Below are positions 1-64,000 of a DNA stretch of 64,000 nt, piece after piece; position 1 is the first letter of the stretch; each line of letters starts with the position of its first letter. The notes beneath the pieces are model-generated. The model did not search any database. It saw only the letters and a program-made list of their open reading frames with translations, and had not been told where the DNA came from. Made by a program: the position numbers and the translations under genes. Origin of the DNA: Pollutibacter soli (GTDB lineage: Bacteria; Bacteroidota; Bacteroidia; Chitinophagales; Chitinophagaceae); the NCBI GenBank assembly GCA_029269725.1, contig JARJHS010000001.1, forward strand, positions 806,001 through 870,000, in the 5' to 3' direction.

Positions 1-3000
1 GCAAAATTACCGTATAGCTGCCATTGGTTAACGGTATCGAATAATTGAAATTGCCGAACCGTTCCGTCTGGTAGATGGCATCATTGGTTGTTCCCGCAAT
101 TGCATTACCCACTGAATAAGTCGAACCACCGCTGAAGCTGTTATCAGCTCCCCAGGTCTGACTATTAAATGTCACTGCCGGGCCACCAGCATTGATCAGT
201 TTCACGACAGTGCCCGGGCCTCCGCCGGTCATAGTAACAATAAACTCATCTTCCACAAAAAGACTTCCTGCATCTGTCGCTCTGAGTTTGATGGTTGAAG
301 AGCCAGTCTGACCGGAAGCTATGGTGAGCGTAAGATTGGTACCGTTTATCGAAGTATTTGTGATCAGGGATGTATTCGTATTTCCTGTGACACTATAAGT
401 CAGGCTGCCAGTACCACCATCATCACTGAAAGTATTCGCAAAGGCAACAACCAGGCTTCCGCTGTTTATCGCCACTGATTTGTCCGTAATAGCATTCGCT
501 ACCGTAGGCGCCGCATTGGCGGCAGAATTTACAGCTACGTTGAATTCATCTTCCACAAATAATCCCTGTGCATCTGTGGCACGCAGTTTAATGGCCGACA
601 TACCCGTCTGACCTCCTGCTATTGTGAGCGTCAGATTCGTACCGTTGATGGAAGCATTGGTGATCAGCGATGTGTTGGTATTGCCTGTTACAGAGTAAAC
701 CAGACTGGCTGTTCCTCCGTCATCAGAGAAAGTATTTGCAAAGCCAACTACAAGGCTTGGCGTATTCACCGTTACCGATTTATCTGTTATTGCATTTGCA
801 ATTACGGGAGCGGTATTTGCTGGCCCACCGGTATTGCTGAGGATTTCAATCGCGCTGACTTTTGCATTGTTCGTGACTGTGGTGAAGTTGATATTGATCG
901 TTCCATCAGTCAGGTTCACATTGAACTGCTCAGTTGTGGCAGTATTCGCTCCTGCTTTCGCATGGATATCATAGTTGGACAGAACGGTCTGCCCTTCTAT
1001 CGACACGTTGAACACCCGTGCGTTGTTTGAAGTGAAATAGGTCTCAGCGAAATGAAGTATCACGGTATAACTACCATTCGTTAACGGTATAGAGTAATTG
1101 AAGTTTCCGAACCGTTCTGTCTGATAAATCGCATCGTTGGTTGTTCCGGCAATTGCATTGCCCACTGAATAAGTTGAACCACCACTGAAGCTGTTATCGG
1201 CTCCCCAGGTTTGTCCATTGAAAGTAACCGAAGAGCCGCCTGCGTTGATCAGTTTCACTGCAGTACCGGTACCACCGGTTACAGTTACGACGAACTCATC
1301 TTCCACGAAAAGACCTCCTGCATCAGTTGCTCTCAGCCTGATGGTTGATGATCCGGTCTGGCCTGCCGCTATTGTCAGTGTAAGATTTGTACTGCTGATC
1401 GAAGTGTTCGTGATGAGTGAAGTATTGGTATTGCCCGTAACACCAAAGTTCAGGTTGCCTGCACCTCCGTTATCAGTGAACGTATTCGAAAACGAAACTA
1501 CCAGGCTTGCTGTATTCACGGTCACTGATTTATCGGTGATCGGATTTGAAACAACTGGCGCTGAATTGGACTGACTTACCGACACAATGAATTCATCTTC
1601 CACAAACTGACCCTGAGCATCTGTAGCTCTCAGCCTGATGGTCGATGCGCCCGTCATGCCAGAGGCAATATTCAAAGTAAGATCAGTGCCGTTTATTGTT
1701 GTTCCTGTTATCAGAGCTGAATTACTATTTGCAGTTACACTATAGGAAAGATTGCCCGGCCCGCCATCATCAGAGAAAGTATTGGCAAATGAAACCACCA
1801 CATTTGGCGTATTTGCATTTACATTCTGATCAGAAATTGCATTGGCAACTTGTGGCGCTGGATTTGACGGATCTGAAACAGTCACTAAAAATTCATCTTC
1901 CGCAGTCTGGCCACTTCCATTCGTTGCTTTAATTTTTACCAGGCTGGTACCGGTTGAATTTGAAAAATTAAGGGTAAGAGTAGTGCCATTAAAGGATGCG
2001 CCTGTCACCAGTGAAGTGTTGGTATTTCCGCTGATGCTGAATGTTAGATTTTCAACACCACCAGGGTCAGCGAATGTATTGGCAATATTGATGTCTTTAC
2101 TTGCAGTCCCCAATGTAATCTCCTGGTTTGGTACCGGAGTTACAACTGTGGGACCGTTGATCGGCAGAATATCAAGAAAATCATATTGTGCCTGGTAGGT
2201 AGAAGATGTTCCAGAATAACCAATCAGCCCAACTGCAATGGCTGCGTTGCCATTCAATTTCGAAGCCAGGTTACCCGTAACCGTGAAGCTGCCGAGTATT
2301 ACCTTATTCGTATTGACATTTGTACTGTAGCTGGCAGTTACCAGGCTGGAAGAAGGATTAACATCGAGGTATAAATAGATGTTGGTTGCAGAAAGTATAT
2401 TTGAGACCGGTGTAAATAAATTTATCGTTTCGTTTCCACCACTCTCACCAAACAACCTCAGGCCTGGTGTGCCACCGCCAGTTGCTCCGGAAAGAGCGAT
2501 AGCAAGGAAATTATCCTGGTCGCCATTTCCAATATAGATTCCCTGTCTGTGGTTTGAATTGAGTGATGATGCATTCTGACTGTTGAAGAATGGCCCGATA
2601 AGACTGGACTGTACAGAGAAGGGTATCGGAGATGCCGGTATGGTATAACCGAACTGGAAGCCATTCATCTGGTTGTTCGAAGAAGCTTTTCCTGCATCAG
2701 CCGGGAAGCTGGCTAATCCAACCGCACCACCCATAATCAATCCCGGATCTTCAGGATTGAATAACTGAGCAGGATTAGCAGAATTATTAATCATCAGTCC
2801 GGTAAACCCAAGCCCAAAGAGACCGGTGCCGGGATTACCATTCAGGAATGGATACTGAATAGTATTTGGGGTGTTCATGCCGTTTGTGGCATCACGGTAG
2901 AATGCGTCATTGATATCATTAATTCCATCGTTATCGTCGTCCGGGTCATTTTTATCGGAGAGCTTATCACCATCAAGATCTGGCGGGAAACTGATTGCGC

Positions 3001-4735
3001 TGCAAGGATTTGTTCCGTTGTCCGCTTCGTCGGCATTTTTAAATCCGTCACCATCATCATCTAATGTCCAGCTGGTATTATTACCAGTACAGTTTCCGGT
3101 GGCGCCACTTGCGGGAGTAAAAACAAAAATTTTGTTTCCGCCGTAATCTGTTACCCAGATACTTCCATCAAAAGCTTCACCTGCACCCTGTATAGTAATG
3201 TCCAGGAGATTTGTAGCGAAGCCTGAAGCAAATGACTCTTTTGTGGTAACGGCAGTTCCCGCAGCGTTAAATTTTAAACGCCATACGGTGCCATTAAGAT
3301 CAACGGTGAATATATCGCCGGTTATACCTCCATTAAAATAATTGGGAGATACGTATTCGGCCATTCCATTCGTGGAATAGATAAAAGTAGTTAGGGAACC
3401 ATCGTTTTGGCCTGCAACAAGGTAATTTGCCTCACGGGTATCGGCCATATTCAGGGGTACTGGTGGCCAATCTGATGTTGGGGAACTGCTGAAAACTCTC
3501 GAACCGCCCGTTTTGTAATATAAGCCGGCGCCCGCAGGATTTGCCCGTAACGGATTTGGATGTCCTCCGTAAATAGGTGTCATACCTGGTTTTGACACCA
3601 GGTGCAGATTATCGAGGTTGTTTACAGTGGGAAGACTTCCGGTCGGGTTGGTAGAACCTGGCTCGGAAGACTGATATTCATTAGTGATATTTAGTGTATT
3701 GACATTTTTCGGATAACCACCCCATCCCTGGTTCGGACCATTGTCGATGGTGTACATCCTTCCTTCTTTACCTGGTGTTTGGGTCACCACTATATCATAA
3801 GCATTTCGGTAACCCGGTGAATGGATCTGAACCGGACCACCCGGTACCAGTTTGGCCATGTTGCGTCCGTCATTTCCTCCCCACGGGTCGCCCTGGTCAA
3901 TGGTTTGCTGCGAACCTGGCAATGATGCATTGTAATCAGGGTTTGAAATGTTAGTACGGGTAGGATCATCAAGTGTGGGCAGATCATAAATGTATTTGCT
4001 GTTTCCTGAGCCTCTCACTGGAAGACTGTTGATGACGTTCATGTCGATCTTCAGGATCGCACTGGATAAAGCGTATTCACAGGTAAACACAAAATTATTC
4101 GACGGGCTGCCAGCATTGGTTATTCCACCTACTGACACATATAATGTATTTGTGGAAGGATCAAGATGCATTCCGTTTGGCGCGTGTGCTTCTTCAGATC
4201 TTGGAAGGCCACGGACCAGATCTACTTTATCCCATGCACTGCCTGTCCAGGTAAGTTTTGAGATGGTTCCCGAATTGGTGTCCTGTTGTTCGTCGTTTGC
4301 ATTACCACCTCCGCCAATTCGCGCGTCGCTGGAGGCAACATACATTACAGGATTTGCAGCCGTTCCCAATACCATCAAACCGGTAATTTGCCTCGCCTTG
4401 TAGCCGCTACCGTTATAATTAAAATTGGCACCATTGTCATTGTGGTTTTGCATGTCCAGAATCAATGTTACCGTCTGCGTATTGGTAACCGAATAGCTGT
4501 TGCCATTTTTACTTATCGTATAAATTTTGATCGTGCCGTACTGTTCGCCGACATATAACTTCCCGTCCGGACCAAAATCCAATGTAGTCGGAACCTGGGA
4601 CGATGTACCCTGGAGCTGCGCGAGATTAAAGCTGAACTGGGCTTTTAAGGAAAAGAAAGTGGAAATTAGAATACTGACGACGAGGAACGCCTTCCTCATT
4701 GCAAATTGCATTGATTGCCTCAATATATTCATCAT
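1..4735 (-). CDS. Giant secreted protein: GSDH-like propeller, Ca2+ repeats, Ig-like and malectin domains (3' end outside window)
   Basis: The frame is open from an ATG at 4735 to the window edge, 1578 codons without a stop, so the C-terminus is missing. Starts at 4735, 4732 and 4699 are all in frame; the last gives the cleanest signal peptide (MRKAFLVVSILISTFFSLKA). Residues about 40-540 resemble glucose/sorbosone dehydrogenase-type beta-propellers (LDFGPDGKLYVGEQ, HAPNGMHLDPSTNTLYV). Next come aspartate-rich thrombospondin type 3-like calcium repeats (DDDGDGF, DLDGDKLSDKNDPDDDNDG), then a lectin-like segment. The rest is a series of Ig/cadherin-like repeats (core TFSDDGG...LTYSVTGNTN, closing with VEDEFIVTV) interrupted by malectin/CBM57-type domains (KLINAGG, FAETYF). 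A composite unit of two Ig-like repeats plus malectin recurs with a 1053-bp period. The family suggests a secreted or surface-attached carbohydrate-binding protein; a C-terminal secretion signal cannot be seen. Enzymatic activity is unproven. Confidence 0.85.
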   Translation of the reverse strand, partial: MMNILRQSMQFAMRKAFLVVSILISTFFSLKAQFSFNLAQLQGTSSQVPTTLDFGPDGKLYVGEQYGTIKIYTISKNGNSYSVTNTQTVTLILDMQNHNDNGANFNYNGSGYKARQITGLMVLGTAANPVMYVASSDARIGGGGNANDEQQDTNSGTISKLTWTGSAWDKVDLVRGLPRSEEAHAPNGMHLDPSTNTLYVSVGGITNAGSPSNNFVFTCEYALSSAILKIDMNVINSLPVRGSGNSKYIYDLPTLDDPTRTNISNPDYNASLPGSQQTIDQGDPWGGNDGRNMAKLVPGGPVQIHSPGYRNAYDIVVTQTPGKEGRMYTIDNGPNQGWGGYPKNVNTLNITNEYQSSEPGSTNPTGSLPTVNNLDNLHLVSKPGMTPIYGGHPNPLRANPAGAGLYYKTGGSRVFSSSPTSDWPPVPLNMADTREANYLVAGQNDGSLTTFIYSTNGMAEYVSPNYFNGGITGDIFTVDLNGTVWRLKFNAAGTAVTTKESFASGFATNLLDITIQGAGEAFDGSIWVTDYGGNKIFVFTPASGATGNCTGNNTSWTLDDDGDGFKNADEADNGTNPCSAISFPPDLDGDKLSDKNDPDDDNDGINDINDAFYRDATNGMNTPNTIQYPFLNGNPGTGLFGLGFTGLMINNSANPAQLFNPEDPGLIMGGAVGLASFPADAGKASSNNQMNGFQFGYTIPASPIPFSVQSSLIGPFFNSQNASSLNSNHRQGIYIGNGDQDNFLAIALSGATGGGTPGLRLFGESGGNETINLFTPVSNILSATNIYLYLDVNPSSSLVTASYSTNVNTNKVILGSFTVTGNLASKLNGNAAIAVGLIGYSGTSSTYQAQYDFLDILPINGPTVVTPVPNQEITLGTASKDINIANTFADPGGVENLTFSISGNTNTSLVTGASFNGTTLTLNFSNSTGTSLVKIKATNGSGQTAEDEFLVTVSDPSNPAPQVANAISDQNVNANTPNVVVSFANTFSDDGGPGNLSYSVTANSNSALITGTTINGTDLTLNIASGMTGASTIRLRATDAQGQFVEDEFIVSVSQSNSAPVVSNPITDKSVTVNTASLVVSFSNTFTDNGGAGNLNFGVTGNTNTSLITNTSISSTNLTLTIAAGQTGSSTIRLRATDAGGLFVEDEFVVTVTGGTGTAVKLINAGGSSVTFNGQTWGADNSFSGGSTYSVGNAIAGTTNDAIYQTERFGNFNYSIPLTNGSYTVILHFAETYFTSNNARVFNVSIEGQTVLSNYDIHAKAGANTATTEQFNVNLTDGTININFTTVTNNAKVSAIEILSNTGGPANTAPVIANAITDKSVTVNTPSLVVGFANTFSDDGGTASLVYSVTGNTNTSLITNASINGTNLTLTIAGGQTGMSAIKLRATDAQGLFVEDEFNVAVNSAANAAPTVANAITDKSVAINSGSLVVAFANTFSDDGGTGSLTYSVTGNTNTSLITNTSINGTNLTLTIASGQTGSSTIKLRATDAGSLFVEDEFIVTMTGGGPGTVVKLINAGGPAVTFNSQTWGADNSFSGGSTYSVGNAIAGTTNDAIYQTERFGNFNYSIPLTNGSYTVIL
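12..1260 (-). repeat. 1053-bp-period duplication of malectin plus Ig-like module
   Basis: The malectin-coding sequence at about 12-200 recurs at about 1065-1253, an offset of 1053 bp or 351 codons, so the frame is kept. Over roughly 70 residues the copies differ at only about four positions, while the DNA differs at many scattered and mostly silent sites. The Ig-like repeats at about 210-530, 530-830, 1270-1580, 1585-1885 and 1890-2160 form a second, shorter periodicity inside the same gene. Confidence 0.8.
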
Positions 4736-5258
4736 AAAATACAGTTAGTTGGTTGTTGTTAGCCTCAGGCTGGAAACCGGGACCATTTAGGATAATGGCT
4801 AATAGCAATCACGGATGCAGATTGCATAAAAAGGTCCGGATCCAGGCATTAAAAAAAAGAAAAAGCTTTTGCGGAGAATAAGAGGGATGCTACGGTAGTG
4901 AAAATAAAGTACGGCGAAAAAAGGTGCGTAAAGCTATCTAAAAAAATTAATCCTAAAATTTGCCTTTCCGAAATTTTGTGCGAAATAATATTTTTTGAAA
5001 GGCCAGTTGATAAACCCTTGGTTGAGGCAAATGTCACTAATATTTGGGTTACAATTAGTTCGCTTAATTATTCTGCATTAAAATTAAATTAAAATATTTT
5101 AAAAAAAAATCTTGAATGTAAGGGATTGAATTTGCGTATAGCTACATATTAATTCTGATTACTTACTAATTAGGGGACATATTTTTCAACTAAAACCTGC
5201 AGGCTGAACACGGCGACATTATCCTTCACACCACTTCCTTATTTTTACCACAAAAAGC
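4736..5258. other. AT-rich intergenic region between divergent genes
   Basis: These 523 bases separate the divergent giant-protein and oxidoreductase genes and must hold both promoters. The part around 5080-5160 is very A+T rich. I found no convincing paired TTTG / TAnnTTTG promoter. The small ORFs here have low-complexity composition and no recognisable start context, so I treat the region as non-coding. Confidence 0.5.
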
Positions 5259-6326
5259 ATGGCGATCAACCCCATCCGCACCGCACTGGTTAGTTTTGGA
5301 ATATCTTCTAAAACCTTTCATGCACCCTTTCTTACGACCCAACCGGAATACCAACTGATCCGCGTTGTTGAGCGAAAAACCAAAGAAGCAGAATCAAAAT
5401 ATCCAGGAGTGAGAGTAGTCAATAGTTTTGAGACTCTTCTTGACGATCCCGAAGTGGAGTTGATCGTTATCACGTCACCCAACGAAACTCATTTTCCATA
5501 TGCAAAGGCTTCACTGGAAGCCGGTAAAAATGTGGTGGTAGAAAAACCTTTTACAAATACTTCTGCTGAAGCGAAACAACTGGTAGAGTTGGCAGAACGT
5601 TCGGGAAAGATTTTATCTGTATACCATAACCGCCGTTATGTGGCAGATTTCCGTACAATGCAGGATATCCTGGAGAAAAACTTACTGGGCGAATTGCATG
5701 AATTTGTTTCCCATTACGACCGGTACCGGCCGGATCCCAGAACCATTGGAATCTGGCGGGAGAAAGCAGTACCGGGCAGCGGTGTATTTTATGATTTGGG
5801 TTCTCATCTGATTGATCAGTCGCTTGTTTTATTTGGTCATCCTAAAAATATTTATGCGGATATCCGCAGGCAGAAATCTTATTCGCTTGTTGATGACTAT
5901 TTCGCTGTTGATCTCGATTATGGTTTTCTGAAAGTGACTTTGCATTCTGGAATGCTTATCCGCGAAATGGGTCCGAGATACATGATGCATGGAACAAAAG
6001 GATCTTATATAAAAAGCGGCGAAGATCCGCAGGAGGAAAGATTAAAAGCCGGTGAATTACCAGTTGGAGCCGAGTGGTGCCATGAACCTGAATCACAATA
6101 CGGTATCATTCATACTGAAATCGATGGTAAGGTCGTACGTGAAATATATCCATCATTGAAAGGGGATTTTGGAGATTACTACCGTAATCTCTACCAGGCT
6201 ATTCGCAATGGTGCACCTGTTTCGGAAAAAGCATCACAGGCACATAATGTAATCCGGATAATCGAACTTGCTTTCGAAAGCAGTGAATTAAAAAAGCAAA
6301 TTCCTGTTACAGGACTATTGGGTTAA
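5259..6326 (+). CDS. Gfo/Idh/MocA-family NAD(P)-dependent oxidoreductase
   Basis: This 355-residue protein has the two-domain layout of the Gfo/Idh/MocA family, which oxidises or reduces sugars and inositols with NAD(P). The N-terminal Rossmann region carries a variant dinucleotide loop (VSFGISSKTFHAPFL) typical of the YdgJ/YhhX/IolW branch. The conserved EKP motif lies at residues 95-97 and the catalytic-type D-x-G-S-H-x-x-D-Q motif at about 179-186. The branch points to a scyllo-inositol or sugar dehydrogenase, but the substrate cannot be read from sequence. The gene stands alone, convergent with the glycan operon. Its TAA stop lies inside a heptamer repeat and a palindrome shared with the opposing gene's end. 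Confidence 0.88.
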   Translation: MAINPIRTALVSFGISSKTFHAPFLTTQPEYQLIRVVERKTKEAESKYPGVRVVNSFETLLDDPEVELIVITSPNETHFPYAKASLEAGKNVVVEKPFTNTSAEAKQLVELAERSGKILSVYHNRRYVADFRTMQDILEKNLLGELHEFVSHYDRYRPDPRTIGIWREKAVPGSGVFYDLGSHLIDQSLVLFGHPKNIYADIRRQKSYSLVDDYFAVDLDYGFLKVTLHSGMLIREMGPRYMMHGTKGSYIKSGEDPQEERLKAGELPVGAEWCHEPESQYGIIHTEIDGKVVREIYPSLKGDFGDYYRNLYQAIRNGAPVSEKASQAHNVIRIIELAFESSELKKQIPVTGLLG

Positions 6327-6353
6327 ACGTTGAACTTTCTGCGTTTAACGTAG
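6322..6353. repeat. AACGTTN heptamer tract with palindrome across two stop codons
   Basis: Four 7-bp-phased units (AACGTTG, AACTTTC, TGCGTTT, AACGTAG) run from 6326 to 6353. GTTAAACG at 6322-6329 and CGTTTAAC at 6342-6349 form a perfect 8-bp inverted repeat around a 12-nt loop. The stop of the plus-strand gene (6324-6326) lies in one arm and the stop of the minus-strand gene (6345-6347) in the other. A bidirectional 3'-end signal is plausible; there is no U-tract. Confidence 0.7.
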
Positions 6354-7280
6354 CATAAGTGCAGCTTTGCTCCTCAACCAGATCCACCTGTGCTTTAATT
6401 TTTTATTCCAGCGAAGATGATGGCCAAAATGCTGAAGCAGAGGCCTGCTTATTTCATCGATCATCCTGTAATTTGGAGAAGTTTCTTTTTCCAATGCGGC
6501 AAAAAGATTTTTCAACTGGTGGTATGTGTAAAGATTTATGGTGGCATTTTCTCCTTTGAAATACCGGTTGAGATGAATGCCCGTCATCGCATTAGAGTAG
6601 AGGTTTCTGACACTGCCTTGTCCTGACCAGATGCCTTGGTCATGAATCCGGTACACAGCCATATTATCATTGACGAACCATGCTTCTCCATTGGCAAGCA
6701 GCATTGCAAAAAGAAAAAGATCTTTGAAAAAATCCTGATTGACTGCAACATCATTGTTGATCGCAGATGCACGATACATAACGGAGACTGTCCGCACCAG
6801 GTAGGGTTCAAATAAAGTATCGAGAGTGATTTTTCTGTATTGCTGACCTGGAGTAAAATATTCGGCGCCCCAGGGTTCCATTCTTTTTTCCTTCTGGTAA
6901 TAGTAGTCAACACGATGACAGACAAAACTTAATTCCGGAACTGAATCCAGTAACGCATGTTGTTTATTTAATTTATGGCGGTCTGACCAGTAATCGTCTC
7001 CTTCGCAAATGGCAATATATTCACCGCGACAGGCCTGCATGGTCTGTTTGTGGTTATTCATTGCACCGATGTTTTTGGAATGGCTGATGACCCGGATAAT
7101 ATCTGGATATTTTTCACGATACTCTTCGAGAATGATCGGGGTATTATCCTGTGAGGCATCATCGCCTATAACGATTTCATATGGGAGATCAGTGATCTGC
7201 ATAAGGATACTGTCCAATGCTTCTCTTATAAACGATTGATGATTATAAGCGAGCATCATTACACTGATCACCGGTTTCAT
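6345..7280 (-). CDS. Glycosyltransferase family 2
   Basis: This 311-residue GT-A fold glycosyltransferase presumably transfers a nucleotide-activated sugar during surface polysaccharide or LPS assembly. The N-terminus MKPVISVMMLAYNH is a standard GT2 start, with nucleotide-binding DD at residues 40-41 (VIGDDASQDNT) and a second acidic metal-binding motif at 95-96 (CEGDDYWSD). It has no membrane segment. It is the last gene of a five-gene operon and overlaps the formyltransferase by 4 bp (ATGA), so translational coupling is likely. Being next to an N-formyltransferase, it may add the formylated sugar; this is inference. Its last residues, MLR and stop, are encoded by the heptamer repeat. Confidence 0.88.
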   Translation of the reverse strand: MKPVISVMMLAYNHQSFIREALDSILMQITDLPYEIVIGDDASQDNTPIILEEYREKYPDIIRVISHSKNIGAMNNHKQTMQACRGEYIAICEGDDYWSDRHKLNKQHALLDSVPELSFVCHRVDYYYQKEKRMEPWGAEYFTPGQQYRKITLDTLFEPYLVRTVSVMYRASAINNDVAVNQDFFKDLFLFAMLLANGEAWFVNDNMAVYRIHDQGIWSGQGSVRNLYSNAMTGIHLNRYFKGENATINLYTYHQLKNLFAALEKETSPNYRMIDEISRPLLQHFGHHLRWNKKLKHRWIWLRSKAALMLR

Positions 7281-8143
7281 AAATTGTCTTTTTCGACGCT
7301 GAAGCGAACAATCCCTTCACGGGTTTTTACAAGAATCTTGTTACTGTATTCCAAAAGTAAATCACCTGGTTGATGATTTCTAAAATTATCCAGTATCCAG
7401 CTGTTGTAAATAATGTCGGCCTCAAAAAGTCTCCACCGCTGACCGTGGATTTCGATCGTCACGCCTTGTGTATTTATTCCCACAGATCTTATCTTCTTTA
7501 CGATATCTGCGTCGGAATCCTGATTGAAATCGGGTAAAAACAGAGGGGACCTGCGGTTGAAATAGGTACCTCTCCCCTGTTGTGGATTGCCTGTTATCAT
7601 AAAATTACCGGATTCGAGTAAATCCAGCGCTGATGAAAAAACCGTGCCTTCCAGTTTAAATGACATAAAATAAATCAAACCCTGGTCTATATCGGGTGTA
7701 ATATCAACTTTCTCCTGGTAAATAATATCGCCTTCGTCTGCATGAGCATTCATAAAATGTGTGGTTGCTCCAATGAAATCATAGTCCAGATACAACACTC
7801 CGTTCAACGGAGTTTTTCCCTTCAATTCAGGCAGGTAAGTTGGATGAGTATTGATCAGCAATGCATCCGGAAATGTTGATTTTATTTTTTCCACAGGGAG
7901 AATGAAGGGACATCCATTGGAAATAACCATATCATATCCACCTGCCAGAAGCGCCTTCTCCAGCGCAGCTTTCGAGTTTTCATTTTCAGCAAATTGAAAA
8001 TACGGTACATCAAAATGTGGCAAGTGCCTGTGCAATATACTGTTTTCAGGTACCCACAACTGTTCAAAATGATATTTGCTTTTTCTTGATAGCAGGACCT
8101 GGAAAACCGGAAGACGATTCCCTATAAAAAAGACTCTTTTCAT
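7277..8143 (-). CDS. Formyltransferase, probable sugar N-formyltransferase
   Basis: This 288-residue protein has a formyltransferase core like that of methionyl-tRNA formyltransferase. Visible motifs are N98-x-H100 (INTHPTYLPELKGK), H129 in GATTHF and D136 in ADEGDI, matching the Asn-His-Asp catalytic set that moves a formyl group from 10-formyl-tetrahydrofolate to an amine. The C-terminal third is unlike the tRNA-binding domain. Position between PLP-dependent aminotransferases and a glycosyltransferase suggests N-formylation of a nucleotide-linked amino sugar, as in VioF- or QdtF-type enzymes. It overlaps both neighbours by 4 bp. A housekeeping Fmt role is unlikely because def and other translation genes are absent nearby. 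The substrate is inferred only. Confidence 0.8.
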   Translation of the reverse strand: MKRVFFIGNRLPVFQVLLSRKSKYHFEQLWVPENSILHRHLPHFDVPYFQFAENENSKAALEKALLAGGYDMVISNGCPFILPVEKIKSTFPDALLINTHPTYLPELKGKTPLNGVLYLDYDFIGATTHFMNAHADEGDIIYQEKVDITPDIDQGLIYFMSFKLEGTVFSSALDLLESGNFMITGNPQQGRGTYFNRRSPLFLPDFNQDSDADIVKKIRSVGINTQGVTIEIHGQRWRLFEADIIYNSWILDNFRNHQPGDLLLEYSNKILVKTREGIVRFSVEKDNL

Positions 8144-9087
8144 GCAATCAGTTTGATGATTCGATCCATGTCACTGATATTTAACCGGTGATCTATCGGC
8201 AATGGCAAAAGATATTCTGCAAATCTATATGCCTGACTTTTTTCCGCAGCGTTTGTTCTCAGCTCTGGCCATAACACTGGTATGAAAATCCGATCCTTGA
8301 TCATTTTTTCACGAATTCCTTTTCGGATACTGAGAAAAGGATATGCCATGGGTACTGCATTTACGGGCAATGAAGCAGAGAATTCGTTTTGCTGACCAAT
8401 ATTTTCATGCAAAAACTGATAATTTTCCCTTCGCTTTTTTATAATCCTATTGTAATCCAATGACTGAAGAATTCCGCTGGTTATAGCAGACATCTTTCGC
8501 AGAGGAATATTTCCCATCAGTTGTTCATTAGCCAGGTATTTTTCATATCCTGCTTCAGGAGATTTTTCCAGGCGGTCAAATAAATGCTGAATGCGGGCGG
8601 AAGAATCATCTTCTTCCAGGTACAAATCAGGATCATTAAATGGATAGAGATATGCACCATCAGGAACACCAAAAAATTTTCGCGCTGAATTAAAAGACGA
8701 TGTTCCATTGATGTGTTCTGCAAAAAAGGCCTGCACATTGTCAACAACCAGGTGTTGAAATTTCGCTTTTAATCCGGCAATGTATTCATTTTTTAATCCA
8801 AAATAATTAACTGCCAGGAAAAGACTTTTATCGCCGGGCGTCTGTATCGTGCCCGCGATTTCCATTCTTTCGTTGACTTCATATTTAATTATTCTTACGT
8901 TAAGGTGTTCAGCTTTCTTGCTGAGCACATCGCAGCAATAGTCCGGTAAAAAAATACTCTTGAACTTTCCTGTTCGAAGAAGGTACTCAAGCGCATTTCT
9001 TCCGCTGTTGAGTCGTAGCGCTTTTGAATGCCACTCTTTACCTTGCTGCGGTTCTTCCCATTCGAAATATCCCCCGATTGCTTTCAT
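8140..9087 (-). CDS. Divergent short DegT/DnrJ/EryC1-like PLP enzyme
   Basis: At 315 residues this protein is shorter than typical DegT aminotransferases (about 360-400) and weakly conserved, but it keeps the fold-type I signature. D116 in VVDNVQAFF matches the Asp that contacts the PLP ring nitrogen. K137 in SARKFFGVPDGAYL aligns with the Schiff-base lysine, followed by the usual small-residue segment. It may aminate a keto-sugar, or act on a peptide- or lipid-linked substrate. It overlaps WbqC and the formyltransferase by 4 bp each. A second, canonical DegT enzyme lies in the same operon, so this one may have a distinct substrate. The family call rests on these motifs. Confidence 0.65.
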   Translation of the reverse strand: MKAIGGYFEWEEPQQGKEWHSKALRLNSGRNALEYLLRTGKFKSIFLPDYCCDVLSKKAEHLNVRIIKYEVNERMEIAGTIQTPGDKSLFLAVNYFGLKNEYIAGLKAKFQHLVVDNVQAFFAEHINGTSSFNSARKFFGVPDGAYLYPFNDPDLYLEEDDSSARIQHLFDRLEKSPEAGYEKYLANEQLMGNIPLRKMSAITSGILQSLDYNRIIKKRRENYQFLHENIGQQNEFSASLPVNAVPMAYPFLSIRKGIREKMIKDRIFIPVLWPELRTNAAEKSQAYRFAEYLLPLPIDHRLNISDMDRIIKLIA

Positions 9088-9788
9088 ACCAGTTCATAAT
9101 TGAGTAACATCCCGTTGATTTCTTCGGAAGTGTTGTGCATTAAAACATCAATAATGGAAAGTGACGGCGTCCAGGCTTTGTTGAATTGCTGGTATTGTGT
9201 AAGTTTTGATTGGATAAAGAACAATTCAAGTCCTGCTTTTCTGAAATCTTCTTTGCTGTACAGGTCCGTACCGCCCATCGGATTGATATAGACTTCAGCA
9301 TTTAATTGTTTGCAGATATCAAGCACTCTTTCCTGCGCATGCAAATGATCATTCTGAAACGATTCCACTTGCAGGAATTCCGGTAATGGAATATTCAGGT
9401 AGTCAAGAACTTTCATTACAGAAATTTCAGCAAGGGTTCCGATTGTGCCAGTTGACTCATTGATCACCGCATTTATCAATGGAAAAACATCCCTGAAATT
9501 TATTGCCTTTTTATAATTCTGTTCAATTGTTTTTAACCAGGTGTTTTTCCATCTGGAAAAACTCAAAGTGTGAATTTTTGTATCCCTGATCGATCTGAAA
9601 GAACTGATCTGTTCAACAGGAACTGTAAATAAAGATGGTTCTCCGTTGACCAAAATACGATTACGGTTGATCCATCCCTGCTTAATAAACGCAACATCAT
9701 TATAAAAGACAAACTTATCGACTGCACAGATATACTGGAAATATCCGATGTAAGGAAAAAAGTATGGTTGCATGATTCCAACCTTCAT
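9084..9788 (-). CDS. WbqC-like family protein
   Basis: The N-terminus (MKVGIMQPYFFPYIGYFQY) and the segment FYNDVAFIKQGWINRNRI are hallmarks of the WbqC-like family, found in O-antigen and capsule clusters of many bacteria. The biochemical role of the family is not settled; an acyl- or amide-transfer step on sugar intermediates has been suggested by context. The protein is 234 residues, the usual length, and soluble. The gene sits 2 bp after the DegT aminotransferase and overlaps the next gene by 4 bp, which suggests these products act on the same intermediate. Confidence 0.85.
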   Translation of the reverse strand: MKVGIMQPYFFPYIGYFQYICAVDKFVFYNDVAFIKQGWINRNRILVNGEPSLFTVPVEQISSFRSIRDTKIHTLSFSRWKNTWLKTIEQNYKKAINFRDVFPLINAVINESTGTIGTLAEISVMKVLDYLNIPLPEFLQVESFQNDHLHAQERVLDICKQLNAEVYINPMGGTDLYSKEDFRKAGLELFFIQSKLTQYQQFNKAWTPSLSIIDVLMHNTSEEINGMLLNYELV

Positions 9789-9790
9789 CT

Positions 9791-10870
9791 TCAGTTCCTC
9801 CAGGATTTACGAATGATTGATGTAATTCGTTCAATCTCTTTTTCTGTCAATGAAAAATATAATGGAAGACAAAGTATGCGCCTACTGATGTCTTCTGAAA
9901 CAGGAGCAGGATTACCCTTGACAAATTTTAGTCTGTTTAGCGATGGTGCAAAATAACGGCGCGTGAACACATTTTCTACCTGGAGAGCATTGAATGTTTT
10001 CAGCAAAATTTCTTCCGTAGGAAAAATTACTGGATAGTAGGCGTAGTTGTATTCGCAGTCGGGATTGATGGTTTGGGTTTGCAAAGGTATTCCGCTCAAC
10101 TGTACATCATAGTATATCGAAAGTGCTTTCAATCTACCCAGTATCTCATCGGCATAAGGAAGATTTGCCAGGCCAAAAGCCGCATGCAGTTCAGAATTCT
10201 TTCCATTGATACCTACATCTTCAAATATTCCCGGACCATTGTGTCCGAAATTTCTATGAAATTCCATCTTCGCATTCAGGTCCGGGTTATTGGTAATTAC
10301 CGCACCACCTTCTGCAGTATTGAACAGTTTTGTAGCGTGAAAACTTGCTGTAGAAATATCTCCGGATTTAAAAACCGATTCGCCTTTGTATTTTGTTCCA
10401 AAGCAATGCGCTCCGTCATAAATCACGCGGAGACTGTGTCTGTCCGCAATTTCCTGTATCGCATCAATATCACATGAATTACCAAATACATGCGCCGGCA
10501 ATATTGCTGTGGTTTCGGGAGTGATCAGTTTTTCTATCGTCGATGGATCCATATTAAATGTAAATGGATCAATATCGGCAAATACTGGTGTACAATGTTG
10601 CCAAAGAATCGAAGATGTTGTAGCAACATAACTGAAAGGAGTGGTGATAATCTCTCCTTCCAGTTCAAGAGCCCTGATCGCAATCTGGATGGCGATTGTT
10701 CCATTTGATGTTACCAATAAATGTGGAACATCCAGCTTTTCTTTCAGTTTGGTTTCCAGTTGTACAAGCAGCGGACCATTATTGGTTAGCCAGTTATTGT
10801 CGTATACCTGTTTCACGTAACCGAAAAATTCTTCGATCGGCGGAAAAAAAGGTTTGGTTACTGTGATCAT
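9791..10870 (-). CDS. DegT/DnrJ/EryC1/StrS aminotransferase
   Basis: This 359-residue PLP-dependent enzyme of the sugar aminotransferase family would transfer an amino group to a nucleotide-linked keto-sugar. D152 in YDGAHCFG is the PLP-ring aspartate and K181 in SFHATKLFNTAEGGA is the Schiff-base lysine. The N-terminal segment NNWLTNNGPLLVQLE matches family members that make 3- or 4-amino-dideoxy sugars. It is the first gene of the tightly packed five-gene set, about 90 bp after an upstream glycosyltransferase. The nucleotide-sugar dehydratase that would supply the keto-sugar is not in the window, so it must be encoded elsewhere. Confidence 0.92.
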   Translation of the reverse strand: MITVTKPFFPPIEEFFGYVKQVYDNNWLTNNGPLLVQLETKLKEKLDVPHLLVTSNGTIAIQIAIRALELEGEIITTPFSYVATTSSILWQHCTPVFADIDPFTFNMDPSTIEKLITPETTAILPAHVFGNSCDIDAIQEIADRHSLRVIYDGAHCFGTKYKGESVFKSGDISTASFHATKLFNTAEGGAVITNNPDLNAKMEFHRNFGHNGPGIFEDVGINGKNSELHAAFGLANLPYADEILGRLKALSIYYDVQLSGIPLQTQTINPDCEYNYAYYPVIFPTEEILLKTFNALQVENVFTRRYFAPSLNRLKFVKGNPAPVSEDISRRILCLPLYFSLTEKEIERITSIIRKSWRN

Positions 10871-10960
10871 ATTTTCAAATCTAAGGTATTGGTGAATGCA
10901 GTAATTCAGTACAAATCGACTGTCGCTGGCAATGATACGCTCTTTTGTTGTGGCGTTGCA

Positions 10961-11929
10961 TCATCTCATGATGCCCATGAATTTTTTGATCTGCTGCATG
11001 TCCTGATCTGTTGTCTGCTCCATTGGCAGCAAAAACTGCCATTTATTTCGTTGTCGTTTCTTTTTTATTTCACTTTTAGTCAGCCATATTCTGAATGGAG
11101 TAACCAGGTTCAGTCTCCACCTATTCAGAGGCCGGTGAGTTGTTTTCTGCCGCATACTGATCGCCTCAGCATACTTATCTATTATATCCATCGAAGATTG
11201 AATTCCCTTTATTACCGCATTCCGGTAATCTTCAGTAAGGCGGTGCGGAGGAATATAATGGTCGAAGTGCAGCTGTTCATCATAGAAAAGCCTGTAACCT
11301 TTAGCCACCAACCGGATGCAGTATTCGCCATCTTCTCCGGCCGACAGTGTTGATTCTTTTCTTCCTGTCAGCAGGGACGGAAAGCCCTCATACATCTCAT
11401 GAAAAAGCCTGGTTTTAGAACCGAGTCCCGCACCCCAGAGATACCCCCGTACTGTAACATCCCCTGTATGCTTCCCCTGTTTTCCGACAGCATAATCACC
11501 TGCAGTGCTCCAGAACCATGAAGGAATTTCTTTTTCGGATATGGGATCACTCTGTCCGCCGACTGCACCAATTTTATCATCTGAATTGAGTCGCTGATAC
11601 ATCTTTTCAACATAATCCGCAGCTAACCTGTTGTCATCATCGCAGATAATAAAATTGCTGAAACTGATCTTTGAAACACCGAGCGTCAGCGCGTGAATCT
11701 TTCCGGTTTTGCGTTCAGTGGCTGTCCTGAACGCGACACCTCGTTCGTGAAAAATATTTCTGAAGCTGTCAATCAGCTGCCCGGTATGATCTGTTGAGGC
11801 ATTGTCAACAACAATTACTTCCCATGAAATTGGTGCAGAAAATTTCTGATCAGCCAGGTGTTCCAGGGTTTTTTCAATCCTGGCTGCCCCATTATAAGTA
11901 CAGACTATTACAGCAATTCCATCCTGCAT
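10961..11929 (-). CDS. Glycosyltransferase family 2
   Basis: This 322-residue GT2 protein starts with MQDGIAVIVCTYNGAARIEKT. It has the nucleotide-binding VDNASTDHT segment, a DDD metal-binding motif at residues 97-99 (ICDDDN) and a later ED motif at 199-200 (SAGEDGEYCIRL) in the position of the catalytic base. The C-terminal 50 residues are basic, which may help peripheral membrane contact. It reads in the same direction as the aminotransferase operon, with a 90-bp gap, so co-transcription is possible. Its 5' end faces the divergent glycosyltransferase at 12007 across 77 bp, which must hold both promoters. Sugar donor and acceptor are unknown. Confidence 0.88.
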   Translation of the reverse strand: MQDGIAVIVCTYNGAARIEKTLEHLADQKFSAPISWEVIVVDNASTDHTGQLIDSFRNIFHERGVAFRTATERKTGKIHALTLGVSKISFSNFIICDDDNRLAADYVEKMYQRLNSDDKIGAVGGQSDPISEKEIPSWFWSTAGDYAVGKQGKHTGDVTVRGYLWGAGLGSKTRLFHEMYEGFPSLLTGRKESTLSAGEDGEYCIRLVAKGYRLFYDEQLHFDHYIPPHRLTEDYRNAVIKGIQSSMDIIDKYAEAISMRQKTTHRPLNRWRLNLVTPFRIWLTKSEIKKKRQRNKWQFLLPMEQTTDQDMQQIKKFMGIMR

Positions 11930-12006
11930 TCCGTAAAATTAAAACAAGAACAGATGCCGAGTTGTGAAAGTCATTAACAGATTGTTGAAATGAACTGAAC
12001 TGCGTT

Positions 12007-12771
12007 ATGAAACGTATTTTTGCACGCGCAACAATGGCACATCAGTATCAACCTGCGGTTAGTATTATCATTGCAACTTACAATTCGGCGGAACTTCTGC
12101 CTGAGTGTTTTGCCTCTATTGCATCTCAAACATTCCGGTCAATCGAAATTGTAATAGTTGATGGTGGAAGCACAGACGATACGGAAAAACTCGTGCGCAA
12201 TTTCACCTCTTTCCCTGTCATTTTTCACCAGGAAAAAGATAGAGGTATTTACGATGCATTGAACCGGGGTACAAAACTGGCCAATGGCCGCTGGTTTTAT
12301 TTTATGGGAAGTGATGATTTACTGTTGCCGGGTTTCAGTCAGCTTGCAAAGCAAATGAGAGATCCTAAAACCATTTATTATGGCGATAGCGAACCTTTTC
12401 ATCGGTTACCCGGACCCGTTAATTTCATATTGCTGATCGGAAAATTCTCCAAATACCGCCTTGCAAAACATTGCATGAATCACCAGGTGATTCTCTATCC
12501 TGCCGGTATTTTTAAAAAATATCAGTATGAACTGAAATATAAAGTATCCGCAGATTATGCTTTGAATATAAGGGCCTGGGGTGATCAGGATTTCAGAAGA
12601 AAGTATGTGCCCTTACTGATTGCACGGTACAACGTAACCGGATTTTCTTCTGTCAATTCAGATTCTTTATTTGAAAAGGACAAACCGGATATCATCAAAG
12701 AAAGTATGGGCCTCGGTATGTACCTGAGGTATCGTTTTAAAATGATAAAGAAAAAAATCCTGCGCAATTGA
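12007..12771 (+). CDS. Glycosyltransferase family 2 (WcaA-like)
   Basis: This 254-residue short GT2 protein carries SIIIATYNSAELLPECF, VDGGSTDDTE and the metal-binding SDD at residues 102-104 (MGSDDLLLPG). The VDGGSTDDT and DRGIYDALNRG segments match the WcaA-like subgroup common in colanic-acid and O-antigen clusters. The first nine residues are basic and poorly matched to the family, so the ATG at 12034 (MAHQYQPAVSII) is an alternative start. The next gene begins 1 bp after its stop, implying a two-gene transcript. Confidence 0.88.
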   Translation: MKRIFARATMAHQYQPAVSIIIATYNSAELLPECFASIASQTFRSIEIVIVDGGSTDDTEKLVRNFTSFPVIFHQEKDRGIYDALNRGTKLANGRWFYFMGSDDLLLPGFSQLAKQMRDPKTIYYGDSEPFHRLPGPVNFILLIGKFSKYRLAKHCMNHQVILYPAGIFKKYQYELKYKVSADYALNIRAWGDQDFRRKYVPLLIARYNVTGFSSVNSDSLFEKDKPDIIKESMGLGMYLRYRFKMIKKKILRN

Positions 12772-12772
12772 T

Positions 12773-13894
12773 ATGAGTGACTATATCAGCAGTATTGATG
12801 TTGTGATTCCGTCGTTTCGAATGAACCCGGAATATATACTTCCGATGCTGGCCATGGATATTCCTCCCCAGGTGAAGACTACATTTATACTTGTTAAAGA
12901 TCAACCGGGGCCCGTTCCCGACTCGATAAGGTATGCCAGGGGAAATTTTGAACTGGTAGTTCTTGTGAATGACCGGAATCTTGGATCTGCCGCTACGCGT
13001 AACCGTGGTATGGAAGCCGGTCATGGAGACTGGGTGCTTTTTCTCGACGATGACATCCGGGTGGAAAAAAACCTGCTCAGTATTTATATGGACGCTGCAC
13101 TGAACCAGCCGGAAGAAATTGGGTTTATCGGTCTGATCGAATTGCCGCCGGCTCCCACTGCATTTGCTGCTGCCCAGTTAGCGAGTGGTGCCGTTGATAT
13201 TTTCTTTATTTCGAAACACAAAACTTCTTTTGCATGGGCAGCAACTGCAAGTTTCATGGTCAGAAGGTCGGCAGTAAAAAATATCCGTTACTCAACAATC
13301 ATTCCCAAGACCGGCGGTGGCGAAGATGTAGATTTTTGTTTTAAAATCCGCGAAAATAATGGCTTCAAAAATTTCAAAACATTACCCGAAGCAAAAGCCT
13401 GGCATCCCTGGTGGAACGATGGGAAACCGGATCTGTATAAACCCTTCCGTTATGGGATTGGCAACAGTTGGCTTGTTCAGCTCAATCCTAAAAATACTTA
13501 CCGCGATTTTTTTAACACGCCAGAAACGATTCTAATAATACTCATTGCCCTGTGCCTTTCAATTATAATCAAACCATCTTGGGTACCCGTTATTTTGTTG
13601 TTCACTGCCATGTCGATCATCATTGAATTTCTAGCCAACCTGGCACAGGTTCAAAAACGACAACCTGGTGCATCACTCGCCGTCATCTTGTACACAACAC
13701 TCATGCGACTGGCGCAGGAAACCGGTGTGGTATGGGGAAAAATAAAACGAGGCAGATTTGATCAGCTTGGCCTGCGTTTTCACTATGATGGAGCCATAAA
13801 CAAATCAGGTTTTTACAAGACGAATACCTATCGGATTGTGAAGTGGATCTTGTATCCGCTCGCGATGCTGGCAGCCATTTACGTTCAACGTTAA
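12773..13894 (+). CDS. Membrane-associated glycosyltransferase family 2
   Basis: This 373-residue protein has a GT2 domain in the first 230 residues (VVIPSFR, AATRNRGME, FLDDDIRVE with DDD at 92-94). A GGGEDVDFCFKI motif follows around residue 180. The C-terminal part has hydrophobic segments at about 245-265, 268-290 and 350-370, so it is probably anchored in the inner membrane. It directly follows the previous glycosyltransferase. The final residues YVQR and the TAA stop are encoded within a heptamer repeat tract, so the natural C-terminus may have been altered by repeat insertion. Confidence 0.87.
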   Translation: MSDYISSIDVVIPSFRMNPEYILPMLAMDIPPQVKTTFILVKDQPGPVPDSIRYARGNFELVVLVNDRNLGSAATRNRGMEAGHGDWVLFLDDDIRVEKNLLSIYMDAALNQPEEIGFIGLIELPPAPTAFAAAQLASGAVDIFFISKHKTSFAWAATASFMVRRSAVKNIRYSTIIPKTGGGEDVDFCFKIRENNGFKNFKTLPEAKAWHPWWNDGKPDLYKPFRYGIGNSWLVQLNPKNTYRDFFNTPETILIILIALCLSIIIKPSWVPVILLFTAMSIIIEFLANLAQVQKRQPGASLAVILYTTLMRLAQETGVVWGKIKRGRFDQLGLRFHYDGAINKSGFYKTNTYRIVKWILYPLAMLAAIYVQR

Positions 13895-13914
13895 AAGTGG
13901 AACGTAAAACGCCG
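13880..13914. repeat. AACGTTN heptamer tract at 3' end of glycosyltransferase gene
   Basis: Five units in exact 7-bp phase: TACGTTC, AACGTTA, AAAGTGG, AACGTAA, AACGCCG. The first two units encode the last residues and TAA stop (13892-13894) of the upstream gene. The tract ends in AACGC, a boundary seen in most of the other tracts. Confidence 0.75.
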
Positions 13915-14005
13915 ACGTATAGCGATAGAAGAGTTGCTGAAAAAAGGCAAACGTTAAAACAGAATGCGCTAAGTATCTAGAAAACAAACTGCGTCATAAG
14001 AAGCC

Positions 14006-14040
14006 AACGTTTAACGTTCAACGTTATACGTTTTACGTTC
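14006..14040. repeat. AACGTTN heptamer tract next to a stop codon
   Basis: Five exact heptamers: AACGTTT, AACGTTC, AACGTTA, TACGTTT, TACGTTC. The minus-strand glycosyltransferase gene stops (TAG) at 14044-14046, three bases beyond. With the tract at 13880 it brackets the 149-bp gap between two convergent genes. Confidence 0.78.
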
Positions 14041-14043
14041 AAT

Positions 14044-14838
14044 CTACACCTGCGCCAGTCCATTCTCCGCCATCGTTCTCCTCAGCTGAAGCGTCTTAAA
14101 AAACATTCCCTGGTTCTTTTCCAGAGAATATCGTGAATGACATCCATGCTGAAGATGATAACAAACAGCAGCGAGCTTTAATCTCTTTTTATAAATGCCT
14201 TTGTTGATCAGTCTTGCAGCAAACTCATCGTCTTCCCATCCCCAGCCGTCGAAGGCATTGTCGTATCCGTTTACTGATACAAAGTCTTCGCGCCAGTAAG
14301 CAATATTGCATGCCTTAATATTCTGTGGCTGATCCCCGGCGGAGCGCATCAGAAAGGAAAGAGCGGGAACGCGCATCGCGTTGAATCGATTGTGGATATC
14401 CGAACTCAAAAAGTGTAGCGGTTGCTCCTTACCTCTCAAAAGATTTCTTGTAAGGTCATCACCGAGAAGTGCGCGACATCCCTGCACAAAACGATTTTCT
14501 TCCGCATTGCGCAAATGATCTTCAATAAATTTCCTGTGTAGGATGATGTCTCCATCGATCTGGATGATGTAGTCCGCCGTTGCTTTTTTCATCACCTTAT
14601 TTAAGATGATGGATTTGCGAAAACCGCGATCCTCCTGCCATTCGTAGTGTATGGGAATGTTTGCCTTTCTGCTGAACTGTTCAATAACCTCCCATGTTTT
14701 TTCATTGGAACCGTCATCGCCAATTAAGATTTCATCAGGTAGCCGTGTTTGTTTCAATACACTTTCCAGAACCAGATTCAATGCCTGAGGCCAATTGTAC
14801 GTCGCTAATAATAATCCGACCGTTTTTCTTTTTGTCAT
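14044..14838 (-). CDS. Glycosyltransferase, GT2 N-terminus with GT7C-like C-terminus
   Basis: This 264-residue protein combines a GT2 start (VGLLLATYNWPQALNLVLES, IGDDGSNEKT) and a DGD metal motif at residues 95-97 with a GWGWEDDEFAARL motif around residue 205. The latter is the signature of the C-terminal galactosyltransferase region found in chondroitin-synthase-like and K-antigen glycosyltransferases. It probably adds a hexose or N-acetylhexosamine to a surface glycan. It lies 47 bp downstream of the ABC exporter gene in the same direction, which suggests one transcript. Its stop is flanked by heptamer repeats. Confidence 0.88.
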   Translation of the reverse strand: MTKRKTVGLLLATYNWPQALNLVLESVLKQTRLPDEILIGDDGSNEKTWEVIEQFSRKANIPIHYEWQEDRGFRKSIILNKVMKKATADYIIQIDGDIILHRKFIEDHLRNAEENRFVQGCRALLGDDLTRNLLRGKEQPLHFLSSDIHNRFNAMRVPALSFLMRSAGDQPQNIKACNIAYWREDFVSVNGYDNAFDGWGWEDDEFAARLINKGIYKKRLKLAAVCYHLQHGCHSRYSLEKNQGMFFKTLQLRRTMAENGLAQV

Positions 14839-14885
14839 AAAGGTGTATTTCCATTGGCGGCCGCATTCGTTCTTTAAAATTGGAA

Positions 14886-16712
14886 TTAAACCGGGGCTGT
14901 ACTGAAAGCCTGCATTTCTGTTAGCCGTCTGAATAGCCCCTGTCTTTCGATCAGTTCGAGGTAAGTACCCCTTTCCGCGATTCTTCCGTTTTCAATTACT
15001 ACAATTTCGTCCGCGTGTTGAATTGTACTCAGCCTATGAGCTATAATCAGACTGGTTCGTTGCTTCATTAAATTATTCAGTGCTTCCTGCACTATTTTTT
15101 CTGATTCAGTATCCAGTGCTGACGTAGCTTCATCCAGTAACATTACAGGTGGATTATTGAGTACAGCACGAGCAATGCAAATTCTTTGCCGCTGTCCTCC
15201 AGACAACTTCACTCCCCTATCACCAATATTTGTTTCATAACCATTGGCAGTGGAAAGGATGAAATCGTGGGCATTGGCAATCTTCGCCGCTTGAATTACC
15301 TGATCAATTGAAATGCCAGATTGTCCAAAAGCGATGTTATTGTAGATAGAATCATTAAAAAGAATTGAATCCTGGCTCACTATACCCATCATCGAACGTA
15401 AAGACCGCAAACTGTAATCCTGGATATCTGTACCATCAACACGTATTTTCCCTTCGTATGGTTGAATGAAGCGCGGAATCATATCCATCAATGTTGATTT
15501 ACCTCCACCAGAAGGACCTACCAGCGCAATCGTTTTACCCTTCGGAATTTCAAGATTGATGTTGTTTAGAACTATTCTTTCATTGTATCTGAATGAGACA
15601 TTCTCAAATTTAATTGACTCGTTGAATGAGGTAAGTTCACGTGCACCAGGCTTATCCCTGATCACAGGTTTTTCATCAATCAAACCCAAAACACGTTCCC
15701 CTGCAGCCAGGCCGGAGTGAATATTACTGAATGAATCAGTGATTGCTTTTGCCGGACGCATCACCTGCGAGAAGATGGCAATGTATGCTATGAAACTCGC
15801 TGCATTCAATCCTTCGTTACCGCCGAGGATAAGCCACCCTCCATACAATACAATTCCTCCTACCATCAATACCCCCAGCGATTCCGACACAGGCGAAGCC
15901 AGCTGCTGACGCCTGGCCATCGATTTTACAATACGGGAATACTTTTCATTTTCATCGTCGAATCGTTTGGTGATAAAGTCTTTGGCATTGAAAGCCTTGA
16001 TCACCCTGATGCCATTCAACGCTTCATCCAGGTAACTGATCATCGTACCATAACTGATATGCGCATCCGCAGCGTCACGCTTCAATCTTTTTACAATCCT
16101 GGCGATTACCAAACCTGCAATCGGAATGATCAGCATTGACATCAATGTCAGTTTGTATGAGATTACGAACAGGACAACGAGATAGGCGATCAGTGTTAAA
16201 GGTTCCTTAAATATCACCTGAAGGGTACCTGTAACCGAGAACTGCACCACCTGCACATCAGATGCAACTTTGGAAATGATATCTCCCTTTCGTTCATTAT
16301 TGAAGTATCCGATGTCCAGATTCATAACGTGGTCAAAAACTGATTTCCTTAAATTAAGCAGGGTCTGTATCCTGAGATTTTCCATGGTTCGCTGCGATAA
16401 ATAGCGAAAGAAGTTGCCAAGAAAAACCGACAGAATGATCACACCGCATACAATCATCAGGGTTTTATAGATCCCAAAATGCTGGTTGGCAAGCGAAGCG
16501 TAGTAGTTGAACTGGTTGAAAATGTCGAAAAAACCCGAAGGCTTTTTTACGACCTGGCTTTTTTCCGGATTGAAAAGCGTATTCAGTAATGGTGCTACCA
16601 ATGCAAGATTCAGGGTACCAAATATTACTGAAAGGATTGTAAACAGAATATAAGGTATGGCATATCTGCCCAATGGTTTTGCAAAAGAAAGCAGGCGAAA
16701 ATAGGTCTTCAT
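14886..16712 (-). CDS. ABC transporter, fused permease/ATPase (MsbA-like)
   Basis: This 608-residue half-transporter has an N-terminal exporter-type membrane domain with about six helices (to about residue 330). The C-terminal ATPase domain shows Walker A GPSGGGKST, signature LSGGQRQRICIARA, Walker B VMLLDEATSALD and an H-loop (IIAHRLST). The architecture is that of MsbA and related lipid or polysaccharide flippases, which work as homodimers in the inner membrane. Location beside glycosyltransferases suggests export of a lipid-linked glycan or lipid A. A multidrug role cannot be excluded by sequence. Confidence 0.92.
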   Translation of the reverse strand: MKTYFRLLSFAKPLGRYAIPYILFTILSVIFGTLNLALVAPLLNTLFNPEKSQVVKKPSGFFDIFNQFNYYASLANQHFGIYKTLMIVCGVIILSVFLGNFFRYLSQRTMENLRIQTLLNLRKSVFDHVMNLDIGYFNNERKGDIISKVASDVQVVQFSVTGTLQVIFKEPLTLIAYLVVLFVISYKLTLMSMLIIPIAGLVIARIVKRLKRDAADAHISYGTMISYLDEALNGIRVIKAFNAKDFITKRFDDENEKYSRIVKSMARRQQLASPVSESLGVLMVGGIVLYGGWLILGGNEGLNAASFIAYIAIFSQVMRPAKAITDSFSNIHSGLAAGERVLGLIDEKPVIRDKPGARELTSFNESIKFENVSFRYNERIVLNNINLEIPKGKTIALVGPSGGGKSTLMDMIPRFIQPYEGKIRVDGTDIQDYSLRSLRSMMGIVSQDSILFNDSIYNNIAFGQSGISIDQVIQAAKIANAHDFILSTANGYETNIGDRGVKLSGGQRQRICIARAVLNNPPVMLLDEATSALDTESEKIVQEALNNLMKQRTSLIIAHRLSTIQHADEIVVIENGRIAERGTYLELIERQGLFRRLTEMQAFSTAPV

Positions 16713-16798
16713 ATCAGTGTAAAACTGTGCAAGTTACAGATTTCACTACGATTGCACTGAACGGCACAGCTGTTGTTGGATAAGCGGTTGTTAAAAAC

Positions 16799-18436
16799 CT
16801 ACTGATCAGAACCTGGTTTCACTGTTGGGTATTTTATGCCCAATTGTTCCATGTATGTTTTATACCTGGAGGGATCGTAATAATATTTTTTCATCTCCGG
16901 TCTGTACTCTTCCATGATTTTCCTGTTCAAACCATTGGCCGGTTTGTCTTTTTCAGAAATGATGGGTTCGTATTTTGTCATTTTCGTTTGTACGTTAACG
17001 AAATAAGCTTTTGCGGAATCCAGCAGCACAGGATTAATAAAAAGATCCAGTAAAGTCATCGCTTCAGCCTTTGCTCCGGAGATCACACCTTTATAGGCAA
17101 TAGGCGTTGCCATGGTGATGGCATTTGCCCAATGATGCCCCGGAAGATTGGGTACATTGGATGGATAATACAGAGAGACAGTTGGTATATTCCAGGAAAT
17201 ATCTCCGATGTCATCCGAGCCGCCCATCAGGTTAAAGCTTGGATCTCTGGGTAAAAACAGTGGAGATAATTGTGTTGGTAACCCTGGAAAGCTATCTGTT
17301 GGTGCTCCCGACCGCACTTCTTTCTGAATAGCAACGGCAAGTGTCTGATCTTCCCTGCTCCATACGGGGAGGCCTACCTGCTTTATGTTCTCATACATTG
17401 CTTCCGCCATCGGCTGGTTGAAATGTGTCGGCCAGGCGCTGCCCAGCACCTGGTATGTCATTGTTGTTCCCGTCATCGCTGCAGATGATTCAGCGATTTT
17501 AATACAATCCCTGAAGTTTTGCATGATTTTGGGATAAGTACGTTCCCTGATAAAATACCAGACCGATGCTTCTGATGGTACTACATTCGGCTGATCACCC
17601 CCATCCGTGATTACATAATGAGAACGCTGGGTGGGCTCCATATGTTCCCGATGAAAGTTCCATCCCGTATTCATAAGCTCAACAGCATCCAGTGCACTCT
17701 TTCCGCGCCAGGGTGCTCCCGCTGCATGCGCTGCCTGACCTTTGAAAGTAAATTTTACAGAGACCAGACCCGTATAACCATTGTCGCCATAGCCCGTCGC
17801 GAGATTACTTCCAACATGGGTAAAAATACAGGCGTTGACATCTTTGAAATATCCATCCCGGATATAATAAGCTTTGGTTCCCAACTGTTCTTCGGCAACT
17901 CCAGGCCATAACATAAGCGTTCCCGGAATCTTTTCCCTTTCCATTATTTTTTTCAATGCAAGGGCAGAAAGAATATTCAGCGGCAGACCGGAATTATGGC
18001 CTTCCCCATGCCCTGGTGCACCTTGTATAATCGGATCATGATAAGCTACCCCTGGCTTTTGAGAAGCTTTCGGAATACAATCGATATCACTTCCAATGGC
18101 GATGACAGGCTTTCCGTTGCCCCATTTCGCTATCCATGCAGTTGGTATTCCATTAATACTTGAATCTATGGTAAACCCATTTTCCCGAAGAATCTTTTTA
18201 AGATAAGCCGAAGTTTCAAATTCCTGGAACCCTAGTTCAGCAAAGCTGAAAATCATGTCCACCATCTCCTGGGCCATCTTTTGCTTACCATCAATTTCCT
18301 TCACCAATTCTGCTTTCCAGGCTGCTGGAGAAGCGGCCATTTTCTTTGATTTTTGTGCAACGGCAGCAACAAACGGCGCTATAACAAATAAAGAACAAAA
18401 CAACGGCTTGCGTAAGGAATAGTATTTCACTTTCAT
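16799..18436 (-). CDS. Secreted M20-family amidohydrolase (AbgB-like)
   Basis: This 545-residue protein has an N-terminal signal peptide (about residues 8-28, ending VAAVAQ), so it is periplasmic or secreted. The body matches M20 metallohydrolases of the AbgB/aminobenzoyl-glutamate type: GSDIDCIP and HGEGHNSGLP carry metal ligands, and PGVAEEQLGTKAYYI holds the catalytic-type glutamates. A dimerisation lid is suggested by FKGQAAHAAGAPWRGKSALDA. It is longer than cytosolic AbgB (about 480) because of the leader and a basic C-terminal tail. It probably hydrolyses an N-acyl amino acid or dipeptide-like amide. Neighbours give no substrate clue. Confidence 0.87.
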   Translation of the reverse strand: MKVKYYSLRKPLFCSLFVIAPFVAAVAQKSKKMAASPAAWKAELVKEIDGKQKMAQEMVDMIFSFAELGFQEFETSAYLKKILRENGFTIDSSINGIPTAWIAKWGNGKPVIAIGSDIDCIPKASQKPGVAYHDPIIQGAPGHGEGHNSGLPLNILSALALKKIMEREKIPGTLMLWPGVAEEQLGTKAYYIRDGYFKDVNACIFTHVGSNLATGYGDNGYTGLVSVKFTFKGQAAHAAGAPWRGKSALDAVELMNTGWNFHREHMEPTQRSHYVITDGGDQPNVVPSEASVWYFIRERTYPKIMQNFRDCIKIAESSAAMTGTTMTYQVLGSAWPTHFNQPMAEAMYENIKQVGLPVWSREDQTLAVAIQKEVRSGAPTDSFPGLPTQLSPLFLPRDPSFNLMGGSDDIGDISWNIPTVSLYYPSNVPNLPGHHWANAITMATPIAYKGVISGAKAEAMTLLDLFINPVLLDSAKAYFVNVQTKMTKYEPIISEKDKPANGLNRKIMEEYRPEMKKYYYDPSRYKTYMEQLGIKYPTVKPGSDQ

Positions 18437-18831
18437 TTAGCTTAATATGAAAAAAACGTGAACAGAATCCAATCGGAGCCGGGTACAGATATCAAAGTTT
18501 AAGCGGGGTCGATCTATCGGAAAAGAGATGACAAGCGGATAAGCTAATGTAAGGAATAAAGTTTAATGCGTACAACTGACCTGAAAAGTAAGCGGTTTCG
18601 AATGCAGGAAGTGGAGATCAGCGCCCGGTTGCTAACGTGACCGGATAGTTGATGCCCCTGGTTTTGAGAATCATAGTTAAGATGATCGGCAAATTGTAAT
18701 AAGTCAACTCAGCAACATATGAAAGTCGCATGTTGGCATAGCACTCGATCCGATAGATTCTGCCAGCACTACAGGCAAGCGTGGTCCATCAAAGTGCTAA
18801 AAGGAAATAAAAAGGTTAACTTAGTTGTGAC
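18437..18831. other. Intergenic region between divergent amidohydrolase and AraC genes
   Basis: These 395 bases lie between divergent starts. No ORF or RNA gene is apparent. CAACAT at about 18714 and ATGTTG at about 18731 form a short inverted repeat that could be an operator for the neighbouring AraC-type protein, but six bases is weak. No clear TAnnTTTG box was found. Confidence 0.4.
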
Positions 18832-19695
18832 ATGAAAACCATACCAGTCAGGCATATAGCATCTGCGCAGAGGCTGCATAACGGTGCCGGTCGTTTCAGT
18901 GTACGTGACCTGGAACAGGTACTAAATGGCAAAGACCTGGTTCATGACCTGCATAGACATGATTTCTATTTTGTTCTGGCAGTACACAGCGGAAGTGGCA
19001 TTCATGAAATAGATTTTGTGCAGTATCCCGTTCAATCCAATGCTGTCTTCATTCTACGTCCGGGCCAGGTACACAGGCTTGAACTTACTGCTGACACGAC
19101 AGGTTTTTTGCTCGAGTTTGATTTATCATTTTATCAGCCAAAGAATACTATTGCAGAGCATCGATGGAAAAAGGCATCGGGGAAAAACTATTGCGAGATA
19201 GAAGACGCAAGGTTTAAAAAACTACATGTAATCCTGGCGAACATCTTTGATGAATATTTTTTGAAGCAGGAAGGATATATCGAAGCCATCAAAGCAAACC
19301 TTGACCTTTTCTTCCTTGAGTATATACGGCAAAGCAAAAATCAAAACAGCATTGTAAAAAGCGAAAGCGGATACATTCAGGAGCGATTTGAAGAATTTGT
19401 TCGTTTGTTGGAAACAAACATTGCCGGCATGAAAAATGTTTCTGATTACGCTGACCTACTGAGCCTTTCGCCTTACCAACTCAATTCAATAGTGAAGACT
19501 TCTGTAGGGAAAACTGTATCCGATCTTATAAATGACCAAATTATCCTCGAAGCGAAACGTCACCTGATTGCAACACCCGCCCAGGTGAAGGAAGTGGCAG
19601 ACCAGCTGGGCTATGAAGACCCATCTTACTTCATCCGCTTTTTTAAAAAACATACAGGGCAATCCCCCGAGGCTTTCAGGAAGAACTTCAAATAA
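18832..19695 (+). CDS. AraC-family transcriptional regulator
   Basis: This 287-residue protein has an N-terminal cupin-like sensor half (DLHRHDFYFVLAVHSGSGIHEIDF, ILRPGQVHRLEL) and a C-terminal double helix-turn-helix at about 190-285. The second HTH ends in the AraC signature VADQLGYEDPSYFIRFFKKHTGQSPEAFR, interrupted here only for length. It probably activates neighbouring genes in response to a small molecule. The flavoprotein and mini membrane proteins immediately downstream on the same strand are the likeliest targets. Confidence 0.92.
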   Translation: MKTIPVRHIASAQRLHNGAGRFSVRDLEQVLNGKDLVHDLHRHDFYFVLAVHSGSGIHEIDFVQYPVQSNAVFILRPGQVHRLELTADTTGFLLEFDLSFYQPKNTIAEHRWKKASGKNYCEIEDARFKKLHVILANIFDEYFLKQEGYIEAIKANLDLFFLEYIRQSKNQNSIVKSESGYIQERFEEFVRLLETNIAGMKNVSDYADLLSLSPYQLNSIVKTSVGKTVSDLINDQIILEAKRHLIATPAQVKEVADQLGYEDPSYFIRFFKKHTGQSPEAFRKNFK

Positions 19696-19744
19696 GTCCT
19701 GTTCAACTTCATAGGCGTCCTGCCAAAGGCCTAATTGCCAGTCC

Positions 19745-19752
19745 TAATTTTG
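19745..19752 (+). promoter_or_regulatory. Candidate Bacteroidota -7 box (TAATTTTG)
   Basis: TAATTTTG fits the TAnnTTTG -7 consensus of Bacteroidota primary sigma factors and lies 31 bp before the ATG at 19784. A good -33 TTTG partner is not visible at the usual spacing. Confidence 0.35.
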
Positions 19753-19783
19753 TGTTCGTTCAGTTAACCAAAAAACAATCAAA

Positions 19784-20008
19784 ATGAAAGCAAAAGCAAG
19801 ACTTCTGATGTCACTTAAAATTTGGTTGGTAATCTATCCTTCCATCACACTATTTCTGTTCCTGTTCGGTCAACAACTGTCTTCTCTCCCTTTGTATCAG
19901 AGAACATTCATTCTCACGATCTCATTAGTTCCCTGGATGATGTTTGTCGGCGTGCCATTCGTGGATTTGCTTCTTCAAAAAGCCACAGGTAAAAAATCTT
20001 CAAAATAG
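19784..20008 (+). CDS. Small two-helix membrane protein, unknown function
   Basis: This 74-residue protein has two hydrophobic stretches (about residues 11-29 and 40-65) with a basic N-terminus and C-terminus. The segment TLFLFLFGQQLSSLPLYQR followed by LVPWMMFVGVPFVDLLL suggests a small inner-membrane protein resembling DUF2798-like families, though I cannot assign it firmly. It follows the AraC regulator by 88 bp and precedes another mini-ORF by 7 bp. The run araC - mini membrane proteins - CPYC flavoprotein looks like one transcription unit. Confidence 0.6.
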   Translation: MKAKARLLMSLKIWLVIYPSITLFLFLFGQQLSSLPLYQRTFILTISLVPWMMFVGVPFVDLLLQKATGKKSSK

Positions 20009-20015
20009 AAACGCA

Positions 20016-20147
20016 ATGACGTTAAAATCATTAATACTATTTTGGTTGGTTTGGATGGTAAGTGATTTTATAAAGCAACCTGGAATTGCATTAAGTGGAA
20101 TAACGGTCCCGATGCCATTATCAGGTGCTACAAATAATGAAATATGA
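20016..20147 (+). CDS. Small hydrophobic ORF, 43 residues
   Basis: An ATG at 20016 opens a 43-codon frame whose first 17 residues are strongly hydrophobic (MTLKSLILFWLVWMVSD), with a polar tail. It begins 7 bp after the preceding gene and ends with an ATGA overlap on the flavoprotein start at 20144. That overlap supports real, coupled translation. I do not recognise a family; it may be a truncated relic of a larger membrane protein. Confidence 0.4.
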   Translation: MTLKSLILFWLVWMVSDFIKQPGIALSGITVPMPLSGATNNEI

Positions 20148-21052
20148 AGCAGCCGGCAATATTTGATGTCATTATTATCGGAGGTAGTTATGCAGGACTT
20201 GCAGCGGCAATGGCATTAGGCAGAGCACTAAGAAATGTACTAGTAATAGACAGTGGAAGTCCTTGCAATAAGCAAACGCCTCACTCACATAATTTTTTGA
20301 CCAATGATGGTAAAACACCTGAAGAAATTGCCCGTCTTGCCAAACAACAGGTGCGGATGTATAGCTCGGTGAGTTTTCTCGAAGGTTTAGCAACGGCTTG
20401 TTTCAAAACTGAACGAGGCTTTGGCGTTCAAATTCACAATGGCGAGGAATTCACCGCTCGTAAATTAGTATTTGCAACCGGTATCAGGGACATCATGCCG
20501 TCTATTCCTGGCTTCGCAGAAAGTTGGGGTATTAGTGTGCTTCACTGCCCATACTGCCATGGCTACGAAGTAAGGCATCAACAAACGGGCATTTTTGCCA
20601 ATGGGGATACAGCATATGAGCTATCTTCTTTGATCTCAAACTGGACAAATAACCTGACTGTTTACACAAATGGAAAGTCAACGCTGACAGAGCAACAGCA
20701 GACTAAGCTTACTGCGCATAGTATCAAAATTATTGAATCGGAAATCAGTAAATTGGAAAACATCAACGGCTACATCCAAAACATCTTGTTTACCAATGGT
20801 ACTAATGCGTCGTTAAGAGCAATGTATGCCCGTCTTCCTTTCGTTCAGCACACTTCTATTCCGCAAGAGTCAGGATGCGAATTGACCCAGGAAGGGTACA
20901 TTAAAATTGATCCGGCACACCGCACTACCGTATATGGCTTGTATGCCTGCGGTGATAACACAACCCGTATCCGTACGGTAGCGAATGCAGTGTCAATGGG
21001 TACAACTACTGGTTTGATGGTAAATAAGGAGCTGATAGAAGAGGATTTTTGA
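20144..21052 (+). CDS. Thioredoxin-reductase-like FAD/NAD(P) oxidoreductase with CPYC motif
   Basis: This 302-residue flavoprotein has an N-terminal FAD-binding motif (IIIGGSYAGLAAAMALGRA), a redox-active CPYCHGYE motif at about residues 138-145, a degenerate NAD(P)-binding loop (ANGDTAYELSS) and a C-terminal GLYACGDN FAD contact. True TrxB has CATC. The CPYCHG form is closer to the GliT/HlmI-like dithiol oxidases and related bacterial flavoproteins that form or reduce disulfides in small molecules. Acting on thioredoxin is therefore uncertain. It is coupled to a mini membrane ORF. Confidence 0.85.
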   Translation: MKQPAIFDVIIIGGSYAGLAAAMALGRALRNVLVIDSGSPCNKQTPHSHNFLTNDGKTPEEIARLAKQQVRMYSSVSFLEGLATACFKTERGFGVQIHNGEEFTARKLVFATGIRDIMPSIPGFAESWGISVLHCPYCHGYEVRHQQTGIFANGDTAYELSSLISNWTNNLTVYTNGKSTLTEQQQTKLTAHSIKIIESEISKLENINGYIQNILFTNGTNASLRAMYARLPFVQHTSIPQESGCELTQEGYIKIDPAHRTTVYGLYACGDNTTRIRTVANAVSMGTTTGLMVNKELIEEDF

Positions 21053-21148
21053 ATAATGCAGACAGCTCAGCTCCTGCTATTTAAGCAGTAATAATTCAGG
21101 AAGGCACAATTATGTTAATGGATTTTCCATGAAACAAAAACGATAATA

Positions 21149-21253
21149 TTATCCCTTTTCATCTTCCTTAAATTTTTGCTGCAGTACGTTCTTATTATTC
21201 CTGATCATGAGCTCCAGGGTATGTATTTCTGCACTTGACCAGAAAAGAATTTC
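21149..21253 (-). pseudogene. Possible C-terminal fragment of a lost gene
   Basis: On the minus strand an open stretch of 34 codons runs between an in-frame TAG (21254-21256) and TAA (21149-21151). It encodes an ordinary-looking helical peptide (SSAEIHTLELMIRNNKNVLQ). There is no good start codon. It looks like the tail of a decayed gene, but no family was recognised and chance is possible. Confidence 0.2.
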
Positions 21254-21300
21254 CTAAGAGTGTTCAGCTGATTAAATATCGGTTTTAAAACACAAGTAAA

Positions 21301-22509
21301 ATGAACAACAAATATTTAATAGTGCTTTTCTTAATGCTTGTTTCTTCTAACTTATTTGCCCAGGAAAAAAAAGAAATAATCATTGCCGATGTTGTTAGCG
21401 TTAAATCAAAAATTCTTCAGGAAGAACGAACTGCCTGGGTTTACAATCCCGATAAAGAAAAGGGAACCAGGATATATCCGGTTATTTTTGTTTTAGATGG
21501 TGAAATTCATTTCAAGTCTGTTGTTGCCATGGTTGATTATTTAAGTGGCGCCAACATTATTCCGCAAATGATTGTTGTCGGGATTTTACATACGAACAGG
21601 ATAAAGGATTTGACTCCAGCTATCAAAAACACCGTAATCGATGGTCGTGAGGAAAATTCCGGAGGCGGTGATAAATTTATGTCGTTTATCGAAAGTGAGC
21701 TTTTACCTGTTATTCAATCAACATATCCGGCTGCTCCTTATCGCATACTTATGGGGCACTCTTTAGGTGGGTTAACGGTAATGAATACATTGGTACACCA
21801 TAAGGATCTATTTAACGCATACGTTTCAATAGATGCAAGCTTATGGTGGGATAATCACAGTCTTTTAAATGAAAGTAAAGCAGCCCTTACGGCAAATAAT
21901 TTCGCTGATAAAAAACTGTTTTTAGCGATTGCCAATCGCATGGAAAAAGGCGTAGATACAAGTGCTGTGCAGCAAGACACAACCGAAAACACAGAATTGA
22001 TAAGATACAATATGCAACTGATCAGGAGCATAAAGGATAATCTTCAAAACAACTTAGTCTTTGATTATAAATATTATGCTGATGACAATCACAACTCAGT
22101 TTCTTTCATAGCTGAATACGATGCCCTCCGCTATATTTTCAGCTATTATAAATTTGATCTGTATCCCAGCTTTTTGGAAAACAAAAACCTGAGGTTAGAT
22201 ACATTGCTGGATGCTCATTATAAATCTGTATCCAGGCAGCTTGGTTACATCGTCAAGCCGCCAGAAAGTTTAGTGAATGGTCTTGCTTACTACTCATTGA
22301 ATACAAAGCAGTATACAAAGGCTGAATATCTGTTCAGGATGAATGTTTCAAGTTATCCAAAAAGCTCAAATGTCTATGATGGTCTCGGTGACTTTTATTC
22401 AGCAACCAATGATAAAATAAATGCTGTAGTCTGGTATAAAAAAGCGCTTGAAATCGCAGAAGTACCGGAGACCCGGAATAAACTAAAAGTACTTGAAAAT
22501 AAATTTTAG
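21301..22509 (+). CDS. Secreted esterase (IroE/Fes-type alpha/beta hydrolase) with C-terminal TPR-like tail
   Basis: This 402-residue protein starts with a signal peptide (MNNKYLIVLFLMLVSSNLFAQ), so it acts outside the cytoplasm. Residues about 25-290 are an esterase of the PF00756 type: PVIFVLDGE, the nucleophile elbow GHSLGG with Ser at about 157, and DDNHNSV holding the likely catalytic His. Homologues hydrolyse siderophore or feruloyl esters. The last 70 residues (YLFRMNVSSYPKSSNVYDGLGD) look like one or two TPR repeats, as in many Bacteroidota esterases. The gene appears monocistronic. Confidence 0.88.
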   Translation: MNNKYLIVLFLMLVSSNLFAQEKKEIIIADVVSVKSKILQEERTAWVYNPDKEKGTRIYPVIFVLDGEIHFKSVVAMVDYLSGANIIPQMIVVGILHTNRIKDLTPAIKNTVIDGREENSGGGDKFMSFIESELLPVIQSTYPAAPYRILMGHSLGGLTVMNTLVHHKDLFNAYVSIDASLWWDNHSLLNESKAALTANNFADKKLFLAIANRMEKGVDTSAVQQDTTENTELIRYNMQLIRSIKDNLQNNLVFDYKYYADDNHNSVSFIAEYDALRYIFSYYKFDLYPSFLENKNLRLDTLLDAHYKSVSRQLGYIVKPPESLVNGLAYYSLNTKQYTKAEYLFRMNVSSYPKSSNVYDGLGDFYSATNDKINAVVWYKKALEIAEVPETRNKLKVLENKF

Positions 22510-22974
22510 TATAGTGAAATGTAGTTTGACTACTTAAATATTAAAACCGCAAGGTTTGAAATTAGAAATATGCACATAAACGACCCTTTTGATTCCTATA
22601 CGTACCGTTCCATGCCTGGTCACCAGATAACAGGGCTTTGATGTAATGTCAGTAGAAAAATCAAAAGCATATATCGGAAATAAAGCGGTAAAGCAAATGG
22701 GAAGAGCAGGCGAATGTGTACACAAGGAGATAGCACATTAAGAGGTGACCTGCGGTGTTGAATGGACCATCTGCCGATCTGCGCCCTGGGAACATGGATA
22801 AATCTTTTTCATATCAACAGGGCGAGTAAAGATTTTTTCAAACAAAAGCAATCTGTTATTTCGCAGTAGAAACTATGCTCCTGGTTAGGCCAATGACCCT
22901 TTGGTCTATCTGATTTTGATGGAAGACTTTAAAGAGTTCCCACCAGCTGTGATAGTTAAAACAGAGTTTGATCC
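22510..22974. other. Intergenic region, no confident gene
   Basis: The 465 bases contain only short frames. A 35-codon plus-strand frame from about 22760 (including FHINRASKDFFKQKQS) has protein-like composition and may be a gene relic. No RNA gene or clear terminator was found. Confidence 0.35.
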
Positions 22975-23940
22975 ATGGCGCAAAAAAATAGTAAAATGAA
23001 AGCCTTTACAAAAAGAAAATACGGCGGTCCTGAAGTCCTTCAATTAGAGGAAGTCGATAAGCCAATTGTGAAAGATGATCACATTTTGGTAAAAGTGGTT
23101 GCTAATTCTGCCAATCCAGCTGACTGGCATATTTTACGGGGTAAGCCTTTTTTTGCAAGATTTACCTCTGGTCTTTTCAAGCCAAAGGAAAAAATTGCCG
23201 GAGCTGACTTTGCTGGCATTGTAGTAGAAACCGGTGCTAAAACAAACAGATGTAAAGTTGGCGATCGTGTATTTGGTGAGACATTGATGGGCGGTGCTTT
23301 TGCAGAGTACGTAAGTGTAACCGAGGCAGTGTGTGGGCAAATACCAGCCAGCATCAGCTTTACACAAATGGCAGGTGTTGCTGTTGCCGGCTTAACTGCA
23401 CTGCAGGCAGTTGTTACACAGGGTAAGATAACAGCGGGAGAAACCGTTCTAATAAATGGAGCTTCTGGTGGCGTTGGTCATTTTGCTGTGCAGATTGCAA
23501 AGGCACATAGCGCAACTGTAACAGCTGTATGTTCCAGCAGGAACGCGGACTTCGTGAAGTCTTTAGGTGCCGATAAGGTCATCCCTTATGACAAGGAAAA
23601 CATTCATCAGCATAATGGTAGTTACAATTTAATCATAGATACAAACGGCAACCTTACTTATGCTGATTATAAGAGAATGGGCAAAAGAGGCGTAATGGTC
23701 GGATTTACAACAATGTCCCATATGCTTTCAACTCTTATACGTAAACTGTTTGGCAGGTTTCCATTATTCCAGTTTACAGCAGAAGCAACAGACTTACAGA
23801 CATTAGCCGAATGGGTAGCACAGGGGAAAGTCCAAACTAAGATTGATAAATTATTCAGTTATACAGAAATACCAGAGGCATTGCGCTATATCGAGGCCAT
23901 GCGCACAAGAGGAAAAGTAGTGATGCAGTGGATGGATTGA
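22975..23940 (+). CDS. Zinc-independent medium-chain oxidoreductase (quinone oxidoreductase-like)
   Basis: This 321-residue MDR-superfamily protein shows the quinone-oxidoreductase layout: FTKRKYGGPEVLQLEEV at the start, the GroES-like catalytic domain (ANPADWHILRG, GADFAGIVVETG), then the Rossmann loop NGASGGVGHFAVQIAK. The cysteine and histidine zinc ligands of classical alcohol dehydrogenases are absent, so it probably reduces quinones or enones with NADPH in the cytoplasm. The first seven residues are atypical; ATG at 22996 is an alternative start. It has its own 5' region. Confidence 0.88.
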   Translation: MAQKNSKMKAFTKRKYGGPEVLQLEEVDKPIVKDDHILVKVVANSANPADWHILRGKPFFARFTSGLFKPKEKIAGADFAGIVVETGAKTNRCKVGDRVFGETLMGGAFAEYVSVTEAVCGQIPASISFTQMAGVAVAGLTALQAVVTQGKITAGETVLINGASGGVGHFAVQIAKAHSATVTAVCSSRNADFVKSLGADKVIPYDKENIHQHNGSYNLIIDTNGNLTYADYKRMGKRGVMVGFTTMSHMLSTLIRKLFGRFPLFQFTAEATDLQTLAEWVAQGKVQTKIDKLFSYTEIPEALRYIEAMRTRGKVVMQWMD

Positions 23941-24182
23941 CATTACCAAACACGTTTATCAAACCAACTTGACATAAGTGCTGTTCTAACTCAAAATCGT
24001 CCTACCACCTGCCCGGTTCCTGATATTAGCTTTGTCCTATTAATTTAACGGCTGCCACCTGATTCGGGATTAGCCTTTCAGAAATCAAGCCCAAAAGACT
24101 TACTCAAAAAAATGACCTACAAAATGGGCTGGGAAATTATTGCCCTTACAAAAAAATCAACATAACAAAAAAACAAATAGTC

Positions 24183-24863
24183 ATGCAACAAACAATTAAA
24201 CCGGCAAAGCTAATATCAGTAATGATACTGTCATTGTTACTTATGTTCAGCTCGTATTCACAGACGAACAAGTTTGGTATTTCAATCAATTCCCTGTCAA
24301 CAAATTTCAATTACGGCACGGCAAATGCCGGACTTAATCCGTATAAAAAAAATTATCGGGGAGTGCAGGCAGGCTTTTCTTACCAGGCTGGTATTACACC
24401 CATGTTTTCGATTGTCCCCGAAATCTATTTCGCTATCAAAGGCGGCGCATTAAAAGAAAATAATCCACTTACCGGTGCAAAGTCAACATTACGGATAACC
24501 AGTTTAGAGCTGCCTTTGTTAGCACGCTTACATATCAACAAACTATATCTGAATGCAGGTCCTTATGCGGGCTATAATGTTGGTGGTCTGCTGAAGACAG
24601 CTGCTTCAGGCACATCATCAGAAACAACGACTAAAGTATCATTTGGTAATTCAGGAGCAGATTTTAAACGCTGGGATTTTGGCTTTCAGGCAGGCGTTGG
24701 TTATAATTTTACCATGAAGCAATCAACACTGACCTTAGATGTTCGTTACGGGTATGGCCTGGCAAACATCTCAAACGATGTCGTGCGGTATAACAGGATG
24801 CTCAACATCAGTGTCCAGGTTTCAAAAGCTGGCGTAAGAAATTCCAGGCAGAAGCGGGGATAG
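24183..24863 (+). CDS. PorT-type outer-membrane beta-barrel protein
   Basis: This 226-residue protein has a signal peptide ending near FSSYSQ and then alternating short strands rich in aromatic residues and glycine (GISINSLSTNF, GVQAGFSYQAGI, LYLNAGPYAGYNVGG, FQAGVGYNFTM). This is the pattern of the PF13568-like eight-stranded barrels common in Bacteroidota. It probably sits in the outer membrane; a specific function is unknown. The gene precedes the CPBP protease by 37 bp and may be co-transcribed. Confidence 0.82.
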   Translation: MQQTIKPAKLISVMILSLLLMFSSYSQTNKFGISINSLSTNFNYGTANAGLNPYKKNYRGVQAGFSYQAGITPMFSIVPEIYFAIKGGALKENNPLTGAKSTLRITSLELPLLARLHINKLYLNAGPYAGYNVGGLLKTAASGTSSETTTKVSFGNSGADFKRWDFGFQAGVGYNFTMKQSTLTLDVRYGYGLANISNDVVRYNRMLNISVQVSKAGVRNSRQKRG

Positions 24864-24900
24864 TATTCACACCTATTCAAACAACAGGAAAACCAATCGT

Positions 24901-25752
24901 ATGAATATTTTTTTCGACAACCAGAAGAAACTAAGAGATATGTGGTGGATAGGCATTTTCTTCCTTGTCTTGGCGGCATTCACCTTCCCTTTGATATTAG
25001 CTTCACAGCACTTTAGCAGGGAAGTAACCATCACTCAGCAGGCGGTTGTTGTAATCCTCGCCACCTGGATTAGCCAGGGTATGCGAAGAAAGCCTATGTC
25101 TGAATTGTTGGGTTATATGAATTTTACGCTGATTAAAAACGCTTTATTTGGGTTGGTTGCCGGAGCCCTGTTAATGTTAGTGCCAGCAGCTTGTCTATCC
25201 ATGTTCGGATACATTCATTGGCAGCAAGGTAGCGGCGACTTTTCTTCTATACTAAATACCACCTGGTCGTTGATTGCAGCTGCAATTGCTGAAGAGTTTC
25301 TGTTCAGGGGTTTCGTATTTCAACGATTAAGAAAGAGCACTGGTTTATGGATAGCTCAGCTAATTATAGCAGCATATTTTCTGCTCACCCATATTAATAA
25401 TCCAGGTATGACTGGTAACATCAAAATACTGGCGTCTGTCAACATCTTTATTGCCTCGTTGATGTTTGGTCTTGCTTATGTAAAAACCAACAGCCTTATC
25501 ATGCCAATAACTTTTCACTTCATGGCAAATTGGGTGCAGGGAACACTATTGGGGTTTGGTGTCAGTGGTAATGTGCAGGCAAGTATAATGAAGCCGTTAT
25601 TTCATAATGCTCCGGTTTGGCTTTCTGGTGGAAATTTTGGATTGGAAGCAAGCATTCCAGGTTTGGTATCCGTGGTTCTCACAACATTTATTCTTTACCG
25701 TTGGCGGGTTATTCCGAAGGTCGTTACTCCTAATGAACCTGCCACGTATTGA
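24901..25752 (+). CDS. CPBP-family intramembrane metalloprotease
   Basis: This 283-residue polytopic membrane protein has about eight hydrophobic segments. It carries the CPBP (Abi/CAAX protease-like) motifs: EEFLFRG with EE at residues 131-132, a His in THINNPG, and HFMANW with the last metal-ligand His. Family members are Rce1-like glutamyl/metallo proteases acting within the membrane; bacterial substrates are mostly unknown. The C-terminus has an extra hydrophobic segment. The neighbouring barrel and SDR do not clarify its target. Confidence 0.88.
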   Translation: MNIFFDNQKKLRDMWWIGIFFLVLAAFTFPLILASQHFSREVTITQQAVVVILATWISQGMRRKPMSELLGYMNFTLIKNALFGLVAGALLMLVPAACLSMFGYIHWQQGSGDFSSILNTTWSLIAAAIAEEFLFRGFVFQRLRKSTGLWIAQLIIAAYFLLTHINNPGMTGNIKILASVNIFIASLMFGLAYVKTNSLIMPITFHFMANWVQGTLLGFGVSGNVQASIMKPLFHNAPVWLSGGNFGLEASIPGLVSVVLTTFILYRWRVIPKVVTPNEPATY

Positions 25753-25797
25753 AGCTTTGAAAAAGCTATTCTATAGTAAATCATTAAAAAATTAAGT

Positions 25798-26394
25798 ATG
25801 AAAATTGTAATTGTAGGTGCCTCAGGCACTATGGGCACTTATTTGTCCAATTCATTTGAAAAAGAGCATCAGGTAGTTCGTGCGGACAGGAACAGTCCGG
25901 ATGTGCAGGTGGATATAACGTCACCGGCAGCAATAGAAAAGATGTACAAAAAAATAGGTGCTTTCGATGCACTGATTTGTACCGCAGGTCCTACATATGT
26001 CGGTCCGTGGAAGAACCTGAACGAAGAAACTTTCCGGGTAGGTGTAGAAGGCAAGATGATGGGGCAAATCAACTTAGTATTGATTGGGCAGCACTACATC
26101 AATCCAAAAGGCTCTTTCACTCTTATTACAGGTGCACTAACTTGCGAACCTCAAAAGAATTTTGCCAATGCCTCCGCAGCAAATTCGGCAGTTGAAGGAT
26201 TTGTGCGGGCAGCAGCGATTGAACTTGAAAATGGTATTCGTATCAATGCAGTTAGTCCTACTGTGATTGAAAACTCACCTCAATATTTTCCCTTCTTTCC
26301 CGGTGAAATGCCAGTGACAATGAAACAGCTTGAATTTGGCTTCAGGAAAAGTGTCTTTGGCGCAAGTACCGGGCAAGTCATTAAACCGAATTAA
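25798..26394 (+). CDS. Atypical short-chain dehydrogenase lacking the Tyr-x-x-x-Lys pair
   Basis: This 198-residue protein has an N-terminal dinucleotide loop GASGTMGTYL and the SDR features VDIT, CTAGP, LITGAL and INAVSPTV. At the active-site helix the canonical YxxxK is replaced by ASAANSAVEGF, so both catalytic Tyr and Lys appear absent. A small SDR subgroup (PRK07578-like, by recollection) shows this arrangement. It may bind NAD(P) without classical dehydrogenase activity or use another mechanism. It is the last gene of the plus-strand stretch and converges on the helicase gene. Confidence 0.82.
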   Translation: MKIVIVGASGTMGTYLSNSFEKEHQVVRADRNSPDVQVDITSPAAIEKMYKKIGAFDALICTAGPTYVGPWKNLNEETFRVGVEGKMMGQINLVLIGQHYINPKGSFTLITGALTCEPQKNFANASAANSAVEGFVRAAAIELENGIRINAVSPTVIENSPQYFPFFPGEMPVTMKQLEFGFRKSVFGASTGQVIKPN

Positions 26395-26416
26395 TCCTGT
26401 TGAAAATCCGGCTGAT

Positions 26417-26497
26417 GGGTCGTTACTGGAATGGTAGCGACCCTGAAAGATCCAGTAATACCTACCTTCAAATCCTGATCTCCTCGCTCCGGAGATC
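26417..26497. terminator. Two hairpins between convergent genes
   Basis: GGGTCGTTAC (26417-26426) pairs with GTAGCGACCC (26434-26443) with one wobble around a 7-nt loop. A second hairpin joins GATCTCC (26477-26483) with GGAGATC (26491-26497). Neither has a U-tract. They lie between convergent SDR and helicase genes and may act as 3'-end structures. Confidence 0.4.
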
Positions 26498-26578
26498 ATT
26501 GAAATGAATTGAGTTTACCAGCCATTCTTCGACTACCCTTTCCCGAAACCTAAGATGAAATAATCATAACCCGGTTTT

Positions 26579-26606
26579 AACTTTCAACTTTTCACTTTCA
26601 AGTCAT
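26579..26606. repeat. Related 7-bp tract (core AACTTTN) at a stop codon
   Basis: AACTTTC, AACTTTT and CACTTTC follow each other in 7-bp phase at 26579-26599, with a degenerate fourth unit. The TGA stop of the minus-strand helicase (26598-26600) lies in the tract. Confidence 0.5.
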
Positions 26607-28502
26607 GACCTCCCAGCCACTTTGCCACCCGTCGATCTGTTGGGTATAACTGATCATATCCTCATAAAAAGGGAACTGTCCAAGAGTTACTCCATCACCA
26701 ATGATGACGAGTTTTTTTGCTGCACGTGTCATGGCTACATTCATGCGGCGCAATTCGGAGAGAAAACCAATTTTCCCATCACTGTTAGAACGCACCATAC
26801 TGATATAAACGATATCCCGTTCCTGTCCCTGGAAACTATCTATCGTATTAATACTTATTTTGCTGCCGTGCACTTTCATCATCGGAGTATGATTCATTTG
26901 CTGTCGAAGAAATTCCACCTGCAATTTATAAGGGGAAATGATGGCAACAGAAGGAAACTCACCTGAAGGGTTATACTGAAAATAACGTTCAATCGTGCCC
27001 GCCAGGTGGCGGATAAGAAGATCCGCTTCTTCGGGATTGGATCGGCTTGCGGCCTCATCTTTTTCTTCAAAACCACATCCTGCAGTATCTACCATAACGA
27101 AAGGATGATCGTCAGGAAAAAGCAATTGTCTTGCTACTGAAGGATGTGCCTTCAGCTTATTATTATAAAATTCCCTCGATGGAAAATGCATTATGTTCTC
27201 ATTCATCCGGTATTGTTCTTCGAGCATGATGACTGCCTGCGGATGAAGATTTACCAGCTTTTCCATCAGAGTAACAAACAACCCTTCTCCTGCTTTCTCT
27301 TCTGATTTGACTACCGGTGGTAATTGCTGATGATCACCGGCAATTACTATCTTTTTTGCTTTCAGGATGGGTATCCAGGCAGCAGGTTCAAGCGCCTGCG
27401 CTGCCTCATCGGTAATAACGGTGTGGAACACCCGATCCTGGATGGTAGAATGATTTGCACCTACCAGTGTTGATGTAATTACTTTCGCTTTGTCAAGCAC
27501 ATCGTTGTGTATGTACTGCTCCGATTTATATGCATCATTCAGAATTGTCTTTGCAAGATCAAAAAGAGCTTTTCGCTGTTCGCGTTCAGCCTTCCCGAAA
27601 TTTCTTTTGTATTTCTGTGCCATATCACGATACTCTATGGCCTGCTTCCGCATCTTGCGGATCTCTTTGTACATAGCATGATTTACCAGCTTCTGATCCA
27701 ACGTATATTGTTGCATTTTTTCCGACACACGAACAGGATTACCGATGCGAACAACCTCGATTCCTTCATCAGCAATTTTTTCAGTAAGAAGATCAACTGC
27801 TGCATTACTTGGTGCTGTGACCAAAATCTGCTGATCAGAATTATTCAACAAAGCTTTAATTGCCTGGACAAGTACCGTTGTCTTGCCGGTACCCGGAGGT
27901 CCGTGTACAATGGCCAGTTCATCTGCATCAAGTATCTTCTGAACGGCAATCTGCTGTACCTCGTTAAGCAAATTATTTGCGTACGTAATCTCTGATTTTG
28001 AAAAACCCGGATATTCTGTGCCGGTTAAGATGCGTATCAGTTTTCCTTCTGACTTTTTTTCCGAGATCGAATCAGCCAGTTGTATAGCTCTTTTCATCTC
28101 GGTATAACTGTTGTCGTCAAACAACAATTCAACTCCGAGTTTTCCATCGCGCGACCAATCTGGTAATTCTTCTTCCTGCGTCGATAATTTCATCCGGTCA
28201 CCACTTTGCCAGCCAATTACGCCCTCAATAAAATCCTGTTCAGGATTATGATTGGAAAACAATTTTGCCGGTACACCTGACCTGAGCTGATGTATAATTT
28301 CCTGGTGCGTGGTTCTTTCAAGTTCGATAGTGAGATAATCGCCTCTGCCGGGAACAGTATCCCGGATGGCAATAGGGTACCAGCAAACCCCTTCGGCTCG
28401 TTTGTTCTGAACAGATATCCCTTTCGTCAGTTCCTCATATGCATTTCGATCTGCATCCTGTTCAATCTTTAACAACTCAAGCAAATTCCTGAAATATGAC
28501 AT
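26598..28502 (-). CDS. SF1B helicase, IGHMBP2/SMUBP2-like
   Basis: This AAA-type superfamily 1 helicase has Walker A GPPGTGKTTV, motif II with ITDEAAQALEP, GDHQQLPPV (motif III), EEQYRMNE (motif IV), STIDSFQGQERDIVYISMVRSN-type motif V (starting NTIDSFQGQERD) and VAMTRAAKKLVIIGD (motif VI). These match the Upf1/IGHMBP2 branch that unwinds DNA or RNA 5' to 3'. The N-terminal 200 residues form the small beta-barrel seen in the family. An upstream in-frame ATG at 28682 would add 60 basic residues; I prefer 28502 (MSYFRNLLELLKIEQ) because family members start this way. It ends in a heptamer-type repeat. Confidence 0.88.
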   Translation of the reverse strand: MSYFRNLLELLKIEQDADRNAYEELTKGISVQNKRAEGVCWYPIAIRDTVPGRGDYLTIELERTTHQEIIHQLRSGVPAKLFSNHNPEQDFIEGVIGWQSGDRMKLSTQEEELPDWSRDGKLGVELLFDDNSYTEMKRAIQLADSISEKKSEGKLIRILTGTEYPGFSKSEITYANNLLNEVQQIAVQKILDADELAIVHGPPGTGKTTVLVQAIKALLNNSDQQILVTAPSNAAVDLLTEKIADEGIEVVRIGNPVRVSEKMQQYTLDQKLVNHAMYKEIRKMRKQAIEYRDMAQKYKRNFGKAEREQRKALFDLAKTILNDAYKSEQYIHNDVLDKAKVITSTLVGANHSTIQDRVFHTVITDEAAQALEPAAWIPILKAKKIVIAGDHQQLPPVVKSEEKAGEGLFVTLMEKLVNLHPQAVIMLEEQYRMNENIMHFPSREFYNNKLKAHPSVARQLLFPDDHPFVMVDTAGCGFEEKDEAASRSNPEEADLLIRHLAGTIERYFQYNPSGEFPSVAIISPYKLQVEFLRQQMNHTPMMKVHGSKISINTIDSFQGQERDIVYISMVRSNSDGKIGFLSELRRMNVAMTRAAKKLVIIGDGVTLGQFPFYEDMISYTQQIDGWQSGWEVMT

Positions 28503-28822
28503 CGTGCAAAGATAAGAACCTGGTGGCGGTTGTTTTCTGTACACATCCGTTTTTGGAATACCTGCTGTTTTCGACTTTTGTTTTGCAAGGTATTCGCGCC
28601 TGTACATTTCTGTGAGCCTTCTTAGTTTCTGAAAATATTTCTGACGGTAGAACATAGAACATCTTTCAGTGAGTTTTGACATTCACCGGATCCGCCATCA
28701 AAATTTATCTTCAGAACAGAAAAATGAAAGTGAAGAAAACGAACAATAGGAAGAAAAATCTTTCTTAAAAAAAGAAAAATCCGCATTCCTGAAAGCTGGA
28801 AGTTCAAACGGTAAAATCTGAA
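28503..28822. other. Leader of helicase gene and intergenic sequence
   Basis: This 320-base stretch holds a possible 60-codon N-terminal extension of the helicase (28503-28682) and about 140 A-rich bases before the topoisomerase gene stop. No terminator or repeat with good support was seen. Confidence 0.35.
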
Positions 28823-29923
28823 TTACATTTTTGAAAGAATTTTCATTAAAACCTTTTCATTCTTTTGGAGCCCCGCCAATGTACCAGCTTCTTTACAACT
28901 GAGTTTCTGTACATAAGACATCAGTTTACCTTCTTCATACAATTGTATAAGTTTAGGATGTACATAATATTTTCTGCAAACCGATCTTGAATTGCCCAGC
29001 TTTTTACTGACATCATCGAGAACAGATAATACATTTTTTTTGACTGTACTTTCGGTATGTGCTTCATCCATGCAACAAAACGACTCCAATGCCTTTACTG
29101 TTCCTGTCCAGGTTCGAAAGTCTTTTGCGGAGAAATCTCCCTGCCCAGCCTCTTTTATATAATTGTTCACCATACCCGAATCTATCGTTCTCCTGCTGCC
29201 ATCTTCTCCAAAATATTGAAACAAATTTTTACCAGGAATATCCCGGCATTGCCTGATGATCTTGACCAGTTGCCTGTTCTTAAGTTTCAGCCGGTGAGAG
29301 ATCCCCTTTTTCCCTTTGAAAACAAAATCTGCCGACTCGCTTTTTATATCAACGTGCTGATCTTTTAACGTTGTAAGGCCATACGATCCATATAATTTTT
29401 CATATCCTGCATTTCCTATCCTGATCGATGTTTCTTCCATTGTGGAGATGGCAGCCGCGATAACCTTTTCAGCATTCAGGTCTTTATTTCTAAGATCTCT
29501 TCGTATCCTGCGACGCAACAATGGTAGCGCCTTTCCAAATTCAATCAGTTTGTGAAATTTAGTATCGTTTCTGAGCGAATTCCAATTGGCGTGATAACGA
29601 TACTGCTTTCTTCCATTCAGGTCTTTTCCCGTCGCCTGTATATGGCCTCCCGCTGAATTACAGATCCAAACATCTGTCCAGGATGGTGGTATAGCGAGTT
29701 TTTTTATACGCATCAGGGTGTTCTCATCTTTAACCGTTTTTCCTTTGTAGTAGTATTGAAACCCATTTGCTTTTTTTATCCTGCTGATTCCTTTTTCACC
29801 TTCTGTGACATATTTAAGGTCGGCAAGGTCAGCTGATTTCTTCGGGTCTTTATGGATTGCTACATATTGTTTATGTGAAATGGATCTGATTGTTTTCATG
29901 CAACGCAAATTGTATAGCATCAT
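28823..29923 (-). CDS. Bacterial (poxvirus-type) DNA topoisomerase IB
   Basis: This 366-residue protein matches the small type IB topoisomerases that relax supercoils by a 3'-phosphotyrosine nick. Visible features are the N-terminal RIKKLAIPPSWTDVWIC segment, QYRYHANW, the RRIRRDLRN region, the core SIRIGNAGYEKLYGSYGLTTL and FSAKDFRTWTGT with active-site Arg and Lys positions. The likely nucleophile is the Tyr in CRKYYVHP near residue 320. Start at ATG 29923 is the longest; ATG 29899 (MKTIRSISHK) is equally plausible. It is separate from DNA-repair operons here, with the helicase gene downstream on the same strand. Confidence 0.92.
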   Translation of the reverse strand: MMLYNLRCMKTIRSISHKQYVAIHKDPKKSADLADLKYVTEGEKGISRIKKANGFQYYYKGKTVKDENTLMRIKKLAIPPSWTDVWICNSAGGHIQATGKDLNGRKQYRYHANWNSLRNDTKFHKLIEFGKALPLLRRRIRRDLRNKDLNAEKVIAAAISTMEETSIRIGNAGYEKLYGSYGLTTLKDQHVDIKSESADFVFKGKKGISHRLKLKNRQLVKIIRQCRDIPGKNLFQYFGEDGSRRTIDSGMVNNYIKEAGQGDFSAKDFRTWTGTVKALESFCCMDEAHTESTVKKNVLSVLDDVSKKLGNSRSVCRKYYVHPKLIQLYEEGKLMSYVQKLSCKEAGTLAGLQKNEKVLMKILSKM

Positions 29924-30055
29924 TTACAATAAATGAAATGCCAGCCCGACAAAATAAATCTGAGCGCGCGCTATTGCGCATATCGTTTTATGAAACTGGA
30001 AAATGAAAAGTCAAATGGAAATAGTGTAGAAAATACTACACGATCTGACGGATGG

Positions 30056-30787
30056 TCAGTATACGTGATTTTGCTGTTGAATTGCTTCTTCATCCATGTA
30101 AACCCAGCAATCAGGATGTTCTTTTAAAATGGTCGCCGGTATCTGCGGAGTAACGGTTCCTTCCAGTACATGTTGAAGAATAGCGGCCTTTTTGGAGCCG
30201 TTTACAAGGAGAAATACAGTGCCTGCATTCATTATTGTGGCTAATCCAAGAGTAATTCCGGAGTTGAGCTCTACGGGATTTGAAAAATATTTCCGGCCAC
30301 CGACTATGGTACTTTCTGTCAACGAAACAATCTGCATTTTTAAACCAAAATCGGAGCCAGGTTCATTCAAACCCAGGTGGCCGTTCTGACCTAATCCTAA
30401 AACACAAATCTTTATATTTCCCCTGATGTCGAGCCACTGCTCTGCTTTTCTGCATTCAGCTTCCGGATCAGGAGAAAGTCCGTCAAAAAAGAATATCCGG
30501 TTTTCGGGTATGCTTAAAGGTTGGAAAAAATGCTCATCAAGGAACTGGCGGCAACTGCCTTTTTCTGTTGCGGGAACACCAAGCCATTCATCTAAACTTA
30601 TAAAGTACCAATTCGGTGTTTCATTTTTTTCTTTGAAATGATTCACGATGTTTTGCAAAAAAAGAACAGGTGTATTTCCTGATGGGAAACAGATCAATGG
30701 TTCTGTTAAAGTCTCCGCCAAACGGATCACAGCTTCTGCCGCTTTCTGACTCATCTCTTCGTAAGTAGCATGTATACTGAGTTGCAT
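30056..30787 (-). CDS. NagB-like amino-sugar-phosphate isomerase/deaminase
   Basis: This 243-residue protein belongs to the glucosamine-6-phosphate deaminase / 6-phosphogluconolactonase superfamily. Conserved parts are FPSGNTPVLFL (phosphate-binding), SLDEWLGV (Asp-Glu near the base position) and LGLGQNGHLGLNEPGS, the NagB signature with the ring-opening His. TLGLATIMNAGTVFLLVNG and a C-terminal GTVTPQIPAT also fit. The branch is closest to galactosamine-6-phosphate isomerase (AgaI/AgaS context) rather than 6PGL. It follows the amidohydrolase by 76 bp on the same strand. Confidence 0.82.
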   Translation of the reverse strand: MQLSIHATYEEMSQKAAEAVIRLAETLTEPLICFPSGNTPVLFLQNIVNHFKEKNETPNWYFISLDEWLGVPATEKGSCRQFLDEHFFQPLSIPENRIFFFDGLSPDPEAECRKAEQWLDIRGNIKICVLGLGQNGHLGLNEPGSDFGLKMQIVSLTESTIVGGRKYFSNPVELNSGITLGLATIMNAGTVFLLVNGSKKAAILQHVLEGTVTPQIPATILKEHPDCWVYMDEEAIQQQNHVY

Positions 30788-30863
30788 TTTTTTGTTTCTC
30801 TATAGAATTTTTATCAACAATCTTTAGAACTCTTACATTTCCGGCAGTAAAAATTTCATACCA

Positions 30864-32582
30864 TCATTGCTCATATAAAACTTTTCCACCAACGATTGTC
30901 GTCAATACTTTTGTTTTTTGTATTTCTTCTTCAGAACAGGTCAACAAATTATTTGAGAAAATAACGATATCTGCAAGTTTTCCTTTTTCGAATGAGCCTT
31001 TGTCTTTTTCCTCGAAAGCGGCAATTGCATTTGCAAGAGTATAAGAATACAATGCCTCCTGCCTTGTCATTTTTTGTTTTGGATAAAATTCTGATCCGTC
31101 TTTGAGTTTGCGCGTAACCAATGCATAGAAATTAGCAATGGGATCAATATTTTCCACCGGTACATCGGTGCCACTGTTTACCAAAACGCCTTCGTCAATA
31201 AAGCTACGCCACATGTATGCACCGGATTCAGCTCGTTCTGCACCAAGTCTTTTCAGAACAAAAGGCGCGTCGCTGGTGCAATGAATGCCTTGCATAGACG
31301 CTATAATATGGTTGGATTTGAATCTTGGTATTTCAAGCGGATTAACGTGTTGCGCGTGTTCGATACGCCAGCGATGGTCGCGCGAAGGTGCGATACTGAT
31401 CTGGCTCTCGAAAATATCAATCGTTTTCCTGTTGGCTTTATCGCCGATCGCATGCACACAAAGCTGAAGATTATTTTTCCAGGCGAAAGCGGCGATCTTT
31501 TTCAGCTCTGTTGTGTCAAAAGTATTCTGTCCATAAAAATCTTTTCTGTCTGCATAAGGTGCCAGGAGCCATGCGCCATAAGAACCTAATGCACCATCGA
31601 GAGAAACTTTAATAGCTTTTATTGTAAGATGATGATTGCCGGCATTCTTGATATTGAACACATTTGAGTTTGATTCCAGGGCCGTAATTCCACTACGGAT
31701 CATCAGCCAGTGGCGAATCTGCAACTTACCAGCTTCGGCCAGCTGTCGCATCCCTTCCGCTTGCTGAAATGAAGATCCCGCATCAACAAAACTGGTGACG
31801 CCATTGCGAAGACATTCATTTTCCGCAAGACCGATACTTCTCACCCACTCCGCTTTTCTTTCTTCAAAAGGCCGTTTGTTGTTCCATTTTTCAAAAGCAA
31901 TCCACGCAAGATTCTGAGCCCGCTCTTCCAGAACACCAACAATCTTTTTATCTGCATCCTTAACAATATCTCCGCCGGAAGGATTGTTTGTTTTATTGGT
32001 TATGCCTGACTGTTGAAGGGCCGCATTGTTCACATAGACACTATGTCCGCTGGCATGGGAAAGGAGTACCGGATTATTCGGTGATACCTTATCGAGTGTT
32101 TCATGATAGGGATATCCTAAATGATTTCTTACCGGAGCGGGAACCCATTTTTCCTGGTGCCATCCCCTTCCGACAATCCAGTCGCCGGGCTTTGCTTTTT
32201 TCACAGCACTGTCTACAAGAGCAATAATTTCATCCCAGTTTTTTACATTCATCAGGTTGAGGGCAATCATAGATTCTCCCATACCATGGATATGACCATG
32301 ACCTTCGATCCAACCCGGAGTTACCCACTGGCCTTTTGCATCGATCACTTTTGTTTGCGGGGAAATAAATTTTGCTGCATCTGCATCACTGCCTACAAAA
32401 ACAATTCTATCGCCATCCACAGCGATCGCTTCCGCGTCCGGTTGTTTAGGATCGAGTGTACTGACCTTTGCATTTTTTATAACCAGCGTAGCCTGCTGAG
32501 CAAAAGCATTCACAAACAAAAGCAAAGCAATAAAAACCGATACAAAACGGAATGGGAAATTTGACCTGGACATAGGAATCAT
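30864..32582 (-). CDS. Secreted YtcJ-type amidohydrolase
   Basis: This 572-residue protein has a signal peptide ending NAFAQ, then an amidohydrolase-3 domain: EGHGHIHGM (HxH metal ligands), LSHASGHSVYVN, CVHAIGDKANR, RIEHAQHVNP and NSGTDVPVENIDP with the metal-binding Asp. The composite beta-sandwich at both ends is usual for cyclic amidohydrolases. YtcJ-like proteins hydrolyse N-acyl or similar amide substrates; the exact one is unknown. It starts 29 bp after the terminator hairpin that closes the sugar operon, so it probably has its own promoter. Confidence 0.88.
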   Translation of the reverse strand: MIPMSRSNFPFRFVSVFIALLLFVNAFAQQATLVIKNAKVSTLDPKQPDAEAIAVDGDRIVFVGSDADAAKFISPQTKVIDAKGQWVTPGWIEGHGHIHGMGESMIALNLMNVKNWDEIIALVDSAVKKAKPGDWIVGRGWHQEKWVPAPVRNHLGYPYHETLDKVSPNNPVLLSHASGHSVYVNNAALQQSGITNKTNNPSGGDIVKDADKKIVGVLEERAQNLAWIAFEKWNNKRPFEERKAEWVRSIGLAENECLRNGVTSFVDAGSSFQQAEGMRQLAEAGKLQIRHWLMIRSGITALESNSNVFNIKNAGNHHLTIKAIKVSLDGALGSYGAWLLAPYADRKDFYGQNTFDTTELKKIAAFAWKNNLQLCVHAIGDKANRKTIDIFESQISIAPSRDHRWRIEHAQHVNPLEIPRFKSNHIIASMQGIHCTSDAPFVLKRLGAERAESGAYMWRSFIDEGVLVNSGTDVPVENIDPIANFYALVTRKLKDGSEFYPKQKMTRQEALYSYTLANAIAAFEEKDKGSFEKGKLADIVIFSNNLLTCSEEEIQKTKVLTTIVGGKVLYEQ

Positions 32583-32597
32583 ATTGTAATTAAGGCA

Positions 32598-32648
32598 CGA
32601 TCAAAATAAAAAAAGTGAATAGCTGCAATCTACAAACTATTCACTTTT
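32598..32648 (-). terminator. Rho-independent terminator of the sugar operon
   Basis: AAAAGTGAATAG (32611-32622) and CTATTCACTTTT (32637-32648) form a perfect 12-bp stem with a 14-nt loop. Read on the minus strand the stem is followed by TTTTTTTATTTTG, a U-tract. It lies about 115 bp after the xylA stop. The stem is AT-rich, so efficiency is uncertain. Confidence 0.65.
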
Positions 32649-32650
32649 CG

Positions 32651-32685
32651 GGTTTAAAGTATAATGTTGAAGGTTAAAAGTAAAG
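32651..32685. repeat. Related 7-bp tract (core NGTTNAA)
   Basis: GGTTTAA, AGTATAA, TGTTGAA, GGTTAAA, AGTAAAG follow in exact 7-bp phase. It lies between the terminator hairpin and the xylA stop. The core is a degenerate version of the AACGTTN unit. Confidence 0.5.
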
Positions 32686-32762
32686 GGCTGCCGATGTTGA
32701 ATTCCTGTGCAAACTACCTGGTCAGTGGTCACTAACAACTCCTTCTGCCTCCTTACTCCTGC

Positions 32763-34091
32763 CTAGATATATTGATTAACAATATTCTCCAGCCACTCCT
32801 GGCGTCCACTGGTTTGTTTCGGCTCGCCGTTGGCGATAGCGAAATCACGCAGATCTTCCAGTTTAAGCTTTCCTTCTTCAAATTCTTTACCTTTTCCGGA
32901 ATCAAATGAAGAATACCTGTCTTTCCGGAATTTTTTGTAAGGAGAATTATTCAGAATTTTTTCAGCTGTAATTGCTGCACGTGCAAATGCATCCATACCA
33001 CCAACATGTGCGTGGAAGAGGTCTTCGAGATCCGTTGAGTTGCGACGGGTTTTTGCATCGAAATTTACCCCTCCGCCAGCAAAGCCACCAGCTTCCAGGA
33101 TGATCAGCATGCATTCCGTCAGCTCATTCAGGTTCATCGGGAACTGATCAGTATCCCAGCCGTTCTGCGCATCACCACGGTTGGCATCGATGCTGCCGAG
33201 CATGCCTGCATCAGCGGCTACCTGGAGTTCATGCTGGAAAGTATGACCTGCCAGCGTTGCGTGGTTCACTTCAGCATTTATTTTGAAATCTTTATCCAAA
33301 CCGAAATGACGGAGAAATCCGATTACAGTTGCGCTGTCAAAATCGTACTGATGTTTTGTTGGCTCACATGGTTTGGGTTCGATAAAGAAAACACCTTTAA
33401 AACCCTTGCTGCGAGCATAATCTTTTGCCATATGCAGGAAACGTGCAAGATGTTCCTGTTCACGTTTCATATCGGTGTTGAGCAAAGACATATAACCCTC
33501 ACGACCACCCCAGAAAACATAGTTTTCACCTTTCAATGCTATCGTTGCATCGAGAGCATTTTTTACCTGGGTACCGGCCCATGCAAGAGCAGTAAAATCA
33601 GGATTGGTAGAAGCACCGTTCATATATCTCGGGTTCGAGAAAACATTTGCAGTTCCCCACAATAGTTTTACACCACTTACAGATTGTTTTTTTGCCGCGT
33701 AGTCAACGATAGCCGCGAGGTTCGATTCATATTCATTCAGTGAACTGCCTTCATCTACCAGGTCAATATCATGAAAGCAATAGTAAGGAGCGCCAATCTT
33801 GGTAATGAATTCGAAAGCTGCATCCATTTTATCTTTAGCGCGGGTAACGGCATCAGGAGCAGCATCCCACGCAAAAGTTTTTGTACCGGGGCCAAAAGGA
33901 TCGTTACCCGTATTACAGAAGCTATGCCAGTAAGCAATAGCGAATTTAAAATATTCCTTCATCGATTTACCGGCTATCTTTCTGTTTTCATCATACCATT
34001 TAAACGCCAGTGGATTGTCTGATTCCGGGCCTTCATATTTTATCTGTGGAATGCCAGGAAAATACTCTTTGTTACCAATTGTTACACTCAT
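32763..34091 (-). CDS. xylA: Xylose isomerase
   Basis: This 442-residue class II xylose isomerase converts D-xylose to D-xylulose in the cytoplasm. Seen in order are [13 protein letters not shown], the catalytic-His region [15 protein letters not shown], the metal-ligand segments [34 protein letters not shown] and [17 protein letters not shown]. Length and motifs are standard. It is the last gene of the operon, 87 bp after the GHMP kinase, and followed by a terminator. xylB lies three genes upstream, so the xylose pathway is split by galT and the kinase. Confidence 0.97.
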
Positions 34092-34178
34092 ATAGGTTTT
34101 TTTTCAACAGCAAACATTCGAATGACTTACCGGAAAGAAATTTCTACCGAAATTATTCAGCTGCCTTGTGATGAATTT

Positions 34179-35531
34179 TTAAGGCGCTAAAGATACTGAT
34201 CCATCATTATTCCCGGAGAAGAAAAAAAGGTTTTGACCATATTTATTTTGGCACCGGTGATAAATATCCTGCACAGCCAGAAAGCCCTCTTCTCCATAGC
34301 TGAGCGTCACTACTGTTCCACCGCTTCCACCCCCACTGATCCGCGCTCCATAGACCTGGTTTTCTACTCCGGATTTTCTTACGAGTTCAACGATATGATC
34401 GGTGTGTTTATTCCCTAAACCGATGGAGCTATAGCCTGCATGACTTTGCATCATCAATTCTCCGAGTAACACTAAAGTTGACGCAGGATTTTGATCTGGA
34501 TCTAATTGCAGAAGGAGCTGGAGAAAAGTTTGAATCCGGTGATTTTCGTAAACCGGATGACGGGCACAACTTTGTAAAGCATATTCTCTTTCCGGTTCCA
34601 CCCGGGTCACTGCATCGGGAGTTGAGCCATACCTGATAATGAACTCTTCTCCGCTTATTTTTTCCGGTAAAATCGATGCATATTCCTGTTCAAATCTTGA
34701 AGGACTGATATTGGCAAGAAATCCTTTGAAGGGAAGTGCCGTCCAATTCCTGCTGTCCCTTGCTTGTTGGATATCTGAGACGCTCGCACCTTCACTGTGT
34801 GCTATAACCGAATATGCCATAAACGCTGCCGTGCGGACCGTGCGGTAATCACTTCCACCAACGGCATGTCTGACACCACTATCAATTCCGGTAAAACGAA
34901 CTTCATTTGGAATTCTCACAGGCGAATAAACTTCTGCAGGTTGACAGATAATCGGCAGTAAATGATTTTCTATTCCGAAGCAAACAGAAAGCTGATCCAT
35001 GAGCCCGCAGGCTGCTCCCACAATTGCATTTTCTACTTCCTGCGCAAACAGCGGCATTTCCATCGCATCGATAGAAACATCCCACGCAGCGGATATAGCT
35101 CTTAAGACAGCTACTTCGATAGCTGCTGATGAAGACACTCCTTTTCCCAAAGGAATCTGTGAGCTGATAAGGATATCGGCACCTGTAATTTCCAGATTTT
35201 TCTTTTTCCTGAGAAGAACAAAACATCCCAGGATGTATACCGGCCATGAAGCGCCGGCTTCTTTCCGTATTTTCTGACCGGCTGTTGCGAAATCATCTTC
35301 ATCATCAATGTTCCAGATCCACTCAAATCTTCTCTCATTGCCATCCGAAGTCTCCGTAAGAATCCTGAATAATTTATTTTTTGCAGGCTGCATCTGCACT
35401 TTTGTCTTTTCTGAAATAGGCATCTGCAACAGCAGCGAGCCGGAATAATCAGCAATACCTCCCATCACATCCATTCTGCCGGATGCTTCTGCCGTATATA
35501 TTTTCCCTCCAGTTGAAAAAAAAGTTGCCAT
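34179..35531 (-). CDS. GHMP sugar kinase, L-arabinokinase-like
   Basis: This 450-residue GHMP kinase resembles plant L-arabinokinase more than galactokinase. The N-terminal motif ASGRMDVMGGIADYSGSLL recalls the arabinokinase version (DVMGGIADYSG), where galactokinases have NLIGEHTDYN. The ATP loop is PLGKGVSSSAAIEVAVL and motif 3 is SGGGSGGTVV. The probable reaction is C1 phosphorylation of L-arabinose or a related aldose, feeding a nucleotidyl transfer. The longest frame starts at 35591 inside a heptamer repeat; I chose ATG 35531 (MATFFSTGGKIYTAEASGR). galT immediately upstream and a canonical galK in the same operon make a second sugar substrate likely. Confidence 0.8.
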   Translation of the reverse strand: MATFFSTGGKIYTAEASGRMDVMGGIADYSGSLLLQMPISEKTKVQMQPAKNKLFRILTETSDGNERRFEWIWNIDDEDDFATAGQKIRKEAGASWPVYILGCFVLLRKKKNLEITGADILISSQIPLGKGVSSSAAIEVAVLRAISAAWDVSIDAMEMPLFAQEVENAIVGAACGLMDQLSVCFGIENHLLPIICQPAEVYSPVRIPNEVRFTGIDSGVRHAVGGSDYRTVRTAAFMAYSVIAHSEGASVSDIQQARDSRNWTALPFKGFLANISPSRFEQEYASILPEKISGEEFIIRYGSTPDAVTRVEPEREYALQSCARHPVYENHRIQTFLQLLLQLDPDQNPASTLVLLGELMMQSHAGYSSIGLGNKHTDHIVELVRKSGVENQVYGARISGGGSGGTVVTLSYGEEGFLAVQDIYHRCQNKYGQNLFFFSGNNDGSVSLAP

Positions 35532-35575
35532 AAAAAACTCTGCGTTAAATAATGTGCATTTCAATTTTGTGGTTC

Positions 35576-35610
35576 TACGTTTAACGTTCAACGTTCAACG
35601 TTATACGCCG
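35576..35610. repeat. AACGTTN heptamer tract encoding the GalT C-terminus
   Basis: Five units in phase: TACGTTT, AACGTTC, AACGTTC, AACGTTA, TACGCCG. On the minus strand they encode the last residues of GalT (ITLNVER) and its TAA at 35581-35583. The tract ends in ACGC like most of the others. Confidence 0.78.
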
Positions 35611-36639
35611 AAGTTCGGCGGCTTTTTCTTCAGGGATTGTATCGGCCATAAAGGTATCTGCTCCTGTTTCCGGACCAGCAAGAAATTTCTGAAGTCCCGG
35701 TTGTCGCAACGGTGGACAAAGTAGCAGATGCATGTGATAGTCATCATACAATTCACCATCAACAGGCGCTTGTGCAAAAGCCATCACGTAGGGAAATGAA
35801 GTATTAAAATTTGCGTCGTACTTCCTGGTTAATATCTGAAATGCAGCCGCCAGTCCTTTCAATTCATCATCACTCATCGTGATCAGTGTTGCATGTTTTC
35901 GCTTTGGAAAAACATATGCTTCATAAGCAAACCGGGCAAAAAAAGGAATGAAGGCAATGGCATGTTCATTTTCTGCAATGATCCTGATCTCATCTTTTTG
36001 CTCAGCAGCGATGATGTCGGCAAAAATGTTGGATCCCTTTTCATTTCGCCATGCTTTTGCTGCATCCAGTTCTTTCTGAAAAAGATTAAATACAAAATCG
36101 GTTGCATAGATCTGGCAATGCGGATGCGGATTCGATACACCGACAATCTCTCCTTTATTTTCAAATATCAGCACAGATTTTATAGCGGGATGTTCTGCAA
36201 AGAACTTCATCTGGTCGCGAAGTGCAGAAAATACAGTAGCTATCTGGTCAACCTCAAGATCAGTTAATGATTGATTGTGCCTGGGATCGTAGCAGACTAC
36301 CCGCGCGATGCCTGTTGCAGCAGCCCGCTGGTACAAACCATTGTGCAGAACGGCATGATGTTCATCAATAGCAGGAGCATTTAATCCAACGACCGGATGA
36401 TCATTATCAAAAATGAAAACATCCCTATAGTCTGGATTTGCGTTTCCGTGTACACGACTATTGCGTGGACAGAGATAACATCCGGGATCGTAAGCCTCGG
36501 ACTTAGTACTTGCAGATTTCAATCCAAAGTTCCAGGGTCTGTTGTTTCTATGACCTGCATAAACGATCCATTCCCTTCGCAATGGATGCCATCGTTTTTC
36601 CCATTTACCTTCGAATCCGGTTACATTTTCGGTAGTCAT
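35581..36639 (-). CDS. galT: Galactose-1-phosphate uridylyltransferase
   Basis: This 352-residue histidine-triad enzyme exchanges UMP between UDP-glucose and galactose-1-phosphate in the Leloir pathway. Zinc ligands are C54 and C57 (CYLC), with H121 in the CYDPRHNQ motif, and the active-site HPH is at 172-174 (SNPHPHCQIY), where the second His carries the uridylyl group. It begins 6 bp after xylB, so the two are one transcript. The last seven residues (ITLNVER) come from a heptamer repeat and do not look like family sequence. Given the arabinokinase-like kinase next door, it might also accept arabinose-1-phosphate; this is speculative. Confidence 0.95.
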   Translation of the reverse strand: MTTENVTGFEGKWEKRWHPLRREWIVYAGHRNNRPWNFGLKSASTKSEAYDPGCYLCPRNSRVHGNANPDYRDVFIFDNDHPVVGLNAPAIDEHHAVLHNGLYQRAAATGIARVVCYDPRHNQSLTDLEVDQIATVFSALRDQMKFFAEHPAIKSVLIFENKGEIVGVSNPHPHCQIYATDFVFNLFQKELDAAKAWRNEKGSNIFADIIAAEQKDEIRIIAENEHAIAFIPFFARFAYEAYVFPKRKHATLITMSDDELKGLAAAFQILTRKYDANFNTSFPYVMAFAQAPVDGELYDDYHMHLLLCPPLRQPGLQKFLAGPETGADTFMADTIPEEKAAELRRITLNVER

Positions 36640-36645
36640 AGCAGG

Positions 36646-38124
36646 CTAAAACTTTAACCCTGCTTTCCAATCTCTATACAACTCTTCATAGCGGGTATGC
36701 ATGCCCGCCTCCGGTGCAAAACTGTAAAGTTTGTTCATTCCGGTGAAGCATTCACTGAAAGATGTATAAATTCCGGCACCAACACCCGCTGCGCGGGCTG
36801 CGCCTTGCGCACCATCGGTATTATACAGTTCCACTTCGCATCCCATGGTATTTGCGAATGCAGTCGAGAACACTTCACTCAAAAACATATTGGTATATCC
36901 GGCGCGTACTTTTTTCACTTCCATTCCCATCTCCTTCATGATGTCCACACCATACCGAAGAGCGAATACGATTCCCTCCTGCGCTGCCCTCGCTATATGA
37001 GCACGGTTATGGATATTAAAATTGATTTTCTCAAAAGCAGCTCCGGGGTCAGCATTGACAAGAACGCGTTCCGCGCCGTTGCCAAAAGGATAACATTTGA
37101 TCCCTTCTGCTCCCGGTGCAATTTTCCCGGCAAGGCCGTTCATTTGTGCGTAGGAAAGGTCACTGAAAAAATTCTTGCGAAGCCAGCTGTTCAGACTTCC
37201 GGTGCCATTTACACAAAGCAGGATTCCATATCTCGGATCTTTAGCAGTATGACTTACGTGTACAAAACTATTCACCCTTGATTGCGGATCCCAGGATACT
37301 TTATCCGTAACACCATAAACAACTCCGGATGTACCTGCTGTTGCTGCGATTTCGCCAGGCTGTAAAACATTCAGCGAGTATGCATTATTTGGCTGGTCAC
37401 CTGCGCGATAACTGACAGGCACACCCGCTTTTATTCCGAGGATGTCTCCAGCCGTTTTTGACACCCGACCCTGTTCACCCATCTGGGGAACCAGTGGTGA
37501 CAACAGCGATTCATCAATCTGGTAATATTTCAATAAATCATCGGCTTTTGCTGCGTTTTTGAAATCCCAGAAAATGCCTTCAGATAACCCGGAAACCGTA
37601 GTAGACACTTCGCCTGTGAGTTTTAAAGCGATATAATCTCCCGGCAACATCACTTTGTATATGCGTTTATAATTATCCGGTTCATTCTCCTGCACCCATT
37701 TCAATTTTGAAGCGGTGAAATTTCCCGGTGAATTAAGGTAATGTTCAAGACAGAACTGCTCACCTATCGTTTTAAATGCTTTGTTTCCGATCTCCACAGC
37801 TCTGCCATCGCACCAAATGATAGATGGCCTTACAGGATGGAGATCTTTATCGACAACCACCATTCCATGCATCTGATAGGAAATGCCAATCGACGCGATC
37901 TCTTCCGGAGCAAACGCAATTTGTTTTTTAAGTAGTGCTGTAGCATTTTGTACTTCCTTCCACCAGCTTTCAGGTTCCTGCTCAGCAAAGCCAGGTTTAG
38001 GCGCCATCATTTCCATTTCGACAGAGGGCGAAAAAGCAGAAGCAACTGCTTTGCCTGTTTCAATATCCAGTAATGAGGCTTTTATCGAAGAAGATCCTAT
38101 ATCGTAACCCAACAAATATTTCAT
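36646..38124 (-). CDS. xylB: Xylulokinase
   Basis: This 492-residue FGGY-family kinase phosphorylates D-xylulose to xylulose-5-phosphate. The N-terminal ATPase motif is YDIGSSSIKASLLD. SIGISYQMHGMVVVD contains the QMHG substrate-site segment, SIIWCDGRA and the ASKLKWVQENEPD segment follow. The second half has AATAGTSGVVYGV, GSLNSWLRKNFF and AQGAARAAGVGAGIY. All fit xylulokinase rather than glycerol or gluconate kinase. It lies 44 bp after galM and 6 bp before galT. Confidence 0.93.
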   Translation of the reverse strand: MKYLLGYDIGSSSIKASLLDIETGKAVASAFSPSVEMEMMAPKPGFAEQEPESWWKEVQNATALLKKQIAFAPEEIASIGISYQMHGMVVVDKDLHPVRPSIIWCDGRAVEIGNKAFKTIGEQFCLEHYLNSPGNFTASKLKWVQENEPDNYKRIYKVMLPGDYIALKLTGEVSTTVSGLSEGIFWDFKNAAKADDLLKYYQIDESLLSPLVPQMGEQGRVSKTAGDILGIKAGVPVSYRAGDQPNNAYSLNVLQPGEIAATAGTSGVVYGVTDKVSWDPQSRVNSFVHVSHTAKDPRYGILLCVNGTGSLNSWLRKNFFSDLSYAQMNGLAGKIAPGAEGIKCYPFGNGAERVLVNADPGAAFEKINFNIHNRAHIARAAQEGIVFALRYGVDIMKEMGMEVKKVRAGYTNMFLSEVFSTAFANTMGCEVELYNTDGAQGAARAAGVGAGIYTSFSECFTGMNKLYSFAPEAGMHTRYEELYRDWKAGLKF

Positions 38125-38168
38125 TAGTCAAAATTTGACAGAACTAAACAATCTTTTGTTTTTAAAAT

Positions 38169-39311
38169 TTATTTCTGAACTGAGAACTGGTAAATGGTCT
38201 GACTGGCCCATTTTTCCCCAGGCTGAAGAACTACAGAAGGAAATTGTGGCTGATTTGGCGAATCCGGGAAATGCTGGGTCTCCAGACAAAAACCGGTCCT
38301 GTGATCATAAGTCGCACCTTTTCCTTTTTCATTTCCATTCAGAAAATTTCCGGTATAAAGCTGTACACCAGGTTGCGTTGTGAACACCGTCATTACCCTG
38401 CCTGAATTCGGCTCTATAACAACTGCCGCTTTTTTTAGTTCGAGATCATCTTTTTCTTTAAGTACATAGTTGTGGTCATAACCTCCACCAAAAATGATCT
38501 GCTCTTCTTTTGCATCAATTCTTTCACCGATGGTATGGGGTTCAAGAAAATCAAAAGCGGTTCCCTTTACAGGCATCAATTTTCCTGTCGGAATCAAAGT
38601 GCTGTCAACAGGTGTAATAGAGTTACCAAAAATCTGCATCTTATGATCCAGGATTTTTCCCGAGCCAATACCAGCAAGATTAAAATAGGCGTGGTTCGAC
38701 AAGTTCAGTACTGTTGCCTGATCGGTTGATGCAGTATAATCCAATTTCAGTTCATTGCTGTCAGTAAGTGTATACGTAAGCGTTACCTTCAGCGTACCCG
38801 GATAACCTTCATCACCATCTTTGCTGGTCATGCTGAACTCAACAGCATTGCCGGTTTGTTTCGCATCCCATACATATTTATTGAACCCTACTTTGCCTCC
38901 ATGCAATGAATTAGGACCGTTGTTTGCTGCAAGCTGGTAAGTTTTTCCATTCAGGCTGAATTGTGCCTTAGCGATACGGTTCGCATAACGACCAACTGCA
39001 CATCCGAAAAATGCCCCTCCATTATAATATCCCTGTATGCTGTCGTATCCAAGAATCACATCTGCATTCTTCCCGGTCTTATCCGGCACAAGAATGCTTA
39101 CAATAGTTGCGCCATAATTGGTGAGAGATACCTGCATACCGGAACTGTTTTTCAATGTAAACAGTTCGACTTTTTTTCCATTGAGAGAATCCGTAAATAG
39201 CGACGACGACTCTGTCTTTTTTTCCATATCCTTTTTTTCAGATTCCGGCAGCACACATGCAACACCGGCGAAACATAAAATTACAAATTGAAGAATTCTG
39301 TTTTTTATCAT
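38169..39311 (-). CDS. galM: Exported aldose 1-epimerase (galactose mutarotase)
   Basis: This 380-residue mutarotase interconverts alpha and beta anomers of aldohexoses. It has an N-terminal hydrophobic leader ending in GVAC, a weak lipobox with Cys at residue 19, so it is probably a periplasm- or outer-membrane-facing lipoprotein. The epimerase domain shows LTNYGATIVSILVPDK, GRYANRIAKAQFSLNG, NGPNSLHGGKVGFNK, NLSNHAYFNLAG with the catalytic His region and YDHNYVLK. galK and galM overlap by one base (TAATG), so translation is coupled. An exported epimerase in a cytosolic sugar operon suggests that sugars are mutarotated outside before uptake. Confidence 0.92.
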   Translation of the reverse strand: MIKNRILQFVILCFAGVACVLPESEKKDMEKKTESSSLFTDSLNGKKVELFTLKNSSGMQVSLTNYGATIVSILVPDKTGKNADVILGYDSIQGYYNGGAFFGCAVGRYANRIAKAQFSLNGKTYQLAANNGPNSLHGGKVGFNKYVWDAKQTGNAVEFSMTSKDGDEGYPGTLKVTLTYTLTDSNELKLDYTASTDQATVLNLSNHAYFNLAGIGSGKILDHKMQIFGNSITPVDSTLIPTGKLMPVKGTAFDFLEPHTIGERIDAKEEQIIFGGGYDHNYVLKEKDDLELKKAAVVIEPNSGRVMTVFTTQPGVQLYTGNFLNGNEKGKGATYDHRTGFCLETQHFPDSPNQPQFPSVVLQPGEKWASQTIYQFSVQK

Positions 39312-40480
39312 TATACAAGCGATTGAATTTTTACTGCATGGGTACCGTCGCCGGTAACTACTTCATAATATCGAAGAGCGTTTCCGGAGAAATGCTGATA
39401 TGCCGAAGCTAACTTATTTACAAGCGCGGGCACTTCCTGTTTAAGTACAAGATTAATGGTACATCCACCAAATCCGCCACCCATCATGCGTGCTCCTGCA
39501 ACTGCCGGATCATTTCTCACCGCATCCACCAGGAAATCAAGCTCGGTGCAGCTGACCTCGTAATCATGTTGGAGACCTTCATGTGATGCGTACATCAATT
39601 CTCCAACGGTATCGAAGTCACCCTTGGTCAATGCGTCGCAGGTTAACCATACCCGTTTGTTTTCCGAGATCACAAATTTGCAACGGCGATAAACAATTTT
39701 ATCAAGGAATTCTGCAGATTCTTCCAACATTTCGAGATTAACATCCCGGAGATTGGAAACAGAAGGAAATCGTATTTTTATTCCTGAAACACCTGCTGCA
39801 CATTCTTCTCTTCGCGTATTGTATTCTGATGAAGCGAGACTATGTTTCACTCCGGTATCCAGCAACAGGAGTACATAATCATTTAATTCCAGCGGAAAAT
39901 AATCGTATTGAAGTGTCCGGCAATCCAGTCGCAACACGTGATCCATTCTTCCATGCAAGCTGGCAAACATGTCCATGATACCACATTGCAGACCGATGAA
40001 TTCATTCTCGGCTTTTTTGGTCAGGAATGCCAGTGATTTTCTGTCAAGATTGGTACGTAGAAAATGATTTAATGCAAAAGCCACCACACATTCCAGGGCA
40101 GCTGAAGATGAAAGGCCTGCTCCAATCGGAATATCTGCCGCAACAACCAGATTAAATGCGGGAGGTTTATGTCCTGCAATCCGGAATTCATGTACTATAC
40201 CCTGGATATAATTTGCCCATGCCTGAGAGAGCTTGCCATCGTGCCACCGGTTGACTTCAATCGATTCTCCAAAATCCACCGAGATCCAGGTGCCTGTTTC
40301 GGTTTCTGCCGGAGCAATTGCAAGGTAGATGGCTTTATCAATAGCGGCGGGAAGTACAAAACCTTCATTATAATCCGTATGCTCACCGATCAGATTTATC
40401 CGTCCAGGAGAACGAAATACCAGGGCCGGTGCCGCGAACCGATCTGCGAAAATATTCCGGACAATCTCTGCAAGCATCAT
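39311..40480 (-). CDS. galK: Galactokinase
   Basis: This canonical GHMP galactokinase phosphorylates D-galactose at C1. The signature SPGRINLIGEHTDYNEG is near the start, followed by GAGLSSSAALE (ATP loop) and MMGGGFGGCT (motif 3); DTGVKHSLASSEYN is also typical. The longest frame begins with GTG at 40516 inside a 7-bp repeat tract and adds twelve residues not seen in the family. The ATG at 40480 (or 40477) gives the usual short N-terminus and is chosen here. It is the first gene of the six-gene sugar operon. Confidence 0.93.
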   Translation of the reverse strand: MMLAEIVRNIFADRFAAPALVFRSPGRINLIGEHTDYNEGFVLPAAIDKAIYLAIAPAETETGTWISVDFGESIEVNRWHDGKLSQAWANYIQGIVHEFRIAGHKPPAFNLVVAADIPIGAGLSSSAALECVVAFALNHFLRTNLDRKSLAFLTKKAENEFIGLQCGIMDMFASLHGRMDHVLRLDCRTLQYDYFPLELNDYVLLLLDTGVKHSLASSEYNTRREECAAGVSGIKIRFPSVSNLRDVNLEMLEESAEFLDKIVYRRCKFVISENKRVWLTCDALTKGDFDTVGELMYASHEGLQHDYEVSCTELDFLVDAVRNDPAVAGARMMGGGFGGCTINLVLKQEVPALVNKLASAYQHFSGNALRYYEVVTGDGTHAVKIQSLV

Positions 40481-40502
40481 AGATCTGGAAAAATACGGAA
40501 AA

Positions 40503-40558
40503 AGTTCATAGTTCACCGTTCACGGTTCAGTTTGAACAGCCAGTTCAAAGTTCATGGT
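40503..40558. repeat. Related 7-bp tract (core GTTCA) upstream of galK
   Basis: AGTTCAT, AGTTCAC, CGTTCAC, GGTTCAG are phased at 7 bp (40503-40530), followed by degenerate units to 40558. It overlaps the apparent longest galK start and lies in the 5' region of the sugar operon, unlike the stop-codon tracts. Confidence 0.5.
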
Positions 40559-40646
40559 CCATAGCTTGCTTCGGCCAGGCAGGTTTGAAGAGTCAGTTTT
40601 CGATTTTCATGCCTGATATTCTGTATCCGGTATTCTTTTTTCTCAA

Positions 40647-41618
40647 TTAGACCACCATCAAACTGCAACCTCTCACATCACTATTGTCCATCCTGCCGAT
40701 AACCTCAAAGCCGCCATCCTCGTGCAATATGCCCAGGTCATCGGTGGCTATGAATGAACAGGAAAAACGATTGGCCAGGTCAATAATATTTATCAGGCCT
40801 TGTTTCAAAGGATTACCGTGACGATCTGTTGTGCTCAGGGGGTCATCTTCAGCACGTAAGAGAATTTTCATCCAGGGTGGGCAGTAAAATATCCCATCGC
40901 CTTTTGAGTATGCCTGGGACAGTAATTCCGTCATTCCATACTCAGCATGTATTTCCTTTAATCCCCAGGCGTTTTTCAGAAAAGCATGAACTTCATTTCG
41001 GGTGAGCTCTTCTCTCCTGCCTTTCATGCCCCCCGTTTCCATAATGATTGTATGTTTTAAATTCATCGGAAAAACTGCAGCAAAATCCATCAGGGCAAAA
41101 GTTACCCCCAGCAAAATTGTTGGTTGCCCGGATGATTCAAGTTCGAGAATTGTTTTGCTGAGGTTTTTCAGCTGATCGAGATAGAATCCACTCTTAGGGT
41201 GACTCGATCGTTTTATGAGATCATCGGCCATCAGTATCAATGATGAATTCGATCTTTCCAAATAAGACGGGAGTAACGCGAGAATACAGAAATTTTCAGG
41301 AGAGCCGTAAAACTGTTCAAATCCGGCGAGAAAACTCTCACGATAAACTGCAACCGATTTTACATGATGCCTGCTGTTCCCCGCCCGGGTCGTTCCGCTG
41401 GATTCAAAAATCACTTCGGCGTCGAACACCGTAGTTTTCACTTCGTGGGATTTAAAAAACTGTATCGGAAGAAATGGAAGGTCGGTCAGTCCTGTTATTT
41501 CAGGCTTTTCGCCGAATACCCTGTGTATATAATCCTTGTATAAAGCGTTATGATGGTACTGGAAATCAAAAGTTTCCTGCACCTTTTGAGGGAAAGAAAA
41601 AATGTTAAAATCCACCAT
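40647..41618 (-). CDS. LuxE/PaaK-type acyl-protein synthetase domain protein
   Basis: This 323-residue protein matches the acyl-protein synthetase family typified by LuxE, related to acyl-CoA ligases. Conserved parts include PFLPIQFFKSHEV, the ATP-loop-like FESSGTTRAGNSRHH, METGGMKGRREELTR and EIHAEYGMTELLSQAYS. The family adenylates carboxylates and passes the acyl group to a Cys or carrier. LuxC and LuxD are not present, so bioluminescence is not implied. In Bacteroidota stand-alone copies often lie near polysaccharide or lipid genes. It is transcribed divergently from the next operon. Confidence 0.85.
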   Translation of the reverse strand: MVDFNIFSFPQKVQETFDFQYHHNALYKDYIHRVFGEKPEITGLTDLPFLPIQFFKSHEVKTTVFDAEVIFESSGTTRAGNSRHHVKSVAVYRESFLAGFEQFYGSPENFCILALLPSYLERSNSSLILMADDLIKRSSHPKSGFYLDQLKNLSKTILELESSGQPTILLGVTFALMDFAAVFPMNLKHTIIMETGGMKGRREELTRNEVHAFLKNAWGLKEIHAEYGMTELLSQAYSKGDGIFYCPPWMKILLRAEDDPLSTTDRHGNPLKQGLINIIDLANRFSCSFIATDDLGILHEDGGFEVIGRMDNSDVRGCSLMVV

Positions 41619-41667
41619 AGTATTTCCGGATTCAGTGGCTGACTTAGGTTTTTCACCCCGGATCGGT

Positions 41668-41675
41668 TATTTTTG
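41668..41675 (+). promoter_or_regulatory. Candidate -7 box (TATTTTTG)
   Basis: TATTTTTG matches TAnnTTTG and ends 19 bp before the ATG at 41695 in the 76-bp divergent gap. The -33 element is only a T-run near 41648. Confidence 0.35.
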
Positions 41676-41694
41676 AGCTGTTTAATAAAACAAT

Positions 41695-42129
41695 ATGCTC
41701 CAACGCGTATCCATCATCCTCTGTCTGATTGTTTTGTTTTCCTGCGGCAAAGATACTTTTCAAAGCAAACCACAGCTTACTCTTAAAGATGTGAGCTCTA
41801 CAATAGTTCCTCCGAACGGTGGTCTTATCATTAATATGAGACTTACCGACAAAGAAGGTGATTTCCTGGATACCATCTGGGTTAAAAAAGTGACTACGCG
41901 ATGCCCTACCAGCAATTTCGCTGATTCTCTTTTATACAGAATTCCCGGCGACGTTCCCAAAACGAAGAATTTTGATGGTGATGTGACCGTTACATTTACT
42001 TATGCTTTCGAACTTCAGCCCCGCTGTACGCAGCCGGATACAGCGGTATTCAGTTTCTGGATGAAGGATGAAAAGGGTAATATAAGCGACACAGCAAGAA
42101 CTCCGCAAATCATTATATTGAGGCCTTAA
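41695..42129 (+). CDS. Small lipoprotein of unknown function
   Basis: This 144-residue protein has a hydrophobic leader ending in LFSC (Cys at residue 17), a Bacteroidota-type lipobox, so it is probably lipid-anchored. The mature part is beta-rich, with a cysteine pair (TTRCPTSNF, QPRCTQPD) that could form a disulfide. DGDVTVTFTYAFELQP and KDEKGNISDTARTP suggest an Ig-like fold, but no family was recognised. It begins the four-gene plus-strand group ending in bioB and is 9 bp before the next gene. Confidence 0.72.
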   Translation: MLQRVSIILCLIVLFSCGKDTFQSKPQLTLKDVSSTIVPPNGGLIINMRLTDKEGDFLDTIWVKKVTTRCPTSNFADSLLYRIPGDVPKTKNFDGDVTVTFTYAFELQPRCTQPDTAVFSFWMKDEKGNISDTARTPQIIILRP

Positions 42130-42138
42130 GAGGTCGCC

Positions 42139-42972
42139 GTGCTTCAAAGGATATTCAATTTCTTACTCTTCTCAAATATTTATATTGCCGTTTGTGCTGC
42201 ATTAATGGTGATGCAGACCATGCAATTTTTCCCCGGAGGAAAACACAATTCCACTTTTCTTTATTTTATTGTTTCGTCTACCCTAGTCAGTTATAATTTT
42301 CATTGGTTCCTTACACGTCCAAAACCAGGGACTTCCCAACGTGGCGACTGGACCCTGAAACATCGGGGCGTGTTATTAGTTATGCTCATGATCGGTATTG
42401 CGGGCTCCATTATTTTTTTTATTCCGCTGATGAAACACTGGCTCCCGATTGGGTTTATAGTGTTTATTACATTCATTTATTCCGCACCAAAAATTCCAAT
42501 ATTCAGTCGGCTCAATAAAATTGCAGTTGCAAAAACGCTCTTTCTTACGACAGTATGGGTGTATGTGACATCCGTACTATATTTCCTGGTGAATGAGATA
42601 CCTTATACGCAGGAGCAGTTTCTGTTTGTTTTGAGCAGATTTTTCCTGATCTATTGCATTTGTATATTGTTTGATTATCGTGACCATGAAGATGACCGGA
42701 AAAACGGATTGAGCAGCCTGCCGGTAAATGTAAACAGTTCAACGCTCGCAATATTTTTCTACGGGTCTGCACTATTGTTTATAATAGTAACTACCCTCCT
42801 GTATTTTAAAAGCTGGCAGGGAGTCGATGTGATGCTTATGTTGATACCAGGAATCATTGTTGCACTGCTTTACAATTATGCCCGCAATCATTTCTCTGAT
42901 TATCTGTATTATTTTATATTGGACGGGATGATGATGTTCAGTTCCCTGCTGACGTTACTGATTGGTTTTTGA
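42139..42972 (+). CDS. UbiA-superfamily-like membrane protein lacking the first Asp motif
   Basis: This 277-residue polytopic membrane protein has about eight hydrophobic segments. FDYRDHEDDRKNGLSSLP near residue 180 resembles the second aspartate-rich motif of UbiA prenyltransferases. The first NDxxDxxxD motif is replaced around residue 55 by YNFHWFLTRPK, so ordinary prenyltransferase activity is doubtful. Such UbiA-like proteins are widespread in Bacteroidota without a known role. The start codon used is GTG at 42139, read as Met (MLQRIFN), 9 bp after the lipoprotein gene. Confidence 0.68.
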   Translation: MLQRIFNFLLFSNIYIAVCAALMVMQTMQFFPGGKHNSTFLYFIVSSTLVSYNFHWFLTRPKPGTSQRGDWTLKHRGVLLVMLMIGIAGSIIFFIPLMKHWLPIGFIVFITFIYSAPKIPIFSRLNKIAVAKTLFLTTVWVYVTSVLYFLVNEIPYTQEQFLFVLSRFFLIYCICILFDYRDHEDDRKNGLSSLPVNVNSSTLAIFFYGSALLFIIVTTLLYFKSWQGVDVMLMLIPGIIVALLYNYARNHFSDYLYYFILDGMMMFSSLLTLLIGF

Positions 42973-43000
42973 TTATTTTTGAAACTTATTCTATTTAACT

Positions 43001-44110
43001 ATGGCAAAACCTCCAAAGGCATCGAAGAAAATCACGAATGATAAATCATGGAAATTTTTAAGAGAGTATATCAATAATCCATCGCCCACGGGTTTCGAGA
43101 GTTGGGGGCAAAAATTGTGGATTGAATATGTAAAGCCTTACGCTGATGAGATTATGACCGATCCTTACGGCACAGCCTCAGCGATTATAAATCCACAGGA
43201 AAAATTCAAGGTCGTTATAGAGGCTCATGCTGATGAAATCAGCTGGTTTGTCAATTATATTTCCGGTGAAGGCCTGATCTATTTAAAAAGAAATGGCGGC
43301 GTTGACCACCAGATCGCCCCTGCAAAAAGAGTACTGATCCATGGAAAGAAAGGACCGGTGAAAGCAGTTTTCGGATGGCCGGCTATACATACACGTTTAA
43401 GTAATCCGGAAACAAAAGAGCCCGCGCCCAAAGTGGAAAATCTGTTTCTTGATTGCGGCGCAAGAAATAAGAAGGATGTTGAAGCTCTTGGTATCCATAT
43501 CGGTGCAGTAGTTACCTATGAAGAAGGGTACGATGAACTTGCATACGATTATATCATTGGCCGCGCATTGGATAATCGCATTGGTGGTTTTATGATTGCA
43601 GAAGTTGCGCGGCTGATCAAAGAAAATAAAAAGAAATTACCATTTGCTTTATACGTTGTAAATGCCGTGCAGGAGGAAGTGGGATTGCGTGGTGCGGAAA
43701 TGATCGCCAGGAGGATAAAACCAGATGTCGCGATCATTACTGATGTGACCCATGACACCACCACACCGATGGTTAATAAAATCATCGAAGGTGACGTGGC
43801 ATGCGGCAAAGGTCCTTCACTTGCATTCGGGCCGGCGGTTCACAATAAACTGCTTGATTATGTAAGAAAAACAGCAGACAAATCAAACATTCATGTACAG
43901 CTTCGCGCAGTGAGTCGTTCAACAGGTACGGATACAGATTCATTCGCATACGCAAATGACGGATGTCCTTCTGTGTTGATTTCGATTCCTTTGCGTTATA
44001 TGCATACCACTGTTGAGATGATCCATAAAGATGATATTGAAAATACCATCAGGCTGATGTATGATACGGTGCTGGGTATTACACCTAAAACGAATCTTAG
44101 TTATTTTTAG
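43001..44110 (+). CDS. M42-family metallo-aminopeptidase
   Basis: This 369-residue protein matches M42 (FrvX/TET-type) peptidases, dinuclear-metal aminopeptidases that form large cytoplasmic complexes. Ligand motifs are EAHADEISW (His-Asp), GRALDNRIGG (bridging Asp), VQEEVGLRGA (catalytic Glu pair), ITDVTHDTTTP (Asp) and LRYMHTTVEM (His). RSTGTDTDSF is also typical. Length is standard. It is separated by 28 bp from the UbiA-like gene and by 33 bp from bioB, so it is probably co-transcribed with them. Confidence 0.92.
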   Translation: MAKPPKASKKITNDKSWKFLREYINNPSPTGFESWGQKLWIEYVKPYADEIMTDPYGTASAIINPQEKFKVVIEAHADEISWFVNYISGEGLIYLKRNGGVDHQIAPAKRVLIHGKKGPVKAVFGWPAIHTRLSNPETKEPAPKVENLFLDCGARNKKDVEALGIHIGAVVTYEEGYDELAYDYIIGRALDNRIGGFMIAEVARLIKENKKKLPFALYVVNAVQEEVGLRGAEMIARRIKPDVAIITDVTHDTTTPMVNKIIEGDVACGKGPSLAFGPAVHNKLLDYVRKTADKSNIHVQLRAVSRSTGTDTDSFAYANDGCPSVLISIPLRYMHTTVEMIHKDDIENTIRLMYDTVLGITPKTNLSYF

Positions 44111-44143
44111 TTTTCAACCCTCAAATAGTATCAACAGAAGATT

Positions 44144-45121
44144 ATGGCATCATTAATCAGGAATGACTGGACCCTCAACGAAATAAAAGATATCTATAAT
44201 ACTCCCCTGCTTGAACTCGTGTATCGTGCTGCTACTGTGCATCGCGAATACCAGGAAAGTAATGAGGTGCAGGTCTGTACGCTGCTATCCGTGAAAACCG
44301 GCGGATGTTCAGAAGACTGCGCTTATTGTCCCCAGGCAGCTCGATATCATACTGGTGTAAACGTGCATGCATTAATGCAGACTGATGAAGTTATTTCTTA
44401 TGCCAGAAAAGCTGCTGAAGCAGGATCAACACGGTTTTGTATGGGCGCTGCCTGGAGAGAGGTTCGCGACAATCGTGATTTCGATAGAGTGATTGAATTT
44501 GTGAAAGAGGTGAATAAGCTTGGAATGGAAGTTTGCTGTACTCTTGGTATGCTGACTGAAAACCAGGCACAACGACTCGCTGATGCTGGATTGTACGCAT
44601 ACAATCATAACCTTGATACCTCTGACGAATACTATTCTGAGATTATCACTACCCGCACTTATGATGATCGTTTGAAAACATTAGATAATGTGCGCAAAGC
44701 AGGTGTTTCCGTTTGCTGTGGCGGAATTGTAGGTTTAGGCGAAACGCATGAAGACCGCATCAAAATGCTGCATACGCTGAGTACAATGGCGGAACATCCC
44801 GAATCAGTTCCGGTCAATGCACTCGTGGCAGTAAAAGGAACACCGCTGGAAAACCAGGGCAAAGTAAATATCTGGGATATGGTCAGGATGATTGCGACTG
44901 CGAGGATCCTTATGCCTGGAGCGATGGTACGCCTAAGCGCAGGCAGAACAGAGATGAGTTTGTCAGACCAGGCGCTTTGTTTTATGGCAGGAGCCAACTC
45001 CATATTCGCCGGTGATAAATTGTTGACTACGCCCAATCCATCTTTTGACGATGACCATTCGATGTTTGAATTGTTTGGATTGAAACCCAGGGCGGCGTTT
45101 AAGGAAACCATGCACGTTTAA
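44144..45121 (+). CDS. bioB: Biotin synthase
   Basis: This 325-residue radical SAM enzyme inserts sulfur into dethiobiotin. The [4Fe-4S] cluster cysteines are C55, C59 and C62 in [12 protein letters not shown]. Other conserved parts are [36 protein letters not shown]-type sequence, [22 protein letters not shown] and [10 protein letters not shown] (Arg ligand of the [2Fe-2S] cluster). The other bio genes are not here. The last residues HV and the TAA stop lie in a heptamer repeat tract. Confidence 0.97.
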
Positions 45122-45147
45122 CGTATAACGTTGAACGTTAAACGCAG
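45113..45147. repeat. AACGTTN heptamer tract with 10-bp palindrome after bioB
   Basis: Five units: CACGTTT, AACGTAT, AACGTTG, AACGTTA, AACGCAG. CGTTTAACGT (45115-45124) pairs perfectly with ACGTTAAACG (45135-45144) around a 10-nt loop, so a hairpin can form at the bioB stop (45119-45121). Confidence 0.8.
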
Positions 45148-45376
45148 GCTTATCCGGTGCGAAGTTTCAAAAGATCCAGAGTCAGATATTTTGAATTGCA
45201 GGAAAATTCCTGATATCAATCAATCAATTATTGTTTGTCTCCATGGCACAATATGCTCCTACGGAACATACTTTTATTGCGAACGTTTGTAGCAACCGAT
45301 TCAAATCCTGAATCTTATCCCATCGGAACATTTGTGCTTCTCACAAAACAATATACTTCCATTCACCGCAAGGGCT
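45148..45376. other. Spacer between bioB and lon with REP-like hairpin
   Basis: Together with the flanking tracts this makes a 288-bp gap between convergent genes. ATGCTCCTACGGAACAT (about 45251-45267) is a near-palindrome with one mismatch, and CCCATCGGAACATTTGTGC lies about 60 bp on. The GCTCCTACGGAnC core recalls dispersed intergenic elements in Bacteroidota. No gene is seen. Confidence 0.4.
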
Positions 45377-45432
45377 AACGTTTTACGTTCAGCATTCAAC
45401 GTTTAACGTTTAACGTTCACCGTTCAACGCTA
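45377..45432. repeat. AACGTTN heptamer tract, eight units, encoding the Lon C-terminus
   Basis: Eight consecutive units in exact phase: AACGTTT, TACGTTC, AGCATTC, AACGTTT, AACGTTT, AACGTTC, ACCGTTC, AACGCTA. The minus strand encodes the end of Lon (ALNGER) with TAA at 45410-45412. This is the longest tract in the window. Confidence 0.82.
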
Positions 45433-47821
45433 TCTCAAACACCTGCTGCATCGTCTTTACGTAATGAAATTTGATACCTTTGATGAATCCTGTATTGATC
45501 TCGTCGACATCACGTTGATTCTGCCAGCAAAGAACGATTTCCTTTAACCCCGCACGCTTTGCTGCAAGAACTTTTTCCTTGATCCCACCAACGGGAAGGA
45601 CCTGTCCGCGTAACGTACTCTCACCTGTCATCGCGAAATAAGGTTTTACTTTTTTACCGGTGAGTGCCGATGCGATGGATGTCATCATCGTAATACCTGC
45701 ACTGGGCCCGTCTTTCGGAACAGCACCTTCGGGCACATGCACATGTACATTCTTTTTCTGAAATAATTCAGGATCGATACCCAGTTTCTTCGCATTAGTT
45801 TGAAGCCAGGTGTATGCAGTTGAAGCACTCTCCTTCATCACATTTCCAAGGTTTCCCGTCAGTTTCATTTCACCTTTACCATCACTAAGACTTGACTCGA
45901 TAAAAAGAATATCACCGCCAACATACGTCCATGCAAGACCAACAGCCACTCCAGGCATATTCGCCGTTTTGTAGATCTCGTTATTGTATCTCGGTTTACC
46001 CAGGATACGCTGAACATCTTTATTAGTGATGGTGGGTTTTACCTTTCCTTTTTCAGCATATTCCCTCGCAGTAGCCCGCATAATGGATGCCAGCTGACGA
46101 TCCAGTTCACGAACACCACTCTCGCGTGTATAGTTTTCTATGATATCTTCAAGTACAGGAGTGTTTATTTTCAAAGGGACATTCTTCAACCCGTGCAGTT
46201 CTTTTTGCTTGGGGAACAAATGCCTTTTTGCGATCTCTTCTTTTTCTTCGACAGCATATCCACTAAGCTCTATAATTTCAAGACGATCACGAAGCGCCGG
46301 TTGAATATTGTTGATATCATTTGCAGTAGCAATGAACAACACTTTGCTCAGATCATACTCGAGTTCGAGATAGTTATCGTAAAAGGTGTTGTTCTGCTCA
46401 GGATCCAAAACTTCAAGCAATGCAGAAGAAGGATCGCCGCGCTGATCTTTGCCCACTTTGTCAATCTCATCGAGGATCATTACGGGGTTGGAGGATTTTA
46501 CTTTTCTCAGCGACTGTACCACCCTGCCAGGCATCGCACCGATATACGTTTTACGGTGTCCGCGGATTTCACTTTCATCATGTAAACCGCCTAAACTCAG
46601 TCTTACATATTTTCTTCCGATCGCATTTGATATGCTACGACCCAGGGATGTTTTTCCAATTCCCGGAGGACCAACAAAACAAAGGATCGGACTCTTCATA
46701 TCTCCTTTCAGCTTTAATACAGCAAGATATTCGAGTATTCTTTCTTTGATCTTATGCATACCATAATGATCTGCATCAAGAACTTTCTTTGCTTTTTTAA
46801 GATCGTAGTGATCTTCGGTATATTCTTCCCATGGAAGATCGAGCAGCAGGTCAACATGATTAAACACGATGGAATAATCCGGAGTACCCGGATGCATACG
46901 CTCCAGCTTTTCGATCTCTTTCTGAAAAAGATCTTTTGCAGCCTGTGGCCATTTCTTTGCCTCGGCTTTTTTCTTCATTTCCTGCAGCTCACGATCATTC
47001 GCATCTCCACCCAACTCATCCTTAATACTCTTCAGCTGTTGCTGCAGAAAATATTCGCGCTGCTGTTTATCGAGTTCTGTTTTGGTTTTCGTTGTAACCT
47101 TATTTTTCAATTCCGCAAACTGCAGTTCCTTCTGTAACATATGCAGCAACGTTTCCGCGCGGGCACGCGTATCCTTCATCTCCAGCAATTGCTGTTTTTC
47201 GGCAAGTTCACTGTTCAGGTTACTGCTTACAAAATGTACAAGAAAGGAAGGGTTCTCAATATTCTTAAGGATGATCGCTGCCTCTGCAGGTATATTCGGA
47301 GAGAGTTGTATAATTTGTCCGGCCAGGTCTTTAATCGAACTAACGGTAGCGTCAAACTGCTGATCGTTTTTGATATCATCTTCCTCAACGACTTTAATTT
47401 TCGCTTTGAAAAATGGCTCTTCTGTGACAACCTCCTCCACTTCAAAGCGTCGCTTCCCCTGGATGATCACAGTGGTTCCACCGTCGGGCATCCTGATCAT
47501 TTTGATCACGCGGGCTACAGTACCCAGGCTAACAAGATCCTTAAAAGCGGGATCTTCGATATTACTGTCTTTTTGTGACAGCACACCCACCATTTTGTCA
47601 GTCTTATATGCTTCATTTACAGCCTTAATGGATTTATCGCGCCCCACGGTGATCGGAATCACAACACCGGGAAACAACACCGTATTTCGAAGCGGTAGTA
47701 TCGGTAGTTCAGCTGGAATGGCCGTGTCATCTGCATTTTCGCCGTCCTGGTCGTTCAGCGGGATGATCGGCATGTAATCAATATCTTCCTCCGGGGTAAA
47801 AAAAACAGAGCTTTTGTTCAT
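45410..47821 (-). CDS. lon: ATP-dependent protease Lon
   Basis: This 803-residue LonA protease degrades damaged and regulatory proteins in the cytoplasm as a hexamer. An N-terminal substrate domain ([19 protein letters not shown]) is followed by a coiled-coil linker. The AAA+ module has Walker [11 protein letters not shown] and Walker [11 protein letters not shown], and the C-terminal Ser-Lys dyad lies in [11 protein letters not shown] and [14 protein letters not shown]. The length is typical. The last six residues (ALNGER) come from the heptamer repeat. The 5' region is long (488 bp to the next gene), leaving room for stress regulation. Confidence 0.97.
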
Positions 47822-47984
47822 AATCCTCTGGTTAACGTCAGGCTGTCACTTTTTAGGTAAAACTCTAATAAAACTATAAGGAACTATAGTTAGTCAAGTT
47901 TGGTGCCAGCCATCAGAGCCGAATTAAAATCGCTTAATCTGCTGAGATATTTTGTAAAGAGGGCTAAGAAAATTATTGTGTTAC

Positions 47985-48015
47985 GCAGACAGCAGATGGT
48001 GGAGGTAGACGGCAG
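47985..48015 (+). repeat. 7-bp tract (core GCAGACA/TAGACGG), left copy
   Basis: GCAGACA, GCAGATG, GTGGAGG, TAGACGG and CAG follow in 7-bp phase. GACAGCAGAT here is the exact complement of ATCTGCTGTC at 48281-48290. Confidence 0.45.
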
Positions 48016-48280
48016 AAATTTTTAGAAAGCAGATGGTATAAGAACGATGATCAGCAGCGAAAAGTAAATATCTTATATATCCAAAATTCAACATGTGTGA
48101 CAAGTAATCTTTTTAATACTTGTCAACGGTATTCAGATCCGAAATCAATATCCAGGACAAACATTGAACACCTTAACTAATAACAAATTTCCGACTAAAT
48201 AATCCGGGAACTAATTATTTAAAGGCAAATATTTTGTCCGACTAGTGCAATGATTAATGTCGCCCTCTATGACTACTAAC

Positions 48281-48304
48281 ATCTGCTGTCCACCGTCTCC
48301 CGTC
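48281..48304 (-). repeat. 7-bp tract (core GACGGGA/GACGGTG), inverted copy
   Basis: On the minus strand it reads GACGGGA, GACGGTG, GACAGCA, GAT. It is inverted relative to the 47985 copy and sits just after the stop of the barrel gene at 48310. Confidence 0.45.
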
Positions 48305-48309
48305 TTTTT

Positions 48310-48912
48310 TTAGAACATGACAGCTGCTCCAAACTGAGCTGTCTGACTTTTCCATTTATCTCTACCATCGATATCGTTCAGATTATTCAATCCGATACCA
48401 TACCGACCATACACGCGAATAAAACTGATATTCAACTGTACTCCTCCCACCATGGAAAAGTTTCCGCTTTTGAATGCAGATTTTCCATCTTCCAGTAATG
48501 ACTTTTCTTTTGACATCAGTATACCAAACTGGGGCCCGATTTGAAATGAGAGAAGAGGTATTGGTCGGATGTTTAACAAAACAGGAATTGTCATGTAATT
48601 CAATTTTACATCTTTCACCATTCCGGCATTGATGGAATGATAAAGTGTATCAAATGCATAGCCCGTTTGTACATTACTTTGATTGAACAACACTTCTGGT
48701 TGAATTCCGATTTTTTCGCCAAGCATTATTTCAACTGCTCCACCGACATGATAACCGTAACGGAATTCGTCTTTGAAAGATGTGCCGTCAATTTTGTACA
48801 TACTCGCACCTGCTTTGATTCCAAACTTCAAACCCTGGGCAAAAGAAGAAACAGGGACAGAAACAGAGAACAGCAGAATGATAATTATCGATGGGCTGAT
48901 TAATCTTTTCAT
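48310..48912 (-). CDS. PorT-type outer-membrane beta-barrel protein
   Basis: This 200-residue protein has a signal peptide ending VSSFAQ, then alternating strands (GLKFGIKAGASMYKIDG, YGYHVGGAVEIMLG, FQIGPQFGILMS, RVYGRYGIGLNNL) and a C-terminal aromatic residue (AAVMF) suited to outer-membrane insertion. It belongs with the small PorT-like barrels of Bacteroidota. Function is unknown. It is 81 bp after the next upstream gene, which is also an outer-membrane protein, so the two may be co-transcribed. Confidence 0.82.
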   Translation of the reverse strand: MKRLISPSIIIILLFSVSVPVSSFAQGLKFGIKAGASMYKIDGTSFKDEFRYGYHVGGAVEIMLGEKIGIQPEVLFNQSNVQTGYAFDTLYHSINAGMVKDVKLNYMTIPVLLNIRPIPLLSFQIGPQFGILMSKEKSLLEDGKSAFKSGNFSMVGGVQLNISFIRVYGRYGIGLNNLNDIDGRDKWKSQTAQFGAAVMF

Positions 48913-48993
48913 GTTCGTTGATTTCAGTTATAACGCAACAACTGCCAGAATACAGGAAAAAATCGTTCCAATTATTTGTTAAACAGGCAATTG

Positions 48994-49971
48994 TTAAAAC
49001 ATATACGCTGCTGTGAGCGAAAAAATATTACTGAACGGACGATCAGTTTCGGGGAAATAATAGCTGATAAAATAATTTGGTGTAAGGGAAAATCCACCTA
49101 TGAAATAGGAAACACTGAGTGCGAAAGCTGCCGACTGAATTCTCAAACCGGTATTCTCCTGATCTGAAGAAATATAGTTTCTGCTGATGGTCACAAATTT
49201 GCGTGAACTGGTTAATCTTTTACTTGAGCTGACGTCGAAGTGCTGTGCGCCTGCCACCAACATGAGCTGAGGGATTACGGAAAGTCCATCTATCGGTTTA
49301 AACAATCCGTTCCACTCGAACGGGTGAGACACAGAAGCGGTAAAGGAAAAATCCTGGAGGCCGACAGTGGTGGTATCGGTTATGCTTCGGGGTATGGTAA
49401 AAATAACCGTATCCAGCCGACGTACTTCTACATACTGTCCCTTTCCCCATCCGATGGAGAAACCGCTGCGTAGCCAGCCTTTTCTCGTTTGTATATAGCC
49501 GAATAATTCATGACTGAAGGGCGTAGCATATTGTTCAAGCTTTTTTTCTTTGAGATAATAGGAATATGAAATTCCGAAAGCAATTGCTTTTCCTTTCAGA
49601 TAATCATATGAGGGAGTAAAAGCATATTGATAGAATTGCGACTTGCCATCCAGTTTGCTGAAATAGGCAGTCGCGTTCATACCGAATCCGGAATGATGAT
49701 AATAAAAAACCGATGGTGTTATTGCAAGTCGGTTCTCTGGCTGCTGAGCATTAAAATTGTTGTTCTTCAGACTGAATAACCGGTTGCCACCAGAGATACT
49801 TACAGAGAAAAAATTTGTTTTGTTGCTGATGGAATCAAGCATGGCTTTGAAATCTTTCAGAAGATCCATGTCCAGTTCAATTGAATCCTTAGTCGCCGAT
49901 AAACTATCTGTTTGAGAGAAGACGGATATATTCAAACCCATCATCACCACGAGTAAAGCGACCATTTTCAT
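48994..49971 (-). CDS. Predicted outer-membrane barrel protein, unknown function
   Basis: This 325-residue protein has a signal peptide ending SVFSQ, a short acidic linker (LDMDLLKDFKAMLDSI), then at least ten alternating amphipathic strands rich in Tyr, Phe and Ser (NRLAITPSVFYYHHSGFGM, AFALSVSYFIGGFSLTP) ending in TAAYMF, a barrel-type C-terminal aromatic. I do not recognise a named family. It follows the phosphoesterase gene by 89 bp. Confidence 0.68.
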   Translation of the reverse strand: MKMVALLVVMMGLNISVFSQTDSLSATKDSIELDMDLLKDFKAMLDSISNKTNFFSVSISGGNRLFSLKNNNFNAQQPENRLAITPSVFYYHHSGFGMNATAYFSKLDGKSQFYQYAFTPSYDYLKGKAIAFGISYSYYLKEKKLEQYATPFSHELFGYIQTRKGWLRSGFSIGWGKGQYVEVRRLDTVIFTIPRSITDTTTVGLQDFSFTASVSHPFEWNGLFKPIDGLSVIPQLMLVAGAQHFDVSSSKRLTSSRKFVTISRNYISSDQENTGLRIQSAAFALSVSYFIGGFSLTPNYFISYYFPETDRPFSNIFSLTAAYMF

Positions 49972-50060
49972 AAGTTTCCCTGCAGTTTTCAGAGCCTCAG
50001 ACGGGCGGTAACTACCGGGGTTTAACGGCAGTAAAAATTTATTATTGGATGAAGTGCCGG

Positions 50061-51308
50061 TCAGGCCAGTTCAATGACAGTTATTTCCGGAAGAATACCC
50101 ACCCTGCCCGGATAGCCCAGGAAGCCAAATCCGCGATTGACATACAACTTCTGGTGATCATCTTCATAAAGACCTGCCCATTGTTTGTACATATACTGAA
50201 CCGGACTCCAGCGGAAGCCGGGAATTTCAATTCCGAACTGCATGCCATGCGTGTGACCACTTAGCGTAAGATTGATATCCTTAAAGGCTTTTCTCACCTC
50301 AGCATCCCAGTGGCTCGGATCATGACTCATGAGAATTTTAAATGAATATTGTTCTGTACCCGCGTAGGCATCAGCCATGCGCCCGTATTTTGGAAAATTT
50401 CCTTTCGCGCCCCAGTTCTCAATACCGAGTAATGCGATCTTTTCTCCGTTTTTCTCGAGCGGAACGTGTTCATTCATCATCAGCTTCCATCCCATGTCTG
50501 CATGAATTTTTTTCAACTGATTCAGGTTCGCGACTTTTTCATCAGCATCTTTCCATGGTTTATAGTCGCCGTAGTCATGATTACCGAGTGTGCTGAATAC
50601 ACCAAGCGGTGCAGTGAGTTGTGAAAAGACTTCGATATACTCATCCATTTCCGCTGCCCGATCATTCACCAGGTCACCGGTAAACAAAATCAGGTCGGGC
50701 TTTTCTTCAAGGATTTTTTTCACTCCTTTTTCAACGGCTTTGACATCAGTGAAACTTCCGGAATGGATATCGGAAATGTGAACAATCTTCATTCCTTTAA
50801 AAGCTTCCGGAAGATCTTTAAAACTCAGTTTCAACCTTTCAATTCTGTATTTGTATTTGTTTCCGAATCCATACAGCAGGCTTCCGAATAAGCTGCCGCC
50901 GACAGCAAGGCCCAGCCACGAAAGGAAAACAGAACGGCTGATACTGAGACCTTCAAACTTTTCATCCGCCACCAGTCCATAATACAATTTTCCTCCACCC
51001 CACTGTACCAGACGACGAAGATCATCCACTATAAAAACGATAGACGCTACAAACTTTGCAAGGAAAAGGCCAATCACAATTGCCAGTAAATAGGTTCGAA
51101 GCAGCTTCGGTATATTATCAAAATTGATCACAGGTCCTAACAAAATAAAGGCGACTACCAAAACTGTAACCGCCCAGTAAGCTCCATAAATAATCGTCTT
51201 CCACCTGATAGAAAGATGCTGACTTACCAGTTTTACCGACTGGAAAACATACCAGTCGATCAGAAGTATGATCAGAACAAAAATTCCGGAGCCAAGAAGT
51301 CGACGCAT
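50061..51308 (-). CDS. Membrane-anchored metallophosphoesterase (YkuE-like)
   Basis: This 415-residue protein has four N-terminal membrane segments (about residues 1-150) and a calcineurin-like phosphoesterase domain after them. Metal-ligand motifs are in order: HISDIHSG, FTGDLVNDRA, LGNHDYGD and LSGHTHGMQFG. Family members hydrolyse phosphomonoesters, lipid-linked pyrophosphates (UDP-diacylglucosamine type) or nucleotides at the membrane. Residues 310-415 extend the catalytic domain. It is divergent from the hydrolase at 51494. Confidence 0.92.
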   Translation of the reverse strand: MRRLLGSGIFVLIILLIDWYVFQSVKLVSQHLSIRWKTIIYGAYWAVTVLVVAFILLGPVINFDNIPKLLRTYLLAIVIGLFLAKFVASIVFIVDDLRRLVQWGGGKLYYGLVADEKFEGLSISRSVFLSWLGLAVGGSLFGSLLYGFGNKYKYRIERLKLSFKDLPEAFKGMKIVHISDIHSGSFTDVKAVEKGVKKILEEKPDLILFTGDLVNDRAAEMDEYIEVFSQLTAPLGVFSTLGNHDYGDYKPWKDADEKVANLNQLKKIHADMGWKLMMNEHVPLEKNGEKIALLGIENWGAKGNFPKYGRMADAYAGTEQYSFKILMSHDPSHWDAEVRKAFKDINLTLSGHTHGMQFGIEIPGFRWSPVQYMYKQWAGLYEDDHQKLYVNRGFGFLGYPGRVGILPEITVIELA

Positions 51309-51455
51309 AAAATGTTAGTTGTCTTTGATTGGAGGGCTGAACTATTGTGGATATATTGTTCCCTAAAATGGTGCCGATAGCGTAATTTTGTCAACCTGTC
51401 AGGACGAGCAGAAAAACCTGCTCTGTATCGTATGATCTGCGACTGTACAGTGCGA

Positions 51456-51463
51456 TATCTTTG
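51456..51463 (+). promoter_or_regulatory. Candidate -7 box (TATCTTTG)
   Basis: TATCTTTG matches TAnnTTTG and lies 30 bp before the ATG at 51494, which supports that start over an upstream TTG at 51461 that would fall inside the box. No TTTG at the -33 position. Confidence 0.4.
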
Positions 51464-51493
51464 TTAGCCAACATTTTAAGGAAGTTCAACGGA

Positions 51494-52174
51494 ATGCGAT
51501 TTATATATTACGGACATGCCTGTTTTGCGCTGGAGATTGGAGGTAAGCACCTTCTGTTTGACCCTTTCATCTCACCGAATGAACTGGCGAAAGCGATAGA
51601 TCCTCAGACGGTTCCGGCTGATTTCATCCTGATTTCCCATGCACATTTTGATCACCTTGCTGATGCGGAAGCAATTGCTAAACGCACCGATGCCACGATC
51701 ATTACCAATTGGGAAATTTATGAATATTTCAAAAAGAAAGGATTTGAAAAGATCTTTCCGATGAATGTCGGCGGTAAAGCAGACTTTGATTTCGGAACAC
51801 TTAAATGTGTGATTGCTCAGCATTCTTCCAGTTTTCCTGATGGGAGCTACGGGGGTACGGCGATGGGCTTTGTGATAAAATCGCAGGAGGGAAATCTTTA
51901 TTATAGTGGAGACACCGGATTAAGTCTTGACATGCAACTGATACCTTCATTTGCAGTGTTGAATTACGCTGTTATGCCGATTGGCGATGTTATCACGATG
52001 GGTATCGAAGATGCAGTGAGAGCAGCACATATGCTCAGTTGCCACAAAGTAATTGGTGTACATTATAACACCTGGGGGACGATAGAGCTCGATAAGGACA
52101 AGGCATTTGAATTGTTCAATCGTAACGGACTTGAATTAATCCTCCCGGAAATTGGAAGCGGGATGGATCTTTAA
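51494..52174 (+). CDS. Metal-dependent hydrolase of the metallo-beta-lactamase fold (UlaG/YtkL-like)
   Basis: This 226-residue protein (from ATG 51494; an upstream TTG at 51461 would add 11 residues) carries the metallo-beta-lactamase signature SHAHFDHLADAE (HxHxDH), YSGDTGLS and a late HYNTW with a His ligand. The UPF0173 (YtkL-like) branch fits: YYGHACFALE near the start and DPFISPN. The substrate is unknown; members act on phosphodiesters or lactones. It is 27 bp before parA on the same strand. Confidence 0.88.
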   Translation: MRFIYYGHACFALEIGGKHLLFDPFISPNELAKAIDPQTVPADFILISHAHFDHLADAEAIAKRTDATIITNWEIYEYFKKKGFEKIFPMNVGGKADFDFGTLKCVIAQHSSSFPDGSYGGTAMGFVIKSQEGNLYYSGDTGLSLDMQLIPSFAVLNYAVMPIGDVITMGIEDAVRAAHMLSCHKVIGVHYNTWGTIELDKDKAFELFNRNGLELILPEIGSGMDL

Positions 52175-52201
52175 AAATTTATCTGAAAATATTTCGAATA
52201 C

Positions 52202-53014
52202 ATGGGGCGAATTATAGGCATCGCAAATCAAAAAGGTGGGGTCGGAAAAACGACTACAGCGATCAATCTCGCTGCCAGTCTGGCTGTGCTGGAGTATAAA
52301 ACATTGCTTGTAGATGCCGATCCTCAGGCCAACAGTACAACTGGTGTTGGTTTTGACTTGCATAATATTCAGCAGAGTCTTTACGATTGCATGATCAATG
52401 ATGTAAAGGCCCGCGAAGTGGTTCTTAAAACAGAAATCCCACATCTCTTTGTTATCCCTTCACATATCGACCTCGTAGGTGCCGAGATTGAAATGATCAG
52501 TCATCCGCAAAGGGAATCTGTACTTAAGGGAATTCTTGGTGACGTAAAAGATGAATACGATTTCATCATCATTGACTGTTCTCCTTCCCTGGGTCTGATC
52601 ACGGTAAATGCGCTTGTTGCTTCAGATAGCGTATGCGTACCCGTACAGGCGGAGTTTTTCGCATTGGAAGGTTTAGGGAAATTATTGAATACAATCAAAA
52701 TAGTACAGTCGAGACTAAATACGGAGCTGGTAATTGAAGGAATTTTAATGACGATGTATGACGGCCGTCTTCGGTTATGCAACCAGGTGGTAAATGAAGT
52801 ACGCAGGCATTTTGAAGAAATGGTTTTTGATACGATCATACATAGAAATACGAGGCTGAGTGAAGCTCCTAGTGTGGGTAAACCAGCTATTCTTTATGAT
52901 GCAGACAGCAAGGGTGCGATCAATTACCTTAACCTTGCAAAGGAAATTCTGCAGAAGAATAACATGACCCGGATAAAGCAATCAGAAAGAATTTTAACGC
53001 TGAATGATGAGTAG
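52202..53014 (+). CDS. parA: ParA-family chromosome partitioning ATPase (Soj-like)
   Basis: This 270-residue Walker-type ATPase has the deviant Walker A NQKGGVGKTTT at residues 8-18, switch I and II regions (LVDADPQANST, IDCSPSLGLITVNAL) and family ends (NTRLSEAPSVGKPAIL). It drives chromosome origin segregation together with ParB on parS. parA and parB overlap by 11 bp, so translation is coupled. In Bacteroidota the chromosomal copy usually precedes parB, the DUF5683 gene and dapB as here. Confidence 0.95.
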   Translation: MGRIIGIANQKGGVGKTTTAINLAASLAVLEYKTLLVDADPQANSTTGVGFDLHNIQQSLYDCMINDVKAREVVLKTEIPHLFVIPSHIDLVGAEIEMISHPQRESVLKGILGDVKDEYDFIIIDCSPSLGLITVNALVASDSVCVPVQAEFFALEGLGKLLNTIKIVQSRLNTELVIEGILMTMYDGRLRLCNQVVNEVRRHFEEMVFDTIIHRNTRLSEAPSVGKPAILYDADSKGAINYLNLAKEILQKNNMTRIKQSERILTLNDE

Positions 53015-53927
53015 TAACCCGACGAATAAGAAGGATGCGCTCGGTAAAGGTATCAGGTCATTGCTGCAAAGCATAGATACTGATCTTAAAACCCCTGCCG
53101 GAGCGCTTAAGGAAGAAGTAGTACAGAAAACGTTGGGCATGAGCCGCGTTCCCCTGGAAGAAATAGATACCAACCCCAAACAGCCAAGGCAGGATTTTGA
53201 TGAAACTGCATTGAAGGAATTGGCTGCATCCATAAAACTGCATGATATTATTCAACCGCTTACCGTAGTAAAAACTGCGGGTGGCCGTTACCGCCTGGTT
53301 GCAGGTGAAAGACGTTTGCGTGCAGCAAAACTTGCAGGCCTCAAGGATGCGCCGGTGTATATCCGTGAAGCCAATGATCAACAATTACTGGAACTCGCTT
53401 TACTGGAGAACCTCCAGCGCCAGGATCTCAACGCAATTGAAATCGGGTTGAGTTATAAGCGACTCATGGACGAGCTTAATTTCACACAGGAACAGGTGGC
53501 GGAGCGCATGGGTAAGGAAAGAAGTACGGTGACCAACTACATCAGGTTGCTGAAATTACCTCCGGGAATAATTGTTGCGGTTCGTAATGGAAGTCTGAGC
53601 ATGGGTCATGCGAGAGCGATCATTAATGTAGACGAAGTTGAAAAACAATTATATGTTTTTCATGAAATACAAAATAAAGGATTGTCAGTAAGGCAAACAG
53701 AACAATTGGTGCGCAATCTTTACCAGGATGGAAAGCCTGTTAAAAAAACCGTAAAACCCACGCTGGCACCGGCTTTCAAAAAAATTGAAGATAATTTAGC
53801 TTCTCATTTCAGCACGAGAGTTAAACTCGTTCACCAGAAAAAGGGGCATGGTCAGATTCTGTTCGATTACTATTCGCTCGAAGAACTGAATGCCCTTCTC
53901 GAAAAGATGAAGGTAACCGTCAACTGA
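53004..53927 (+). CDS. parB: ParB-family chromosome partitioning protein (Spo0J-like)
   Basis: This 307-residue DNA-binding clamp has an N-terminal domain with CTP-binding and parS loops (VAGERRLRAAKLAGL, LALLENLQRQDLNAIE), a central helix-turn-helix (EQVAERMGKERSTVTNYIRLLKLP, given in parts: ERMGKERSTVTNYIRLL) and a C-terminal dimerisation region with a Lys-rich linker. It loads at parS sites and is cleared by ParA. No complete parS (TGTTTCACGTGAAACA) was found in the window. Starts at 53004 and 53007 are both ATG. Confidence 0.95.
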   Translation: MMSSNPTNKKDALGKGIRSLLQSIDTDLKTPAGALKEEVVQKTLGMSRVPLEEIDTNPKQPRQDFDETALKELAASIKLHDIIQPLTVVKTAGGRYRLVAGERRLRAAKLAGLKDAPVYIREANDQQLLELALLENLQRQDLNAIEIGLSYKRLMDELNFTQEQVAERMGKERSTVTNYIRLLKLPPGIIVAVRNGSLSMGHARAIINVDEVEKQLYVFHEIQNKGLSVRQTEQLVRNLYQDGKPVKKTVKPTLAPAFKKIEDNLASHFSTRVKLVHQKKGHGQILFDYYSLEELNALLEKMKVTVN

Positions 53928-53929
53928 TC

Positions 53930-54622
53930 ATGTTCAGCAAATTTCTCTTTCGTTGTCTACTGCTGATTTTATTTGCATCCCTCGGAACCATCAGCCTGAA
54001 AGCACAGGTGATTCCATTGGATACGCTGGCTGTTATTGCAACGACTGACTCGCTGAAAAAAAATGTAAAGACTCCGGATTCTCTCCGGTTCCGTGGTGAC
54101 ACGATCATCAGTTCAAAAATCGATACGGCTAAAAAAAGATCACCGGCTTCCAAAGCGGCACTGCGATCTGCTATTATCCCTGGCTGGGGACAGGCGTACA
54201 ACAAAAAATACTGGAAGATCCCGATTGTCTACGGTGCGCTTGCAGTGCCCGTGGTAACATTCACTTATAACCTGAACTGGTACCAGAAAACGCGATATGC
54301 ATATACCGTAAAGTATACAAAAGATACTGCCAACTTCTCCAATATTGATCCTCAATTGCAACCTTTATCTACAGAATCTCTGCGGGTATACCGGGATGAC
54401 TTCAGAAGAAATATGGATTATTCGGTGATTGCTTTTCTGATCCTCTGGGGGCTGAACGTTGTAGATGCTGCCGTGGATGGTCACCTTAAAGATTTTAACG
54501 TAAACGATGATCTCTCCATCAGGATAAAACCCGGCTACTCTCCTATGGCCAATACCAACGGGCTAAGTATCGTACTGAATATCGGGAAAAGACCTGGTAA
54601 TGGATATTCTGCCGGTCGCTGA
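53930..54622 (+). CDS. DUF5683-domain protein
   Basis: This 230-residue protein has a signal or anchor segment (FLFRCLLLILFASLGTISLKAQ), a Ser/Lys-rich linker, then the DUF5683 core: SAIIPGWGQAYNKKYWKIP, a membrane helix (YGALAVPVVTFTYNLNW) and a second one (YSVIAFLILWGLNVVDAAVDGHL). It is a conserved envelope protein that follows parB in many Bacteroidota; the function is not established. It starts 2 bp after the parB stop. Confidence 0.88.
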   Translation: MFSKFLFRCLLLILFASLGTISLKAQVIPLDTLAVIATTDSLKKNVKTPDSLRFRGDTIISSKIDTAKKRSPASKAALRSAIIPGWGQAYNKKYWKIPIVYGALAVPVVTFTYNLNWYQKTRYAYTVKYTKDTANFSNIDPQLQPLSTESLRVYRDDFRRNMDYSVIAFLILWGLNVVDAAVDGHLKDFNVNDDLSIRIKPGYSPMANTNGLSIVLNIGKRPGNGYSAGR

Positions 54623-54672
54623 TTTCTTTTTTCTTTGTTACTTTCACGCTTCAAAAAAATAAGGTTGACAGT

Positions 54673-55389
54673 ATGAATATTGCGTTGATCGGCTATGGGA
54701 AAATGGGCAAAACCATTGAATCGGTTGCGATTTCCAGGGGGCATAGAATATCTCACAAAATTGATCTTGATAATCCTGAAGCCTGGGACAATCTCTCTCC
54801 GGAAAACACCGACGTGGCAATAGAATTCACCGGGCCACACAGCGCTTTTGAGAACGTGAAAAAATGCATCGAAAAATCGGTGCCGCTCGTTTGTGGTTCG
54901 ACAGGCTGGCTTGATAAGTTTGATGAAATTGTCAATCTCACAAAAAAGCTCGATGGAAGCTTTTTATATGCAAGTAATTTCAGTGTTGGCGTTAATATAT
55001 TTTTTGAATTGAATAAGAAGCTTGCGCAACTGATGGCTTCTCATCCGGAGTATGATGTTTCATTAAAAGAAGTACATCATACGCAGAAAAAAGATGCCCC
55101 CAGCGGAACGGCCATTACCCTGGCTGAAGAAGTTTTGGCGAATATCAGAAGCAAAAAATACTGGGTTAATCGCGATACTGAAAATCCGGATGAGCTATCA
55201 GTCACGAGCGAACGAATTGATCCTGCCCCGGGCACTCATCATATCCGGTACCACTCGGCGATTGATGATATCGAGATCATACACACTGCTCACAGTCGCA
55301 ACGGATTTGCTCTCGGTGCTGTGCTGGCCGCTGAGTTTCTGCCTGGGAAAAAAGGAGTTTTTGGGATGAAGGAAGTATTAGGAATCTGA
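54673..55389 (+). CDS. dapB: 4-hydroxy-tetrahydrodipicolinate reductase
   Basis: This 238-residue enzyme of lysine and diaminopimelate synthesis reduces dihydrodipicolinate precursors with NAD(P)H. It has the dinucleotide loop IGYGKMGKTIE, FTGPHSAFENV, CGSTGW, ASNFSVGVN and the catalytic EVHHTQKKDAPSGTAITLAE, with the His-His-Lys substrate site. Length is slightly below E. coli DapB (273) but normal for Bacteroidota. It is 50 bp after the DUF5683 gene. The TGA stop is followed directly by a heptamer tract. Confidence 0.95.
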   Translation: MNIALIGYGKMGKTIESVAISRGHRISHKIDLDNPEAWDNLSPENTDVAIEFTGPHSAFENVKKCIEKSVPLVCGSTGWLDKFDEIVNLTKKLDGSFLYASNFSVGVNIFFELNKKLAQLMASHPEYDVSLKEVHHTQKKDAPSGTAITLAEEVLANIRSKKYWVNRDTENPDELSVTSERIDPAPGTHHIRYHSAIDDIEIIHTAHSRNGFALGAVLAAEFLPGKKGVFGMKEVLGI

Positions 55390-55436
55390 CGTTAAACGTA
55401 TAACGTTGAACGTATAACGTTGAACGTTTAACATAA
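55388..55436. repeat. AACGTTN heptamer tract, seven units, after dapB
   Basis: Seven units in exact phase: GACGTTA, AACGTAT, AACGTTG, AACGTAT, AACGTTG, AACGTTT, AACATAA. Units two to five repeat as a 14-bp super-unit (AACGTATAACGTTG), which also occurs in the tract after bioB. It begins at the dapB stop codon. Confidence 0.82.
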
Positions 55437-55475
55437 AAAACGTAATTTGTCCGATAATAACATAGGGAAAACTTC

Positions 55476-55886
55476 ATGCTGAATAAAAAGACCCAATACG
55501 CATTTAAAGCGCTGATGTATATCGCGGAACATCAGAATGACGGGCCTATTCTTATCTCCGAGATTGCGAAAAAGAAAAATATTCCACTCAAATTCCTGGA
55601 GAATATCCTTCTTGAACTAAAGAATGATGGTATTCTCGACAGCAAAAAAGGGAAAGGCGGCGGATATTTTCTGAAACTTCCCCCATCAAAAATTCCACTC
55701 GCACGCATCATACGCAAAATCGACGGACCGATTGCGATGCTTCCCTGTGTGAGCCTTTACTTCTACGAACGCTGCAAAAACTGCGATGAGAAAAATTGCG
55801 GTCTTCACGATACAATGCTTCTCGTACGTGATGCTGAACTGAAGATACTGGAGAAGAAGACGGTGGCTGATCTGGCGAAAAAGTAA
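55476..55886 (+). CDS. Rrf2-family transcriptional regulator
   Basis: This 136-residue winged-helix protein begins MLNKKTQYAFKALMYIAEH. The HTH region is PILISEIAKKKNIPLKFLE and a wing KKGKGGGYFL follows. Four cysteines lie at 91, 100, 103 and 108; IscR uses three (92, 98, 104) for a [2Fe-2S] cluster, so cluster sensing is plausible. It may regulate sulfur or iron genes, or a redox response. It lies between heptamer tracts, and stands alone between dapB and the sensor kinase gene. Confidence 0.9.
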   Translation: MLNKKTQYAFKALMYIAEHQNDGPILISEIAKKKNIPLKFLENILLELKNDGILDSKKGKGGGYFLKLPPSKIPLARIIRKIDGPIAMLPCVSLYFYERCKNCDEKNCGLHDTMLLVRDAELKILEKKTVADLAKK

Positions 55887-55888
55887 TT

Positions 55889-55930
55889 CACGTAGAACGT
55901 TTCACGTTCTACGTTTAACGTTCAACGCAT
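55889..55930. repeat. AACGTTN heptamer tract with strong 11-bp hairpin
   Basis: Six units: CACGTAG, AACGTTT, CACGTTC, TACGTTT, AACGTTC, AACGCAT. ACGTAGAACGT (55890-55900) and ACGTTCTACGT (55904-55914) form a perfect 11-bp stem with a 3-nt loop directly after the Rrf2 stop (55884-55886). Confidence 0.82.
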
Positions 55931-56013
55931 TATTCCTCTCGGATATCTCCCCATTCGTCGCAACATTTCCGTTCATCACGCCAATCAACCGGAAATCCTG
56001 CTAAATTTAGCGG

Positions 56014-57051
56014 ATGGAATCTCCATGGTATAGTAAAAAATGGTTTACAGTACTCCTTCACGTTGTCGTGTGGGTTTTTATTTTCTCACTTCCGTTTTTA
56101 TTACGAGGTCCAAATCCAAAAGAAGCAGCAAACAGGTTTGCTGATCCTGGCTATATGACTTCCTATGTAGTAAGATTTCTGTCATGGATTTTTATATTTT
56201 ATTTCAATGCGCTCTTTTTAATACCACGATATTTCTACCAGAAAAAATTTGCCGTTTTTACAGCTTGTCATGTAGCGATTTACCTGGCTACGTTGCTGTT
56301 GGGAAAACTGATGCACGACCTGCTTACGCCGAAGGAGTATTTCGCATGGGTTGGCCATTTCATCATCATGGGCCTGGTATATATTTTTTACTTCGCAGTA
56401 AGTACAATGTATCAATTAATACGGGATCGGGAGGAGACTGACAGAAAAAATAAAGAGAAACTAACCGAAAATTTAAAAACAGAATTATCATTACTACGTT
56501 CGCAGGTCAGTCCGCATTTTATGTTCAACGTATTAAATAATATGGTGGCGCTTGCGAGGAAAAAATCAGATCTGCTGGAACCTTCATTGATCAAATTATC
56601 CTCGCTGATGCGTTATATGATATATGAAGCTGATGAAGAAAAAGTTCCACTGGAAAAAGAAGTAGAATACCTGCAGAGTTATATCGATCTGCAGCAGCAA
56701 CGATTTGGGAAAAATGTTCATGTGCAGGTGAATGTTTCACCCTTTGATAAAGCTTATGAGATCGAGCCGATGTTGCTTATCCCGTTTGTGGAAAACGCTT
56801 TTAAACACGGCACTGGTATGATCATGAATGCTATGATTCATATCGATCTGAATGTGGATAAGGGTATACTCTATTTCACAGTAAAGAATAAATTCAATCC
56901 GGAAAGCTCCGAGATAAAAGATAAATCTTCAGGCATTGGGTTGACCAATGTCAAACGCAGACTGAATCTGCTTTACCAAAATCAACATTCGCTGAAAATT
57001 GATACGAAAGACGATTATTTTACTATCTTACTTGAAGTCAAACTGCACTGA
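56014..57051 (+). CDS. LytS-type sensor histidine kinase
   Basis: This 345-residue membrane kinase has four N-terminal helices (about residues 11-30, 50-70, 80-100, 112-135) and a cytoplasmic HisK_5TM-less catalytic half. The phospho-accepting His is H168 in LRSQVSPHFMFNVLNN (PF06580-type). ATP-binding boxes are PFVENAFKHGTG and SGIGLTNVKRRL. It overlaps the response-regulator gene by 1 bp (ATGATG context at 57051), so the pair forms a two-component system. A perfect 12-bp palindrome GCTAAATTTAGC (56000-56011) abuts its start codon. Confidence 0.92.
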   Translation: MESPWYSKKWFTVLLHVVVWVFIFSLPFLLRGPNPKEAANRFADPGYMTSYVVRFLSWIFIFYFNALFLIPRYFYQKKFAVFTACHVAIYLATLLLGKLMHDLLTPKEYFAWVGHFIIMGLVYIFYFAVSTMYQLIRDREETDRKNKEKLTENLKTELSLLRSQVSPHFMFNVLNNMVALARKKSDLLEPSLIKLSSLMRYMIYEADEEKVPLEKEVEYLQSYIDLQQQRFGKNVHVQVNVSPFDKAYEIEPMLLIPFVENAFKHGTGMIMNAMIHIDLNVDKGILYFTVKNKFNPESSEIKDKSSGIGLTNVKRRLNLLYQNQHSLKIDTKDDYFTILLEVKLH

Positions 57052-57761
57052 TGATCCGATGTATAGCAGTAGATGATGAGCCTCTAGCGCTTGAATTGCT
57101 GGAAGATAATATCAGCAAAGTCCCTTACCTGGAACTGGTAGCAAGTTGCAATAATGTTATGGAAGCCATGGCTGTGCTGGAAAAAAACACGGTAGATCTT
57201 ATTTTTCTCGATATACAGATGCCAGGCATTACGGGCCTTCAATGGATCAGTTCCATGCGCGAAAAGCCAATGATCATTATGATTACGGCATATGAAAAAT
57301 TTGCGCTTGAAGGTTTTAACCAGGACGTTGTTGACTACCTGGTAAAACCTGTGCCATTGGAAAGATTCATCAAAGCCTGTCAGAAAGCAAAAGAATTACA
57401 TTCGCTGAAAACCGCAGCTGCCGGAAAATCTACTCAAACTTTTGATTTTATTTTTGTTCCTTCTGACTACAGTATGCTGAAAGTAGTGATCGGTGATATC
57501 CGTTGGATCGAAGGATTAAAAGACTATATACGCATCAACTTGTTCAGTTCTTCAAAACCAATTATTACGAGGTTTACCATGAAGAATATCGAAGATTTGC
57601 TTCCCGCCAGGGAATTTCTCCGAATCCATAAATCTTATATCGTTGCCGTCTCCGCTATTACGGCCGTCCGTAAAAGCAGCGTTTTTTTAAATGACCTGGA
57701 ACTTCCTGTTAGTGATAATTACCGGGATGAACTGCAGGCGTTGCTGGGGAACAGACAGTAG
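57051..57761 (+). CDS. LytTR response regulator
   Basis: This 236-residue regulator has an N-terminal receiver domain with acidic pocket DDE at 8-10, phospho-acceptor D54 (FLDIQMPGI) and Lys in LVKPVPLE, followed by a LytTR DNA-binding domain from about residue 135 (VIGDIRWIEGLKDYIRI, FLRIHKSYIVAVSAI). It is the partner of the overlapping histidine kinase. The next gene downstream encodes a TonB-type receptor, a possible target; this is inference. Confidence 0.93.
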   Translation: MIRCIAVDDEPLALELLEDNISKVPYLELVASCNNVMEAMAVLEKNTVDLIFLDIQMPGITGLQWISSMREKPMIIMITAYEKFALEGFNQDVVDYLVKPVPLERFIKACQKAKELHSLKTAAAGKSTQTFDFIFVPSDYSMLKVVIGDIRWIEGLKDYIRINLFSSSKPIITRFTMKNIEDLLPAREFLRIHKSYIVAVSAITAVRKSSVFLNDLELPVSDNYRDELQALLGNRQ

Positions 57762-57793
57762 GCGTTGATAGTTGCAGTTTATTAGTTCACAAA

Positions 57794-57821
57794 AGGCAAC
57801 AGGCAGCGGGCAGCATGCAGC
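57794..57821. repeat. 7-bp tract (core GGCARCN)
   Basis: AGGCAAC, AGGCAGC, GGGCAGC, ATGCAGC are four units in exact 7-bp phase. The motif differs from AACGTTN but the period is the same. It lies 33 bp after the response-regulator stop. Confidence 0.6.
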
Positions 57822-57946
57822 CTATAATTTCACAATGGCAAAATAAATTTCGATGTATCGCTAATTTTAAAGCGGGCAACAGACAAATTCAGGTCAACCA
57901 GATGAATTTCAGGGTTGCGATAAAAAAATTCAAAGAAGGTAACAGT

Positions 57947-57980
57947 CAGTCTCTCTATCAGCGCGACGCCAATATTTTTG
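57947..57980 (+). repeat. 34-bp dispersed repeat, copy 1
   Basis: This 34-bp sequence with conserved core AGCGCGACGCCAAT (57960-57973) matches 63654-63687 at 29 of 34 positions. Both copies lie after gene ends in repeat-rich sequence. Confidence 0.7.
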
Positions 57981-58357
57981 TTCAACACAACTTGAAAATT
58001 TAAACCGTTGATTGTTAACCGCCAATTTTTGAGTTATACGGTAGCAGGCAACAGATAATGTCAAATCAACTGCATTAATTTCGGTGTCTCAGTAATTTCA
58101 GTCTACCTGAAATACCACTTGATATTTTGAATGAATGATTGCGGAGGTCTGCTATCTGTTGCCTTAGCAGGAATAGAGGATCCGGCATACAGGAAAAAGA
58201 TAATACTGCTTAATATTTGCTGCCTTTCGCCTCGGCAATACACTCCATAATCAAGAGCCGGCTCTTCTCGTTGTCTTCTTCCTTTAGCCTCCTGCCTGCT
58301 TCGTCGCAACATTTTCACCTCTGGTCTCAATTGAAAAAAATGGGGTTGCATCCGAAA

Positions 58358-58365
58358 TACTTTTG
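58358..58365 (+). promoter_or_regulatory. Candidate -7 box (TACTTTTG) of the receptor gene
   Basis: TACTTTTG matches TAnnTTTG and ends 19 bp before the ATG at 58385, giving a short leader. A TTG at 58331-58333 is too far (24 bp) for the usual -33 element. Confidence 0.45.
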
Positions 58366-58384
58366 TATCGTTAAATCAACCGAA

Positions 58385-61033
58385 ATGAAAAAAATAATCT
58401 TCTTACTGATCGCAGCCATCACCGGATTAACTGCTAGCGCACAATTCCCCATGGGAGGCGGTGCCGCTAAAGGTGCAGCAGCTCCTCCGAAAATCGGGCA
58501 CGTGTATGGAAAGATCGTGGACAGCAGCGGAAAGGCCATTGGCGAAGCATCGGTGATGCTTATGGGAAACCAATATGATTCAGTTTCAAAGAAAACAAAG
58601 GAAGTACTGATAAAAGGACTCACTACCCGTGGTAATGGAGAGTTCAGTTTTAGCGACCTGCCGATTATGGGGAAACTGAAATTGAAAATTTCAGCTACAG
58701 GATTTCAACCTGTTGACAAGGATGTCGTTTTCCAGATGAAAATGGGTGGCGGTGCGCCTGGCGGTAGTACGCCCGGAGCAAGCGGAAACGCTGGTGGTGG
58801 AATGCCTTCCGGAATGTTGAATGCGTTTGATAAAGATCTCGGTAATATTCAACTTAAGCAGGATGTAAAACAACTCCAGGGAATCGTAATTACTGCAACG
58901 AAACCATTGGTGAAAATGGAGATTGATAAAAAAGTATTCAATGTTGAAAAGAACCTCGTTACAACAGGTGGTACAGCACTTGACGTTATGAAAAATGTAC
59001 CTACTGTGCAGGTGGATATCGACGGCAATGTAAAACTTCGTAATGCAGCACCACAGATTTTTGTTGACGGTCGCCCTTCAACACTTCAGCTCGATCAGAT
59101 ACCTGCGGATGCAATCGAAACTGTAGAAGTAATCACCAACCCTTCTGCAAAATATGATGCATCCGGTGGTAATGCGGGTATATTAAATATTGTGTTGAAG
59201 AAAAACAAAAAATCTGGTTATAACGGTATGGTGATGGCAGGTGTGGACAGACTCGGTGGTATGAATGGTGGCGGTAATTTCAATGTTCGTCAGAATAAGA
59301 TTAATATCTCAGCTACTGCAATGGGTAACCAGATGCGCAACCGCAATACTGGCGAAGTGGAAAGAAATAATCTGACAGGAGATCCATTGACCACAGTTAA
59401 CCAGGATAACCTGAGCAAAACAAAAGGTGGCTTTTTATTTGGACGTCTGGGTATCGATTATTTCGTGACGAACAGAACAACATTCTCTCTGTCAGGAATA
59501 AAAGTACATGGCAAATTCAATCCAAATGATGTGATTGATATGCAGACAGATAGCCTCTATCCTTCCGGAACCATCAGCAGCAATAGTCAGCGCATAACTT
59601 CCGGAAGTCGTGAGTTTAATGCCAATGGTGTTCAGGGAAGTTTCAAACAGTTGTTTCCTAAAGAAGGCCAGGAACTCACAGCTGATTTCAACTTTTTCGG
59701 TGGGAAAAATGAAGGCAACAGTTTGTACACCACCAACTATTATGACAAAACCGGCGGTGTCGACGGTACATCATATCAGAAAGTGTTGAGCGATGGTAAG
59801 AACACCAACTTCACTTTCCAGACGGATTATGTACATCCTTTTAAAGGAACAACAAAACTGGAAGCAGGTTTGCGGGCACAGCTGAGAACTACAAAGAGTA
59901 ATAACGAAACGCTGATCAAACCCATTGGAGCTCCGGATTATGTTGAAGTACCCTCTGCAACTAACAATTATTCCAATAACGATAACGTATATGCAGGTTA
60001 CCTGAGTTTCACCAGTAATTTCAAAAAGCTCGGATACCAGGTAGGTTTACGCGCAGAAAGTTCGTCTTATAAAGGAACCTTGCATAATACTGGTGAAGAA
60101 TTCAAAAACAATTATCCTATAAGCTTATTCCCATCATTATTCCTTACTTACAAACTCGAGAAGAGCCAGGAATTACAGATGAGTGTAACACGCAGGGTTA
60201 ATCGTCCGAATTTCTTTCAGCTGATTCCTTATGTCGATTATACTGACAGTTTGAATATCTCCGTCGGTAACCCCAATCTGAAACCTGAGTTTACATCTTC
60301 CATCGAAGCTTCTTACAGCAAAAAAATGAAGGGTAATCACACGATCATGACTTCAGTTTATTACAAACACACAACTGATCTGATCACACGTTACCTGACA
60401 ACAATGATCAATCCGGTAACTGGTAAGGAAGATATCGTATCAACTTTTATCAATGCGAACTCAAGTTATATGACAGGCGCTGAGTTCACATCAGTAAACC
60501 CGATCAAAAAATGGTGGGATCTGACTACCAATATCAACCTGTATAATTCAAAGATCAATTCTGAGAATGTAAACGAAGCCAGCCAGGATGCCATGTGGAG
60601 CTGGTTTGCGAAAGTGAACACTACTTTTAAAATGAAGAAGGAATTTTCAGTACAGGTCACTGCTGATTATCAATCAAAATCTGTGCTGCCGGTAAACAGC
60701 GGTGGTGGTCAGATGGGCCCTCCCGGTATGGGTGTGGCGCAATCAGCTTCACAGGGTTATATCCGCCCTTACTGGGGTGCTGATATTGCAGTGAAAAAAT
60801 CTTTCTTCAAAGGAAATGCATTGAGTGCAACACTGACAGTATCTGATATTTTCAGAACAAGAACAGTAAGTCAGTATAGCTATAGTCCTTATTTCACACA
60901 GAACTATGCAAGACTTAACAACCCTCAGATGGTAAGACTATCATTGATGTACCGTTTTGGTAAAATGGATATGTCAATTTTCAAAAGGCAGAGCAACAAG
61001 AACCAGACGAATGCGATGGAGGGAATGCAATAA
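58385..61033 (+). CDS. Outer-membrane TonB-dependent-receptor-like protein (OMP_b-brl_3)
   Basis: This 882-residue protein has a signal peptide (MKKIIFLLIAAITGLTASA), a Gly/Ala-rich stretch, and a carboxypeptidase-regulatory-like domain (GKIVDSSGKAIGEASVMLMG). Next is a plug-like domain (NVPTVQVDIDGNVKLRNAAP, IETVEVITNPSAKYDASGG) and a large barrel ending around LSLMYRFGKMDMS. The C-terminal tail (FKRQSNKNQTNAMEGMQ) extends past the last strand. It probably transports or senses an unknown ligand. The longest frame starts at 58217, but the ATG at 58385 gives the signal peptide and follows a promoter box. Confidence 0.9.
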   Translation: MKKIIFLLIAAITGLTASAQFPMGGGAAKGAAAPPKIGHVYGKIVDSSGKAIGEASVMLMGNQYDSVSKKTKEVLIKGLTTRGNGEFSFSDLPIMGKLKLKISATGFQPVDKDVVFQMKMGGGAPGGSTPGASGNAGGGMPSGMLNAFDKDLGNIQLKQDVKQLQGIVITATKPLVKMEIDKKVFNVEKNLVTTGGTALDVMKNVPTVQVDIDGNVKLRNAAPQIFVDGRPSTLQLDQIPADAIETVEVITNPSAKYDASGGNAGILNIVLKKNKKSGYNGMVMAGVDRLGGMNGGGNFNVRQNKINISATAMGNQMRNRNTGEVERNNLTGDPLTTVNQDNLSKTKGGFLFGRLGIDYFVTNRTTFSLSGIKVHGKFNPNDVIDMQTDSLYPSGTISSNSQRITSGSREFNANGVQGSFKQLFPKEGQELTADFNFFGGKNEGNSLYTTNYYDKTGGVDGTSYQKVLSDGKNTNFTFQTDYVHPFKGTTKLEAGLRAQLRTTKSNNETLIKPIGAPDYVEVPSATNNYSNNDNVYAGYLSFTSNFKKLGYQVGLRAESSSYKGTLHNTGEEFKNNYPISLFPSLFLTYKLEKSQELQMSVTRRVNRPNFFQLIPYVDYTDSLNISVGNPNLKPEFTSSIEASYSKKMKGNHTIMTSVYYKHTTDLITRYLTTMINPVTGKEDIVSTFINANSSYMTGAEFTSVNPIKKWWDLTTNINLYNSKINSENVNEASQDAMWSWFAKVNTTFKMKKEFSVQVTADYQSKSVLPVNSGGGQMGPPGMGVAQSASQGYIRPYWGADIAVKKSFFKGNALSATLTVSDIFRTRTVSQYSYSPYFTQNYARLNNPQMVRLSLMYRFGKMDMSIFKRQSNKNQTNAMEGMQ

Positions 61034-61260
61034 AAAAGAAGAATGGCGGACAACGAATTGAAATATGATGATGTTGTATAGACAACGCAAGCGTTGCCAG
61101 AGCGTTAAAAAAATAGAGAACGGAAATAAGCAGCAAACGAACAAAGTATCAGAACAGGATAACAAACAACAGATTTCAGCTCGCCACAAAAGCGTCAATA
61201 AAAGAAAGATTGGAAATTTTGTTTAGAACGGTAAAAGGATAAAGGTACAATCAGCATCTA

Positions 61261-61302
61261 ACGACAGGTAGTGCATAACGCGCTACCTGTCGTGCTTTTT
61301 TT
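61261..61302 (+). terminator. Strong Rho-independent terminator
   Basis: ACGACAGGTAG (61261-61271) pairs with CTACCTGTCGT (61283-61293). Three further inner pairs (one wobble) leave a 5-nt loop, and GCTTTTTTT follows. This is the clearest intrinsic terminator in the window, for plus-strand transcripts. Confidence 0.9.
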
Positions 61303-61405
61303 CAGGGTGGATGTGCAGAAATAAATTTTTATAAACGACTTCTACATACGACAACACAGAAGATGAACCATGGCGAGGTAAAAGGGACCGAGTCATGGTT
61401 TTCAT

Positions 61406-61437
61406 TTTTGCACGAGGCCGATTCTTTTTTACATTTG
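61406..61437 (+). promoter_or_regulatory. Bacteroidota promoter (TTTTG - N19 - TACATTTG)
   Basis: TTTTG at 61406-61410 and TACATTTG at 61430-61437 are spaced by 19 bp, close to the -33/-7 consensus (TTTG ... TAnnTTTG). The start site would be at about 61444, a 13-nt leader before the TTG start at 61457. Confidence 0.55.
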
Positions 61438-61456
61438 TTTTTCAACTCACCGAAAC

Positions 61457-63631
61457 TTGCTGAAGAAATCCGGATTAGTGGTATTGCTTTTTTTTATGGT
61501 CTGTACCCTGGTAGCCCAAAAAAAGAATGAGCAATTCGTAATACACATGCGAAAGGCTCCAGGGCCAATAAAAATTGATGGTGTTGCTGACTCACTCGAA
61601 TGGGATTTTGCTGATCTCGCTACTGATTTTTTTATGATCACGCCAATGGATACCAGCTTTGCTAAAGTATCCACTGATGTTCGCATGTGTTACGATGATC
61701 ACAACATTTATCTGCTCGCGGTTTGTTACAAGAAAAATAATTTTCCATATCGCGTTGAATCGCTGCGACGGGATTTCAATTTTAGTAAGAACGATAATTT
61801 CCTCGTTTTCATCGATCCGTTTGATGATCAGACCAATGGTTTTTCGTTTGGAGCCAATGCCGCCGGAGCGCAGTGGGATGGAACGATGTATGATGGCGGA
61901 AAGGTAGATCTGAACTGGGACAATAAGTGGGTGTCCGATGTAAAGAATTATCCGGATCGCTGGATTTTTGAAATGGCGATTCCTTTTAAGACCATCCGTT
62001 ATAAAAAAGGAATTAAACGATGGGGTGTTAATTTCAGCAGGTTGGATATTACCGTTGCTGAGAAATCAGGATGGGCTCCGGTGCCCAGGCAATTCCCGAG
62101 CGCGTCGCTCGCCTACACCGGTATACTTCAATGGGATGAAGAGCCGCCACATGCAGGTACCAATATCTCTGTGATTCCCTATGTGCTCGGCAGTGTTGTA
62201 AAGGATTATGAACACAATGCCGATGCCAGGTACAAATCTCAGGCTGGTGTCGATGCAAAAATCGGTATCACTTCATCTCTGAACCTGGACCTGACAGTCA
62301 ATCCGGATTTCTCCCAGGTGGAAGTGGACAGGCAGGTTACCAATCTTGACCGTTTTGAATTATTCTTTCCCGAGCGGCGACAGTTTTTCCTTGAAAACGG
62401 AGATCAGTTTTCCAATTTCGGATATGCGACCATCCGGCCATTCTTTTCACGTAGAATAGGATTGAATGCCCCGATACTTTTTGGAGCTCGGTTGAGTGGT
62501 AAACTTGACAAGAACTGGAGGCTGGGTATAATGAATATGCAAACGGGCAAAGTGGATTCCATTCGCCTTCCGGCACAGAATTTCACAGTAGTTGCATTAC
62601 AACGCAAAGTTTTCGCCCGTTCGAATTTTGGCGTGCTCATGATCAACAAAGAGAATTTTGTTGGAAGATTGCCTGTGGATACTTCAAAAGCAAGTCCGGC
62701 AGCCTATAACAGAAACATCGGGCTAGAATATAACCTGGCATCCGCTAATAATTTATGGACAGGTAAGGCCATCATTGTCAAGTCCTTTTCTCCGGGAGTG
62801 AATAGTGACGATTGGGTACACGCAGCGAATTTGCAATATGGTGACAAGCGATGGACGATCAGCTGGGCTCACGAATATGTTGGAAAGAATTATACGGCTG
62901 AAGTGGGTTATGTACCCAGGCGGGGATACATCAAAATAAATCCCACTGCTGGAAGATTGTTTTTCACCAAGGGCTCTGTTGTAAGTCATGGACCCAAGCT
63001 GACTTACCTGGAATTCTTTGACCAGGCATGGAAGAAAACTGACCTGGGTTTGATCCTGAATTACCCGGTGACTTTCAGGAACCAGGCGATGTTCAATGCC
63101 TGGGTTTCATATGATGATATCAAATTACTCGCTCCATTCGATCCGACCAATTCCGGAAAAGATACACTGGCGCGCGGAACCGTTCACCAATGGCAGGCTT
63201 TTGGTCTCGAGTTCTATTCCAAACCACAAGCGTTATTTACATATACATTCACAGGTCGATATGGTGGTTATTTTAATGACGGAACAAGATTGAACCTGAC
63301 GGCAGATATCGGTTACCGGTTTCAACCTTACGTCAGTTTTATTGTGAGTGCATCATATAATGATATAAGGATGCCGGCTCCGTGGAATAAAACGCAGTTC
63401 TGGCTAATCGGCCCAAGGCTGGATATCACGTTTACTAACACATTGTTCTTCACCACTTTTGTTCAGTACAATAACCAACAACGGAACGTCAACATCAACA
63501 CCAGGTTTCAATGGCGCTACAGGCCCGCGTCGGATTTGTTCATTGTTTATACTGATAATTATTTTCAAACACCGTTCAGTGTTCGTAACAGGGCAATTGT
63601 GCTGAAGCTTAATTATTGGTGGAATCTATAG
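61457..63631 (+). CDS. DUF5916 protein with CBM9-like N-terminal domain
   Basis: This 724-residue protein is secreted: signal peptide SGLVVLLFFMVCTLVAQ. Residues about 30-230 resemble a family 9 carbohydrate-binding-like fold (KIDGVADSLEWDFA, WDGTMYDGGKVDLNWD), then the DUF5916 domain (NLDLTVNPDFSQVEVDRQ, RFELFFPERRQFFLENGDQF, FFSRRIG) and a barrel-like C-terminus ending in LKLNYWWNL. The start codon is TTG at 61457; no in-frame ATG lies upstream, and the next Met is inside the leader helix. Function is unknown; members are outer-membrane associated. Confidence 0.9.
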   Translation: MLKKSGLVVLLFFMVCTLVAQKKNEQFVIHMRKAPGPIKIDGVADSLEWDFADLATDFFMITPMDTSFAKVSTDVRMCYDDHNIYLLAVCYKKNNFPYRVESLRRDFNFSKNDNFLVFIDPFDDQTNGFSFGANAAGAQWDGTMYDGGKVDLNWDNKWVSDVKNYPDRWIFEMAIPFKTIRYKKGIKRWGVNFSRLDITVAEKSGWAPVPRQFPSASLAYTGILQWDEEPPHAGTNISVIPYVLGSVVKDYEHNADARYKSQAGVDAKIGITSSLNLDLTVNPDFSQVEVDRQVTNLDRFELFFPERRQFFLENGDQFSNFGYATIRPFFSRRIGLNAPILFGARLSGKLDKNWRLGIMNMQTGKVDSIRLPAQNFTVVALQRKVFARSNFGVLMINKENFVGRLPVDTSKASPAAYNRNIGLEYNLASANNLWTGKAIIVKSFSPGVNSDDWVHAANLQYGDKRWTISWAHEYVGKNYTAEVGYVPRRGYIKINPTAGRLFFTKGSVVSHGPKLTYLEFFDQAWKKTDLGLILNYPVTFRNQAMFNAWVSYDDIKLLAPFDPTNSGKDTLARGTVHQWQAFGLEFYSKPQALFTYTFTGRYGGYFNDGTRLNLTADIGYRFQPYVSFIVSASYNDIRMPAPWNKTQFWLIGPRLDITFTNTLFFTTFVQYNNQQRNVNINTRFQWRYRPASDLFIVYTDNYFQTPFSVRNRAIVLKLNYWWNL

Positions 63632-64000
63632 GCACAAGGCAGGAGAACGGAGGCAGTCTCACTATTAGCGCGACGCCAATGTTTCTTAAAAAATAACATA
63701 GATCATCCTGCCGATAGCCTCTAAGACTCAAAGACTGTAAGGCAGCTCGAAGCAAATCTTTGAGCAACCTTCGAGTCTTGGAGACTTCCCGGCAAAAGGT
63801 AGTTATATAGTAGGAGTAACAGTATATAGAAGTTTTGTTTTGACAGTCACCAAGTTGAAAGCAGAAGGTTTCGAAAAGCAACGCAAGTTCAGTTCACAAG
63901 CTGTTAAATAAGTACCTGAGCCGCAATCCCGGTATAAGTGCATATCACCATTTTCAAATCTCAACTTCAATCAGAAATCAATACATTCAATGCCCAAATT
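63632..64000. other. Repeat-containing 3' region at the window edge
   Basis: The 369 bases hold the second 34-bp dispersed repeat at 63654 and several AGACTC/GAGTCT-containing words in inverted arrangement at about 63720-63785 (AAGACTCAAAGACT versus CGAGTCTTGGAGACTT). An ATG at 63990 (MPK...) at the very edge could begin a gene, but only eleven bases are visible. Confidence 0.45.
63654..63687 (+). repeat. 34-bp dispersed repeat, copy 2
   Basis: It matches 57947-57980 at 29 of 34 positions, including the core AGCGCGACGCCAAT, and lies 22 bp after the DUF5916 stop in the same orientation. Confidence 0.7.

What the first reader, a model, noticed from the sequence alone, without database searches (positions are those of the whole stretch)
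6326..55930. Dispersed family of exact 7-bp-phased AACGTTN arrays at gene ends
Eight tracts (6326-6353, 13880-13914, 14006-14040, 35576-35610, 45113-45147, 45377-45432, 55388-55436, 55889-55930) consist of 4-8 consecutive units of (A/T/C)ACGTTN in strict 7-bp phase. All eight lie on or within a few bases of a stop codon, on both strands. None lies inside a gene body. This non-random placement is seen directly. The closest described analogue I know is the heptameric STRR sequences of cyanobacteria; I know of no described Bacteroidota equivalent.
Basis: partly seen in the sequence, partly recalled or inferred. Interest (0 to 1): 0.75.

Follow-up and report, generated by a model that had tools for sequence, protein, structure and literature searches.

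The report
Heptamer repeat arrays marking gene ends
A Bacteroidota bacterium carries many short arrays of a seven-letter repeat that tend to begin at the stop codon of genes and to point the same way as the gene, a gene-end variant of a known repeat type whose function is still unproved.

Summary
All eight tracts are real and lie on, or within 4 bases of, a stop codon. On contig C1 (1.175 Mb, 19% of the genome) a 7-bp profile finds 93 arrays (reversed-sequence control: 1). The stop lies inside or within 10 bp of 61 of 93, against 8.5 for random intergenic placement and 27.4 for random placement in the same interval. Divergent junctions hold 3 of 93.

Two things change the reading. First, the unit is an oriented heptamer, AACGT(T/A)(A/G) on the gene's sense strand (49 arrays sense-like, 16 antisense-like), not a symmetric palindrome in its constraint. 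Most units can carry a stop codon and a 7-base step moves the frame by one, so arrays tend to close all three sense frames. Second, this is a known kind: heptamers at stop codons are published in Xanthomonas/Nostoc, and heptamer repeats in Bacteroidetes.

Most likely it is a sense-strand gene-end punctuation element. A tolerated, fast-turning repeat is the main rival: only 1 of 11 array-bearing ortholog ends is shared with the closest array-bearing relative, and about a third of arrays are not at a stop.

The parts
6322..6351 (-). array between convergent genes; touches the stop of the + oxidoreductase gene (5259-6326) and the stop of the - glycosyltransferase gene (6345-7280)
   Evidence: 33.8 bits
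13881..13911 (+). array containing the stop (13894) of a + glycosyltransferase-like gene; first of a pair in a convergent junction
   Evidence: 36.7 bits
14005..14042 (-). array at the stop (14044) of a - glycosyltransferase gene; second of the pair
   Evidence: 50.0 bits
   Evidence: 23.5 bits; one search also lists a period-7 tract here
32652..32684 (+). weaker array, not near a stop, orientation opposite to both flanking genes; a counter-example
   Evidence: 29.2 bits
35572..35607 (-). array containing the stop (35581) of the - galactose-1-phosphate uridylyltransferase-like gene
   Evidence: 48.9 bits
45114..45144 (+). array containing the TAA stop (45121) of a biotin-synthase-like gene; first of a pair in a convergent junction
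   Evidence: 42.7 bits
45376..45429 (-). array containing the stop (45410) of the - Lon protease gene; second of the pair
   Evidence: 64.6 bits
55389..55438 (+). array starting at the stop (55389) of the dihydrodipicolinate-reductase gene
   Evidence: 61.5 bits
55890..55927 (-). array 3 bp after the stop (55886) of the + Rrf2-family gene; best-scoring orientation is antisense to that gene, so an exception to the orientation rule
   Evidence: 46.8 bits

Best explanation
The arrays are an oriented heptameric tandem-repeat family whose unit, read on the sense strand of the gene it ends, is AACGT(T/A)(A/G). A typical array starts at the gene's stop codon and runs some 20-70 bp downstream. SHOWN: stop anchoring of about two thirds of arrays, prevailing sense orientation, more stop codons on the sense than the antisense strand, all three frames closed sooner after the gene end than at other genes, stronger folding in sense than in antisense, near-absence from divergent junctions. 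INFERRED: it works on the mRNA as gene-end punctuation. Because the step is 7 and most units can carry TAA, TGA or TAG, a ribosome that reads through or slips meets a stop within a few units; the ACGT palindromes let the same stretch fold and may help end or protect the transcript where a U-tract terminator is missing.
For: Stop inside or <=10 bp from 61 of 93 arrays; null of 30 draws 8.5 (max 15) for random intergenic and 27.4 (max 34) for the same interval. Over the 73 arrays within 40 bp of a stop the median 5' edge is 1 base before the end of the stop codon, quartiles -8 and +3. Junctions: 44 convergent, 46 tandem, 3 divergent, against 34, 104 and 52 kb of intergenic DNA. Orientation, leave-one-out: 49 sense, 16 antisense of 65 scored. 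Spacer base in sense A138 G122 T89 C41; ordinary 3' flanks G 0.189, C 0.181. Stop codons in the 73 arrays: 312 sense, 181 antisense; all three frames closed in 34 of 73 sense against 9 of 73 antisense (the sense count includes the gene's own stop where it lies in the array). All frames closed within 40 nt: 27 of 57 array genes, 106 of 793 others (these arrays were picked as sense-oriented). Sense RNA folds better than antisense in 51 of 73 (p 9e-5); other gene ends 427 against 341 of 777. U-tract hairpins within 100 nt: array genes 3 of 63, other transcript ends 94 of 526, operon-internal 7 of 110. Twelve of 147 convergent junctions carry two arrays, in 11 of 12 one within 16 bp of each stop; about 3.4 doubles expected if stops were independent (my arithmetic).
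Against: Not all arrays obey: 32 of 93 are more than 10 bp from a stop; in the oriented scan 59 of 120 are sense and 11 antisense at stops and 50 are not near a stop (control 12). Turnover: of 43 orthologous gene ends shared with G033 (median 83% protein identity) 1 has an array in both, 5 only in G033 (two of these ends share one array), 5 only here. In G033 the G-over-C spacer bias is not significant. Unit order within arrays is not more palindromic than shuffled order (mean z -0.23, p 0.46, n 30), and G-U-compatible changes are not favoured (38 against 35), so hairpin pairing is not the main constraint. The high conservation of G at position 4 is not explained by stop codons. The terminator deficit is weak: the array fills part of the searched stretch, tandem genes alone give p 0.33 (convergent 0.0099), and ordinary ends exceed their antisense control only by 94 to 57 of 526. 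Nine tandem junctions also hold two or more arrays, so doubles are not peculiar to convergent ends. A published survey found no selection for extra stop codons in bacteria in general (PMC6764699, search listing only). No expression data.
Confidence: 0.4

Rival explanations
1. Tolerated tandem repeats. A general heptamer-making process scatters 7-bp arrays; those that land at gene ends in the orientation with stop codons do little harm and survive, the rest are lost.
For: The genome has a strict 7-bp habit: 59 arrays of period 7 on C1 against 0-3 for each other period from 4 to 13, in many unit families; named relatives' loci show many others. Fast turnover. Of 36 same-genus genomes tested two match the pattern, one of them with a different fixed unit. 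MacGregor makes the same coding-tolerance argument for TAACTGA (PMC4679880 section 9). A good part of the arrays is not at a stop.
Against: Tolerance alone does not put arrays at the stop rather than elsewhere in the same interval (61 against 27.4). By one common detector 16 of 33 arrays of this family but 5 of 26 other 7-periodic arrays are within 10 bp of a stop; the AACGAAC family has 2 of 11 within 30 bp, this one 29 of 36. The antisense strand of an array also carries stops (181), so the filter would be weak. Neighbouring spacer bases are no more alike than shuffled ones (74 against 76.5), so there is no sign of fresh slippage.
Confidence: 0.33
2. Binding sites for a protein that reads the oriented heptamer, in DNA or in the mRNA 3' end, in the manner of REP/BIME elements or TRAP-like repeats (TRAP recalled), with a function in supercoiling, mRNA decay or 3' processing.
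For: Constraint is sequence-specific and one-stranded: position 3 (C) changed in 63 of 315 sense units, its mirror position 4 (G) in 14 (p 1e-8). Paired arrays in convergent junctions. Preferred GGTT before and (A/G)GCC-like bases after the array.
Against: No candidate protein found; the only family searched, Y1_Tnp (linked to REPs), is in G000 and G033 but also in 8 of the 10 other genus genomes checked. Few sites are shared between species.
Confidence: 0.17
3. An intrinsic transcription terminator family without a U-tract: the palindromic units form the terminator hairpin.
For: Array regions fold more strongly than ordinary gene ends (mean -13.8 against -8.3 kcal/mol; sequence lengths differ). 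Array genes lack U-tract hairpins. Some arrays fold as long near-perfect hairpins (C1 48337, 289173). Some arrays in a distant order lie in longer palindromes near predicted stops.
Against: No consistent U-tract follows. Stem pairing is not conserved. Convergent junctions often carry two oriented arrays where one symmetric hairpin would serve.
Confidence: 0.1

Closest known systems
GGGAATC / GGGGA(C/T)T heptamer repeats of Xanthomonas and Nostoc (PMC4692102)
   Same: heptamer, preference for four units, intergenic, overlapping or within 50 bp of stop codons on the coding strand, under-represented between divergent genes, no function found
   Different: [quoted passage not shown] here the unit is AACGT(T/A)(A/G), can carry stop codons, has no G-tract, and sites turn over
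TAACTGA heptamer repeats of Beggiatoaceae, Cyanobacteria and five Bacteroidetes (PMC4679880)
   Same: 7-nt phased, oriented, stop-carrying in forward orientation, patchy across phyla
   Different: mostly just upstream of start codons in the main species; defined by one fixed unit; here at stop codons with one free base
cyanobacterial STRRs (recalled; STRR typing seen only in a search listing)
   Same: heptameric tandem arrays dispersed in intergenic DNA
   Different: different units; no stop-codon anchoring known to me
REP / BIME elements (PMC3733652, passages read)
   Same: short palindromic, mostly between convergent and tandem genes, sometimes supplying the stop codon, G-T pairs in stems
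   Different: REPs are palindromes with a GTAG or CGTC tag, often linked to RAYT transposases; here a tandem heptamer with GGTT at the edge and no specific transposase link

Membership tests
heptameric tandem repeat (STRR-like kind) | 7-bp tandem units repeated at many dispersed intergenic places | tested here: met
   93 arrays on C1, reversed control 1; none at 22 bits or more lies over 60 bp inside a gene
heptameric tandem repeat (STRR-like kind) | one of the published cyanobacterial unit sequences | not tested
   the unit AACGT(T/A)(A/G) is not one I recall from cyanobacteria; no cyanobacterial search was run
[quoted passage not shown]
   for most arrays (65 of 93 within 20 bp; 59 sense to 11 antisense)
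Xanthomonas/Nostoc gene-end heptamers | G-tracts able to form quadruplexes | tested here: not met
   unit has no G-tract (unit frequencies)
TAACTGA repeats | unit TAACTGA | tested here: not met
   unit frequencies
REP/BIME | GTAG or CGTC tag at one end of a 20-40 bp palindrome | tested here: not met
   edge preference is GGTT on the 5' side (G33, G38, T47, T36 of 73); no direct search for the tags
REP/BIME | association with a RAYT (Y1_Tnp) transposase | tested here: inconclusive
   Y1_Tnp in G000 and G033 but also in 8 of 10 others; flanks of the transposase genes not examined
Rho-independent terminator | hairpin followed by a U-tract | tested here: not met
   hairpin with U-tract at 3 of 63 array gene ends
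Rho-independent terminator | transcripts end there | not testable with these tools
   no RNA data held
MITE | conserved core with terminal inverted repeats in several copies | tested here: not met
   the 12 stretches between paired arrays share no long sequence with each other or the rest of C1 (one 36-bp hit, E 0.003); single arrays not tested this way
Rfam families | match to a curated RNA family in the window | tested here: not met
   0 matches at gathering score

The most novel reading that the evidence does not exclude
A dedicated gene-end punctuation system: an oriented heptamer that, by having a period of 7 and a stop codon in most units, closes all three reading frames directly after the gene, and at the same time marks or ends the transcript. 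61 of 850 gene ends on C1 (7%) carry one in sense, and the same unit recurs near predicted gene ends in a distant high-GC order of the phylum (10 of 21 arrays).
Probability: 0.3. Interest if true: 0.75.

Novelty: new variant of a known kind. Interest (0 to 1): 0.5.

Why it matters
Heptamers were the commonest class of long simple repeat in most repeat-rich bacterial genomes of a 2007 survey (as told in PMC4679880, section 3), and what makes them or what they do is open. Here one genome holds several heptamer families side by side, and the one studied is fixed to stop codons and oriented with the gene far more than the others; this gives an internal control and a concrete, testable idea (all-frame stops and transcript ends). 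It would also be an exception to the published view that bacteria show no selection for back-up stop codons (PMC6764699, listing only).

Tried and rejected
Perfect-hairpin selection: permuting unit order and testing G-U-compatible changes gave nothing, although a few long arrays are striking palindromes. A WC+GU pairing test of spacer bases in sense was only marginal (96 against 90.4, 3.5% of shuffles; WC alone 20%).

Restriction-site avoidance: AACGTT outside the 36 strict arrays is as frequent as expected (263 against 251). These remaining hexamers are enriched at stops (30 within 20 bp, 7.7 expected), but some belong to weaker arrays.

Mobile element with a core between paired arrays: the cores share no long sequence. 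RAYT/REP link: not specific. Rfam: no match.

A second 'palindromic' family, TTGCAAN, seen in control columns: on listing most are repeats of a fixed unit such as TTGCAGG or TTGCAAG, some with a varying base; not pursued.

Clean empty sites: intergenic DNA between G000 and G033 is too diverged to show insertion boundaries.

Distant order: 10 of 21 arrays listed lie within 20 bp of a predicted stop; ORF calls there are rough (differs for some), no null was run, and two of the ten are copies of one longer repeat.

Limits: gene calls are my own (836 genes, re-trained to 850); C1 is 19% of the genome; three of the 73 near-stop arrays belong to the AACGAAC-like family and were removed only. Arrays (36; 93; 20 bits or more; 120) come from different thresholds or profiles. 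Of the G033 contigs, the 38 labelled 'unbiased' were chosen after leaving out contigs with strict matches, so they are biased against arrays; they and the 18 array-chosen contigs together give 15 of 34 arrays within 10 bp of a stop, about 3 expected. In one search arrays of G033 were taken at 22 bits and those of C1 at 18.
Full report
WHAT IS THERE. The eight tracts are at the stated places and are the only ones that a mechanical search finds in the window (8, against a mean of 0.03 in 100 Markov shuffles). They lie at the ends of ordinary genes: Gfo/Idh oxidoreductase, glycosyltransferases, GalT, biotin synthase, Lon, DapB and an Rrf2 regulator. The window lies in G000, contig C1, positions 806001-870000 of a 6.1-Mb genome. 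The best named DapB relatives are at 61-67% identity and mostly labelled Chitinophagaceae or its genera (first 20 of the 80 kept), so I take the host to be of or near that family; its own name is not shown.

GENOME SCALE. ACGTTNNACGTTNNACGTT has 590 matches in the genome and its mirror image none. I took contig C1 in stretches and called 850 genes. A strict search gave 36 arrays: 29 have their centre within 30 bp of a stop, against 40 of 720 random intergenic placements; a second heptamer family of the same genome, AACGAAC, has 2 of 11. A 7-position profile gave 93 arrays at 22 bits or more, reversed sequence 1, Markov sequence 0. The stop is inside 45 and inside or within 10 bp of 61 of 93; the null is 8.5 (max 15 in 30 draws) over all intergenic DNA and 27.4 (max 34) when each array is moved within its own interval. 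32 of 93 arrays are farther than 10 bp from a stop. Divergent junctions hold 3 arrays in 52 kb, convergent ones 44 in 34 kb, tandem ones 46 in 104 kb.

ORIENTATION. The profile used for detection was made symmetric, yet the arrays are not. In the 73 arrays within 40 bp of a stop the spacer base in sense is A138 G122 T89 C41, while ordinary 3' flanks have G 0.189 and C 0.181. After removing 3 arrays of the other family, position 3 (C) is changed in 63 of 315 units and its mirror, position 4 (G), in 14; T6 to A occurs 92 times and its mirror 23. A leave-one-out test arrays sense and 16 antisense (p 5e-5). A scan with the oriented profile finds 120 arrays at 20 bits (reversed control 12): 59 sense and 11 antisense at stops, 50 not near a stop. 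The sense unit is AACGT(T/A)(A/G). The 5' edge often reads stop codon, then G(G)TTN, then units; the 3' edge tends to (A/G)GCC. In the window 8 of the 9 arrays at stops point with their gene; the one after the Rrf2 gene does not.

STOP CODONS. In sense T-(A/G)-A, TA-(A/G) or T-AA can arise wherever position 6 is T or A and the spacer is not C, which is so in 279 of 331 units (from the pair counts), and the 7-base step changes the frame by one. Arrays hold 312 stops in sense and 181 in antisense; all three frames are closed in 34 of 73 sense and 9 of 73 antisense (the sense figure includes the gene's own stop where it is in the array). Within 40 nt of the gene's stop all three frames are closed in 27 of 57 genes with a sense array and 106 of 793 others. 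Stop-codon choice of array genes is that of the genome (TAA 35, TGA 22, TAG 16 against 402, 263, 185).

FOLDING AND TERMINATION. Sense RNA of the array region folds better than antisense in 51 of 73 cases; other gene ends 427 against 341. But unit order is not selected for perfect stems, and changes that would keep G-U pairs are not favoured, so I do not take the hairpin as the main constraint. Hairpins with a U-tract are found at 3 of 63 array gene ends, 94 of 526 other transcript ends and 7 of 110 operon-internal ends; the antisense control gives 2 of 63 and 57 of 526. Array ends look terminator-poor, but the array fills part of the searched stretch, the excess at ordinary ends over control is modest, and the tandem subset alone is not significant. 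Twelve of 147 convergent junctions have two arrays, in 11 of 12 one near each stop, and 21 have one; independence would give about 3.4 doubles by my arithmetic; nine tandem junctions also have two or more arrays.

EVOLUTION. In 60 genomes (own plus 59 relatives) the pattern occurs in 3: the own one, G033 and, with a fixed different unit ACGTTAG, G036. In G033 15 of 34 arrays on 56 contigs are within 10 bp of a stop (about 3 expected), with no significant G-over-C bias. Of 43 orthologous ends 1 has an array in both, 5 only in G033, 5 only here. Over the phylum 7 of 395 sampled genomes match the stricter AACGTTNAACGTTNAACGTT, own included; in the order of G093 11 of 114; in the own order 1 of 298 sampled, the own genome (G033 was not in that sample). 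In those distant genomes 10 of 21 arrays lie within 20 bp of a predicted stop (rough ORFs, no null).

WIDER HABIT. C1 has 59 arrays of period 7 and 0-3 of any other period from 4 to 13 (28 of period 14, the harmonic); 33 overlap the AACGTT family, 16 of them within 10 bp of a stop, and 26 are of other units such as GTAGTAA, AACTAAG and TTCATAG, 5 of them within 10 bp of a stop; none is inside a gene. DapB loci of named relatives also show many heptamers. So a heptamer-making process is general and the stop-anchored family is one product of it.

WHAT IS KNOWN. Heptamers at stop codons on the coding strand are described in Xanthomonas and Nostoc, with no function found (PMC4692102; sections 13, 15, 16 and passages read). 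TAACTGA heptamers, stop-carrying in forward orientation, are described in Beggiatoaceae, Cyanobacteria and five Bacteroidetes (PMC4679880; abstract and sections 3, 9, 10, 24 read). REPs prefer the same junctions and may supply stops (PMC3733652; passages). A survey finds no general selection for extra stops in bacteria (PMC6764699; listing only). I saw no report of an AACGTT heptamer in Bacteroidota in the listings, which cover only an open-access library.

VERDICT. It is a new variant of a known kind. I give 0.4 to a sense-strand gene-end punctuation function, 0.33 to a tolerated fast-turning repeat, 0.17 to a protein-binding array and 0.1 to a U-less terminator hairpin.

Noticed in passing
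G000 contig C1, whole: Tandem repeats in this genome are almost only heptameric (59 of period 7 against 0-3 for each period 4-6 and 8-13), in many unit families; several units share AAC in the same phase (AACTAAG, AACTATG, AACGAAC, AACGTTR, and published TAACTGA read as AACTGAT).
   Followed up: partly
G000 C1: 11 AACGAAC arrays, e.g. 49386-49427, 67012-67053, 435080-435107: A second oriented heptamer family, mostly not at stops; 6 of the 7 arrays in + orientation lie 0-77 bp before a + gene start, one directly abutting an ATG, while the 4 in - orientation show no such pattern.
   Followed up: partly
L040, L049, L058, L098 (named Bacteroidota loci): Long heptamer arrays of other units (GTGAATA, GTGAGTG, CACTCAC, TTGCCTA, GCTGGTT) in relatives of the host.
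   Followed up: no
L322, L325, L326 (G093 and G241): Nearly the same stretch of about 70 bp around a short AACGTT array occurs in two distant genomes, suggesting a mobile or conserved element that contains the array.
   Followed up: no
L196 (G033 contig C80), 281-314, 465-498, 3228-3268: Three arrays with the same flanks but 5, 5 and 6 units on one contig, a possible case of recent duplication with unit-number change.
   Followed up: no
G015 and G036 (same genus): Fixed-unit heptamers TTGCAGG and ACGTTAG at several places, so the repeated unit differs from species to species in this genus.
   Followed up: no
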